Shown here: in pieces, positions 1 through 64,000 of the stretch | How the letters are laid out: each line of letters starts with the position of its first letter | Numbering within the stretch: position 1 is the stretch's first letter | Assembly (NCBI GenBank): GCA_037178625.1 | Contig: CM074132.1 | Span: 1,054,001 to 1,118,000 of the forward strand | DNA from: Skeletonema tropicum | Lineage: Eukaryota > Bacillariophyta > Thalassiosirophyceae > Thalassiosirales > Thalassiosiraceae | Direction of reading: 5' to 3' | Length of the DNA stretch: 64,000 nucleotides | The notes under the pieces: generated by a model | Database searches by the model: none | What the model saw: only the letters and a program-made list of their open reading frames with translations | What the model was told of the DNA's origin: nothing | Translations under genes and position numbers: made by a program

Positions 1-1777
1 ATCCTGTTAGCGAAACAGTCGGAATTAGTACATATCGCCAAACACCATCTACTCTTTTAGGCCAACATGCCGACCATGGCGGATTTGACAGTATAGACCT
101 CCTACACAGCATTATACGTAACTCCATCAATAATAGAGACACCCATATCATCGTATATGGTATGGTTGGCCATTTTGTGCTTTTATCAGCAGCTCCAAAC
201 TGTTTGTCTTCCGATCACATATCAAAAACAGACATTTTGAGCCGCTCGACTTCCGCCCAGATGATGAATAATCGATATCACGACCTGTTTCAAACATTTA
301 GGCACCAAACCAGCGGTCCCCTTCCTTTGTATAACCTTCGAGATGAATTTGGGCGACTCTTTCGGTGGGTTTGGACGAAGACAGCCGAGTTTTATTGTGT
401 CACCGGTGCCGATCGTCTCGACCATCGACAACTCAATTTTGGTATCATATTCTACAATATCTAAATTACCTCAGCATTTACAAACCCCAATACACCGCGA
501 TATTGTTTCAAGTATATTGTAGCAACGTTTGCGCATCGTGGTATTGCTGTGGTATTCTGGTTCTATCTAATATATACTCATGTGTGGTGAAATTTGAGCC
601 ATCAAAATTATTGATTTTTTGCGTTTTGGGCATATAGCGACCACTTTACGACTTATTCAACCCCAACTGCTGCGCAACATCAATGATAGTAACCAATAGA
701 AGGGTCTTGTATGGTTGAATGGGGCTTCCAGTCGTCGTATTATCCGACATTGGCATCGTATAGCCCCATGTGTTGAGTTTTGTATCATGCTCTGTGATAG
801 GCTTAGATTGCACATATCATATCCTGTTTTGTTACATATAGCATATAAAGTTGACCTGCTCTTGTCAGAGTATATTGGAAGGTGTTGTTTATATTTAAAT
901 GCTTTGAATGACCTCCACTTTCATAAAATGAAAAAGAGCGCAGTGATTTTGTTGTATAATTATTTGTCGTCCTACCGGTAGAACGAGATGATTGAGCAGT
1001 TATCGTCGTTCATATCAGACACTGATCGACTGGAACATCCAACATGATCAATACCATCGATTGATGCTGTTGTTTGGGTTATGACATGCCCTTGGCATCC
1101 ATATTATGCCATCAGGAGCTTTCTGAGCTGAGCTTATGTCTCAAAATTTTGAATGGTATAATTGATTATCATGACCCCACTTTATTAAATCCACCAAACC
1201 AAGCTATCATCAGACGCCAATTACCCATATAAGGTGTTTATTGTATGGTTGATTGATGTATGTTTATTGTTCATTCCAATACTGTGATTCTCCACCTGGA
1301 TTTTGAGCCGGTTCGGCTGGTCGTGACATGGCTGGTATGTCGCCGACGAGGACGTTGCTGTCAATTGAAGTGACCACCGAGGCACCAGAGCATCCTCCTA
1401 GGTCTATACTATCGACGGATGTGAATATTCTTGGTATGAACCGTGTTGGTTGTCCATTAACAGCGTCGTGACGATGATGCATGCGTTGAAATCGGAGTTT
1501 TGTCGACAAGATTGGCTGGTTTTGCATCAAAATCTCCACCGGGTAAACATTTCAGTCAACCAAACTCTTGGGGCGCATAGACCATACCCCCGTCTATGCG
1601 CCCCAACACTTTCATAGCATGAAAACAAGTAATAACAGAGAATAAGCTGCAAAAGGGTCCTATTTCTTACTCCAATCTGGCGATGGCCAATTTTGGCCAT
1701 GGTCAAAAAGTTTGACAAAAAAATATTGGCGCGCTCAACTCGTGACTGCCAAAAACACAAGGGTTTGCCCCCCCCTA
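1..1777. other. Gene-poor region, no supported gene
   Basis: Only short open frames (100 codons or fewer) are present and none resembles a known protein. The longest late one, on the minus strand at 1264-1539 (91 codons), has no recognisable domain. The stretch contains the strong hairpin at 1568-1606 and abuts the LTR-like repeat at 1778. It may be decayed mobile DNA, but I cannot name a family. Confidence 0.5.
1568..1606. repeat. Perfect 15-bp stem hairpin
   Basis: TTGGGGCGCATAGAC (1568-1582) is followed by a 9-nt loop and its exact reverse complement (1592-1606). The stem is GC-rich and would fold strongly in either RNA or single-stranded DNA. No gene can be assigned to it. Possible roles are a terminator-like structure, a small-RNA hairpin, or an arm of a miniature transposon. 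Confidence 0.7.
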
Positions 1778-1853
1778 ACTTGACACGTGTGAACAGGAAG
1801 AATGACTGTCGTAACGGTATTGGAATACCGGAAGAGAGTCATATCCTGTGACA
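1778..1853 (-). repeat. LTR-like 76-bp repeat, copy 1
   Basis: Identical over 76 bp to 6824-6899. Read on the minus strand it starts TGTCACAGG and ends ACACGTGTCA, the TG...CA form of an LTR. It is immediately preceded by the polypurine run GGGGGAGAA (complement of 1854-1862), as expected upstream of a 3' LTR. It holds an internal dyad, CGGTATT-GG-AATACCG. Similarity to the second copy ends sharply on both sides, so it is either a very short LTR or a conserved LTR fragment. Confidence 0.55.
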
Positions 1854-4800
1854 TTCTCCCCCGAACTTGTGTGAACCAAAAACGAGCTGTCAAGACTGGA
1901 AAACCCATGGCAAGCCATCCGGATAAAAAACCAGTCTAACAGATAGAAACCAAAACCCAACTTGGGAAAAAAAGACCTCCAGGCAATGTCAATTTCGATC
2001 GAATCAAGGACGTAAGTTCTTTTGTGATATTAGAGCAACCAAATGTACTTTCCTTGACATCGGTTGTGTGTGTATAGGATTTGGCCAAGACGTCGTTGTT
2101 CAACGTTCAGTTTCCATTTCCAATTCGAATAATTTCTCTATACACACCCCCTGTACTCCTCAATACTATGGGGTCTTTATCAATTGTTGTAGCGCTCACT
2201 AGACTAAACTAACTGAGGCTCGTTTTTGTATCGTACAGTTCCTTTCGTGTCAACTTCAGTCGCTTGAAGAAGAGACCTCCGTTGGAGTCTCTGCTTTCGG
2301 CAGATTTAAGACTTTAAAAACGGCTAGATCAAAGCCTACGAACCAAATCAGTATTTGGGATCGCGACGCTTCGAAGTTCTTTCGAGCGTTTGGAACTATC
2401 CACCAATTTCTTTCGGCAGCGGCCATCCTGGCGACCAGAGTATAACAAGTGTCTATCTTGGACAACGCTTTACTGGCTTCGCAAGGCTGCGTTAAACGGT
2501 GTGGTACGAAGAGACCAGATTGTCTTCCGGCTGCATTCGGATTTGACGATCGGGCTGCATCAACAGGTTCACAAGTGACTCTGTTTTTGCGGCAGTAGTA
2601 CTGCGGTGGGTGCATTGTAATTGTAACAAGTACATATTGCACTCCGTCCAGAGAGGTTGTATCATCTCTGTATTCTTGAATATCGTGACTTACGTGTTGG
2701 AAGAGTATCACTGGCTTCATGTGCATTCATCACTTCTGCCTAAAACGATTTAATCAAGAGTCTTGAAGAACAGGTAGAGAGTCCGCTTGAACTTCACTTG
2801 AAGTGTGAGAAGAGGAGTCACTCTATCTCGCGGATTCACCAACATCCCGTTCGAATCTTTGGTAGTGGGAAAGTCAACCACTTTGAACGAGCCGTGGAAG
2901 GTCGATCATAGTTTCACACATAATAATGGCAATTTGAATGTTGCAAAGGGGTAAGCGCATCCTGAGCTCCCTCCTCAGCCTTCTTTGGCACCTCTACCTC
3001 AATCGAATCTAATATCAGATCAGACGATAGGGCAACAACAACTGCATGCACAACTGCATAACTTCCTGATAAAATAAGCGTACTTGCATCAGTACCTGTC
3101 AGAACCTCGTTGACGTAAAGTGCGTTCTTACGATCCATCGGCCTAAGGCACAAAACGGTCGTGATATACCAGATCCCCTAAGCAAGGTCTTGGATCTTGG
3201 ATTGAAGAGCTGCCGGAATCACCACAGAGGTATCTCCTTTCGCATCGTTGCATAGGCTCTGCATACATCATCTCTGTCGAAGATCATTAGAATATTTCTC
3301 GATCCCATTAGAATGTTGCGGCAGGTCCAGGAACATACGTAGCTAGCTTTGCTTCATCAACGTTTATATCAGAACACTATCTTCTACTTCCATGTCGTGT
3401 GTGACTATGCGCAGTCACAAGAGCTTACCATTTGTCTTCGTCATCTTTAGATCAGCCACTCAAAGAGCTGCTGTCTTCCCAAGTCTGCATTATAACAGCG
3501 CACTCCAATGAGCTGCTGTCGGTACCTCTTCCTTTGTAGGTGTGGCATGTGTCGTGAAGGATGACGCTGTCAAACGCTGGTAATGTATGTACTACTTTCC
3601 TTTACGCTGAAGCATCACACCCTCGACCACTGAGGATCTCAACTGAGGCAGCGCAGCCTCGCTAGCACTAGCCCCGTCGCAGTCGTAATATCTTCCCCTT
3701 GCAATTAGTTTGAGGTTGATTTGATAAATATGAGTAGAGATTGTCTCCCGGAGGGTATGGCGGCCCTCGCCCTGTCTTTAGACCGGAAGAACTCCAGGCA
3801 CAAATGCCGAGAGGAGGTGATAGCACATTACTCACCCGCACTCCGACACGCGCCCTTGAACTTCTTTTCGAAGTTCAAGCTTCATCACTTCATCTCCTGT
3901 TGTGCACCACGACAGATGCCAGTCGATGAGTGTCTTCAAGAATCGATACTCCCCCAAGCCTTGCGCTTGAATGAAGTAAGCTCAGCCAAAATGCCGATCA
4001 ACTCTGAATTTGGAAACGCCTTAGACATGCATCTAGTCGCTGGCGATTGATCATGGGAACGCTTCCTTGTTTGGTCAGCATCCCTCCTCCCCGTACCATA
4101 TTGACCGAATTTCGAGGAGGCCCCACATTTGCCACTAAAAGCAGCGGAGCAGATCTATTGGTAGTCTTGGTACAACACACAAGAACTAAGATGGCAACCA
4201 CCATCGTCGAAAGAACAATTTCCAGATGGTGTATCCAAGTGTTAGTCACTTCCTGGGCATGGTAAGTGTCTTTTGCAGCATTTACTTGGAAGCCTCGAGA
4301 ACTGCCTTGAGCACGCTTCTCTCTTATTTGATCATTATTACCTGCGTTGTGTACACCAAACAACAGGTCGTTCCGATAGAGTTAAACACTTTCTCATCAT
4401 GTATTACAACATTTCAGTAGAAGATGTCCGGGTGTAAGTGTAGCTCCCTCGATGGCCTGCTCTGTACTGAACCCTCCATGACGCAGGCTTGGCGAGCTCT
4501 GTCCCATCTGAGTATCCAATAATCAGGTCACCGAACTATGAACGAAATTTACCATCAGCCGATGAATGTCTCAAGTGCATTGGAAGAAGGTGAACCTCCC
4601 GAAACACGGTGAGCAGTCGGCTACGGATCTCAGCCACTCTCGGACTGTAGGACGAGCATTGAGCAAGCAGCCAGCTTTCTCGCAAGTCCTCCACTAGTTG
4701 TCTTCAACAACAGCGGTTTAGAAGGACGATGTCTTGTAGTTATCATCTCGTTGTGCTGGTATGCGCCTGTTTGCGACCCTGCCTTGATTTCCGCATGTGC

Positions 4801-6823
4801 TTTTCCACTTGCTCGAGCAATCCTTGAACGTCCTCTCCTTCACGTGAGAAGTACATCCAGCAAGGATAGTTAAGTTGGATGCATCGAGGTGTGTGCAGGT
4901 TCCTTTTGAACACCGTAGGTAATCTGCAGCAGCATGGTTCCAACCACAATCATATTCGCCGACGCGAGATTGCGTTGTGAAAGTAGTCTTCCTTTTCTAG
5001 GCATGACCACCGTATTAGTATTGATAGAGTAGTCTCTCCTACGAGACCCACCACTCCGGATAATGTTTGAATTTGAGCTTGCGCAAGAGATTCCTTTCGA
5101 CTGTCGCGTGTAAACAAGACAGAGAATCAAGGTACGAGATTCGGGACTCGGGACACTTGCCATGGACACAAAGTACCAAGGAAGTCCCCTTCCCTTCAGA
5201 CTAACATCTGAATTGCTCATTAGTATTTTGGAAGATCTCTTTGGTGGAAGAAACGGCACACCAAAGGATATAATCCGATATCTAGGAGAAGCAGAGTAGA
5301 CAATCGTTACTCCCCCATGACCTTGTCTTCTGAAATATGTTAGGCATGATTGCCACGTTGGCCAACCACATTTAGAGAACATGGACAATCCATGGCTGCC
5401 ACAGCGGCACAGACCATTTTGGTTTGGTAATTCCAGTTCAGATTGCTCTTGAATTGTTTCTCTCATTCCTCCTCCTCCCACAATGCAAGCAAGAGGCTGG
5501 TCATCCTAGATGCACCAGTGAATAAGGATGAATTTACGCTAAATAATTCGTCGCTGGATAGAAATGACTTGAACAGTACGCTGTGCGTAACTGAATAGAC
5601 ATGACCTTTCTTTGAACAGCACGCTGTGCGCAACTGAATAGACTTGATCTTTCTTTAACCAGGACGTCGCTGCACATGTTGAATCAACAGGGACAAATAA
5701 AGGGACAAATAAACACGATTTGCTTTCACAGCAATATAATTTTTATTAATTAGGGTAGGTGGTTCAATTGCACGTTCGACTTCGCCCAGTGGGGTATAAT
5801 CGTCTCGTCATCCTGAGGTACTCGCTTGAGCAAGGCGTAGACTACCTCGGCAACACTGTGTAATAACCAACAATCCATCAAGGCTAAGCGGCTGCGACAA
5901 TCACAATCTGTACAGAATGCGTCGACAAACATGCTCTCAATAGCTCCAGCTACATGCACTATCATGCTGTAAAGATCAAAACTCTCCACACCTTCTCAGA
6001 GGTAGACAAGAGAGTGCGTATTTTTCCAATTGCGACCAGCGTCTTATAAGGAATAAATACTTCTAAGTCTGCTAACTATATCCGCAAACTCTGTTGTTGT
6101 GAGGGTATCATCTCGCCTAACAGCAGATGACTCTCGATATGTGAGGGTTGGATGAGAGAACACTTCTCCCCCCACACGTAATTCTAATCGTAGTCCATCG
6201 CTCAACAGCTGATGTCCTTTGGATTTAGATGACCGTAGTCTTTTTATTGGAATGAAATTCCTTATTGTGATGAGCTGTGCCACGGTGCATTCTCGCCATG
6301 GGCACTTCCTCTACATGAGGAGAATCGAAATTCTTTTCTCACCTCCGATGCGCTTCTGTCAACGTCGAAACACACTTCTATCGCACGCCGTCACATCTCC
6401 ATGGTAGCACGAAACGCCGAGCGTTCATCGCACATCCATGTGTTGACGAAATGGATCTTCTAGAAGCCAATCGATTTTGTTGTACTAGCTCACGGTTCAC
6501 AAACCCACCAATGTGGATATGCGCTGAATAATATTAATTTTTTTCTTCTCAAAGGTCGATCTTTCCCGACCGATGAAGGATTCTTTTGCTTTGCACCCAG
6601 TAAACTGGATGGAAATATTTATAAATAATGTCACAAGCAAATAGGACCGGTATTGATTGTGCAACTAGAGCCAGAAGAGACCACTAGGAACACGGATATC
6701 ATGGTGACTAAGCTTAAGAGCTAAAGAAGAAGAGTGGGCTATTCCCAAAGGTGATGAAGGAGCACCAACGTGCGACGCCATCTTGTGTGAGAGGATCAAT
6801 CACGGGTTCTTACCGTGGTTGCT
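1854..6823. other. Interval between the 76-bp repeats, no supported gene
   Basis: About 5 kb with no protein-coding feature I can defend. The largest frame is 203 codons on the minus strand (4870-5481); it is rich in Ser, Gly and Arg and matches no domain I recognise. The interval could be the decayed interior of a non-autonomous LTR element, given the flanking repeats and the purine tract at 1854-1862. I see no reverse transcriptase, integrase or gag motif. Confidence 0.4.
5571..5656. repeat. Two-unit 43-bp tandem repeat
   Basis: Units 5571-5613 and 5614-5656 share the core CTGTGCG(T/C)AACTGAATAGAC and a downstream CTTTCTTT, with a few substitutions. The repeat is short, non-coding and of no evident function. 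Confidence 0.7.
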
Positions 6824-6899
6824 ACTTGACACGTGTGAACAGGAAGAATGACTGTCGTAACGGTATTGGAATACCGGAAGAGAGTCATATCCTGTGACA
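6824..6899 (-). repeat. LTR-like 76-bp repeat, copy 2
   Basis: Exact copy of 1778-1853 in the same orientation. If the pair are LTRs of one minus-strand element, this is the 5' LTR and the leader would begin at 6823 reading leftward. I see no target-site duplication outside the pair and no clear tRNA-primer site next to it. Two independent fragments of the same LTR family remain possible. Confidence 0.5.
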
Positions 6900-7264
6900 G
6901 AATCTTGTATGTCTGCGGATGTGATCACCAAAAATTCAGACTTCCTCGACGAAAAGGCATATGTGATTCGAAGACGCTTCGCCAAATTTGGCTGGTTTTG
7001 GATTTTCGAGTGGCGGAGCGGGCGGACGCGCCAACACCAATCTTAACCCTTTCTCGCTTCAGTTCAAAAAGACACTTGTACATACGAAGGAATTTGTACT
7101 CCTCTTGATATGTCTTCTTTCTCACAAAAAAATGATGCTGGGGCGAATGGAGAATGGAACAAAAGCATTAGAAAGCATTGCTACCGCGACGTCATAATAT
7201 TAGAATGATATGAAGCAAAGTAGACGCCGTAGCAACAATAAAAACAACAGTATATAGCCCCACA
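6900..7264. other. Upstream region of the 7265 gene
   Basis: This 365-bp stretch holds only short shadow frames. It presumably contains the promoter and 5' leader of the plus-strand gene at 7265. I see no distinct element. Confidence 0.4.
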
Positions 7265-8737
7265 ATGAGTTCAACTCCTCCACCGCCACCTTCTCTTATC
7301 ACTATCAAAGTCAAAGCACGTCATCCGCGTCCCCGGCGTTCACCTCCCGGCTCACCTCGATCAGTGGTGACAGAACTAACATCATCGACACCATCCCTAC
7401 CAACGAAAAAGCTTCACTTCGATGAGGTGGATGAAGAGTCTTCATTTCTAGCGGGTTTTTCAGAGTCGCTCAAGTTTCCGGATGATGATAGTTGGGCTTG
7501 GGCAGATGAAGAAGGCAATGCTAATCCGTTCAGAGCGGAAAAGGTAGTAGCGGCAGCTGCATCTGTCCCAGCTGTTGCCGCACCCATCACATCATTGACA
7601 GATGCGCCGTCATTAGCTGCACCAACTTATCAGTTCTCCAGTGACTTTGAAAGCAAAGACCCTCTTGCAGAACAAAGTGATTATCAAGTGAGCGAGGCAA
7701 CAACCAGAGTTAGAAGCAACCTACTGGCACACAAGTTGCTATCGAACATGGCTGCCACACCTGCGCCTGCAAATGTAATGCTTGCAACACCCAAGAGCAA
7801 CTCAAAGAAGGTTACTATTCATGTTCCTGTAAGAAATTGGTCACGTGACAAAGTCAAGGAAGAACTGCGACGTCGTTCTATCTCTCATGTAAGAGAAAAA
7901 GGTAGCAAAAGTAACTACGAGGACAATCGCCATGAACAAGTTGAAGAGGAAGCACAAGTTCATGCTCCTACTCCTGCTCATGCTCCTACTCCTGCTAGTG
8001 CCTTTGCTCCTGCTCCTGTTAGAAATTGGTCACCTGGCAAAGTCAAGGAAGAACTGCAACGTCGTTCTATCTCTCATGTAAGTCTAAGAGAAAAAGATAG
8101 AAACAGTAGCGACGAGAAGTACTATCGTCATGACCAATTTGAAGAGGAAGCACAAGTTCATTCTGACGAAGGTGGCAACATCAAGATGAAAGAGAACACC
8201 TACCGCGGCCGTTCGCATCATTCACGAACTTCGAAAGCTAGGTTCGGCTCAAAAGAAGACGAAAGCACCTTTTTCGACGAAACCTCCTTTGGAACGAATA
8301 GTTTGACATACCAAGACAACGCAACACTTTATACTGAAGATGATGGCTATTCCTTTCTTACTCCAACGCCAACACCTTCTTCGCATCGCTCTCGTTACTC
8401 TCGAAGAGATAGTGGTAGACTCGGTTGTGGAATGGAGAGTTTGACGACAGCTCTCGATCTGTTACAGTTTTTATTACCTATCAGCACTGGCAATGATTAT
8501 GACGATGATACTTACGATGATGCCATATATGACGATGCCACTTATGACGATGCCTCTTATGATGATGTCACTTATGATGATGACGTCCGACCAAGTAGGA
8601 GGCGATCACAACAGCATGTCAAGCAACGATCCAAATCTATATCTATGCGTCGACACAGAGAGTCATCAACGACACGTAGTAGTCGACGAGGAAAGAGCTG
8701 CGATCCACCTCGTAGAGTTAGAAGAATTGATTACTAA
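7265..8737 (+). CDS. Low-complexity orphan protein with internal duplication
   Basis: A single open frame of 490 codons starting at ATG 7265 (context CACAATGAG), with a Pro-rich N-terminus and a basic Ser/Arg-rich tail. No known domain is visible. Two sections of about 70 residues are duplicated: each begins with a VRNWS..KVKEEL.RRSISHV core and ends in EEEAQVH, separated by HAPTPA-type repeats. Near residues 410-440 there is a run of YDDxxYDDA units, followed by an RRxRS-type basic tail like those of nuclear or RNA-binding proteins. The frame is uninterrupted despite the repeats, which argues for a real gene. It is probably lineage-restricted and mostly disordered. The function is unknown. 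Confidence 0.75.
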   Translation: MSSTPPPPPSLITIKVKARHPRPRRSPPGSPRSVVTELTSSTPSLPTKKLHFDEVDEESSFLAGFSESLKFPDDDSWAWADEEGNANPFRAEKVVAAAASVPAVAAPITSLTDAPSLAAPTYQFSSDFESKDPLAEQSDYQVSEATTRVRSNLLAHKLLSNMAATPAPANVMLATPKSNSKKVTIHVPVRNWSRDKVKEELRRRSISHVREKGSKSNYEDNRHEQVEEEAQVHAPTPAHAPTPASAFAPAPVRNWSPGKVKEELQRRSISHVSLREKDRNSSDEKYYRHDQFEEEAQVHSDEGGNIKMKENTYRGRSHHSRTSKARFGSKEDESTFFDETSFGTNSLTYQDNATLYTEDDGYSFLTPTPTPSSHRSRYSRRDSGRLGCGMESLTTALDLLQFLLPISTGNDYDDDTYDDAIYDDATYDDASYDDVTYDDDVRPSRRRSQQHVKQRSKSISMRRHRESSTTRSSRRGKSCDPPRRVRRIDY

Positions 8738-9147
8738 CCTCATTCTGATTGAAAGATTAGCGATTTCGATGATTCAGGAAGAGAGGTGTCATAATCATAT
8801 GGCCAGGGTTGTCAAGCTGAGAAGTTAATGTGTCTTGTAATTGTAACACACATTTCTTTGTAAAAATACAAGTATGAATCTGTTGATTTTTACCAAGTGA
8901 TTGCTTCTCTGGCAATCATTTCTGCTCTTCTCGTGTAGCCTTGTGCCACATTTATCGAATGTGAGACTACACATTTCATTCTTCATGTCTCTAAAGTATG
9001 ACACACTGACCCTTGGTCCTCAACGATCAGGTCTCGTTACAACAGAGAAATCCCAGCATAGTCATAATGAGGCGCAATAACACATCTTGTTCTTGTTTGC
9101 TACAATTAGAAATCTATGTCTATTCTTTTCTTTTACCCTATCTCAAT
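8738..9147. other. Convergent intergenic space
   Basis: It lies between the stop of the plus-strand orphan gene and the stop of the minus-strand sulfotransferase-like gene. It should hold both 3' UTRs. Nothing structured was noticed. Confidence 0.5.
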
Positions 9148-10257
9148 CTACATAATGACAGCTTCAGGTTCCATCTCCGCCATTGCCCCGATGTACCTAT
9201 TCATGATCTCCACCATCTCAGGATCTTTCTGAAACTTGATACGTTGTTCCTGCATCATCAATTGAATCGCATACAATTGAATATCCGTATAAGGGTTATT
9301 TTTTGGTCCCCCCGTGCGCTTTGATCCGTATTTCATTTTAATCCCAATGTCTTCATACTTGACAACCTTTTTCCAGATGCACTCGATACTTTCGGGAGGG
9401 ACAGTTTGAACACCCTCGGCGGCACTGAGAAAGTTGGCAATTCTGGCTGTTGTTTCAGGACCCTTGACATCATCCGTCAAGTCTTCGTAAGTTACCAACA
9501 ACAACTTCTCCCTATTTTGCTCATATTTGTTCATCCAAAAGTCCATGTGTTGTTGATAATGCTGAAGCTGCCGGACCAAAGAAGTATCACGAAACTTAAT
9601 CCATTCCTCCAATGGCGCCCTTGTCGAGTGGTTGGCTAGATGATGCACCCTTTCATACCAAAAGTTGAAAAATGATGGGATGGCCTTGGCTGGATGCCTT
9701 ACCACCAATACGGCACCATGGAATTGATCATCAAATTCATCCAGAGGGACACCATTGGGATCAGGATAATGAGTCTTGACGGCTACACTGTGGCGATGCC
9801 TATCAGTCTCTACTGCGTAGGCATGGTCTGTTGATATAGCGATGCCGGTGAGTGCTCGAATTAATTCATGTGTCATTCTAGCACCTGAGCCAGGGAAGGA
9901 AGCCTGGTAGGTGGGCGAGACGTCATGTTCTGCCAGCGCTACGGCGATCAATCTTGCGCGCTTGTAGGAGCACAAATCTTCCCCATCTTCGACTCGGACA
10001 ATTTCAGATAGGGCTCGACGTGTGGGTCGAAGGAGTGACTGTGATGATGACGAAGACGTTTCTTCAATTTCAGCATTAATGTTTGGATGCGCCGCCGCAA
10101 CTGCAGAGCTGGAACGATTTGTTGTGTACAACATGACAGATGTTCCGATGACGAAACAAAGAAGCCCCACTGCCGCTACGAAAGATGCGGCTCGCCTCCC
10201 GGCTTTCTCTGATGAAGCATCCTTGCTACCAATTTGTTGCGGTGTAGATTGCTGCAT
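9148..10257 (-). CDS. Golgi-type sulfotransferase-like protein
   Basis: Predicted to transfer sulfate from PAPS to a carbohydrate or protein in the secretory pathway. The 369-residue frame starts at ATG 10257 (minus). A short cytosolic N-terminus is followed by one hydrophobic segment at about residues 24-44, so the topology is that of a type II Golgi enzyme. The 5'-phosphosulfate-loop-like motif SFPGSGARMT lies near residue 120. A K-T-H-Y-P follows, and the 3'-phosphate-binding motif LVVRHPAKAIPSFFNF (R and S conserved) is near residues 183-198. LLVTYEDL is typical further downstream in the family. The organisation resembles WSC-domain-associated sulfotransferases, but no WSC domain is seen. 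The acceptor cannot be predicted. The gene is intronless and appears intact. Confidence 0.8.
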   Translation of the reverse strand: MQQSTPQQIGSKDASSEKAGRRAASFVAAVGLLCFVIGTSVMLYTTNRSSSAVAAAHPNINAEIEETSSSSSQSLLRPTRRALSEIVRVEDGEDLCSYKRARLIAVALAEHDVSPTYQASFPGSGARMTHELIRALTGIAISTDHAYAVETDRHRHSVAVKTHYPDPNGVPLDEFDDQFHGAVLVVRHPAKAIPSFFNFWYERVHHLANHSTRAPLEEWIKFRDTSLVRQLQHYQQHMDFWMNKYEQNREKLLLVTYEDLTDDVKGPETTARIANFLSAAEGVQTVPPESIECIWKKVVKYEDIGIKMKYGSKRTGGPKNNPYTDIQLYAIQLMMQEQRIKFQKDPEMVEIMNRYIGAMAEMEPEAVIM

Positions 10258-11355
10258 GTTACCACGGTGTTTGTTTCCCGTGCTGGATGCTGCTGGATCT
10301 GCTGGATGGATGGCTGGTTCTTTTTGTGTGTACCATATGCGTGAAGGATGAAGAACGAAGCAAGAGGATGGTCTAATCGTATATGGTCATCGTGAATGAA
10401 GGGAATGACCTAGTCCGGATCGAAATGACGAACAGGTACCAAATATGTTCTCTAAGGAGTACGTACCCTCTACTTTGGGTTCAAATACTTAGCTAAAGGG
10501 ACAACACTTTGCCTTTTTCCTACTTACTACTATTTTTTTGTGGTGCAAGAATTTATTGTGAAAAGTGTTCCCCCGAAGTTTTTAGAATTTTGAAGCATTG
10601 GAGAGAATTACTCCTACCAGCTTTGGGAATTAGAGTGACTTATTGCGTGCCGGTCCAAAATTATACTAATTCCTACGATAAAAGTTTTTCGAGACAGTCA
10701 TCTAAAAGAGCTTGTAGGGAACTGTCTCCTTTAGAGCGAGAGGCCGCCAAACAGTAGGTATTGTACTTAACACACTTCCCGTCTCATCCTGTTGGTCCAT
10801 GGGATCTCATTGTTTTAGTACACATTGTTCAGATAATTTCAACTACCCTGGTGTCTAGAGAGTAAGATAGATAGATGATTTTAGTAACTACTCTCTAGCC
10901 ACGAGTGTCTGTAGAGGAAGGAGAACTTAACCAAGGGGGCTGGTTGTCCCAGAAGACGCCCTTGGGGCCTGCACCTGCAGGGACGGGATGGGTCGACGCA
11001 GGTGGATAGCGAATGCTTTGGTGCAGGCAAGACCAAATTCTTAGAGGAAGTGGATTTTATAAGAGTAGGTGCGGTGTAGGAGTGGCCACAGAATTTCTGG
11101 TGTGCTGGTTTGGATGAGGACCACGACGAGTTCGCGAGTAGGAGTAGGATGAGTCCTCTGTATATATGTAGCTAAAGATACATATGTACCCTGAAATTTT
11201 TATCTGCTCGTTCTGGACACGTCTTGTCCGAGTTAGCTACGACGTTGTAGGAAAGGTCTGAATATGGTACCTGGTTGGGGTCGCCACATCGTTTAGGAGA
11301 CCATTGACCATTGAGGGGAGTGTACCTTTGTTGAGAAGATACCCTGAAGAACATC
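10258..11355. other. Intergenic, no supported gene
   Basis: This is the upstream region of the sulfotransferase-like gene followed by non-coding sequence. Short frames (82 codons or fewer) look random. No repeat was recognised before the inverted repeat that starts at 11356. Confidence 0.4.
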
Positions 11356-13516
11356 AGACCCGTTACATACTACAATTTTGCTTGTATTTTGCCTTGTATT
11401 TTGCCCTGTATTAGGCGATTTTTTGGCGACGTGTAACACTTTGTTACACCCTGTTAAAAATACCAAGAAATACAAGCGAATACCAGAAAAAATAGGGTGG
11501 CAAATCGCCTCCTACTGTCCATTTGAAATGAATTTGCAAGTACCTATTTTGTGCGACGCTTAACTTTTTTTCTGGTGGGAGTTTCAGCTCCGTCTTTATA
11601 TCGTCGCGCTCGTCAGTTCTCTCTCCGCGCGACTATCTAACCGCCGTTTGTGATTATGTGGGTAGCAAAAGTGCTAAGCGTCGCACAATTAAGCAACCTC
11701 GTCCAACTTGCTCCAACTTGAAGTTTTTGGAGTTGAGATAAAAACCAGTACCGTTTCTTTTTAACCTGATTCCTACGTGTATGCGGTACTCAAATGCCAT
11801 CAACCATCAAAAGTGGACCCAAACCATGGTGAAAAATGGCTTCCTACGACCCTCAATAACACAGTAACTAGAAGGGTTTTGACCTTACTTGCAGTGGTAA
11901 TCTTCATCCCTTGGCCATTAGGATCTTATCGATACCTTATTCGCCACCATAGGCCCGATATTCAAATTCGACTTGCAAACTGAACTGAAATGAACAGTAT
12001 TTTTCCTGGTATTTCAAAATCTTGCTTGGTATTTTTGAGCCGCCCATCTACCATCTACCGCATCGTCACCACCACCACCACAGCGGCAAACCATGGTATT
12101 ATCGGACCGATACCACAATGAACACGATAAACAACATGCTGTTTATGCCAAGTTTTTAAGCAGATTCCGATTCTGTAAGCGGCGGCGGCCGAATCTAACT
12201 CGTTGTGATGGTATACGGCTCTAACCGACGCAGCCATGAAATTTGCACAAGCCGGGCAACATCATGACATATTCATATTTAATACATTTCGGTTATTTAA
12301 TAGCCATGTCGCATTACACACTCCTTCTATATATTATGATACACGATTATTATTATCCGTTTTACTAATTACATGCCAATTGCACTTAATAATGGAGTAG
12401 TAAGCCGAATCATCCGCTGTTGTTTTGATGCCATCCGGTAGGAATAGTGTTGTTAGCAGTCACATCGCAGTCATCTAATAGCCATGTTGCATTACAAACT
12501 CTTTCCATATATTATGATAATCGATTGTTATTATCTTTTTTTTTTATTACATGCCGAATACATGTATTAATTGAGTTGTAGGTCGAATTGATAATAAATA
12601 AATGTTCGCTGTTGTATTGATGCCACCCGGTAGGAAAGATGTTGTTAGCAGGCATATGATACCCTGGAACCACTGTATAACGCCGCAACAGATGGCTATT
12701 GGTATTGTGTGGTGACAGGGTCCCCATCTTACGGAGTAAATGTACTCAATATCACTTCAACTGACCGTGTATGTGAAGGCATTTGGCTCCCTTTTTTTAC
12801 TCAATAAAATGATATCCCAAATAGTCTAATATTGTTGTAGCCACAATGAAATAGAGAAACCTGGTCCAACAGTGTTGATTGCTCTATAATATTCATCATC
12901 TCACTGACTGTTGGCACCCTTTCATTACCTTTTCTGTCAGAAATATGCATCCTCCTTTTTGATGTTTTTTGTGGAAAGAATCAATTTTCATCACCTACAT
13001 TCCCCATGCCACTACATGCGTCAAAGAACGCCCAGAGACGCTCTAGAGGGGAGTGCTAGCCGCTTAATAATATATAGTTGGCGTCTGCAAAACATTTCGG
13101 TGGAAGAGCAGCTCCAACTATTCATCTGAAGACCATAATGGAAGCGCATAACTACATGCCATTTTCCGGCACCTCTACTTTGGTGCCATGATATGTAGCA
13201 ATGGCACCGGCCGAAAAAGAATTGAGGGTGCCTCTCCACAAAGAGGCTATTCGAGAGTGAGTTTCTGCAGTGGGGACGTCTAAATTTATGTTTGGGTAGT
13301 GTATTATGGTGTCGGCAAGTAGGGGGTGGAGGTGCACCATGGTGATGGACGATGGGTCAAAATCCAAAATACCAGCAGAAAATCGGTAGTCTGCAGAGAC
13401 AAATCTATAAGGAAAAGAGAGAAGGAATTCAGATATTCTACACAAACACCGAGAAAAAAATACCAGCAGAAATACCAGCAGAAATACCAGGCAAGATTGT
13501 AGTATGTAACGGGTCT
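11356..13516. repeat. 2.2-kb segment with inverted ends
   Basis: A perfect 21-bp inverted repeat brackets the segment: 11356-11376 begins AGACCCGTTACATACTAC and 13496-13516 is its complement. Just inside each end are iterated TTGCYTGGTATTT-like units on opposite strands, and similar units lie near 11995-12030. There is no coding capacity. It looks like a non-autonomous DNA transposon that contains repeat family A. No clear target duplication is visible. Confidence 0.5.
12085..13345 (+). repeat. Dispersed repeat family A/B, copy A
   Basis: About 1.25 kb, clearly similar in order and strand to 18755-19850, with many substitutions and indels. Shared landmarks include a GCAAACCATGGTA block, GTAAGCGGCGGCGG, a CTCTAGAGG block and a final GGTGCACCATGGTGAT-like block. 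Copy A carries an extra ~180-bp tandem duplication (roughly 12297-12475 and 12476-12660). No open frame is conserved between the copies, so this is non-coding repetitive DNA. Boundaries are approximate. Confidence 0.65.
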
Positions 13517-14212
13517 CATGCTACCGCTCCAAAAAATTGCGAATGGCAAAAAATTGCGAATGGTAACAAACACTAACAAAAAGCAGCAAACAACCATGTC
13601 AGTACGTCCTACACTATAGCAGGCACATACGTAAATAGACCTTATGCTACCGCGTAAAAAAATTGCGAATCGCATTTAGGTCCCGAGTTGGAACTCGTGA
13701 ATCACCTTTTTTACTAGCGAACTCCACACAAAATCCACTCAAAATTTCCTCAAATTCATCCATACTCCCAACAACTGTGCGGACAAACCTAGTCCACAGC
13801 CTAATTAAGAGTTATGGTAGGATTGTAACACCATCAACCAGCTATTATATGATAGCCCATATTGTTAGCTTTCTATAGAACCACTGGTCAGCATTTCAAC
13901 TACTATATTCGCCATGCAGTAGTTGAGCAACATTGGACATGTATGTGGGGTCAGGAGGAGATTATTGTTAGTGATTTTTTCTAGGTACAATAAAATGACG
14001 AAATCGCTACTATGTTATCTCCATCAGAAATAGATATAAATTGTTCAATTAAGGAATAATCATATTCGAATAGACTTCAGTTTGGCATCATCAATCGCCT
14101 TTTTTGTCGAAGGTCTATTTATGTGCCTGCTATAGTGTAGGTACTGACATGGTTGTTTGCTGCTTTTTGTTAGTGTTTGTTACCATTCGCAATTTTTTGG
14201 AGCGGTAGCATG
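13517..14212. mobile_element. Element with ~100-bp terminal inverted repeats
   Basis: The left arm 13517-13643 and right arm 14111-14212 are inverted copies. Both carry CATGCTACCGCTCC, AAAAAATTGCGAATGG, GCAGCAAACAACCATGTCAG and CTATAGCAGGCACATA. The left arm has a 17-bp tandem duplication and two 3-bp insertions. The ~465-bp interior has no coding potential. It fits a foldback-type or MITE-like non-autonomous DNA transposon. A further partial copy of the arm end (ATGCTACCGC...AATTGCGAAT) follows at 13644-13670. Confidence 0.6.
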
Positions 14213-14491
14213 CAACGACACTCATCTTTCATCTGCAAGGTACAGACTATTTTAGACTGGTACTTACATACCTGAGACAAAAAAACAACATTTTCTGTAA
14301 ATGAGGAAAGCTACCAGTTTAAGTTTTCAAATCAAAATCTCGATTTCAACACAACTCATGCTAAAATAAGTACCACGAGCGCGAAGACGATGCAACATGT
14401 ACCACATGGCATGCTGAATGTCTATAAGTATGTATTGAGGTGGAAATCTCTACATCCACCACGGCCAATCTGATTAACTTTGTTCTTATTT

Positions 14492-15511
14492 ATGAAGCCC
14501 CCTCGCTCCCATCCAATGAGCAGGTCCAGAAGCAAAAGCCGCCCAAGGCCCAGGTTAGTTATTCCTCCAAGCCCATGTGCTGCAGCTCTACCCGACCTAA
14601 AGGGTCCTCCGCCGCCGCCGCCACCTCTTCCCTTTGACCTAATCATCGCTCGAGCATATGGCCCCACAGCCAACATCTACAAAGACATCTTTCATGTCTC
14701 CCCAGATGCAAGTCAAGAAGAACTTAACGAGGCATACAATCGTGTTTGGGAGGAAGAGCAGCAAAAGTTGAATAAGTTGGCTAATGATGTTGCAAAGAAC
14801 CCGTCACTGGCCGCATTGAAAAAGAAAATGACGTTGCAAATAGATGCCACCTTTGCGGCATATCAACTTGTCATAAATACTAAGAGGAGGAAACAATATG
14901 ACAAGGCTATTGGCTTGGTGTTGGTGGAGGAGCGAGCAGCAACTAGTAGCATGGCAGGAGAGAATGCGAGTGAGGTCATGGTCGGTCGAAAAGAATACGT
15001 GAAGTATTTATCTAAAGACAACGAAAACGGCGAAGGAAAAAATCCCGCCCCGTTTATTGCGAATGTTTCTCCAATTCGTAGGGTTCAGCGTCCTCGTAAT
15101 GAGGAAGATCTACCCCCAGTAGATGGGATGTTACAATCTCTGGATCGATTAAGTCTTGATGAATCCTTTCCTAATAGATCGGTCGATTCGCCAGCAGGGG
15201 TGTCTGAGTTTTTTGAGCATCAGATGGCTAATGAGGTTGAGGCTGAGGCAAACTACACTGCACTGCGTAAACATGGAAGAAAGATGTACAGAGGTTCAAA
15301 GGGAAAGAGATCAACAAGACAAATGGAACAAAGAGAGGCCATTGACGCTCATGGCCAAGATGATGAGAGTGATGAGGAATCATTCACACATGAAGAGATT
15401 AATGCTGAAGCGTGTGTAAATTTGTATGCTTTACATTTGAATACCTGCCCTTGTGCCCAGAGCTTTGATCACGATGATGATAATGATGAAGAATCAGTAT
15501 TATACGATTGA
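14492..15511 (+). CDS. J-like-fold protein lacking HPD, paralogue 1
   Basis: The frame starts at ATG 14492 (339 residues): basic RS-rich leader, polyproline run, then a conserved FDLIIARAYGPTANIYKDIF block. Next comes a segment arranged like a DnaJ J domain: DIFHVSPDASQEELNEAY matches helices I-II, and a later AAYQLVINTKRRKQYDKA matches helices III-IV. The His-Pro-Asp tripeptide that stimulates Hsp70 ATPase is absent; a charged Glu/Gln/Lys helix occupies that place. The C-terminal half is acidic and probably disordered. It lies tail-to-tail with its paralogue at 15754-16821, 242 bp away. Inferred role: an HPD-less J-like scaffold rather than an Hsp70 co-chaperone. The partner is unknown. Confidence 0.7.
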   Translation: MKPPRSHPMSRSRSKSRPRPRLVIPPSPCAAALPDLKGPPPPPPPLPFDLIIARAYGPTANIYKDIFHVSPDASQEELNEAYNRVWEEEQQKLNKLANDVAKNPSLAALKKKMTLQIDATFAAYQLVINTKRRKQYDKAIGLVLVEERAATSSMAGENASEVMVGRKEYVKYLSKDNENGEGKNPAPFIANVSPIRRVQRPRNEEDLPPVDGMLQSLDRLSLDESFPNRSVDSPAGVSEFFEHQMANEVEAEANYTALRKHGRKMYRGSKGKRSTRQMEQREAIDAHGQDDESDEESFTHEEINAEACVNLYALHLNTCPCAQSFDHDDDNDEESVLYD

Positions 15512-15753
15512 TATAGTGACGTTGCCTTTTTATCAAGTGAATACGTAGTGTACTCTGAGGTGTGTAAACAAGTCTGATCCAGTTTAGGGTATGGTACAGG
15601 GTCAAGCTCCAAGATGGCAATAATAATATAACAAGAAATTTTGAAGTACGTCTGAGTAGCCCTCTAGGAGCGTCGAAAATATGACTAACCAACATCCAAC
15701 ATGTATACTTCTTCCACAGCTATGTTCCTCCAAGATGGCATTGTCCTGGTAAA

Positions 15754-16821
15754 TTAAGCACTTTTACTGACATAACACACATCAGCTATAATTGTTGATG
15801 CTGTTGACATGACCTCTTCAGCGAAATCACATACCCCCTGTCCAGGATGATGACAATGACAATGAGACACTTTTACAGTTTCATCGCTGGAGCTGGACCA
15901 ACCATCTGAGTAGGAGCCTGTACTGTTCGTTCTTTCATCGTCGTCACATTCTTTCACATTGATAAAGTTGTTCAGATTTAGATAGTACGCAAACACATCT
16001 GTTGACAATTTCTTGTCCTCTTTCACTTGCGCAGTCGGAAGGATCATATCGTCTGGAGACTTGTGTTCATCAAAACAAGCCACTCCAGTTGGGGATACCA
16101 GACGAACTTTTTCCTCTTTTTTCTCGTCCTCAGGTGATGTTCGTGGTGACGGTGAACCCGACGATTCTAGAGTAAACCGAACCTCCTTTTTTGGATTGTT
16201 TTTCTTCGTTGTAATGATATCGTAGTAGTCAGCACCTGTTTGCCTCTCAGAAGTCTGTTTGCCCTTTAGATACTCTTTCATACGGCTATTCAAAACAGAA
16301 GCAGAAGCAGAAGTAACTTCTTTTCCACCATTGTACTGCTCATCTCCCGAAAACTCTCCATGGCGCTCAAAAGAGACGTCAGAGTCAGAGATTTGTTCCT
16401 TCAGTCCCATGGATGCATCGTATTCTTTCTTCTTTTGATCATCTGCTACAATCTGGTAAGCTTCCGATATAGCATTCATTTGCATCACAAGTTGTTTCTT
16501 CTGCTTTGTGTTGTGGCATTCCTTCGATTTCAGGATACTTTTACGGTTGTTGTTGGATAGCTTGGCCAACTTGGCATGTGTCTGCTTGAGTTTGAGCAGA
16601 TATGCCTCCTTCAACTCCTGTTGAGATGCTGTCGGAGAGACTTCAAATATGTCCTTGTAGATGTTGGCCGTCGGTCCGTAAACTTGCGCGATGATGATGT
16701 CAAACTTGAGTGGTGGAGGTGGAGGAGGCAGCGATGTTTCTGTTGCCTCAGGGCCTTTTTGAGGCGAGGGATACTTGAACAACTTGTTGGAGGATGAAAA
16801 TGGGTTGACAAATTTCTTCAT
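15754..16821 (-). CDS. J-like-fold protein lacking HPD, paralogue 2
   Basis: 355 residues from ATG 16821 (minus). It shares the architecture of the gene at 14492: polyproline tract, then FDIIIAQVYGPTANIYKDIF, then a J-like core (VSPTASQQELKEAY...ISEAYQIVADDQKKKEYDAS). HPD is missing here too. The insert between the J-like halves is longer and Lys-rich. The C-terminus is Ser/Asp-rich and ends with a Cys/His cluster (SHCHCHHPGQGVC). The convergent arrangement and shared block point to an inverted local duplication followed by divergence outside the core. No function can be assigned beyond a probable protein-interaction role. Confidence 0.7.
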   Translation of the reverse strand: MKKFVNPFSSSNKLFKYPSPQKGPEATETSLPPPPPPLKFDIIIAQVYGPTANIYKDIFEVSPTASQQELKEAYLLKLKQTHAKLAKLSNNNRKSILKSKECHNTKQKKQLVMQMNAISEAYQIVADDQKKKEYDASMGLKEQISDSDVSFERHGEFSGDEQYNGGKEVTSASASVLNSRMKEYLKGKQTSERQTGADYYDIITTKKNNPKKEVRFTLESSGSPSPRTSPEDEKKEEKVRLVSPTGVACFDEHKSPDDMILPTAQVKEDKKLSTDVFAYYLNLNNFINVKECDDDERTNSTGSYSDGWSSSSDETVKVSHCHCHHPGQGVCDFAEEVMSTASTIIADVCYVSKSA

Positions 16822-17779
16822 GATGAATGGCTGAATTGGCGACAACGAAAGCTGCTTATTGATATTGAGATTGAGGCAGGTCGTCTTTCACTGACATGAG
16901 TTACTTTTACGAGCCCGTAGGAGTAGGAGTAGGAAATAGTTGATCCGATAGTTGAGATGGCTGCGATGACAACGACTGATTATGGTACTTACTACGAGAT
17001 CGTGGGGGTAAGTAGTAGATCTACTTAATTGTTTGTGTTTTTTTGGACATCTTCCTACAATATCTCATCTTCTTCACTACCCTTGATCTTCGCAACTACT
17101 CCTAACAAACAAGCGATTGAGAAGTTTCGAGTTTAAATTCAAACTAAATGGGGGTGTTTCTGCCAACAAATGTATCATACTTATTCCTACGTTAAAGTAA
17201 CTAAAAAAGGATCCGAGTTTCTTTCGCTAAAAGTAGATGAATTCAAAAGACCCGCCTCCGCGTCTTTTGCTTTCGCAGCACAAACAAAATCCGACTTAAT
17301 GAGGAAATGAGCCAAAACACTCCTGTCTGTGAAACACTGATACATGTAGCTGTAGCGGGAAAAATCATATCTCCAATTCCTCGCCATACTTATCAACTCA
17401 CGGCTATGAATACGTACGGCTACGGCTACGGAAGCTCAAGTCATGAGGCAACGCAACACCAACACAACAAAAGCACAAGCATGAGACATAAGACATGAGA
17501 CATGAGAAAAAGTCGACATGTAAAAGCGTAAACTTCCGAATGCGTGTCGTCCGATCCCACACCTACACTGATAATACATATTAAGATGATCGATCTCTCT
17601 CCACCAACACCAATCCTCAGCAATACTTCTACAAAAAGACATTGGATATTATATTGGCATGGTCTGTTATACTGTTAGCCTCTTCAAATTTCTGTTATAG
17701 GTATATTATTGCTTTGGTAGAGACTAGTCACGGCTATCGCTATCGGCTATATATATCAATAACACACCGACGGGCACCT
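16822..17779. other. Intergenic, no supported gene
   Basis: This is the upstream region of the minus-strand J-like gene. It holds a small dyad AAAAGAC/GTCTTTT near 17247-17270 and short random frames. Nothing else is supported. Confidence 0.4.
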
Positions 17780-18225
17780 AATGGGCGATCAGAAGCGGTT
17801 CGGGCTCATATTCCATATTCGCGACGATAGATACGATATGGTTGTATGAGGTACTGCTAGCCAGTCCAAGTCCAAATTGGACCTCTCAGACAGATACGAG
17901 ACTGTAGCATCTCTTCTATACGTAAGCTATCCGACTAAGCAGCTTTCATGAGCTTCTGCGATATCAGTCATGGGCCTCTAGAAGCGACATATCCGTGAAT
18001 TCACGATGAAAGATACGACATGGGTGAATGTGGTGCTGCTGGCCAGCCCCAACTGGACCTCTCAGATCAGCTACGAGACTGTAGCATCGCTTCTACGTAA
18101 GCGATCCTACTGAGCAGCGCCAAAAAGCATGTATGGTATCTCCGCCGAGTATAATGGGCCACTAGAGAAGCGGCTCGTGCCAATAATGGCGAAGATAAAT
18201 ACGATACGGGGAAATGTTTAGCGTT
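17780..18225 (-). repeat. Diverged inverted relic of the 185-bp satellite
   Basis: Two to three degenerate units match the reverse complement of the satellite at 20938-21909. Shared blocks include GGACCTCTCAGATCAGCTACGA, split by small changes, then GCTATCCGACTAAGCAG and TATAATGGGCC(A). Units begin near 17863 and 18045. The relic shows that the satellite family was once present on the other strand about 3 kb away. Confidence 0.65.
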
Positions 18226-18754
18226 GTGCTTGCTTACGCTTACGCCGCACCAGCTCGATGTCTGATGACTCATGACCATGTCGTGTCTACATTCATCTCG
18301 GTTCAGCTTCATTATGTATGCACCACTTGCTGAGGGGAAAAAAATGACAACCTTACCATAGATATATTTAATATAACGAGGAATGACCCTACAGCTACAG
18401 AGACACGTATCCATTTAAGAAAAAACCGTATCACCGAGGGAGAAAGCTAAATGTCTCGCAACTTTGCATCGACAAAGCCGACAATTGCCTAACTATTAAC
18501 CAGAAGATGCCCAGCTACGCGTTTCTACGCGTTTTCGTCTTCTGAGCATAACTACGCCAATAATAGGCCGATTGTTATGGTTCAAAGACCAACAACTTTC
18601 AATTTAGTGAGTTTAGAACGCCTCTGCAACGCGCCATGGTGGTATTCCGACCATTCCCCGAGATATTGGGGGTGCCATTTCAGTAGTATCGACATCGGCC
18701 GGCGGCGGTGCTCGGCCATCACGCATCACACACTAAAAAAAACATCTCCACCAT
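18226..18754. other. Intergenic, no supported gene
   Basis: Non-coding sequence between the satellite relic and repeat copy B. A 115-codon minus frame (18067-18414) overlaps the relic and has no recognisable motif. Confidence 0.4.
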
Positions 18755-19850
18755 GACGAATCCGACGGCAAACCATGGTACTATTGGGCCAATGCACCCA
18801 AAACTATGATAAATGACACTCCGTCTAATCCAATTTTTTATGTAGATTCCGATTATGTAAGCGGCGGCGGTCGAATCAAGGTCATTGTGATGGTATACGG
18901 CTCTAACCGACGCAGACATAAATTCTGCACCTGCTGGGCAACATCATGATATACTCATATTTAATACAATTCGGTTATTAATAGCCATGGTGCATCACAG
19001 ACACCTTCTCTATATTATGATAATTGATAATTATTATCAGTTTTATTAATGACATGCCAATTAAACGTAATAATGGAGTAGTAGGCCGAATCATCCGCTG
19101 TTTCTTTGATGCCATCTGGTAGGAATGGTGCTGTTAGGAGTCATATGATACCCTGAAACCACTGTATAATGCTCGCAACAGATGGCCATTGGTGATGTGT
19201 GGTGAAAGGTCCCCTATTTCGCGGAGTGAATGCACTCAATATCACTTCAAATACTCGTGTATGTGACGGAGTAGGGCTCCTGATTTTCCATGAAAACATG
19301 CTATATTCCAACCAGTCCAATTATGTTATAGCCGCAATGAAATAGAGAAACCTGGTCAAACATCGTTGATTGTTATATAATAGTCATCACCTCACTGACT
19401 TTTGGCACCTCTACATCTTGTATTCTGTCAGATATATGCATTCTCCTTTTTGATGTATTTTGTGCAAATTATCCATTTTCACCACCTATATTCACCATAC
19501 CACTGCATGCGTCATATAACTTCCAGACACACTCTAGAGGGAACTGATTGCCGCTTAATAGTATATAGTTGGCGTGTGCAAACCAGTTCGGTGGCAGAGT
19601 AGGTCCATCTATTCATCTGAAGACCATGTTGAAAGTGCATCATCACACCGATGTCAAAGCGCAATTTTCCGACACCTCTACTTTGGTGCCATGATATGTA
19701 GCAATGGCGTCGGTCGATGACCAACTGAGGACATCACTTCACAGAAAAGCTATTGGAGAGGGAGTTACTGCAGTGGGGCTGTCTAATTTTATGCGTAGCT
19801 AGTGTTGTTGATGTCGGCACGTACGGGGTCGAGGTGCGCCATGGTGATCG
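18755..19850 (+). repeat. Dispersed repeat family A/B, copy B
   Basis: Second copy of the non-coding repeat seen at 12085-13345. It lacks the internal tandem duplication of copy A, so it is about 1.1 kb. It ends a few dozen bases before the TTAA element at 19904. Boundaries are approximate. Confidence 0.65.
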
Positions 19851-19903
19851 CTGGTGATTTTTTTCATTATCCCCTGCATGGTGCATGGGCATCTTCTGGT
19901 TAA

Positions 19904-20791
19904 CAGCTTTCCGGGTAAGTCGTTTTTTGCGCCAACAATCTTCCTAGCCCCTTTTACCATCGTACGTAGTATTATCTAGCAAAAAAAACACCTTCTCCCT
20001 ACGAACCATGGTGGCCGATCTGCTTCCTACCATGCTCTCCTGTTGACAGCAATGGACTATATTAATGAATCCAACGCCACGGATCAATAGTAATGGTAGT
20101 TGTTAGTCGATTGTTGTCGCTGGGTTCATGAATTCATTGTTTATACCATGCTCTTATCTACTACACACTTGGTCAATATTTTTCGTCGCCCGACGCACCC
20201 GCCTCACTTCCTATAGCCACTTCTATGCCAATAAAACGCTATGACGAACCGGTCGGACTACACATATCTCTTCTAATAATGTATGCGCGAGGTATGGTGC
20301 CTTGGTTCGGTCGGAGATTCGGTTTAATCGTCCCATATCTATCTTATGTGTAGGGCCGACGATGCGGTGATGGGGAAAAATACCGCCTACATATTGGGGG
20401 TGTTCCGACGGTGATATTGTCCATTTGATGCAACGCTACACACACCATTCGTTTTGATATGTCATGAGCTTTCGTTGGATATGCGGTATGCTGCATGTAA
20501 TGGGTTGTAAGCGACATAGTAACACCAGAACTGCCATGGTCGGCGGCCGCGGCTATTTTTTTGATGATTTTTGACACACAAAAATATCGACCCACTGCCT
20601 TTCCTGCATTGTAACCGCCGAAATAGTCGAGCTTCGTTATCGGTCAACTACACCGATGGAAAGAGCTGCTTCTTGGCTTTTCATAACTGCACTGAACGTC
20701 TTCTAAAAGTGAGTTGTTGCTATTTTATTAACTACGTAGGAAGCTAGGTGGCAAAAATGGTCGCGCATGCGCGACCATACCCGGAAAGCTG
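19904..20791. mobile_element. TTAA-flanked non-autonomous DNA transposon
   Basis: Perfect 14-bp terminal inverted repeats (CAGCTTTCCGGGTA at 19904-19917, complement at 20778-20791) are each flanked by TTAA (19900-19903 and 20792-20795). A TTAA duplication is the signature of piggyBac-type and some other DDE transposases. The 888-bp interior encodes nothing recognisable, so it would need a transposase in trans. A perfect 22-bp palindrome lies just inside the right end. Confidence 0.75.
20757..20778. repeat. Perfect 22-bp subterminal palindrome
   Basis: ATGGTCGCGCA is followed directly by its reverse complement, with no loop. It is next to the right terminal repeat of the TTAA element and could be a transposase-binding or cruciform site. 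The left end has no equivalent. Confidence 0.8.
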
Positions 20792-20937
20792 TTAAATTGC
20801 TATCCGTTTAAGAAGTAACTTCGAAAGAGTGAAATCCACGCTTCGAAAATAGAGAAATACATAACACTTTATTGGATATTGGTTCATGTATTGAAGAAAG
20901 AGAAGAAAGGACACTCGCTTCGCTCGCTCCCGAGCGG

Positions 20938-21909
20938 CAAGCAGCAACCGTACTTCGCCATAACGTATCTATCGTGATGAATAAGCGCGTGAGCCGCTTC
21001 TGATGGCCCAAACGTCGTAGCTGATCTGAGAGGTCCGATTTGAACTGGTCAGCAGCAACCGTACTTAGCCATAACGTATCTATCGTGATGATTAAGCGCG
21101 TGAGCCGCTTCTGATGGCCCATTATACTTTGCCGTGATATCGCAGAAGCTCATGAATGCTGCTCATTTGGGTAGCTCACATAAAACCGATTCTACAACGT
21201 CGTAGCTGATCTGAGAGATCCGATTTGAGCTGGCCAGCAGCAACCGTACTTAGCCGTAACGTATCTATCGTGATGAATAAGCGCGTGAGCCGCTTCTGAT
21301 GGCCCATTATACTTTGCGGTGATATCGCAGAAGCTCATAAATGCTGCCCAGACGGATAGCGTTTGTAGAACCGATTCTACAACGTCGTAGCTGATCTGAG
21401 AGGTCCGATTTGAGCTTGAGCTGGCTAGCAGCAACCGTACTTAGCCATAACGTATCTATCGTGATGATTAAGCGCGTGAGCCGCTTCTGATGGTTCATTA
21501 TACTTTGTAGTGATAGAACAGAAAGCTCGAAAGCTTCTTAGTCGGATAGCGTTTGTAGAACCGATTCTACAACGTCGTAGCTGATCTGAGAGGTCCGATT
21601 TGAGCTGGCCAGCAGCAACCGTACTTAGCCATAACGTATCTATCGTGATGAATAAGAGCATGAGCCGCTTCTGATGGCCCATTATACTTTGCCGTGATAT
21701 CGCAGAAGCTCATGAATGCTGCTCAGTTGGGTGGCTCACTTAGAACCGATTCTACAACGTCGTAGCTGATCTGAGAGGTCCGATTTGAGCTGGCTAGCAG
21801 CAACCGTACTTAGCCGTAACGTATCTATCGTGATGAATAAGCGCGTGAGCCGCTTCTGATGGCCCATTATACTTTGTAGTGATAGAATAGAAAGTCATGA
21901 AGGCTTCTC
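20938..21909 (+). repeat. 185-bp satellite array, left part
   Basis: About five units. Unit starts (GATTCTACAACGTCGTAG) fall at 21188, 21373, 21563 and 21748, giving a 185-190 bp period. The conserved block runs through GAGAGGTCCGATTTGAGC, GCAGCAACCGTACTTAGCC and TATCTATCGTGATGAATAAG. The last unit is cut at ...GGCTTCTC by the LTR. The same array resumes after the second LTR. Confidence 0.9.
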
Positions 21910-22203
21910 TGTCAGCGGCGGTAGCTGATACGGTGAGTTGAATGAATAATTTGGTGTTATGTAAATTATGCTAGTCTGCGTTAAGAGTGATCGATGCAGC
22001 TTCCGGAAGAAGATGGCTGAAGGAAGACACGTCATCGATTGATTACGTCAGTAATGAGATCCTGTGGCTCTCATACGTTATCTGTTACTTAACGTGGAAG
22101 GAAGGACAGACAATGACTTGGCGAGCCATTGGCGAGCTGGACCGTGTGCTAGGCTACAGGAAACGGGATTGGTATCTGGCTAATGTAGCCAGTGCCTATG
22201 ACA
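21910..22203 (-). repeat. LTR (3' LTR of the minus-strand retrotransposon)
   Basis: 294 bp, beginning TGTCA and ending TGACA. By my reading it is identical to 52245-52538. It is flanked on the left by satellite sequence ending TCTC (21906-21909), which recurs at 52540-52543 next to the other LTR. This is a 4-bp target duplication, or 5 bp with one mismatch. Zero divergence between LTRs means a recent insertion. Confidence 0.92.
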
Positions 22204-22212
22204 CTCGCCCCC
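22204..22212 (-). promoter_or_regulatory. Polypurine tract of the retrotransposon
   Basis: On the minus strand GGGGGCGAG directly precedes the LTR start TGTCATAGG. This is the position and composition expected of the plus-strand primer for reverse transcription. It confirms that this LTR is the 3' LTR of the retrotransposon whose pol ends at 46934. Confidence 0.8.
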
Positions 22213-22403
22213 AAGTGTCGGGATCAAAGGGGAGAACACAAGGAGAAAACCACGTGGGATAAAACTCTTTGAGGAGTGACGGTCGGGGACTTTGTCCACG
22301 CACGGTGAGCTCTGGTAAAAAGACTTGTTGAAAAAAAACGTACTTGATACGTGCGGTACACTTGGCCTTGAAGATATATTTTTACTGTGATGTTTAGTTT
22401 ATC

Positions 22404-22416
22404 GGCCCTCGGGGCC
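22404..22416. repeat. Proposed element end, 13-bp palindromic repeat
   Basis: GGCCCTCGGGGCC folds as a 5-bp stem with a TCG loop and occurs in inverted orientation at 46832-46844. On the minus strand (the Rep-helicase sense) it lies at the 3' end and is followed within 10 bases by CTAA, reminiscent of the hairpin plus CTRR at Helitron 3' ends. The following base is not the T expected for canonical Helitrons. Confidence 0.5.
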
Positions 22417-22613
22417 CCCGTTCATGGAGTGCAGAGCAGCGTAATAGGGGGCCGCAGGTGCCCTTCTATTACAGGTGGGAAAATTCATTATTTTTCACCC
22501 CCATTATTCTACAGAGTTATAGGTAGGAATCAGTACATGTGTTTTTTAGTGAGAAGGTTTACTTTAGGGACACGTAGAGTCCTCGGTAGAGACTACCGGC
22601 GTAGGATCTGTAT

Positions 22614-22880
22614 GTGTTCCTATGTAGAAAGCAAGAAGTACCTGTTGAAAGCGAGAAATTGACTGTACTAGATGCGCTTTTTGAGCATCTAAATCGGTCT
22701 GTACGAGAAAGAAATACAGGTTTTACACGGGCGTTAGTCGATTTAGTTTTTGTCTTTCTTCGTCACGAGAAAATGTCTTTTTGTAAAACTGTGCTTGATA
22801 TATCGAATCGTGCGCTTGCAGATGTTTTACTGATCACCAGATGCAGACGCTTAATTGAGTTGTTGTATTCTTTGTGTTGA
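22614..22880 (+). CDS. Possible small alpha-helical protein
   Basis: An 88-codon frame starting at ATG 22614, between the left element end and the Rep-helicase stop, on the opposite strand. The sequence looks protein-like: alternating hydrophobic and charged residues (VLDALFEHLNRSVRERN, ALVDLVFVFLRHEK). However, it runs through a degenerate half-hairpin (TTTTTGTAAAACTGTGC near 22779) and a partial copy of the Rep-helicase 3' end, both otherwise non-coding. It could be a chance frame or the last exon of a small gene. Confidence 0.3.
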   Translation: MFLCRKQEVPVESEKLTVLDALFEHLNRSVRERNTGFTRALVDLVFVFLRHEKMSFCKTVLDISNRALADVLLITRCRRLIELLYSLC

Positions 22881-22890
22881 GAAAGTGTCT

Positions 22891-22927
22891 GTTTTGTAAA
22901 ACTGTGCAGTGATCAATTTTACTAATC
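22891..22927. repeat. 37-bp hairpin, site 1
   Basis: Centre GTGC-AGT-GATC. The TAG stop of the Rep-helicase gene (complement of 22922-22924) lies inside the right arm. A degenerate duplicate of the same segment lies about 110 bp to the left (22775-22843). Confidence 0.85.
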
Positions 22928-25900
22928 ACCAGATGAAGATCCTGCGAAGTAATCACTTGGGATTTCATGATCCTTCTTCGCTTCTTTCCACTTCTTGTTC
23001 GGGTTGGTTATGATGTTGGTAATCCTGGTTGTCAGGTCTGTCCTGTCTTTGATGAAATTGCCCTTGATTGCTGCTGCGTACGATGTTTCTGTGATTTCTT
23101 CCAACTTTCTCTTGCTATACCTTGTCTTCGACTCTTCTGCCTTCCCCTCCAAGTATTTCACCCAATTTGCTCGCTTCTTGTACGATTCGCAGAACTGGCC
23201 ATTTTGCTTTCTCTTGCAATTTTTTAATCGGTTCGTTGAAATGTTGCTTCCGGTCCAGTATATGGCACTGTCCGACGGGTATGCTTGATCTTTGGAGCCA
23301 AGTGTTTTGCCTCTGCTGGTAGCCACGTACATTGTTCCAAGAAACTTGCTAATCTCCCACAACTCATCTGCTGGATCTATTATCATGCGGTTCCAGCGGT
23401 CTCCTTTGTCGAATCCAGCTTCGAGTCCTTGACAGCGGTGGATGGTGATGGCGTAGGCAATTTGCAATGGCATGAATAATGCGGTGCAGCATCCTCTGTT
23501 GCAAATCTGCTCGTAGGGTGGGATTGGCACGTGCTGTGCGCAATAAGTTGGGGTAGGATGCATTTGTATCAGTATGAAATGAGTTAGTAGTGTTTTCGCA
23601 GAGAGTGGCAATTGTCTTGTGTCTTTCGTGTGTCAACTTTTACTCACCGTTGGGTTGTTCTTGTCCCATGGGTCCTCGCCTGGTGGTGGTTTGTATGTAG
23701 GGAAATCCACAACAATGTACTTCGGTAGGCTAACCTCACCTTTACCGTTTGGTCCAACGGAGCGATCCTTATCGTAAACGATCTCGACAACTACCCCAAT
23801 AGCTGAGACGTACAATCCTGAGTTGGGATCGATGTTGGCTGACTCCAAGCAAACATGTGCACCTACGCACACATCAAAGGTGTAGAATAGCCTCCTGCCG
23901 TAAAAGTGCGACTGGTATGCTGTGTTATTGCCCGCCATCCTGCTGCTGAATTGACACCTGAGCCTAGCTATTGGTACTTTCAGTCGTTCGTGTGTTTTGA
24001 TCAGCATGTCTACATTTTTCTGGGACATATCGTCCCGTTTCGCGTATACCCACAACGTCTTTGGGTCATTTTCTACCTCTTCCCTCAGTTTTGGATGATA
24101 TTTTCCGAGTTCGTCTATGTGTAGTTTGATCAGGCGCTTTGCATCCTCATCAGTCTGGTTCCCCACTCTCATCCTGTTCATGAGATCGCTATCCTCCTTG
24201 TCTTTTGCTCTAAAATTCTTCGTCAACATGAAGACCACATCCGTCATCATCTCAGTCAAGATTTTGCTACCCTCGTAATCGCATATTTGATTGTTTTTAC
24301 TCTTTCCTGTCATTGTTTTTGGCCTATCGTTGTTGTGGTATTCGTGGTAGCCGTTTATTGCTCCCCCCTTGTTGGACGGTGGCAGCTGGTAGTCGTCACC
24401 GAAGAACAACACAACCGGGACACCGCCCCACCTCTCCCGTTTATTGTGCCCATTAAATGCGCAATCTCTCACATGCTCCTCTGCACCGAATGTTACGTGT
24501 GAGCCCAACATGCTTCTTTCATCGACCATCAGTACGAGCAGCTCTTTCAGTTTATTGCACATTTCTTCTCTTCTTTTTGCGTCCAATGATTTGTAAGGTA
24601 CCTGTACGTTAATTCCCAGAAGTGAGTGCAGCGTGCACCCTTTGACGTTGTACGCTGCGCTGCCTGAAGGAGCAGCAACCTGGACTGTCTTGTTCGAATC
24701 GGTCAGCTTCCTGATGATGGAAATGATGGTGTTAATTACCAGCGATTTCCCGCACCCACCCATTCCTGTAATTGTTGCTCGTAGCGGCTTGTAATCCTCG
24801 TCATTATCAAGGAATTTCACCACAGTATCGACAGTGGCGAGTACGATCATCGCCTGTTCCTCGGACAGTTCCTCGATGTTGTAACTTGATCCGTCAGATT
24901 TCGTGGGTATTGTTGCGCCTGAATGATCGTCCATCATGGCTCTGGCACGTTGCTCTCTGAGTTTGACTGTGTACTCCTCCCCTGGTATTGTTACGTCTCT
25001 TTCTCCATCAAACGAGCTCTTCGACCAATCGTGATTCAATCCTACGTCGATTTTCTTGCCCCCCAAAAGTAACTCATCCACTTTCCTATCAGAGAGTTGG
25101 GTCGAGTGCAAATGATTCAGGTGTTGATCTACCTCGTCATCGTCGAGCTCGTCAATGTTGACATCTGCTTGAATTGTCCCTTTTCTTGCCACACATTCGA
25201 TCCTTTTTTCTTGCGCGTATCTAACAGCTCTCTGGTATTCGGTCCAAACACTTGTAGGGACCTGTCTTTTCTGCAGCATCAACTTGAATGTATTGATTGT
25301 TCTCTGTCTGTCGCGTAAATTAAGTGGTTTGTCGAAGCTCCATGGCTTGTGAAGTAACAACATTCCTCTTGCATAATCGTAGTCCACCGGGTAACGTGGT
25401 CTGCAATTGAGTCCTTTGGCGATGAGTATCCTGTTCATGCGTCTATTGCTGTCAGGGTCTATCATGAACTTTTTCCTACACCACTCCTTGTAAAAGTACT
25501 GATCCAAGGTCAGTTTGCTGTACTTTTCCTCCCTGCTTGCATAGCTATAGACCAAGTCGTTTGGCTTAGGGTCGGATGATTTTCGTAGCTTCAGACAATT
25601 CTGAACCGACACGTAAGTGATCACATCTGAACAGAGTGTTAAACTCAGCCTATCAATCTCGTGCACCGCCTCTTGTATGCTGATGAGCCTTTTGCTTGTC
25701 ATCCAGTTCAGTGACATTTTCACCAATGTTTGGACACCACTTATATCCTCGGAGCTTTTGCTGGGAGGTGAGAATTAATAGTGGCGGTAGGTTGTGTTAG
25801 CAGTGGGGTTAACAGTGTTCGATTGTTTCAATTTGCAAAATTGTGCACTGCACAGTTTTACCAAAGTCGATGGCGGAATACAGTGAGGTTACCCAGCGTA

Positions 25901-28900
25901 AGATTTTGTTTCAATTTGCAAAATTGTGCACCGCACAGTTTTACCAAAGAAGATGGCGGAATACACAACTGCACTGAATTCAGTGTGAGAGACAACTTTC
26001 ATCTTCAGAGCACACTTACCTTTGCACAATGTTCTGCACTGCTTCTTTCTCCTTCTTGGACGTGTGGTTCTTCTTGCTGGCGTATGCTACGACATATTTG
26101 CAAACGTTCTCAATCTCGCTGACATCGGGTTTGTCTGGATGTGACCTATAAACCAGTAGCTGGATATCTATGTTTGCCCTCCAGGTTTGCAACAGTGTCC
26201 TACTGTGCTGACATGACTTTCGCGACTTTGTACGGCGTAGTTGGAAGTGTTCCACTCCCTTTTGATCTGTTACTATCACCGATACTTTGCTGAGTGGTTT
26301 CCCATCTGTATCACACTTGCCGTACTCTGTCTCCGTACCGTACCCAAACCTACACTCACGACGTTCGCATTTCGTATTTGTACCAAGGCAATACACATTG
26401 CAGTGGTGCACCATGCACTCCTGGCACAGCATTCGGGCGTCCTCTCCCTTATGCACGCTTTCGCAGAACCGATGCATTAGCGGATTTGTTGAGTCGGGAG
26501 ATCTGTCCGACACGTGGTTCTCATTCACTTCGACGTCGGCTGTCATGTCGAGCACATTTGTCGCGTATGTTTCCAGCACTTTGGCCTTTTCCTCTTCCGT
26601 GTCTGCTCGATAGAAGTCATTCAGATATGCCTTGTCCTTGGAAATGCCCAACAAGTGCAGATGTATCTGACCCCTTCCTGGCGCAAATTCGACTCTTGCC
26701 CAGTAATGCTCGATACCAAGCGCGTCCTTCGCAACTGTGTCGAGAAAGACTTTCGACCTCTTCATGAAAAAATCATTGACATACACTGTGAATCTCTTGA
26801 CTGATTTGGTCATGGCCTTGAAGTCGTTTTTCTGCAGCAATTCGACCTGTTTGAGATTTTGTGCAGTTCGCTCAAGGCTGATCATCAGACGACGTAGATC
26901 CGGCCACCAGTTTTCGGCACAAGATAACGTGATGAAATGGGTAGGCGGACCGTGTCCACGTGAAATATGGAAGTCAATCCACGATTCTAGCTCGTCCTGC
27001 TTCCCCCTCCAGAAACTGTCTGATCCACGTATACCCCTAGCGATGTATCGCAACTTGTTAATATAGCTCATATCACCCTGCCTCAACTGCTGCTGCAACT
27101 CCTCCACAGTTGGTGGCATTCTCACACTCGCACCAAGGAAGTTCTTGTCTTTGTAAAAGAAATTGCCCTGGGTATTGTTCGTATGACGCTGCAGCATGTT
27201 GAAGACGTACAGGCAAAACATCTGATCGTTAATGAATCTTCCATCTTGGTACCGTATCAAGTGAGTGGCCCAGCTACGGATATCTTTGACTTTCCCACGT
27301 CTGAGATCGTACACGTCTCCAATACCGCCAGGGAAGAGCCAAGGGAATGCATTCACGAACACTTGTCCCGTCGAATCAAACTCACTGTTGATGGTTTCGA
27401 TTGGTTGACATGGATTGTCGTTGGCATAATGTTGCAAGTACAAGATAAAGATGCTGGTTTAGCTAAATCGAGTGGTAATTTGAACACAATCGAATCATTC
27501 AATGGCAAAGAATACACTCACTTTATTGGCGCATTGTGGTCGATGGGAGGGAAGTTGAGGACCTTTTCCTTCTGATTCGTTGCATTGGCTATAACTTTAA
27601 ATTCCTTCACGATTTTGGCCTGTTTCGAGTTCGGTAAGGTATTGTTGTAGTTCGGGTGTACTGTCTCCATTTCAAACTCGTCTTCGTTGTTCTTGTCCTC
27701 TGGTGTACCTGTCTGATTGCCAGACAGTGTTTCTGCGGCGTCAGCCACGGCATCTCGTCTGCTGGGCTTTGTGTTCAGAGTGTATTTCTTCGCGACGTCA
27801 TACAATGATCCATTCTTGATCCAATCTAGATTGGTTTCCTTAATTGTGATTCCATGATATCCACTGTGATTAAGTTTGAGCCACTTGAGAGCCGCTATTA
27901 CTTTCCTCTTGTTCACTTTGTAATGACGGCTGATAGATTCCCCCGTCACGCGGTTGCTGATATGCCGCACAAATGTTACCATACTCGTCTCAGTCTGTGG
28001 CAATTCCATGCACATGTTATTTATATCCTGAGGAAAGCACACGCAATGACCGTTAATGCCATAGATACCATCCTTGATGTGCATCGACGGAATCATGGGC
28101 GAACACCTCCGAATCAGGAGCTTCTCTGACATAGTCAGATCTTTCAGCTCACTGGGTATGTCGTATCTTACCACGGGATTGCCATTTTCGTCAATCTTCA
28201 TAACTCCTTCGCTGTCCCGCTCGTACCAGACTGGGTGGAAGTTGTTCTTCAAGAAATAGTCCGATTCTTTATGTTTCTTCGTTCTGCAAGTGGAGCAGAT
28301 GACCTCCTCGCATCGTGTGGCACTCTCCTTGACTTTCTCCGAAAATTCGAGCCTGTTCTCGCGGCAGACACTGCAAGTTTGCAGCTGCAGCGTCTTCATT
28401 TTATATTCGAATTTCAACATCTCCTCGATAGTCTGCCTCGATCGATTCGTTTCTTTGGAACGGCCGTGTTCGCCGTAACAGGGATTGTCCATGAAGGTGA
28501 TGTCAAATTTGATGGCGATTGTGACTCCATTCGTCTTAATCCGGTTGTTCACAGCGTCCTTCAAAGACTTAATTGACTTGTTGAACTCATCCTTCGTGGA
28601 AGCTGCAAATGGCTCCTTTTCGTAGAATTTGTCAACGATGCCGTAATTTAGCGTATGTACATACATCTTGTTCACCGCTGATTTAGCTCTGTCATACTCA
28701 ACGCCGTCCTTGGCCCATCGGATGTAAGTGTGTGTCGCACGCCTCTTATCCAAGTACTTCTCTTCTGTCCTCACCTTCACTGTTTCACCCCAATGACTGG
28801 TATTTGTTGACCCACACGACGTCCTCTCTCTTTTATTTTTCTCCGACCTAGAAGTGAACATGGGGATCTGTTCTTCTTCTTGTTCTTCTTCCTTTTGGTT

Positions 28901-31157
28901 TGTACCTGCAGTTGGTTCTCCACTAGCATTGCTCTCGGCTGGACTGGTGGTGTCAGCAGTGGTAGCGGTCCCTCCACTATTGATATCATTCTCTACCACT
29001 CCGTCTACCTCGTCGTCCTCATCAACCGTCTCGAATGGTGGAATGACTACCACCTTGTCGAGACCCTTCCACTTAGGCGAAGGATTGACCAGCCTCTTGT
29101 CTTCCATAGGTCGAACGATCTCGATGCGCTTTACCTGGTGGACCTTCCTACTGAGCCATGTCCCATTCGATACTTGGAGAATTCTGTCAGAGGAGAGAGC
29201 CCCAATCGACACAATCTGACCCTTCATGAGTGCATCCTTCTTTGAACTGCGGTATTCTATGATATCTCCCAGCTGTACGAATACATTCAAGTCGCTTGAG
29301 TCGGCATCCCCGTCATCGCGGGCGAGATTGCAATCCAGGTCGATGTAATTGTATGTCTTGTCGGTTCTGTAATGTATCTGATCGAGGTCGCCTGCACAAA
29401 ATGATGTCATTAGTAAAATGGAGCAGTGCACAATTTTACCAATAGTTGTGTACCATGTACAACATAGTTCAAAATAAACTCACCTGTGGTATCAGCGGAC
29501 AGGTCGTCGTCATCATCGTCCAATTGAGAGTAAGACGAATCGCTGTTGGACACATGATCGGATTTATCGCCAACTGAGTCATCGCTTGTCTGTGTCACGG
29601 GAGATATAATCTCCACATCATCGTCATCATCCTCATCATCACTTTCGCTCAAGCAGTCAATCAATGTATCTCGGTGATTTCGATACAGGCTGGTGATGTG
29701 TACTATGAGGTCATACATTTCGGTCCTCAATCTATTGATGTCGTCTGCGTTGTAATCAAACAAGTCATGACTGCTTATACAGCTGGCGAAATTGTCAGTG
29801 AAATCTTTATTCTTGACCTTCAAGTCAACCATCTGAACTAGATTGTAAGCGTAGCGACATACGTGTACGCCACAGTCGTAGCCGTTCCCCTGGTCCATAA
29901 CTGGTATAACACAAAAGAGCGTGAGATTGAGATAGTGAAACGACACAGTAACTGAAATTGATTGACTGATAGACTTCGCTCACCTTCGGGAAAATGCAAT
30001 TGGAACGACTTGTGTCTATGAGAGAAAGGCATCTCGAATCTATCTAGCGCATCATCATGATGCCTTCTCCACTCTGCGTTGAGAACGTTTCGAACAGCTT
30101 GCGCTATTTCCCTCCTGTTGTGGAGAGTACCGCTCCCAAGTGAATCCAAGTGTATCATAGCTGTGACATCTTTGCTGTAGGTCGTATCCCCAAATCTTGC
30201 TTTGGTCTGTTTTATCAGGTTTGGATTCAGTACCGCTACTAACGACCAATGACTGGCAAGGTGCACAGGAAACATGACGATTTTCTTCTCGAAAATGTTG
30301 ACATTCTTCAGGAACTTCTTCATCGTGTCACTGTACCCCTCGCTCAGGACCCCTGACAGGAGATACGTTGAACAGATGTGCACAGAAGAAGCGTTGTCGC
30401 CAGGGCATCTGGGTGTTGATATCCACTTGAACCAGAATTGCAGTACCGCGTCATTTAACCACTGTCCAGGTTTAAGCGTCGCCAGATCCATTCCGTGAAC
30501 AATCAAATTCCTTTTCATACTGTCCCTGAGAGAGTTCTCGAAAAATGCGGCGTAGTTTGATGCATCATCTTGCCCGATGAGTTTTGCCAGCCTGTGGGAT
30601 AGGTCAGTCGAACATTTGTCTGCAAGCAAGAGGCTGCTATTGCTCGTCTTGAAAGGTATCACGAAACATTGTGATAATATGTCGACTGCCACTGGCAATG
30701 GTGTAAAGCTTTTCTGGGTCACCGATGATGCAGATGGTGGTTCAGCCGAGATCACATTCTGCTGTTGTCGTATGCCTGCACGAACCAAGTCATCACAGAC
30801 TGTGCGCGCATTGGGACTCTTGACATCGTGCTGCTGAAGCGTAACAATGCTGGATAACGCCACAACTACAATGATTGTAGTTAGCAGCTCAGACGGTCCT
30901 CCCTTTCTTGCATTGAATTGTATCACCGACTCGCGGTGACCTTCCTGTAATTTGAGAGCGACGGATTTGCTTTGCTCTTTAATTACCTTAATCAGTATTC
31001 CTTTATTACGTAGTTGCTTAACTCCAAGGACAGTCCGTAACCAGCTCGTCACGAAAAGTATGATGTGCGGCAAAGATATTACAGTCGCTTGGTAATTTGG
31101 TAAAATTGTGCAGTGGACAGATTTACAAATGTCAGTCAGTAAGTGATACCAAACCAA
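22922..31157 (-). CDS. Ulp1 protease-Rep-helicase fusion (Helitron-type transposase)
   Basis: Predicted rolling-circle transposase. Exons (minus): 31157-29984, 29900-29484, 29391-27522, 27453-26020, 25760-23648, 23533-22922. All junctions are GT-AG and keep frame, 7,620 bases in total. Near residue 230 is the Ulp1/C48 cysteine-protease domain: PGQWLND, catalytic His in SHWSL, Asp in HLDSLG, then QGNGYDCG across the first junction. An acidic linker follows. Near 870 is a CxxC zinc-finger and LIRR/IP.ELKDLT region like Helitron N-terminal domains. The Rep HUH motif IHLHL is near 1,410 and the Y-x3-Y pair (YVVAY) near 1,610. Pif1-like helicase motifs are Walker A GMGGCGKS (~1,965), VDERSM, FFGDDYQLPP, LTKNFRA and HRCQG (~2,370). 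No stop interrupts the catalytic regions. The first ATG is unresolved: the open frame enters from an upstream exon or an unrecognised start near 31.1-31.3 kb. Confidence 0.85.
25830..25866. repeat. 37-bp hairpin, site 2
   Basis: Centre GTGC-ACT-GCAC, within the 259-bp intron 25761-26019 of the Rep-helicase gene. It is the first of a tandem pair with surrounding sequence duplicated (period about 83 bp). Confidence 0.9.
25913..25949. repeat. 37-bp hairpin, site 3
   Basis: Centre GTGC-ACC-GCAC. Second of the tandem pair in the same Rep-helicase intron. The flanks share TTTCAATTTGC on the left and GATGGCGGAATACA on the right with site 2. Confidence 0.9.
29408..29444. repeat. 37-bp hairpin, site 4
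   Basis: Centre GAGC-AGT-GCAC. It occupies 37 of the 92 bases of intron 29392-29483, the intron that joins the Ulp1 part to the rest of the fusion protein. Confidence 0.9.
31095..31131. repeat. 37-bp hairpin, site 5
   Basis: Centre GTGC-AGT-GGAC. It lies at the 5' side of the Ulp1-Rep-helicase gene, between it and the MBD-like gene. The open frame of the first coding exon runs through it, so the true exon start probably lies downstream of the hairpin. Confidence 0.85.
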
Positions 31158-31412
31158 AGCAAATACGAATCAAAGCGTACGACAACGTGATGGCAACACT
31201 CACTTGGCGTTGTCGTCGATTCACCTACATGTGACTCCTTCACCGGAGTGACAACTGCAAGTACAAGAACGCAATTAAAAGAAAAAGGCGCTGATTAGTA
31301 AACGACGACGAAATTTCTTATTGTTAAAAAGAAATGCAGATATATCCCAATTCATGTATAGAATCCCACCAATCCTCCCCACCCCATTCTACTCCCCAAA
31401 CTCAGTGGCTAA

Positions 31413-34400
31413 TCATTCCATGATAGTATCCTCAATAATTTCGTTCCAATCAGGAAAATTTCCACTCTTGAAGACATTTCTCCTCTCATTTTCAGTGACA
31501 TCGTCAAACGACGAGTAACCAATAGATTGAAGGTGCGCTTTGATTCCGAAGTCGGTCAGGTACTTGTTCAAAGGTACTCCGTAAGTGACTGAATCAAACC
31601 CAGATTTCCAAGTATGTTGAAAGTCCGAAATAATGTCTTGCAAAAGCTCATTCCTGTCTTTGTATGGAACGTTCTTTTTGGGGCGGTTCCTGAACTTGCC
31701 CTCAAGGAATCGATTGTACATCGTGTTGTTATTCTCTTCCATGACCTTCAAAGCAATGTACGCTGGTTTTTCTGCATCGCTCATCAATTGCTTCATTCTG
31801 TTCTCGATCTTTCGCAAGTGGGTCTCGATCGGAAAGCTGCCAGTAGGTACCATAAGCACTGTAATCAACTTTGTCACTGGATAATTCGATGTAGTTTGTT
31901 TTCTCTTGAGAATGTTGTCGGTGGAGTAGTTTTGTTCCTTAATGAAGGTTTCCGTGAAACATTCGTACCAGTTAGGCACCGTGTCTCCAGCACTGGATAC
32001 ATTGTTCCAGTAAGTCAGTAGAATCGATCTGACATGCTCACCCTTCAGGTACCAGGCCCTACGCCCCATCTCCGTAAAGAAGATAATATAGACTTGTTTA
32101 CTGGACTTGTTGTGTGTGATAGGACAAGACACTTCAACAGTAATCGGACTCAACGATGATTTCAGAGGAGAAGATGTACCAGTCGTGACAGAAGAAATAT
32201 CCACGTTTTGCCATGCTCCACCGCCACCGCCACCGCCATTGTGACTATGATCACCTATAGTACTCTCGCTCCCCAATACCTCCATACCAGTCAAGCTTGT
32301 AGAACCGCCCGACTTGAACTCACCTTTCACTTCTTCAGCAGTAACCATCGACGAAGAAGTTGCAGGAGACGATACAACATTGCTCTTCCCCTTTTCCAAC
32401 AATTTGATCCTTTTCAACAGAGCAGCTTTTTCTTGAGCTAACCTGTCTTCAATGCTGCGTTTACACGGTTGAGAACCATGGTCGAGCAAGGATGTGGGCT
32501 TCCCAACCACCTTCTTCCTCACAGGAGTGGTAAAAAGAGACCTAGCAGTACTAGCATCACTGACTTCTTCAATTACTTCGCTTGTAGCTTTGGTCAACTG
32601 GATAGAACCCCGCTTCTGCTCAGCGGTAAGACTACCACTCAGTTTCTTATACGGATTCTGCACAGGTTGAACTTTGCTTACACGAAACGCAGAGACCCCA
32701 ACAATGCAATCGTTACCTGAATCATGATCTTGATAAAGTAGACGAAACACAAGATTTCTGTCATCAATCGCCACACCCGTCATGTTGTTTGCCCCCCAAT
32801 CAGGTAAATTAATGACTGTAAAACTTTTCGCAGACCAGTCTTTGTGAGGGGTATTGCAATCGCCACTCTAACTTGGCAACGCACACAGATTGCGCTCAAC
32901 AGAGATTTGTACCAATCAATTGAATGAGCGAGCGATCTCTTAAAATGAGTCTCTTCTTTCAACCACTCTGCGACAACTTTTTTTGCTGCCTTCAGCGTAG
33001 ACCTCGTTATTACAAAAGTCATCCAACTGACTAGCACACCATTTCAAGAATAACTCGTAAGTAAAACATTGCATCGGATGGTTCGTCTCTTGAAAAAAGG
33101 CAAGTAAACTTCTTGCAATTGATGAAGGTAGGCCGAACTTATCACCTGGGTCAGACACTTCCAACTCATTCCAATTATTTGTCTCCTTCAACAGCTGGAA
33201 TACTGATGATACAAAGCCATCATCCCTCACAACATCAATTTCATCACTGCTGCGGTCCGATGAATTATTTTGCTTTGATTGCTCGTCAGTACCACTGATA
33301 TCATCGAATTGATCATCATCGTCATGACCATCTAGACCATCATCATCGGAAGTGGTCAAATCCAAATCCCTCTCGATATAAACGGACACACCAGCAACAT
33401 TGTCACCACCATCACCGAGGCGACAATCAGTAATAGTGCGGTCAATGAGTAGCCTGAAATAGACTTTTCTTGGGCACTTTAGCCCGCCTGGAGCGAAGGA
33501 AACAATCCTCGTTTCACCGCTTTCTCCCATGGCATCCATCAGGTGGCAGCAGCACACAAATTTCAAGACACATGATTGTGCTCAATACATCGAGCAATGT
33601 GAAATACCAGTCAATCGAGCGATGTACTTTGTTGTATGAGTATTCGCATTCATAAATGAATTCGTCCATCACTCTTTTGATACGAGGATAGAAGGGTTCA
33701 TTCGCAGCCATATACATGACATCAGCGACGAACGGCAGCAGTTTCTCCTCTGTGTTGAGAGCCACGTTATCAACTACACAAGCGAGTGCGTGGAGGATAC
33801 TAAAAGTGTTCCTCGGTACCAACTTGTCACCGGTCGGCCTCTGAACATGATCCGCACCAGCTGTAATGATTTGTTTCAATCGCATCTTCTTTGCTAATTT
33901 CGACATTGCCAAATTGTCAACATCGTCCGTAACAGAAAAGTTTCTTGATACTCATTTACAACGAGTTTCCTGAGTCGTTGTACACTATCAGCAATATCAC
34001 CTCTTGCAATCAAATCAACAGTATCAACGAAGTCATTAGGATTGCCATTCGACTTAGACGAGGGAGGAGCAGTCTCAGTGACGTTCGATGGAGAGGAATG
34101 TGCCTTCGCTCGCGTCAAACTCTTGAAAACTTTGTTGTCAGGGGAGAGGTAATGGTGGTAAATAGTTCCGCGGGATTTGCCGCCCTTACGCTTGATACTC
34201 TTCCTTTTCCATCCATCCGAGAGATCTGAATGGGTGTAATCAACCCACTCATTCTCGCTATGTAGAAGGCAGTTGCATTTATTTATTAGGTAAAATTGTT
34301 CAGTGATCGATTATACTAAAATGATTCAATAAGCAAGCGATACTTAGTGCGGCAGTGCACATGCACACAAAATAAACTCACATGATAGTTGAATCAGGAG

Positions 34401-34987
34401 AGGCCTTCTCTCGGACAGGTACCGGTTTTAGACTTTTTCGTGACAGCACCTTTCTCGGACAAATCCGGTTCATCATCATCTTGAACAGGTTGATCACGGG
34501 AGCCCGAATGAGTTTTGTCTTCAAGTACAAGTTTCCCGTTCTCATCACTGGTGTGAAGTTGAAGGTTGAAAAAAAAACTTGTAAGTAAAAAGGAAAGACA
34601 GAATTTGTAAAACGGTACAATGAACAAAAATACCAAAATCATTGAACCACACGAAGGTTAACCTTCTCTCTTACCAAAAATGCTCACAATTTGAAGTGTA
34701 CGGCGCTTGGCTTGTACCTCCTTTCTGAGCAATAGCGGCAAACATTAAGAAGTTGACCGCTGCAGACACCAGATCATCTTTGTCAGTAGAATCAGTCTTA
34801 CCAACTGGGACATTCGGGTAATGTTCAGACAGTTCATTCAGGATGTACTTGATTGACCCGACTTCAAAGACGGAAAGAGCAGAAAAGAGCAGTTGTTCCT
34901 TCTCCAACTTGGCAACGTCAAACCCATCGCCTAATGCAACAGACGCTAGCAGCGAGAAGATACGATCGTCGGTACGCACCAAACGCC
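31413..34987 (-). pseudogene. MBD-like gene, copy 1 (cut by gap, with indels)
   Basis: Duplicate of the gene at 36055-39828. The N-terminal part is cut off by the N gap at 34987. Relative to copy 2, frame-breaking indels lie near 32850, 32980, 33525, 33935 and 34430. Its C-terminal part (31413-32783, 456 codons) is open where copy 2 is garbled, so the two together cover an intact protein. It should be treated as the same locus, not a second gene. Confidence 0.85.
34285..34321. repeat. 37-bp hairpin, site 6 (duplicate of site 8)
   Basis: Centre GTTC-AGT-GATC, in the intron of copy 1 of the MBD-like gene. It is the contig-overlap duplicate of 38955-38991 and should not be counted twice. Confidence 0.85.
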
Positions 34988-35487
34988 NNNNNNNNNNNNN
35001 NNNNNNNNNNNNNNNNNNNNNNNNNNNNNNNNNNNNNNNNNNNNNNNNNNNNNNNNNNNNNNNNNNNNNNNNNNNNNNNNNNNNNNNNNNNNNNNNNNNN
35101 NNNNNNNNNNNNNNNNNNNNNNNNNNNNNNNNNNNNNNNNNNNNNNNNNNNNNNNNNNNNNNNNNNNNNNNNNNNNNNNNNNNNNNNNNNNNNNNNNNNN
35201 NNNNNNNNNNNNNNNNNNNNNNNNNNNNNNNNNNNNNNNNNNNNNNNNNNNNNNNNNNNNNNNNNNNNNNNNNNNNNNNNNNNNNNNNNNNNNNNNNNNN
35301 NNNNNNNNNNNNNNNNNNNNNNNNNNNNNNNNNNNNNNNNNNNNNNNNNNNNNNNNNNNNNNNNNNNNNNNNNNNNNNNNNNNNNNNNNNNNNNNNNNNN
35401 NNNNNNNNNNNNNNNNNNNNNNNNNNNNNNNNNNNNNNNNNNNNNNNNNNNNNNNNNNNNNNNNNNNNNNNNNNNNNNNNNNNNNNN
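34988..35487. other. Assembly gap of exactly 500 N
   Basis: 500 consecutive N, a conventional placeholder size. Identical sequence abuts it on both sides, so the gap probably has zero or negative real length. Confidence 0.98.
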
Positions 35488-35799
35488 AATGCTGGATAAC
35501 GCCACAACTACAATGATTGTAGTTAGCAGCTCAGACGGTCCTCCCTTTCTTGCATTGAATTGTATCACCGACTCGCGGTGACCTTCCTGTAATTTGAGAG
35601 CGACGGATTTGCTTTGCTCTTTAATTACCTTAATCAGTATTCCTTTATTACGTAGTTGCTTAACTCCAAGGACAGTCCGTAACCAGCTCGTCACGAAAAG
35701 TATGATGTGCGGCAAAGATATTACAGTCGCTTGGTAATTTGGTAAAATTGTGCAGTGGACAGATTTACAAATGTCAGTCAGTAAGTGATACCAAACCAA
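35488..35799 (-). pseudogene. Duplicate fragment of the Ulp1-Rep-helicase 5' exon
   Basis: About 100 codons identical to the N-terminal part of the fusion gene at 30846-31157, cut by the gap. It is an overlap artefact, not a second gene. Confidence 0.9.
35737..35773. repeat. 37-bp hairpin, site 7 (duplicate of site 5)
   Basis: Contig-overlap copy of 31095-31131, identical in sequence. Confidence 0.85.
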
Positions 35800-36054
35800 A
35801 GCAAATACGAATCAAAGCGTACGACAACGTGATGGCAACACTCACTTGGCGTTGTCGTCGATTCACCTACATGTGACTCCTTCACCGGAGTGACAACTGC
35901 AAGTACAAGAACGCAATTAAAAGAAAAAGGCGCTGATTAGTAAACGACGACGAAATTTCTTATTGTTAAAAAGAAATGCAGATATATCCCAATTCATGTA
36001 TAGAATCCCACCAATCCTCCCCACCCCATTCTACTCCCCAAACTCAGTGGCTAA

Positions 36055-39000
36055 TCATTCCATGATAGTATCCTCAATAATTTCGTTCCAATCAGGAAAA
36101 TTTCCACTCTTGAAGACATTTCTCCTCTCATTTTCAGTGACATCGTCAAACGACGAGTAACCAATAGATTGAAGGTGCGCTTTGATTCCGAAGTCGGTCA
36201 GGTACTTGTTCAAAGGTACTCCGTAAGTGACTGAATCAAACCCAGATTTCCAAGTATGTTGAAAGTCCGAATAATGTCTTGCAAAAGCTCATTCCTGTCT
36301 TTGTATTGAACGTTCTTTTTGGGGCGGTTCCTGAACTTGCCCTCAAGGAATCGATTGTACATCGTGTTGTTATTCTCTTCCATGACCTTCAAACGCAATG
36401 TACGACTGGTTTTTCTGCATGTCGCTCATCAATTGCTTCATTCTGTCTCGAGTAGCATTCTTTCGCGAGTGGCGCTGAAAACAAAAAGTGGGTCGATCAG
36501 GAAAAAAGCTCAGTATGTACCATAAGCACTGTAATCAACTTTGTCACTGGATAATTCGATGTAGTTTGTTTTCTCTTGAGAATGTTGTCGGTGGAGTAGT
36601 TTTGTTCCTTAATGAAGGTTTCCGTGAAACATTCGTACCAGTTAGGCACCGTGTCTCCAGCACTGGATACATTGTTCCAGTAAGTCAGTAGAATCGATCT
36701 GACATGCTCACCCTTCAGGTACCAGGCCCTACGCCCCATCTCCGTAAAGAAGATAATATAGACTTGTTTACTGGACTTGTTGTGTGTGATAGGACAAGAC
36801 ACTTCAACAGTAATCGGACTCAACGATGATTTCAGAGGAGAAGATGTACCAGTCGTGACAGAAGAAATATCCACGTTTTGCCATGCTCCACCGCCACCGC
36901 CACCGCCATTGTGACTATGATCACCTATAGTACTCTCGCTCCCCAATACCTCCATACCAGTCAAGCTTGTAGAACCGCCCGACTTGAACTCACCTTTCAC
37001 TTCTTCAGCAGTAACCATCGACGAAGAAGTTGCAGGAGACGATACAACATTGCTCTTCCCCTTTTCCAACAATTTGATCCTTTTCAACAGAGCAGCTTTT
37101 TCTTGAGCTAACCTGTCTTCAATGCTGCGTTTACACGGTTGAGAACCATGGTCGAGCAAGGATGTGGGCTTCCCAACCACCTTCTTCCTCACAGGAGTGG
37201 TAAAAAGAGACCTAGCAGTACTAGCATCACTGACTTCTTCAATTACTTCGCTTGTAGCTTTGGTCAACTGGATAGAACCCCGCTTCTGCTCAGCGGTAAG
37301 ACTACCACTCAGTTTCTTATACGGATTCTGCACAGGTTGAACTTTGCTTACACGAAACGCAGAGACCCCAACAATGCAATCGTTACCTGAATCATGATCT
37401 TGATAAAGTAGACGAAACACAAGATTTCTGTCATCAATCGCCACACCCGTCATGTTGTTTGCCCCCCAATCAGGTAAATTAATGACTGTAAAACTTTTCG
37501 CAGACCAGTCTTTGTGAGGGGGTATTGCAATCGCCACTCTAACTTGGCAACGCACACAGATTGCGCTCAACAGAGATTTGTACCAATCAATTGAATGAGC
37601 GAGCGATCTCTTAAAATGAGTCTCTTCTTTCAACCACTCTGCGACAACTTTTTTGCTGCCTTCAGCGTAGACCTCGTTATTACAAAAGTCATCCAACTGA
37701 CTAGCACACCATTTCAAGAATAACTCGTAAGTAAAACATTGCATCGGATGGTTCGTCTCTTGAAAAAAGGCAAGTAAACTTCTTGCAATTGATGAAGGTA
37801 GGCCGAACTTATCACCTGGGTCAGACACTTCCAACTCATTCCAATTATTTGTCTCCTTCAACAGCTGGAATACTGATGATACAAAGCCATCATCCCTCAC
37901 AACATCAATTTCATCACTGCTGCGGTCCGATGAATTATTTTGCTTTGATTGCTCGTCAGTACCACTGATATCATCGAATTGATCATCATCGTCATGACCA
38001 TCTAGACCATCATCATCGGAAGTGGTCAAATCCAAATCCCTCTCGATATAAACGGACACACCAGCAACATTGTCACCACCATCACCGAGGCGACAATCAG
38101 TAATAGTGCGGTCAATGAGTAGCCTGAAATAGACTTTTCTTGGGCACTTTAGCCCGCCTGGAGCGAAGGAAACAATCCTCGTTTCACCGCTTTCTCCATG
38201 GCATCCATCAGGTGGCAGCAGCACACAAATTTCAAGACACATGATTGTGCTCAATACATCGAGCAATGTGAAATACCAGTCAATCGAGCGATGTACTTTG
38301 TTGTATGAGTATTCGCATTCATAAATGAATTCGTCCATCACTCTTTTGATACGAGGATAGAAGGGTTCATTCGCAGCCATATACATGACATCAGCGACGA
38401 ACGGCAGCAGTTTCTCCTCTGTGTTGAGAGCCACGTTATCAACTACACAAGCGAGTGCGTGGAGGATACTAAAAGTGTTCCTCGGTACCAACTTGTCACC
38501 GGTCGGCCTCTGAACATGATCCGCACCAGCTGTAATGATTTGTTTCAATCGCATCTTCTTTGCTAATTTCGACATTGCCAAATTGTCAACATCGTCCGTA
38601 ACAGAAAAAGTTTCTTGATACTCATTTACAACGAGTTTCCTGAGTCGTTGTACACTATCAGCAATATCACCTCTTGCAATCAAATCAACAGTATCAACGA
38701 AGTCATTAGGATTGCCATTCGACTTAGACGAGGGAGGAGCAGTCTCAGTGACGTTCGATGGAGAGGAATGTGCCTTCGCTCGCGTCAAACTCTTGAAAAC
38801 TTTGTTGTCAGGGGAGAGGTAATGGTGGTAAATAGTTCCGCGGGATTTGCCGCCCTTACGCTTGATACTCTTCCTTTTCCATCCATCCGAGAGATCTGAA
38901 TGGGTGTAATCAACCCACTCATTCTCGCTATGTAGAAGGCAGTTGCATTTATTTATTAGGTAAAATTGTTCAGTGATCGATTATACTAAAATGATTCAAT

Positions 39001-39828
39001 AAGCAAGCGATACTTAGTGCGGCAGTGCACATGCACACAAAATAAACTCACATGATAGTTGAATCAGGAGAGGCCTTCTCTCGGACAGGTACCGGTTTAG
39101 ACTTTTTCGTGACAGCACCTTTCTCGGACAAATCCGGTTCATCATCATCTTGAACAGGTTGATCACGGGAGCCCGAATGAGTTTTGTCTTCAAGTACAAG
39201 TTTCCCGTTCTCATCACTGGTGTGAAGTTGAAGGTTGAAAAAAAAACTTGTAAGTAAAAAGGAAAGACAGAATTTGTAAAACGGTACAATGAACAAAAAT
39301 ACCAAAATCATTGAACCACACGAAGGTTAACCTTCTCTCTTACCAAAAATGCTCACAATTTGAAGTGTACGGCGCTTGGCTTGTACCTCCTTTCTGAGCA
39401 ATAGCGGCAAACATTAAGAAGTTGACCGCTGCAGACACCAGATCATCTTTGTCAGTAGAATCAGTCTTACCAACTGGGACATTCGGGTAATGTTCAGACA
39501 GTTCATTCAGGATGTACTTGATTGACCCGACTTCAAAGACGGAAAGAGCAGAAAAGAGCAGTTGTTCCTTCTCCAACTTGGCAACGTCAAACCCATCGCC
39601 TAATGCAACAGACGCTAGCAGCGAGAAGATACGATCGTCGGTACGCACCAAACGCCAATTGATGTCTGTTACGCTCAATGCAATGACAGGAGCCGACGGT
39701 TTAGCGGCAGTCTTGACCCCTGACGAAGTAAGACGTGCATCGACATTGCTCCGATTCCGCACGGCACGGAAGCCCTTACCATTACTACCAACGGTGGATA
39801 TAACTGGATTTGTGTTGCCAAACTTCAT
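36055..39828 (-). CDS. Large orphan protein with methyl-CpG-binding-like segment
   Basis: Predicted exons (minus) 39828-39344, 39216-39052 and 38927-36055 keep frame across GT-AG introns of 127 and 124 bp, giving about 1,174 residues from ATG 39828. Near residues 225-265 is GWKRKSIKRKGGKSRGT followed by YHHYLSPDNKVFKSLT. This is the pattern of an MBD/TAM-like domain (GW.R...R..GKS....YY.SP.GK.FRS), so DNA binding is likely. The rest is unrecognised: an acidic, Asp-rich middle, a Ser/Gly-rich linker, and a conserved-looking C-terminal ~230 residues. It is divergent to the plus-strand gene at 40695. In this copy the frame is broken near 36270 and 36390-36520 by probable sequence errors; the 31413 copy is open there. 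Confidence 0.7.
38955..38991. repeat. 37-bp hairpin, site 8
   Basis: Centre GTTC-AGT-GATC. It lies inside the 124-bp intron 38928-39051 of the MBD-like gene. Confidence 0.88.
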
Positions 39829-40694
39829 TATTTATTCGGACAATGTAGAAATGTGATGATGTAAATGATGCAATGCATAATTTATGAGAGCTGTTGAACG
39901 GCTCGACAACGTACAAACTGCCTACATAACCGCCGCCAACGCACCAGCGCAATAATCAGCAGAGAACAATGCAATCAATAACCAACCACGTCATGAAGTA
40001 AACGAGTTCCTTCGTAAGCTACGTCGGCAACACAAGATCTTGTGGTTCAACACATCGACAACACGTCGACAAAAAGATTCAGCTCAACACAAGACGTCGA
40101 CGTGGAGTTAAGAACTGACGTATTGATCAGTACGTGGCCAAAGATCGGCAGTTATTCAAATGCAAACACGTCGGCAACCAACGTCGGCGTCTATTTAGAC
40201 TTGCATCAATAGACGACTCGGCAGATAATGTAATTGAGCCAATGTCGACCTGAGTACTTGCTGCATGAACTTAAATACTTTTTTGTTCATTGGATTTTGC
40301 CAACACCTGACTTCTGGTACTTTGTGACGTAAGACGATTGGAATCAAGTGTACTAATTCCTTAAGTAACGAAGTTTACCACGTCACTCAGAGAAAAAATG
40401 AAGAAAATAGATGGTGACGGGGATGCACACCGGAAAGAACGAAGAAGCTCATCGACAATCTGACTTAATTAGCCTGGAAAAGTCCTTTCTAGCACAAATC
40501 AAGCGATTTTTAGATCTAAATCATAAGATATAGCATCTAAATGACAATCAAAATGGGCATTTCAGCGGGGATAGGAGGGGGGAAAATCCCAACACTTCAA
40601 GTTTAAGTTCCGGAAGTAATTCAGAGCAAAGCACCGCACCCAACGAATCCGCCGCACAGATCTCGCATAAAACGCAACAGCGCTCCACCAAATC
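39829..40694. promoter_or_regulatory. Divergent promoter region with ACGTCG repeats
   Basis: An 866-bp space between two divergently transcribed large genes. Between 40021 and 40190 there are repeated ACGTCG(G/A)C elements (40021, about 40063, 40093, 40168, 40181), several followed by AAC or AAA, plus related TGACGTA and TACGTGG sites. Such clustering suggests binding sites for a CRE/bZIP-type factor or an element-encoded regulator. No hairpin of the 37-bp family is present here. Confidence 0.45.
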
Positions 40695-43600
40695 ATGACC
40701 GACAAACAACATCCAACTGAACACGATAACGACGACACCATGAACTCACCTGAAGCTACAGATGCAACTGAATCTGCGGTTGAATCTGCAGCTGAAGCTG
40801 TGGACGCAAAAAGCACGTTAAAGGAGACAACGAGTCCGCCGGACAACCAGATGAACACCCCCGGAAAGAATAACACACCTACCGATCATACTGCCGAGGC
40901 TGTCACCAGACCAACCACCAACAACGTTATCACCCCTGACAAACCAACAGCAGGTACAGAAACGACTACGCAGCAAGTCGAGGAAGATCGACCTGAGCAT
41001 TACATCAAAGGCACAAATACGGGCCTGCCAACAAAAATTAGTGCTACGGTTTTCGTTTGCTTCACCCATTTGGATAAAGAAGGCAAATTGGTAGCGGAGA
41101 ATGTAAATCAAGCGGTACCACAGCAAGAGAAGATACTCGGGCTATTGAAACTGGTGGCTACGGGTAAATCCGGCGACAACAAAGAAATGAACGACAGTCA
41201 GATACACTTACACTTCAGCAAGAAAGCAGCGGAGGATGATTCCGCGGAAGATTGCGTGAGTTTACTTTTGTTGAATCTGCGCAACGAACCATTTTGTAAA
41301 ATTGATCACTGTACAAATTTGGGAATGTTGATTCGTTGATCGATTGCGATGTTGCACAGAACGAATTTGTAAATTTGATCACTGTACAATTTTGGTAATA
41401 TTGATTCGTCGATCGATTGCTGCAGCCAAACTACATCATGCTACTTGATTTGTATAATTGCTCACTGTGCGATTATACGAATATTGATTTATAGATCCGT
41501 TGCTGAACTCACAACTAACACTTGATTGATGCTACTCCACATTAATAACAGGAGAAGACAGAACCAGTCAATGCAACTCATATGTCATTGATTGCATCCA
41601 GTGAAGAAGCGAGGACTAGTGTGGCTTACGGATTGCCATTCACGTATGTTCCAGAGCTATCACACTTAATCGACGTACTCAACGGAGATGATGGTAGTGG
41701 CACAGATGAAACGAAAAGAGAAATATCAGAGGCATTAACTGCTAATGTGACAACAGTCGAAGGTCAACGAAAGCTTTTGAGCACTGCAAGAAAGCACCAT
41801 TGGCTAGATGAAAGTCAAAATGAAGTCAATGTGGCAGTCCAAGATGGTATCGAGGGATTTGGTCATTTCTACACTTCCTTCACTGCTTCATTGAAATTCT
41901 ATGTCACAGCTGTTGAAGGCAACCACCGCTTGATAGCATTATTGGCAGCTCTGCTGCGATGCAAAGTGAAGAGAGAGTCAGGCTACTTCTTCAAGCCAAG
42001 CAATCCCGGAGATCCGACGTTCTTGACCAATTCATTCGTAGGAATTGAAGATAACGAACATGACGCCATGGAGAATGCTCTTGAGAAATTGAAAAAATCG
42101 GACAGTGATGCAATATTGAGCCACCCCTTCGACGCTCACATTACAGTAGCATCAAGGACTGCTACCGAATCTTTCCCCGCGCCTCACCTCGCGGAAACTC
42201 TTCTAGCCGAGAAAAGCAAGAACGTGAGCAAAAGGAAGCTTGGATCAACAGTACTAAATATATACAGAGGCTTAACTAAGCATAATTCTGTGAGAAGAGA
42301 CCATGAGGATTGGACTGAGAAGGAAGTTGGTACTAACGGTAAGATAGTCAGCAAAGGTAAAGTTTTGACCATAAAGGGGCTGAGAGCGCGAACGGCAAGG
42401 ACACTTGAAGAGTTTGAAGATGACCCAAGTTTCACCGAAGAGCCGCTCACTCAATACTACGAGAATCCAATGCGTGAATACGAGACGTGCCAAAACGAAG
42501 TGCAGCTCAGAGTTGATGGTGGAGGACCAAATGATGTACTCAAATTGCCTGTCAAGTGTAATATGGACAACTTCGGTTCTACAGGGAACTACCCGATGAC
42601 TGTTGAGCACAGCATGGCCAGATTTTTCCCACTCGCGGTAGCGGTACAGTCATTGCTTGAAACTGATGGAATGCAGCTATTTACCTCAAAGCAGATAAGC
42701 GCAATGTTGGCAGGCGGAATTATTATGCCAAGATCAGGAGTGAACACGATTGTGATACCCAAGGATGATACTGATGGAAAATACAATGACACGCCTAAAC
42801 TATGGGACAGGTCAGTTGAAGGGATCATGGCGACAAGTACTGCAGCGTTGGTCTACACAGTCGAGTCTGCCAAACTGTTCAACGCAGATGCCTTGCTTGA
42901 TCAAACTTTAAATGCCTTCAGCATCATGTCGCAAACCAAAGATATGGCGAATGATTTGAGATTGAGTATTGGTAAGAACAAGCTTGGTATCATTTCATTC
43001 GTAAACTTGTGCTCGTTGTACCTTGACTAACAAGTATCTATTCATTGAAATCAAGCGAAAAGTTTCGGATTGATTAGTATGGCAGCAAAAGAGATCGCAG
43101 TTGTCCTGAAGACGCTGAAGGAAGATGAAGGCACAGAGAGAGATGTGAATATCGCGGCACTAAACTTCATGGTGACAATGAATCTATTACACGAGTACAT
43201 GCAACTCATTGCTTCTACCCCTGAAGACATCCAAGTTAGTGAAGACCTATTGAGAGAAGACAACCAGGATTTGGTCGGTGAAGCTATCAGAGAATTCTTG
43301 GTAAGAAAGAAAGACAAGGACAAGACTTCACGTCTCGATAAAGAGCAATTGCTGGCAAGTAACGTCATTGAGGCGGTCAGAGTGACGAATGAGACAGGTG
43401 CAAGTTCAACCAAAAGACAAAGCAAGATACCGACTAAGGGTAGAGATGTGATGACCATCGTAACAGCTCCTGGTGATATGACACTAGTAGAGCTCATTTG
43501 CCACATCTTTTGTTGGAATGTGGTTCGATCCGCAGAGAAAGAGAGAGGCAATCCGAGAAAGCTCCAAGACCTCTTCTTCGGAAAAGACAAGCGATTCAAA

Positions 43601-44641
43601 ACGACAAGCGACTCAGTGAAAACATCAAGTCAGTTGATGAAGGTTCTAAAGATTGGGAATGAAACGGTCACATCTAGAATCGAATCACCGAGTGACTTTC
43701 AAATGACAGGATCGTTGTTATCGCTAACGCAGCTGGGCGACTTGATCAGAGGGACTGCGCAACTTAAGGGCAAGCTCATCCGTACGTACACACTTCCAAC
43801 GAAACCTGCTGCTACCAAGGAGGGAAAGCCAAGCAAAAGAAAGGAGAGTAAGAAGAGGAAGTCGGAGAAGCATCAAAGTAAAGACAAAAATGGATCAACA
43901 ACTGATACAGAGGAGACAAATTCGAAAAAGCAACGCACCAATGATTGTGCCAGTAAAACGATCGTGTCGCAACAGTCAGGCAATACGACGCAGCACGAAC
44001 TCCACGGACGAGAGAGCAAGGATGAATTGAGAGCTAGAGCCGTGAAAGCAGCACAGAATAAAGTTGGTAAAGATATCTTGGGAGAAGGATTAATGACAAA
44101 CATTGCAAAAGCAATCATTGATGAATTGTTCCCTACACTTCCAGAAGCAGAAGCTGATATAGATGAGATGATTGAAAGTGACGATGTCGTGGCAAGAACC
44201 GAAACAACATTCGAAGCAGTAGAAGGATATGAGGTAGGAAAACAGTACGACCAAACTGGATTCTTTGACGTCATCAACCTCGCGTGGAGTAACATGAAAT
44301 GGAGAGGAAGGAAGAAAAAGCACAAAACGAACAAACGTATTGGGTTGACTACGAAGGAGCAACAGATGGCTGAGAAGTGGGCAAAGAACTTGTTTGGCTT
44401 ACCTTTGAAGACAGCTATTACGCAGATCGTGAAGGAAATGAACAAGTCAATCGTCTTTTTGCACAGAAAAAACGGAGAGGAATATAAGAGAGTGTTCAAC
44501 GTGAGCGGCAAGAAAGGTGACACTGTCGTCGATCCTTACAACACAATTTACATCTACGGAGAACCATCAGTCGACGGCGCTAAGAGAACAACAAACAACG
44601 CAAATTACAGGTGGATGGTACCAAATGAGACAGAAGAATAG
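40695..44641 (+). CDS. 1,178-residue orphan protein with a GNHR motif
   Basis: Exons 40695-41255, 41552-42971 and 43086-44641 join in frame with GT-AG introns of 296 and 114 bp (3,537 bases). The N-terminus is Thr/Glu-rich and probably disordered. Exon 2 contains TAVEGNHRLIALLAALLR, resembling the G-x-HR-x-x-A motif of ParB/DGQHR-type folds; this is a weak, motif-only similarity. Exon 3 has a Lys/Arg-rich linker with KRKESKKRKSEKHQ (likely nuclear localisation) and a C-terminal ~250 residues that look folded. No catalytic domain is assigned. It is the only large plus-strand gene of the element and may be an accessory transposition or DNA-packaging/partition-like factor; this is speculative. 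Confidence 0.7.
41291..41327. repeat. 37-bp hairpin, site 9
   Basis: Centre GATC-ACT-GTAC. First of three in intron 41256-41551 of the plus-strand orphan gene. It is followed by GTTGATTCGTTGATCGATTG, shared with the next unit. Confidence 0.8.
41364..41400. repeat. 37-bp hairpin, site 10
   Basis: Centre GATC-ACT-GTAC. Second of the triplet (73 bp after site 9) and part of the same locally duplicated unit. Confidence 0.82.
41447..41483. repeat. 37-bp hairpin, site 11
   Basis: Centre GCTC-ACT-GTGC. Third of the triplet and the most diverged. It is 83 bp after site 10, the same spacing as sites 2 and 3. Confidence 0.8.
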
Positions 44642-44802
44642 CTAACAACAGGGGAATGGGGAGCATAACAAGGAGAGACAACGAAAGCTTGACCGACGAC
44701 CAACAACAGGCTATAACGACGGAAAGGGTTGATGAAACACGAGACAATTGGTCAGCCATAAAAAGTAACAAAACTAAGAACCATAACATAAGAACTTCGC
44801 CC

Positions 44803-44839
44803 AATTAGTAAAACTGTGCAATGCACAATTATAGAAATT
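44803..44839. repeat. 37-bp hairpin, site 12
   Basis: Centre GTGC-AAT-GCAC. It lies between the convergent stops of the 1,178-residue gene (44641) and the 289-residue gene (44858), a position suited to a bidirectional 3'-end signal. Confidence 0.88.
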
Positions 44840-44857
44840 GATACACGATACATCAGA

Positions 44858-45727
44858 CTAGTCCACGACAATATCAGCGGATAACTGCTCGAAATTCAAA
44901 CAATAAACCTTGAGAAGAACGCTGTTGAAGACTTCGTCAGCAAGAAGCTCTGACATATGAGACAAATTGAACACGTCAAAATCGCGGTCCAACAAACCAC
45001 GCTTGGACACCAAAAGGGCGTTGATATCCATGCAAAACATAAAAGTCTCTGAAATGGGACGTCTGCATTCAATCATACGATTCAGGAGATCTAATTGGTA
45101 CTGGAGTTGACCCAGTTCTCTAATAGAGAAATTGTCTGGCCCAGCGACGGATTTCATGACAAGAGCTTTCCGTGAAAGCAACAAGCTGATGTCGGAGCAC
45201 AATCCATAAGCTACATCGACAGAGAACAGTCTCTCGCAGCGAATAGTGCACAAAGAAGATGTGCATGGGGAATGGCTTGAAACACATCGTTGGTTGCACA
45301 GCTGGGATGGAAGAAAACGAACTAACCCCAAATAAAGAACATCGGCGCAGCCGAGACAAGCGTTGAGCTCTGTGACGTCCAATAACGACCACCCTGATTG
45401 CATCACAACCAAATCCCAAAAATACCATATTGATAAGTCGAACAGAACATCACATTTGCTCAACAGCTTAGCAGCCAAAGACGATCGAAGCAAAACGCCG
45501 CCTACAAGCCGAAACGATGCAAGAGAGCGTTGATCGGAACCAAACAACTGTGAGACGATGGTTTCGTCCAACACATCAACCGATATGCAAGAGCTACTAC
45601 TACAAGCATGCAACTCACAAAATGATGCACTGTAATTGTCAAACAAGGACAAGACCTTAGTCCTTGGTATAGGGCGATTCACAACGATACGAGATGAACG
45701 AACGTCCCTCGATCTAATATACACCAT
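44858..45727 (-). CDS. Cys-rich orphan protein of the element
   Basis: An uninterrupted 289-codon frame from ATG 45727 (minus). It is rich in Cys, Ser and Leu, with hydrophobic stretches such as LVGGVLLRSSLAAKLL and a run of paired cysteines in the middle third (SSHSPCTSSLCTIRCERL). There is no signal peptide or clear membrane helix, and no family is recognised. It is convergent with the large plus-strand orphan and separated from it by hairpin site 12. The length and intact frame support a real gene. The role is unknown. Confidence 0.55.
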   Translation of the reverse strand: MVYIRSRDVRSSRIVVNRPIPRTKVLSLFDNYSASFCELHACSSSSCISVDVLDETIVSQLFGSDQRSLASFRLVGGVLLRSSLAAKLLSKCDVLFDLSIWYFWDLVVMQSGWSLLDVTELNACLGCADVLYLGLVRFLPSQLCNQRCVSSHSPCTSSLCTIRCERLFSVDVAYGLCSDISLLLSRKALVMKSVAGPDNFSIRELGQLQYQLDLLNRMIECRRPISETFMFCMDINALLVSKRGLLDRDFDVFNLSHMSELLADEVFNSVLLKVYCLNFEQLSADIVVD

Positions 45728-45974
45728 TGAAATGATGAAGCATCAACAAAACAAAGAGAGATGTCTAGAGAGAGACAGCTGAAAGCTGTCTATGTTATGG
45801 AGTATTTAGTTATGTGTAATAGAAAAGAATCTGTGGTCATGTGTATCAGTTCGGCGACGAACACAAGAAATATGTAATTACGAGAAAATAGCCACAAACA
45901 CAATCGCTTGAGAAACCACTGATGAGAACCAAATTGGGGCAAGTTATTTCTTCACTACGATACTCTCACTGAAT

Positions 45975-46376
45975 ATGATGGAACGATCAACTAAGCTATC
46001 AAACAGCGCGTTTAAAAACGATGTCGAAAGTTTACGGCAACAACTAAAGCTGCAAAACAATGACAGAGGAATTGGAATAGCAACAAGACTGCTGCAACTG
46101 AGCGAGGGAAGCATAGAGAGAGCGAAACTAGCAGTAGATAGAATCTTGGGAGGTGCACAAACAGAACAAGAGAAGGACACAATTGAATCCATCATAACAG
46201 ACTACATAAAAGATATGGGGAGACATAGAACCAATTATGCTGCAATGATGGGACAAACTGAGACAGACAGGACGAACACTATGGTACCAGGCTCAATACT
46301 ATATACAGAGGTGAACTATAACATGCCGGCACCAACATGGAAAAGAGGGAATAAAAAACTCGCACTGAAACGATAG
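45975..46376 (+). CDS. Small helical orphan protein of the element
   Basis: 133 codons from ATG 45975. A Gln/Leu/Arg-rich helical N-terminal half (FKNDVESLRQQLKLQNNDRG) is followed by a region with conserved-looking Asp/Glu and a basic C-terminus ending KRGNKKLALKR. It is divergent to the Cys-rich gene. Two hairpins (46498 and 46682) lie downstream. It is possibly a small DNA-binding or coiled-coil accessory protein. No family is recognised. Confidence 0.5.
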   Translation: MMERSTKLSNSAFKNDVESLRQQLKLQNNDRGIGIATRLLQLSEGSIERAKLAVDRILGGAQTEQEKDTIESIITDYIKDMGRHRTNYAAMMGQTETDRTNTMVPGSILYTEVNYNMPAPTWKRGNKKLALKR

Positions 46377-46497
46377 AATCGAGTGGATGAGTTGAAAGTG
46401 AAAGAGATGCACAAGCAACAGTGAACACTAAGCGCAACTAAACAGCTGATCCGAAAACAAACAGTTGAGACGACGAATGACTGCCGGACAATGTACT

Positions 46498-46534
46498 AAT
46501 TGGTATAAGTGTGCACAGCACAATTATATATAAT
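46498..46534. repeat. 37-bp hairpin, site 13
   Basis: Centre GTGC-ACA-GCAC, 122 bp after the stop of the 133-residue gene. The right arm is AT-expanded (ATATATAATT). Confidence 0.85.
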
Positions 46535-46619
46535 TTGATCAGGCGCACTGCAATCTTCTCTCAAATCCCTACACAAATACTAGTGCCGATGGACAGATAG
46601 ATGATTTTCACAATTCTAA

Positions 46620-46775
46620 CACAATTAAAGACAACGTCATTGCAGAGCAACTTTATAGCCGTATTCTATTGTAAAGAGACTAATTGGTAAAATTGTGCAC
46701 AGCACAATTATACCAATTAAGGCCAACGTCATTGCAGAGCAACTTTATAGCCGAATTCCGTTGTATAAAGACTAC
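46620..46775 (+). repeat. Direct duplication flanking hairpin site 14
   Basis: 46620-46684 and 46712-46775 share CAACGTCATTGCAGAGCAAC followed by TTTATAGCCG with few changes. Hairpin 46682-46718 sits between the two halves, so hairpin and flank were duplicated as a unit, as at sites 2-3 and 9-11. Confidence 0.8.
46682..46718. repeat. 37-bp hairpin, site 14 (best-conserved copy)
   Basis: Left arm AATTGGTAAAATTGTGC, loop ACA, and a right arm that pairs at 16 of 17 positions. It lies about 110 bp inside the proposed right end of the element and serves as the reference for the family. Confidence 0.92.
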
Positions 46776-46831
46776 TGACAAGCCACACGGCAAATGGCCA
46801 ACAGAGCAAGATGACGACACAATACTTTACA

Positions 46832-46844
46832 GGCCCCGAGGGCC
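46832..46844. repeat. Proposed element end, 13-bp palindromic repeat (inverted)
   Basis: GGCCCCGAGGGCC, the complement of 22404-22416. Beyond it begins sequence continuous with the 3' UTR of the retrotransposon pol gene (stop at 46934). Similarity between the ends does not extend past these 13 bases. Confidence 0.5.
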
Positions 46845-46933
46845 CGCGCTGAACCCGCCACATACACCGCTGCACGCCACTACTATCGCACCATTCTGCG
46901 CGCCCCTGTTTATATTGTACACGCCCCCCTGCT

Positions 46934-49900
46934 CTATGATTCTTCATTTCTATCGAAGTATGGGGTTATTCTTCTAATGTTAATTCGTTCACTGATTGAA
47001 CCCTTTTGTATCCTGACAGTTCCATTCGTGTAGACTTCCGTAACAGCATAAGGTCCTTTGTTCCGGTCGTCGGCTTTAGGAAGCCGCTCACCATTAATGT
47101 CCTTAATGATGAGACACTTACTACCAATTTTATAATCATACGGTAGACGTCTCGAGTTTTCTCGGGCGTTGTCACTGTCCACTTGCATTTGTCGTCGACG
47201 GCCGATGTCAGCCCAGTCTGCCACATAAGGGATGTCGAATAACATGTCCCTACCGAATATAGCAGCACCAGGTGACGACTTGAGCACTGTGTGATGGGTC
47301 GCTCGGATTGCCCACGCTGTGTTGGTGATCCAATCGTCTATTTGAGCGTCAGTTACCTCATCGAGGTCATTGAGACCTGAGGTGCGCAACATGCTGTTGA
47401 CGACACCGTGCACACGCTCTAGAATAGCGTTTGCTTGAGGGTTTCTGCTGGAGGTCGGCTTTCTACCAATAGTGTAAGTTTTGCATAACTCGGCGAGGTG
47501 AAGTTTGAATTCACCTCCATTATCACACGTCACGTATCGTGGACGAGGATAACGACTCAACCAGCATTTGTTAAAGAGACGCGATATTGTCTCAGATGAT
47601 TTGTCGATGATCTCTGATTTTATCATTTTGTCTTCTTTCTTGTCGTATTTGTCGACGATTTTAGTTGGCAATTCGACGATCTCAAACCATCCCGTGGCCG
47701 GATCGATCATAGTCATGCACATGAAATCCATGCAAGTACCGGCTTTGTCCTCAATCTCAATTGGTCCAATGAGATCGACGCAGACGGTGTGCCATGGTCT
47801 AACGATTGCATCTTTCGGCGGAAGATGGCCATATTTTCGCTTGCGCGACTTGCCCTTCTGACATTTATCGCAGGTTTTGACCAGCCGTTTTATTTGAGCA
47901 CTCATTCCGTGCCAATACATTACTGCGGAAATTGTTTCCATCATTCTGTCTCTACCGGGGTGTTGAAGGTACGTGTGATACCAAGCCAGCACTTTCTCCT
48001 GCAAGGAGTCCGGTATGACGAGTCTGGGTTGTCTAGTGTCTCTGCCCTTAACGAGGACTTCAACATCATCGTAGATCATAAGTTGGAACTGAGAGTCACG
48101 CTGAGGTTTCTCAAAGTGCTTTTTCAACTTTGCATCAGCACGCTGTTCGGCGGCAATCTCACTAATCGTGACAGGGTAGACCATGTCTTCCTGTTGTTCT
48201 ACTTGTGAGAAGAGATGCGTCATCCCTTGTTTAGGTTGTGGTAATGACTGTGAGTCTTCCGGGTCATAGTCATTTTTATAATGGCTGAAGAGGGAAACCA
48301 TCGCGTTCCACTTCTCATGACGGTTGGTTTTCCAGTTGCCGTCGTCATCCACTTCGTCGTCTTTGTGGGGATTTGTCTTTGGACAGTAGTCAAGACGTGA
48401 TATCGCGTCGGCTACTGTGTTATCAATACCTTTGATGTACCTGATGTCAGGTCCAAACTCATTCAAGATGACCATCCAACGGCGTGTTCGATCAGAAGAT
48501 TGGCCGATGTTGTCTCTTGTGAGGTTGATATGATCAGTGTAAATGATAATCTTTTGACCCAAGAGCATGCTTCGGAATTCTTGAAGTAATTCGACGATAG
48601 AGAGGAGCTCTAGGTCCGTGACTGAGTAATTTCGTTGCGCCGTAGTCAGCTTCCTGCTGAAAAAGGCTAAAGGCCTATTTTTCTGTGTAATTACGCCCCC
48701 AAGCTGACGCTTGGACGCATCTGTGTAAATTACGAAAGGCTCATCGTCTTCATATGACGGATATGCTAGGATTACGTCCCGTGCAATAATTTTCTTGATC
48801 TCTTCAAACGCTTCTTGGTGAATGCTGTCCCAATGCCAGGGCTTAGGCGCTTTACGTGGCGTCCCATCCTTCTTTTTCTTTTTGAAAGCTTGGTAGATCC
48901 ACATTCCGCTACGAGATCAGTGAGCGGAGCAAGAAGATCCGTACGTCGATGCCAAAGGTCTCGATAGTACTGAATTATTCCGAGAATGCGTCGTAATTCT
49001 TTGACGTTTTTCGGCGGCTGAAGAGCCAGAATTGCGTTGACTTTGCTCACTTGAGGTTTAATTCCCTCCCGTGACAGAGTATATCCAAGATACTCGACCT
49101 CTTCGGCAGCAAAGTTACATTTGGCAGCGTTAACTTGCAGACCTGCGTCACGCAATCTTTGAAGAACTGTATTTAGTTTCTCCAGATGGTCCTCGAAGGT
49201 ACCAGCGGTGATGAGCAACAAATCATCAATGTATGCTCTTACATATTCCAAATCGTGGAATAGACCGTTCATTTTCGATTGAAAGATGTCTGGACTACAG
49301 GCGACCCCCATAGGTAGACGTTTGTAACGATAAAGACCCCATGGAAACACGATAGTGCAAATATCCATGGTTGCTGGGTCCAACCTAAGGTGATAGTATC
49401 CCATATTAAGGTCAATCGCTGTGGCCCATTGAAAGTCCTCGATCTCCTGCAACGTCTGCGCAATCTTCGGCAAAGGATAAGGCTTGCGAATCAGGCGCGC
49501 ATTGAGAGCGCGGAAGTCCGTAAGGAAGCGGACTGTACCATTTGCTTTTGGTATGACGAATGAGGGGGCTCCCCATTCGCTCTGCTCAATTGGTTCTAAG
49601 ACACCAATGTCTATGAGTCTTTGTAGTTCTTTCTTGATTGTATCTCTGTGAATTCGAGGAACGGGGAAGGCCCGACCTCGGAATGGCTTTGCTCCGGGCT
49701 TCAGCTCAAAATTCACGAATTCTTTATCCCATGTCCCCAATTTGCCTTCAAACATTGACTCGTGGAGAGTCAATACTTTGAGGAGAGCTTCTTTTTGGCT
49801 ATTGGTGAGGTTTGGGCAGTTTTCTTCGACCACTTTAGGCAGGTCTGCCTTTTCGTACTTGGCGTCTAATATCTTGACGACTCTTTCTGTTGCCTGTTTG

Positions 49901-50541
49901 GTTGAGGATGGTTCCATTGCCTCATTGTAGGTGTTGAAAAGATCGCGTCTAGATTGTAGCTCTTCGTTCGACTTCATTGGTGTCTGAATTCCATCGAGTG
50001 TTAATACTCGGTTTTCGAAATCCAAGAGTGCATTCCAACGGGCCAACGTCTCTATCCCTACAATGAGGTCGTACGTTGGGTTATCATTTACAGAAACAAT
50101 CTTTACATCTGCTTTGCAGGAAAAAATCTTGCTCTGAGAGAGCTCGGGAAAGAGCAAGTCCATTTTGGCAACGTCGTTGGTGATGAAGTCTCCATTGGAG
50201 GTTGTCCATCGTGACGGTTGGCTCTTTCGTACCGCTTCAAATTTAAGGAATTCAGAGCGGGTGAGGAAAGCTATGTCTCCATCACTACCGGTGTCCAATA
50301 AGATTCGAAAGGGCCGAGTCCTCTTGTTAAGTCTCCTTTTAAATACGGGGCTGCCTAAGACGACGGTCTTGAGGCCCATCCCTTTCCTTACAGTAGCTTT
50401 AAGAGCAGCGTGATGAGCTTTTCTACCACTGTAGTCGATGTTACAAGCGCCGTTTATCGGCTCACAATCATGGATATGCTTAAAGAGTTTCTTTCTAGGT
50501 TTAAGTTCTTCTAGTTGCTCGTATTCGGATTTAGTTTGCAT
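46934..50541 (-). CDS. pol: Ty3-type pol (protease, RT, RNase H, integrase), one frameshift
   Basis: Two overlapping frames, 50541-48772 and 48904-46934, make one polyprotein if a single-base shift near 48870-48905 is resolved. That region holds an A-rich run (AAAAAGAAAAAG), a likely error site. In order: aspartic protease LLDTGSDGD; RT with FLTDFRALNARL, AIDLNMGYYHLRL, LPMGVACSPDIFQ and YIDD; RNase H with IYTDASK and YTDH; integrase with an HHCC zinc finger (H..H..CDKCQ) and a DDE core (CVDLIGP, CDNGGEF, and a downstream Glu in NAILERVHG). The C-terminus lacks a chromodomain. It lies in frame with gag across one UAG. Confidence 0.92.
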
Positions 50542-50568
50542 GATTGCGTTGGCGCTGCGCCAATCATC

Positions 50569-52164
50569 CTATTCGCTGTCGGAATCTTCTTCCTCTTCGC
50601 TGTAGCTCATGCTACGCTTCTTCTTCTTGGCACTTCCCTTCTGAAGGGCATGTACTGACTTTCTCAATTTCTTGTTCTCGGCTTTCATGCTGGCTAGCAT
50701 ATCTACTACTTCTTTATTGCTGTAGTTGTCACGACCGCGCTGACGTTTCAAGCTGCCATCTTCATTGTACTTTTGACAGTCAGCGGTATTGTGGTTGTGA
50801 TGAGCGCCTCCAAACTTCTTGCAAAGTTTGCAATGTTTCGTTTCGCTGTCCGCTTGATTTTGTGTTCCTTGACCATTCTTGCGGTTTCCACGTTGGTTGT
50901 TGCGGTTACTGGAATTCTTACCAGCACCACCACCTCCTCCTCCCCCCCCCTGGGGTTGAGAAGCTTTCTGCTCGGTGCGCACTTGATCGACAAGGGGCTG
51001 AAGTTCATTCGCCAAAAGTTTGACGTCAAAACGTACAGTGTTGTTAGCATTATGCGATTTGAACAGAGTCTGCACCTTTTTGGGCATGCAGTCGACCAGG
51101 ATGTCACATAATTCCTTCTGGGTGAAAGGCTTGTTCCCCCATGGGACCTGATCGTTATTGATATACATTGGATTATCCTTTATGCTCGGCAACAAGGGAA
51201 TGTTACGATTAATATCTTCCAGGAAGCCCACAAAGTCCTTCACTGGGATTTCGCCGTTGGGAGGAAAAAGAGCATGATTAGTCATCTTTTTCTTTTGGAT
51301 TTCGGCACGGCCGTAACCCCCCTGATGCACAGCATGGCTGCGAATGGCGTTCATGATGCCCTCAAAGGAAAGTCCCCGAGGAGCGTCAATCTCATGTGTT
51401 ACTTCTTGCATTTCGTAGCGGAACTTGACGTCTGGATCGTTGAAGGTGACGTCGTCGACCCTGTCATCATACATTTCGATGCGACCCACTGGTTCGTCTT
51501 TGGTATTGTCCCACTGGAAAGCTACCTTTTTCAATTCATATGATGTAACTTCATGCGTGATAGGTTTAAGTAGGGTAGTTTCCACCGTGTCGGTGAAGGT
51601 TCCATGGAGATCTCCGATGAAGTTGATGTACATTGTGCGCATCTTTTCTACCCTGTCAAGAATACTATCCTTGGTGCTTTCTAGCGCCTCGGCCATTTGT
51701 TTGACTTCTTTTTTTGTTTTCTTGATGTCCTCTTCGGAACCACCAAACTTTTTGAGATTTTCGAGCTTGGCTCTTATTTTGTTGTAGTGTTGTTGATGCG
51801 CGTCCCTGACGCTGACCAAATCTTCAAGCTGCGCAATGAGCTTGGTATCATAGTAGGCGTTAATGCATTCTGCTTGTTTTTGGATGAAGTCGTCGTAGGC
51901 TCTGCTGACGAGCGAGCTGACTTGTTTTTTTACACCTCCTATTTTGATTTCGAACCGGTTGCCGGCATTCGATGGGCGAGTCTTCGTTGGGTCCCTGGAG
52001 AAACTGAACGTTACACGTTCTTCGTTCAGGAACCAGCCGCGTTCGACTTTAAGTTTTGGATTTGCAGTCTTGTGCTGATTGATTTGAGAGTACGTGTTCG
52101 CCGTGAACCGATCTCTTACCATCCAATTATTGCTGTCGTTGATTACTTTGAGTAATCTCGACAT
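50569..52164 (-). CDS. gag: Retrotransposon Gag with zinc knuckle
   Basis: 531 codons from ATG 52164 (minus), 80 bp inside the 5' LTR. The N-terminal two thirds are helical, capsid-like and rich in charged residues. A Gly-rich run is followed near residue 440 by a CX2CX9HX4C zinc knuckle (CKLCKK...HNTADC). The C-terminus is basic then acidic (SYSEEEEDSDSE). The stop is UAG followed by GAUGAU, and the same frame continues open into pol. Gag-Pol is therefore probably made by stop-codon readthrough. Confidence 0.88.
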   Translation of the reverse strand: MSRLLKVINDSNNWMVRDRFTANTYSQINQHKTANPKLKVERGWFLNEERVTFSFSRDPTKTRPSNAGNRFEIKIGGVKKQVSSLVSRAYDDFIQKQAECINAYYDTKLIAQLEDLVSVRDAHQQHYNKIRAKLENLKKFGGSEEDIKKTKKEVKQMAEALESTKDSILDRVEKMRTMYINFIGDLHGTFTDTVETTLLKPITHEVTSYELKKVAFQWDNTKDEPVGRIEMYDDRVDDVTFNDPDVKFRYEMQEVTHEIDAPRGLSFEGIMNAIRSHAVHQGGYGRAEIQKKKMTNHALFPPNGEIPVKDFVGFLEDINRNIPLLPSIKDNPMYINNDQVPWGNKPFTQKELCDILVDCMPKKVQTLFKSHNANNTVRFDVKLLANELQPLVDQVRTEQKASQPQGGGGGGGGAGKNSSNRNNQRGNRKNGQGTQNQADSETKHCKLCKKFGGAHHNHNTADCQKYNEDGSLKRQRGRDNYSNKEVVDMLASMKAENKKLRKSVHALQKGSAKKKKRSMSYSEEEEDSDSE

Positions 52165-52244
52165 CGTCTTCTCTTTATTTTAGAGGAATCTGCTACTTTC
52201 ACTGCCTGTTCCTTGGGAACAGGACCGAGTAATAATATTATTAG
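52165..52244 (-). promoter_or_regulatory. Retrotransposon leader with hairpins, no obvious tRNA primer site
   Basis: 80 bp between the 5' LTR and the gag ATG. Directly next to the LTR is the palindrome TAATAATATTATTA. Then comes a hairpin with stem CCTGTTCC and loop CAA. There is no TGG at the expected primer-binding position, so priming may use an internal tRNA fragment or a self-primer. Confidence 0.55.
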
Positions 52245-52538
52245 TGTCAGCGGCGGTAGCTGATACGGTGAGTTGAATGAATAATTTGGTGTTATGTAAA
52301 TTATGCTAGTCTGCGTTAAGAGTGATCGATGCAGCTTCCGGAAGAAGATGGCTGAAGGAAGACACGTCATCGATTGATTACGTCAGTAATGAGATCCTGT
52401 GGCTCTCATACGTTATCTGTTACTTAACGTGGAAGGAAGGACAGACAATGACTTGGCGAGCCATTGGCGAGCTGGACCGTGTGCTAGGCTACAGGAAACG
52501 GGATTGGTATCTGGCTAATGTAGCCAGTGCCTATGACA
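52245..52538 (-). repeat. LTR (5' LTR of the minus-strand retrotransposon)
   Basis: Same 294 bp as 21910-22203. It is followed by (C)TCTC and then the rest of the satellite unit (AGTCGGATAGCG), which continues the unit cut at 21909. It should hold the promoter; no unambiguous TATA box was assigned. Confidence 0.92.
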
Positions 52539-52539
52539 C

Positions 52540-55500
52540 TCTCAGTCGGATAGCGCTTGTAGAACCGATTCTACAACGTCGTAGCTGATCTGAGAGGTCC
52601 GATTTGAGCTGGCTAGCAGCAACCGTACTTAGCCATTTCGTATCTATCGTGATGAATAAGCGCGTGAGCCGCTTCTGATGGTTCATTATATTTTGTTGTG
52701 ATAAAACAGAAAGCTCGAAAGCTTCTCAGTCGGATAGCGCTTGTAGAACCAATTCTACAACGTCGTAGCTGATCTGAGAGGTCCGATTTGAGCTGGCCAG
52801 CAGCAACCGTACTTAGCCGTAACGTATCTATCGTGATGAATAAGAGCATGAGCCGCTTCTGATGGCCCATTATACTTTGCCGTGATATCGCAGAAGCTCA
52901 TGAATGCTGCTCATTTGGGTAGCTCACATAAAACCGATTCTACAACGTCGTAGCTGATCTGAGAGGTCCGATTTGAGCTGGCTAGCAGCAACCGTACTTA
53001 GCCATAACGTATCTATCGTGATGAATAAGCGTATGAGCCGCTTCTGATGGCCCATTATACTTTGTAGTGATAGAACAGAAAGCTCGAAAGCTTCTCAGTC
53101 GGATAGCGCTTGTAGAACCGATTCTACAACGTCGTAGCTGATCTGAGAGGTCCGATTTGAGCTTGAGCTGGCTAGCAGCAACCGTACTTAGCCATAACGT
53201 ATCTATCGTGATGATTAAGCGCGTGAGCCGCTTCTGATGGTTCATTATACTTTGTAGTGATAGAACTGAAAGCTCGAAATCTTCTCAGTCGGATAGCGTT
53301 TGTAGAACCGATTCTACAACGTCGTAGCTGATCTGAGAGGTCCGATTTGAGCTGGCCAGCAGCAACCGTACTTAGCCATAACGTATCTATCGTGATGAAT
53401 AAGAGCATGAGCCGCTTCTGATGGCCCATTATACTTTGCCGTGATATCGCAGAAGCTCATGAATGCTGCTCATTAGGGTAGCGCACTTAGAACCGATTCT
53501 ACAACGTCGTAGCTGATCTGAGAGGTCCGATTTGAGCTGGCTAGCAGCAACCGTACTTAGCCGTAATGTATCTATCGTGATGAATAAGCGCGTGAGCCGC
53601 TTCTGATGGCCCATTATATTTTGTAGTGATAGAATAGAAAGTCATGAAGGCTTCTCAGTCGGATAGCGTTTGTAGAACCGATTCTACAACGTCGTAGCTG
53701 ATCCGAGAGGTCCGATTTGAGCTGGCTAGCAGCAACCGTACTTATATATAACAGAAATTTTAAAGTACGTCTGGTGGGCCCTCAAGAGGCGACATTATCT
53801 ACGCTAAGTGATAACGAACATGTGCTGCAGTCGCTATTATTTCCCAGATCGCACCCCATCTTAGCTATTTCGTATCTATCGTGATGAAAAAGCGTATGAG
53901 CCGCTTCTGATGGTTCATTATACTTTGTTGTGATAAAACACAAAGCTCGAAAGCTTCTCAGTCGGATAGCGTTTGTAGAACCAATTCTACAACGTCGTAG
54001 CTGATCCGAGAGGTCCGATTTGAGCTGGCCAGCAGCAACCGTACTTAGCCGTAACGTATCTATCGTGATGAATAAGAGCATGAGCCGCTTCTGATGGCCC
54101 ATTATACTTTGTAGTGATAGAACAGAAAGCTCGAAAGCTTCTCAGTCGGATAGCGCTTGTAGAACCGATTCTACAACGTCGTAGCTGATCTGAGAGGTCC
54201 GATTTGAGCTTGAGCTGGCTAGCAGCAACCGTACTTAGCCATAACGTATCTATTGTGATGGATAAGCGCGTGAGCCGCTTCTGATGGCCCATTATATTTT
54301 GTTGTGATAAAACAGAAAGCTCGAAAGCTTCTCAGTCGGATAGCGTTTGTAGAACCGATTCTACAACGTCGTAGCTGATCTGAGAGGTCCGATTTGAGCT
54401 GGCCAGCAGCAACCGTACTTAGCCATAACGTATCTATCGTGATGAATAAGAGCATGAGCCGCTTCTGATGGCCCATTGTACTTTGCCGTGATATCGCAGA
54501 AGCTCATGAATGCTGCTCATTTGGGTAGCTCACTTAGAACCGATTCTACAACGTCGTAGCTGATCTGAGAGGTCCGATTTGAGCTTGAGCTGGCTAGCAG
54601 CAACCGTACTTAGCCGTAATGTATCTATCGTGATGAATAAGCGCGTGAGCCGCTTCTGATGGCCCATTATACTTTGTAGTGATAGAATAGAAAGTCATGA
54701 AGGCTTCTCAGTCGGATAGCGTTTGTAGAACCGATTCTACAACGTCGTAGCTGATCTGAGAGGTCCGATTTGAGCTGGCTAGCAGCAACCGTACTTAGCT
54801 ATTTCGTATCTATCGTGATGAATAAGCGCGTGAGCCGCTTCTGATGGCCCATTATACTTTGTTGTGATAAAACAGAAAGCTCGAAAGCTTCTCAGTCGGA
54901 TAGCGCTTGTAGAACCAATTCTACAACGTCGTAGCTGATCCGAGAGGTCCGATTTGAGCTGGCCAGCAGCAACCGTACTTAGCCGTAACGTATCTATCGT
55001 GATGAATAAGAGCATGAGCCGCTTCTGATGGCCCATTATACTTTGCCGTGATATCGCAGAAGCTCATGAATGCTGCTCAGTCGGATAGCGCTTGTAGAAC
55101 CGATTCTACAACGTCGTAGCTGATCTGAGAGGTCCGATTTGAGCTGGCTAGCAGCAACCGTACTTAGCTATTTCGTATCTATCGTGATGAATAAGCGTAT
55201 AAGCCGCTTCTGATGGCCCATTATACTTTGTAGTGATAGAACAGAAAGCTCGAAAGCTTCTCAGTCGGATAGCGTTTGTAGAACCGATTCTACAACGTCG
55301 TAGCTGATCTGAGAGGTGCGATTTGAGCTAGCCAGCAGCAACCGTACTTAGCCATAACGTATCTATCGTGATGAATAAGCGCGTGAGCCGCTTCTGATGG
55401 TTCATTATACTTTGTTGTGATAGAACAGAAAGTCATGAAAGCTGCTCAGTTGGGTGGCTCACTTAGAACCGATTCTACAACGTCGTAGCTGATCTGAGAG

Positions 55501-55795
55501 GTCCGATTTGAGCTGGCCAGCAGCAACCGTACTTAGCCATTTCGTGTCTATCGTCATGATAAGCTTGTGAGCCCCTTCTGATGGCCCATTTTACTTTGTA
55601 TTGATAGAACAGAAGATCCTGAAAGCTGCTCAGTCGGATATCTCACTTAGAACTGATTCTATAACGTCATAGCTGATCTGAGAGGTCCGATTTGAGCTGG
55701 CCAGCAGCAACCGTACTTAGCCATATCTTGTTTATCGCAATGAATAAGCTTGTGAGCCGCTTCTGATGGCCCATTATACTTTGTAGATAGACACA
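52540..55795 (+). repeat. 185-bp satellite array, right part
   Basis: About 17 units; starts include 52567, 52934, 53117, 53306, 53494, 54165, 54357, 54542, 55103, 55287 and 55470. The half of the unit from GATTCTAC to GGCCCATTATAC is nearly constant. The other half alternates between two spacer types: one with GAACAGAAAGCTCGAAAGC...GTCGGATAGCG, and one with ATATCGCAGAAGCTCATGAATGC...GTAGCTCAC. The junction TTGTAGAA-CCGA-TTCTACAA forms a hairpin. The last units (after about 55540) are progressively diverged. Confidence 0.92.
53740..53868. repeat. Interruption within the satellite
   Basis: The array is broken by about 125 bp of unrelated sequence between TACTTA and TAGCTATTTCG. The first part (AGAAATTTTAAAGTACGTCTG) resembles sequence at about 15641-15665 downstream of the first J-like gene, so a small dispersed repeat may have inserted here. 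Confidence 0.5.
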
Positions 55796-56025
55796 CAAAT
55801 CAATGTTTCATTGTTCTATTCAAACCTTTTTATGTCAACGACTTACGAGTCCTACAATAACTACCAGCAATAAAGGTAATTCTGTGACACTTCTGTAATG
55901 TGAGTTTGTCCGCATTTATGTAATTTTCAGTGTCCCGTCGGGCATGATTTGTCCTGTTTATTGTCCTCACTTCTATTTTCTACTTCCACATTTCACTAAC
56001 CACAAAATACAAAGAGATAACAACC

Positions 56026-58062
56026 ATGGATCTTCTCAGCGGCTACGCCTCCTCCGACAGCGAAGGCGATGCTGTCAACCACCACGCTGCACCGTCTACG
56101 TTAGCTGCAGCACCGCCACCAACGACCATGTTTCGTCCACCACCAGGCTCACTTAACGCTGCACCAATTCCATCTGTCCCCGCCGCCATTCTTCGAAGCA
56201 AAATGGGCATGAGCAGTACATCTCAAACTACTGCCTTCAATACTAGTTCTGGCAAAGGAGGCGCTCTCATATTAACAAATAATCCCTCTAAAGCAGTACT
56301 TCATTCCTCCGTACAAGGGCCAGCATTACTGTCCGATCCAAATGATACCGCCACTTCCTTCATTCGATCCATTGATCCCAAGACTGGATCATCGTCAAAA
56401 ATTGAGGCAAATGCAGCTATTGATGCGTATTCCTTCGCAAAAAATAGAAACGCCTTTCAAAAGGGCGCTACTGATCCAGCGCGAGGAGAAGAGGCTGCCT
56501 TGGCTCCGGGGGACGTGGTGAGAGAAATTCAGAGGAATGATTATGGATATGAACGGAGATTTCCACCGATTTATGGTGATACAACAGATGACAAAGGTGG
56601 AGTGAATACCAATGAAATAACTACAACTGCTACTACTTCATTAGTACGAAAGAGACCGCACTCCCCTACACAGCAGCAGCCACAACAAAAACTAAGCCGA
56701 AGAGCACGTCTCAAACAACAACTCCAAACCGAAGGTCCACTAGTCCACGATGACGACGATGACATCACCTACGGTATATGGGGACCACCTTCCGCAACCG
56801 AACGTCAACTCCAAAATGAATCTATACCCGCAGTTGATACCGGAGTGGAACTACATCCACGTATACAGGCGGAACGCGCTCGTCTTGCGGAACGGGATCG
56901 ACAGCGTGGCATTTACAATGAAGACGGTGGGGGAGAGGATGATGAAAAACAAAAGTTTGATCGATTGGTGGAACGGAAAATGTCGCATTTGTTACCACCC
57001 CGATTGGAGGGTGAAAATCCCAATGCTATCGAGCCGCAAACAACATTTCATGGAACAGAAGAGGTGGATTATCGTGGCCGGTCGTGGATTGTACCTCCGT
57101 CAGGTGTCAAGGGTGTCGATGCACATGATGTGGATGATCATGCTTGTTTTGTACCTAAAAAGTGTGTGGCACGCCTCACAGGGCACGAGAAGGGAGTTCA
57201 CCGCATTCGATTATTTCCACGAACGGGTCATTTGTTATTGAGTGCGGGGTTAGATGGAGCGTGCAAGGTTTGGAGTGTGGCAGAACGCAAGTGTATGAGA
57301 ACCTATGTGGGGCATAGCGCGGCTGTGCGCGATGTTCAATTTAATAATGATGGGACGAAATTTCTCAGTGCATCGTTTGATCGATACCTGCGTCTGTGGG
57401 ATACCGAGTCTGGGGAAGTGTTGGGAACATATACCAATCGTCGTGTTCCGTACGTTGTCAAATTTTACCCCCACGATGATAACACATTTGTCGTTGGATG
57501 TTCGGATAATAAGATTGTCGCATATGATTCCAATACTGGAGAAATTACCCAAGAATATGATCATCATTTGGCTCCAGTCAACACGATCAATTTTGTGGAA
57601 GACAATGGTACAAAGATGGTAACATCCTCCGATGACAAGAAGGTGTTAGTTTGGGAATGGGATATTGGAGTCCCAATTAAATACATATCTGATCCGACAA
57701 TGCATTCCATGCCTGTGATTACGATGCACCCCAGTGAAAGGTACCTGGTCTGCCAAAGCCTCGACAACAAAATATTAGTCTATCAGGCTGGAGATAGATT
57801 TGCACTGCAACGCAAGAAGAAGATGGAGGGGCACAATACCGCCGGATATGCATGTGATATCGCCATCAGTCCAGATGGTCGATTTGTTTGCAGTGGTGAT
57901 AGTGATGGAAAGTTGTTCTTTTGGGACTTCAAGAGAACGAGAATGTTGCAGAAGTATCATGCTCATGATAAGGGACCGTGTATCGGAGCTGTTTGGCATC
58001 CTGTGGAGGCTTCGACTATGTTTACTTGTGGATGGGATGGTGTGATTAAGGTGTGGCAATGA
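56026..58062 (+). CDS. CDC40: Pre-mRNA-processing factor 17 (CDC40/PRP17)
   Basis: Spliceosomal WD40 protein needed around the second catalytic step of pre-mRNA splicing, nuclear. The single-exon frame of 678 codons starts at ATG 56026 (ACCATGGAT). The N-terminus MDLLSGYASSDSEGD matches the family's MD-L-xxYxSDSD start. A middle DDDITYGIWGP block is diagnostic of PRP17. Seven WD repeats fill about residues 385-678, with typical endings such as GACKVWSV, RYLRLWDTESG, KVLVWEWD, KLFFWDF and GVIKVWQ at the extreme C-terminus. Length and order match the family. The nearest upstream sequence is the satellite array, with 230 bp for a promoter. Confidence 0.95.
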   Translation: MDLLSGYASSDSEGDAVNHHAAPSTLAAAPPPTTMFRPPPGSLNAAPIPSVPAAILRSKMGMSSTSQTTAFNTSSGKGGALILTNNPSKAVLHSSVQGPALLSDPNDTATSFIRSIDPKTGSSSKIEANAAIDAYSFAKNRNAFQKGATDPARGEEAALAPGDVVREIQRNDYGYERRFPPIYGDTTDDKGGVNTNEITTTATTSLVRKRPHSPTQQQPQQKLSRRARLKQQLQTEGPLVHDDDDDITYGIWGPPSATERQLQNESIPAVDTGVELHPRIQAERARLAERDRQRGIYNEDGGGEDDEKQKFDRLVERKMSHLLPPRLEGENPNAIEPQTTFHGTEEVDYRGRSWIVPPSGVKGVDAHDVDDHACFVPKKCVARLTGHEKGVHRIRLFPRTGHLLLSAGLDGACKVWSVAERKCMRTYVGHSAAVRDVQFNNDGTKFLSASFDRYLRLWDTESGEVLGTYTNRRVPYVVKFYPHDDNTFVVGCSDNKIVAYDSNTGEITQEYDHHLAPVNTINFVEDNGTKMVTSSDDKKVLVWEWDIGVPIKYISDPTMHSMPVITMHPSERYLVCQSLDNKILVYQAGDRFALQRKKKMEGHNTAGYACDIAISPDGRFVCSGDSDGKLFFWDFKRTRMLQKYHAHDKGPCIGAVWHPVEASTMFTCGWDGVIKVWQ

Positions 58063-58339
58063 GATAAAGTATATACAAACATTACATTAGTTACGAAGTG
58101 TTTCAAAGAATTATCTATTGCCCAACAAAGAAGATGTAGATAGGATGGAGCTACGAAGGAGGCATCTCTGCGGCGGTGAAGGAAAGAGAAAAAAGACGAG
58201 TAGACGTGAAAGTAAGAAGCATCGATAAGAATGGAGAAGACTAACTGCGTCTCCCTCGATCTTCGACACCGTGGCATGGGAGCCCCTGCGGGACCTCCTA
58301 GGATGTGCCCCAGATGTTCCGACTTTGGTATGCCAAGCA
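58063..58339. other. Intergenic, CDC40 3' side
   Basis: Short space after CDC40 leading into retroelement-derived sequence. No separate feature was seen. Confidence 0.5.
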
Positions 58340-58506
58340 GTTTTCAGGTTTCTGCGGCACCGAACAAATGATTACCAGATGGGACAAGGACAAGGAAGCC
58401 TCAGCGTTGTGTCCCAACTGCGGGTGTTACGAAACGGCTGACCATCCTGAACCGGTGTGCAAGTGATATTAGAAGGGGATTACTCAGCGACTGCATTGAA
58501 AATTTA

Positions 58507-59403
58507 TTGGAATGGATGAGAGACCACTACACTCACTCCGACCTAATGATTTGGATCCCAAGGTTTATTGCAGTCCAAGGCAAGAGATTGTTTGTGGACC
58601 TGCCGGACCGTTATGGTGACAGTATGTCCCAGGAAATGAGACAAGTTGGTAATAGTTTGGATAGAATAGGATGGAGACATTTTACGGAGGGAAAAGTGTC
58701 TGTCGGGCTTCTGCAAATGCAACAAAATTATCTCCCGGGCATGCGGCTCCGGCTGACCATCGACAGTTGGACGAAGGGCTTCCTGGACCAGCTACTCTCC
58801 CTCACCCTCACCCTCACGCACACTCAATGGATTTGCAGGAACCTCACCAAACACCACAAAACCAAAGGCACGAAGGTTCTGGCGTCGAGAGAACAAATCC
58901 AGAAAGAGATAGAGCACCAACTTAGTTTAGGAACAGACGGCCTGCCGGAAGAAGCTAGATGTCTGCTGGAAATCCAACCGGAGGAACTTTTTGCCAAGAG
59001 CACAGAGCAACAACAGTATTGGTTGAACGCGGCGGTGGCGAGTAGAGAAGCGACTGGAGACCTCACGGGAGGTAGACTGGACAATGCCATTCCGGCGATG
59101 GCTCAATCAAGGATCGCTCCACAGGAAACAGACGGGACAGCAGCCACTAGAACCGGCACGACGACTGCCACGACGACCCCCCCGCGACTTGCCCCTATCT
59201 TCAAGCAGCAACTTCGGGCGGAAGCTCGGGCCTCCTCCATCCGGCAGAGGCCAAGGCTATCGCCAGACTTAGGGACGCAACGCACCGATCGTCTGGAGCT
59301 GCTACGACAAAATACGGAGAAAGAGATAAGGACATTCTCCCCGAGGGACCTCTTCAGATCGGTCCCCGAGGCTTTCACACTGGACATGGCAGGCGGAGAT
59401 TAA
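58507..59403 (+). pseudogene. Post-RT C-terminal region of the retroelement
   Basis: A 298-codon frame. Characteristic segments include GWRHFTEGKVSVGLLQMQQ, a helix with TLTHTQWICRNLTKHHKTKG, and EARCLLEIQPEELFAKSTEQ. I recognise this arrangement from the region downstream of the RT zinc-binding motif in stramenopile retroelements. The C-terminal third is Pro/Thr/Arg-rich linker. The frame is left near 59385, where the continuing sequence (EIKVQWEALLSL) is in another frame leading into the Ulp1 domain. Confidence 0.55.
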
Positions 59404-60030
59404 GGTTCAATGGGAAGCATTGCTCTCACTGCGACCACCACAATGGCTCAACGACGAAATCATCAACTGCTCTCTCCGCAGGGTTCTCTTTCCAAAGGTG
59501 AACTCCCAACGAGTCTACTTCTTCACCTCCTTCTTCATGTCAGCACCCCTTCAGACTGGGACGGACGGGCAATCAATACCCATCTACAACTACAACAATG
59601 TGCGCTGCCTGGGGCAAGACGTTGAGACGGAAGAACGGGATCTTGGGTGTGCGGGAGATATACGTGCCGATTAACCGAGGTAATAGCCATTGGTTGCTCC
59701 TCAGAGCCGACACCGTGCTCAAGGAGATTAAACAGTGGGATTCTCAGGGACGGAAGGAGTCTAACCAGCGTTACCTAAGGGCTATGCTGCAGTATCTAAA
59801 GGATAAGTATCGAGAAATACATGGGGAGGCGAACGCCGATTGGGACAACTCTTGGCGACTCATCGATGACTCAATGAACTCTCCACGGCAGACCAACGGA
59901 TATGATTGTGGTCTCTCTTTGTCCTCGTCAACGCAACCTTACTGGCACAAAACATCCCTCTGTGCGAGAATTCCTACAACCAGGCGGACTTCCTCCTCAA
60001 AGATACTAGGATGAGGATCGCAATGTTGCT
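59385..60030 (+). pseudogene. Ulp1/C48 protease domain, frameshifted
   Basis: SUMO-protease fold in three frames: PPQWLNDEIINC, then NRGNSHWLLL (catalytic His) and KQWDSQG (Asp), then TNGYDCG (Gln region and catalytic Cys). Frame changes lie near 59600-59660 and just after DCG near 59918; downstream NATLLAQNIPL continues the fold in another frame. All catalytic residues are still visible, so decay is recent or the shifts are sequence errors. Confidence 0.7.
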
Positions 60031-60640
60031 GTGGTCAGGCAGTAGGAATCAACCAAGAGTTCCTTCCGCAGCAAGACTGCCTAGACGATCGAATTCAACG
60101 GGCGGCAAGCGCAAGAGTGATCACCTGGCAGCGGGCAGGCCTAACCCCAAGCCGGTCAGGGCAAGGACGGCCGGCGCAGGTTCATCGTGTAAGGAGCGCA
60201 ATAAACGACGGAGAAAGGACAAGCGGATTATCCCAGGAGGCCCCAAAACTAGAGGTAAAGTTCACGGGGACGACCCAACCCCCATGCAGCAGAGTCCCTT
60301 CTCAATCAGAAACGGAGCGCTTCATCGCTGGCTGTTGGGGATTCAACATTTCAAGCCACCACCAAAAGACACGCACCTCCCAAGCGAAAGAAAAAGAAGC
60401 TGTCAACTTGAGGCCACATGCCGGCCAGTCCTTTAGTGTAAGCAGATGCACTTTCATCTGGTTTCGAACGCTCCGGCGTTTAAGAGGAGCTCCCGGCTCC
60501 TACGGGGGCACCCGTCTTGCTGTCTGGTAATCCTTTCGGCAGAAAAAGACCGTACGTTGTACTTAAGCAGGTCCAGATTATACTCGTGTAGATATCTAAT
60601 CTGATTAACTTTGTATTTATTTATTTATTGATAAGCATTT

Positions 60641-63107
<2,467 letters not shown>

Positions 63108-63146
63108 TCGTTTGCTAAGTAGTAGAAATTATAACGTCAGGTAATA

Positions 63147-64000
63147 TTACTTCTTCTTCGATAGCCGATCCTGTAATTCAACTTCCTTCGCATGTGCAAT
63201 CTTTCGTTCGAGCTCAAGTTGTTCCTTCAGTCTATTGACCTCAAGCTCAGCACTTGTTCTAGCTGCAATTTCACTTCCAAGCTGTTTGCATAGTGCTAGC
63301 ATCTCATCGTCACTGCTTTGCTGCATAGAACCTTGTCTGTTCATTCCGCCATAATGTGACTTGTTAGACTTACTTTTGGCAAGTTGCTGCTGCATGATTT
63401 GATGATCATTCAAGACAGAGGAAACGGCAAGTGTGGCAAGTGCGCTGTCACGTTCGCTGGTAGCTTCCTCATAAGCAGTCATGATAATTTCAATGAGACG
63501 AGAGTCTACACAGTCGTTTGCCGATGACACAAAACCAAATGACGGAACAGATTGATCATGGTTTGATAGTGCTTTTGCAAAAGTATCAAATGCTTCATTT
63601 GTTTCCATTGTCGCAGCGCATGATTCTTCGGTTGGATGTAATGCGTAGCCGGCAGAGATTTTTCTTGTCGCAAGATCAATGCTTTCCTTCATATCGAAAA
63701 AATCCATGGTTGCTTTCATCACCCGTTCTGGCAAATAGCTTTCAAGGAGCGTTGATGCAAATAATTTAATCCACTCACAGTGCATATCTCGAAGAGATGA
63801 AAAGCTCTGTGTCGAAGTTTTTCCTTCAATCATTCGTTCAAGAAGAGAACCCGCCACTTGGAGCCGCTCAAATGGAGATGAGTTGCGATGGTCCCTAGGA
63901 ATGCTTGTATTTGCAATTAATTCCGAGATTGCTACGTGGAAGAGTAGTAGCTCACTTATACTTCTCTCCACTGAATGTTTGTTCTCGTTATTGCAAACAT
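63147..64000 (-). CDS. Coiled-coil protein, 5' end beyond window
   Basis: A minus-strand frame open from the stop at 63147 to the window edge (about 284 codons), so the start is missing. The visible part is mostly alpha-helical: an N-terminal helical region with SPFERLQVAGSLLERM and a middle with LPERVMKATMDFFDMKES. The C-terminal coiled coil (residues about 235-280) has Glu/Lys/Leu heptads (ELEVNRLKEQLELERKIA) and ends DRLSKKK. It converges on DHX15 with only 39 bp between stops. No family is recognised with confidence; a cytoskeletal or trafficking scaffold is possible. Confidence 0.7.
   Translation of the reverse strand, partial: VCNNENKHSVERSISELLLFHVAISELIANTSIPRDHRNSSPFERLQVAGSLLERMIEGKTSTQSFSSLRDMHCEWIKLFASTLLESYLPERVMKATMDFFDMKESIDLATRKISAGYALHPTEESCAATMETNEAFDTFAKALSNHDQSVPSFGFVSSANDCVDSRLIEIIMTAYEEATSERDSALATLAVSSVLNDHQIMQQQLAKSKSNKSHYGGMNRQGSMQQSSDDEMLALCKQLGSEIAARTSAELEVNRLKEQLELERKIAHAKEVELQDRLSKKK

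Follow-up and report, generated by a model that had tools for sequence, protein, structure and literature searches.

The Helitron at 22402–46914 of the window (the whole stretch of 64,000 nucleotides that was analysed) holds 13 near-palindromic 37-bp sites, each made up of a single central base with an inverted 18-bp half-site on either side (A type). The arms of the sites do not covary, the sites are confined to copies of the element in the part of the genome that was checked, and the nearest sister subfamily carries a different dyad. As read from splice signals, the sites appear to be located in introns and flanking DNA. The array probably represents sites in the DNA of the element that are bound as duplex by a putative sequence-specific, element-encoded protein and are spread through the non-coding parts of the Helitron.

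Structure and Gene Content of the Transposon

The transposon has its Rep in the sense of the minus strand and, based on the presence of Rep and helicase domains, is a Helentron-like Helitron. Its ends lie at approximately 22402 and 46914, as established from a comparison of copies that comprised ten deletion derivatives together with a single long copy. The element begins with TCGGCCCTCGGGGCC and ends with GCGCGCCCCTGTTT, as determined from the copy comparison and the junctions. The apparent length is inflated by an assembly overlap with 500 N. Within the duplicated region (30846–39656), the segment 30846–34987 repeats 35488–39656, with the N gap at 34988–35487, and the true length is approximately 19.8 kb once the duplication is subtracted.

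A palindromic 13-bp subterminal repeat, GGCCCTCGGGGCC, is present at both ends of the Helitron, at 22404–22416 on the left and as an inverted copy at 46833–46845 on the right. The identical 13-mer is also found near both ends of the sister element. Helentrons and Helitron2 are described as having palindromic subterminal inverted repeats of 12–15 bp at 2–4 nt and 38–60 nt from the ends (PMC4067079); here, the left copy is 2 nt from its end and the right copy about 69 nt from its own, the latter slightly more than that range allows. The comparison of a filled site (locus L015) with one related, non-identical empty site at window position 58329 showed no target site duplication beyond one base. 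Among the best 40 of 338 candidates scored, the left 380 bases were 100% identical in 40 of 41 matches; therefore, at least these copies are young. Relatives of the Rep in public sequences showed 45–96% identity among the best 120 of 452, and a scan with the Rep confirmed no relative in viral contigs.

Gene 1 (22922–31169, minus strand) encodes an Ulp1 protease (Peptidase_C48), a DUF6570 domain, a Helitron_like_N Rep (8.3 × 10−21) and a PIF1 helicase (7.3 × 10−17), in exons split by inferred introns. The Ulp1-type protease is apparently spliced ahead of the Rep as part of this single gene, and we know of no other Helitron with this arrangement. No recognised domain was found in gene 2 (31413–39831, minus strand; its last exon of 953 aa is read whole in L020:5535-8396), gene 3 (40671–44641, plus strand), gene 4 (44858–45742, minus strand, an open frame) or gene 5 (45912–46376, plus strand, a small open frame). 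Pfam, NCBIfam and PDB profile searches for a DNA-binding domain in genes 2–5 were empty or at chance level, and the predicted structures of p41 and gene 2 (mean pLDDT of 31.5 and 28.9, respectively) were too poor for a structure search.

The p41 exon of gene 3 carries a conserved stretch, EGNHRL, which is kept in the gene 3 product (41549–43030) in all six aligned sequences and reads EGNHRV in the sister element. By eye, the stretch recalls ParB/Srx-type motifs. A ParB identity based on this likeness received no support from HMM searches, with no match to ParB_N at an E-value of up to 10 in the six aligned p41 sequences or in the six frames of the genome. The tblastn search of P0127 against phages returned one match only (E = 3).

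The characteristic features of Helentrons include an HUH Rep with a PIF1 helicase, palindromic subterminal repeats, no target duplication and extra protein genes (PMC4067079). The HUH Rep and PIF1 helicase, the lack of a target duplication at the site compared and the extra genes are features that this element has in common with Helentron, Helitron2 and proto-Helentron elements; its 13-bp palindromic subterminal inverted repeats resemble theirs, apart from the distance to the right end. It differs from Helentrons in the protease apparently spliced before the Rep, and in the C-terminal endonuclease, for which no Pfam match was obtained in two helicase frames at an E-value of 0.01. As there was no endonuclease match, the element is referred to as Helentron-like and not as a Helentron; the proto-Helentron is likewise described as being without this domain (PMC4067079).

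The Dyad Sites and Their Location

The initial annotation had reported a 37-bp hairpin at 12 positions of the element. Each of these positions holds a 37-mer of the kind described, and all 12 copies are real, but a 13th copy at 39271 had been missed. The symmetry of the 37-mer was likewise upheld, although the pairing of the arms is imperfect, at 9 to 16 of 17 in the 12 copies and 8 to 16 of 17 across all 13 sites. The site at 46682 alone is near perfect, and that at 39271 is the weakest by both arm pairing (8/17) and profile score (35.1). Further copies at 34285 and 35737 are products of the assembly overlap, as had been noted, and the same is true of 34602.

Nine of the 13 sites fall in six putative introns that were read from splice signals. 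Three of these introns are in gene 1. The Rep/helicase intron (II) has two sites, at 25830–25866 and 25913–25949, the second being an 83-bp tandem duplicate of the first; the Ulp1/Rep intron (III) has one (29408–29444), and another (31095–31131) lies in a probable intron (IV), whose 3′ splice site is not fixed, in the 5′ portion of the Ulp1-Rep-Hel gene. The others are gene 2 intron 1, with the weak dyad at 39271–39307 (assembly duplicate at 34602), gene 2 intron 2 (38955–38991; assembly duplicate at 34285), and gene 3 intron 1, with a site at 41291–41327 and tandem copies at 41364–41400 and 41447–41483. Gene 3 intron 2 contains a half-dyad that has perhaps decayed (42996–43032).

The remaining four sites are in end or 3′-flanking DNA. 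Site I (22891–22927) overlaps the helicase stop codon TAG (22922–22924), the site at 44803–44839 lies between genes 3 and 4, whose 3′ ends converge there, and two sites are found in the right end region (46498–46534) and at the right end (46682–46718). The last of these is the best palindrome (16/17) and is bordered by a 61-bp repeat in two copies, at a spacing of 92 bp. The tandem units that carry sites in the A element measure 83, 73/83 and 92 bp, and sites multiplied in tandem do not count as independent members of the set of 13. Beside site I, a diverged duplicate (22780–22840) was noted by eye, in which the two half-sites are further apart.

Apart from the overlap with the stop codon at 22891, the inferred exons are free of sites. 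Two of about nine inferred introns are without a dyad, namely the Ulp1 intron near 29900–29985 and the helicase intron near 23640. No dyads were found between the divergent frames of genes 2 and 3 (39831–40671) or genes 4 and 5 (45742–45912). The sites form eight clusters at a spacing of 1.7–3.5 kb, which is more even than chance under a minimum-spacing null (CV, p = 0.007; largest gap, p = 0.025), but may merely reflect the gene layout. By reading, the introns have the dyad and the splice signals in common, in two cases together with the initial dozen bases, and not much more. On this reading, an Introner origin may be less likely.

Absence of Arm Covariation

The relationship between the two arms was analysed by a permutation test, in which the arms of one site were compared with the arms of different sites and the fit was scored out of 18. 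For the 13 A sites, the mean fit was 12.46 between own arms and 12.53 between cross arms (p = 0.60). The results were similar for 27 distinct A-type sites from the fetched loci with a score of at least 30 (12.33 versus 12.50, p = 0.82) and for 11 sites of the sister element (12.09 versus 12.27, p = 0.71). As own arms fit no better than cross arms, the sites are two half-sites of a DNA dyad, with no compensatory change between them. The three tests reject an RNA hairpin; the hairpin and the RNA processing signal that had been proposed initially could not be sustained, the lack of compensatory changes being an outcome that the initial annotation had itself named as contrary to its reading.

Distribution in the Window and the Genome

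The A-type repeat is real and far above chance. The pattern AATTGGTAAAATTGTGC, allowing up to three mismatches, had 15 matches in the window, while shuffled windows had a mean of 0.32 and a maximum of 3, with 0 of 100 reaching 15. When the 13 sites were used to build a symmetric profile, they scored 35–50 on it, and no position in a 2-Mb Markov-3 background reached 14; this separation is optimistic, as the profile was scored on its own training sites, but the whole-window shuffles agree. At a score of at least 8, the profile recovered the 13 sites and their three duplicates from the assembly, together with a weak, overlapping partial match at 41266 (17.5). None was found outside the Helitron within the 64-kb window, as the initial annotation had observed.

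The genome-wide scan that had been suggested at that stage gave 330 forward matches to the 30-base pattern at up to three mismatches in the 78.4-Mb genome, with 0 for the reversed control. A degenerate A core pattern gave 233 forward matches genome-wide (control 0), and among the matches listed, all were two subterminal site types or their one-base variants. The check was performed cluster by cluster on contigs C1–C3 (15.85 Mb, 20% of the genome), where the list of matches is complete and forms 13 clusters, 13 of 13 being element copies, with the proviso that a pattern scan may miss strongly diverged host sites. Eleven of these clusters were fetched and align to the Helitron; the remaining pair contain ends of the element or Rep. 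The loci fetched for other site variants (L022–L031) share end sequence with the Helitron in 10 of 10 cases. Wherever checked, A-type sites lie in copies of the Helitron or its close relatives.

The fetched deletion derivatives keep dyads, with four in a 3.9-kb, five in a 4.7-kb and up to three in a 1.3-kb derivative; as the derivatives were chosen for holding dyads, this presence is biased. The 1.3-kb derivatives constitute a non-autonomous family (L022:4442-5716, L023, L024, L027 and L028) that has kept the ends and up to three dyads. Changes in one dyad arm in this family are unmatched in the other arm.

A Different Dyad in the Sister Subfamily

The nearest sister subfamily (B), whose element was read as two pieces (L032 and L033), is 79% identical to A in the Rep, 65–70% in the helicase and 24–57% in the other genes. 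The two pieces contain no A-type sites and carry 11 copies of a different dyad (B type), with the consensus nnAAAATAAATTTGTnnTnAnnACAAATTTATTTTnn as opposed to nATTnGTAAAATTGTnCAnTGnACAATTTTACnAATn in A. The two dyads share the core TAAAnTTGT and differ in the centre and flanks. The profiles do not cross-match, with 13 of 13 A sites scoring below zero on the B profile and 11 of 11 B sites below zero on the A profile.

Direct reading places the two site sets at corresponding positions at site I and in introns II, III and IV, and matches of the flanking exons do so for intron 1 of gene 3 and intron 2 of gene 2. The correspondence is by distance only for the right end and for two further introns, gene 2 intron 1 and gene 3 intron 2; in gene 3, a B-type dyad is situated at a distance from the p41 start similar to that of the A half-dyad at 42996. 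No counterpart of the 44803 site was found in the sister element, and this site is A-only. The tandem unit in B is 103 bp.

The B pattern had 261 forward matches genome-wide (control 0). Further B-type sites are present in L037, which is a partial B copy, and in three other loci, L023, L031 and L035, the first two of which also contain A-type sites. In L023 the B-type sites, and in L031 one of them, belong to derivatives whose matches are to different helicase stretches from those of the A-type sites; two more B-type sites of L031, at 2249 and 4332, were left unassigned.

In another relative, A′ (the Ulp1/DUF6570 part of L030, with 51–77% protein identity to A), the dyads of introns III and IV align with those of A, whereas the bulk of the intron around them fails to align. 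Two further relatives, with Rep identities of 71% and 58–70% (the latter in pieces), share the half-site AATATTTTTTTCRCC, which occurs in intron III of L036 in three 70-bp tandem copies and once in intron II of L034. It was not found elsewhere in L036 and L034 at up to three mismatches. With two loci, and with sites that are weak as palindromes, these more distant relatives (C, L036; D, L034) give a hint of a possible third dyad type.

The strongest palindrome of each intron was also compared with that of resampled sequence. The fraction of resamples that reached the observed value was 0.02 for intron III and 0 for intron II of A, and 0 for intron IV, 0.23 for intron III and 0.13 for intron II of B. 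For each of the two A introns that have no dyad, it was 0.75. For C, the fraction was 0.03 for one unit and 0.47 for the whole intron, and for D it was 0.07, where the best palindrome was another stretch. Given these mixed fractions, single introns do not prove a dyad.

Interpretation of the Dyad Array

The protein that reads the dyads would bind them as duplex DNA and would be encoded by the element itself. An element-encoded reader is suggested because two dialects are kept apart in one nucleus, which would be hard to achieve via a host factor. The site sets have, moreover, changed at nearly all places together, which likewise speaks for a reader that the element carries and the host does not. 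The introns would give room for sites that the exons cannot hold, and a factor bound at sites every 1.7–3.5 kb would be able to cover the DNA of its own family and keep that DNA accessible despite host silencing. By analogy with the VANC proteins of VANDAL elements, family-specific anti-silencing or another DNA-coating role would be the most likely function. One alternative in the initial annotation, a shared operator for an element-encoded regulator, is supported to the extent that a trans-acting, element-encoded factor would act at a shared site.

An extended form of this reading, in which the intron and end dyads act as a self-recognition code, is speculative and rather doubtful as a whole. 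The dyads would mark the DNA of each family at intervals of a few kb, and a fast-evolving, self-encoded reader would recognise its own dialect only. A change of the reader would replace the site set and split the elements into non-interfering families. The reader could perhaps be the gene 3 product with its EGNHRL stretch, acting by ParB-like coating.

The main rival, itself unlikely, is that the dyads are accessory sites for transposition or replication, needed in cis and putatively bound by the element's own Rep/helicase. The presence of sites near both ends, at distances of up to about 0.5 kb, and the dyads held by the deletion derivatives of 3.9, 4.7 and 1.3 kb would fit this explanation, but the derivatives were picked for dyads and the sites are mostly interior. 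Furthermore, the Rep is the most conserved protein between the subfamilies (79%), although the dyad has changed. Operator sites at promoters, read by a putative element-encoded transcription factor, are improbable. Dyad symmetry is a usual trait of operators, and site IV is near the 5′ end of gene 1; however, both divergent stretches between genes (39831–40671 and 45742–45912) are free of dyads, and the sites occupy internal introns and 3′ ends.

A role as RNA hairpins in splicing or 3′-end formation is very improbable. The intron location and the dyad over the helicase stop codon would suit such a role, but arm covariation is absent in all three data sets and two inferred introns do without a dyad. 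The initial annotation had favoured palindromes made mobile by the element's HUH Rep, a eukaryotic parallel to REP/RAYT, and this is now the most improbable of the explanations, even though an HUH Rep and palindromes do occur together in one element. On C1–C3, no copies exist beyond those in element copies, the sites are at corresponding positions in diverged subfamilies, and their multiplication is solely by local tandem duplication.

Comparison with Known Systems

The probable duplex-bound array looks most like the VANC anti-silencing system of the Arabidopsis VANDAL (MULE) elements. The VANC targets are described as short motifs, located in the non-coding sequence of VANDAL elements with introns among it, that are rare in other transposable elements, are multiplied as tandem repeats and differ between related families (PMC5735166), and VANC21 and VANC6 use different motifs (PMC5735166; PMC10398659). 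A family-specific motif array in non-coding transposon DNA was found here as well, as was tandem multiplication, with spacings of 83, 73/83, 92, 103 and 3 × 70 bp. The systems differ in that the VANC motifs are of 8–9 bp, in the same orientation and dense, whereas the sites described here are sparse 37-bp dyads. The element here is a Helitron in a different host, instead of an Arabidopsis MULE, and its binding protein is putative.

In ParB/parS systems, several copies of a palindromic site are bound by a self-encoded protein. The Helitron resembles them in its several palindromic sites with a putative self-encoded binder, and differs in the lack of a ParB_N match in p41 or the genome's six frames. 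REP/RAYT systems have palindromes alongside an HUH protein, as does this element; here, by contrast, the palindromes are not dispersed outside the element (C1–C3) and consist of duplex half-sites with no hairpin constraint. The available portion of PMC4067079 makes no mention of an internal dyad array for Helentrons, and none was described for Helitrons in the titles and abstract openings listed in a literature search on Helitrons and Helentrons.

If the proposed role is correct, sequence-specific self-marking of a transposon would have arisen independently in the rolling-circle transposons of another eukaryote; to our knowledge, such self-marking is otherwise a feature of the plant VANDAL elements only. 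It would also provide a reason for a transposon to keep introns, and the two natural dialects in one genome would make the co-evolution of a DNA-binding protein and a dozen sites directly testable.

Adjacent Repeats

The Helitron is adjoined at its right end by a retroelement (46934–52179), in which RNase H and integrase were detected on a domain search of 46934–48916. The repeat at 58329–60208, which is the source of the empty site, is 92% identical to the flank of L015 and contains a frame that is Ulp1 protease-like by eye.
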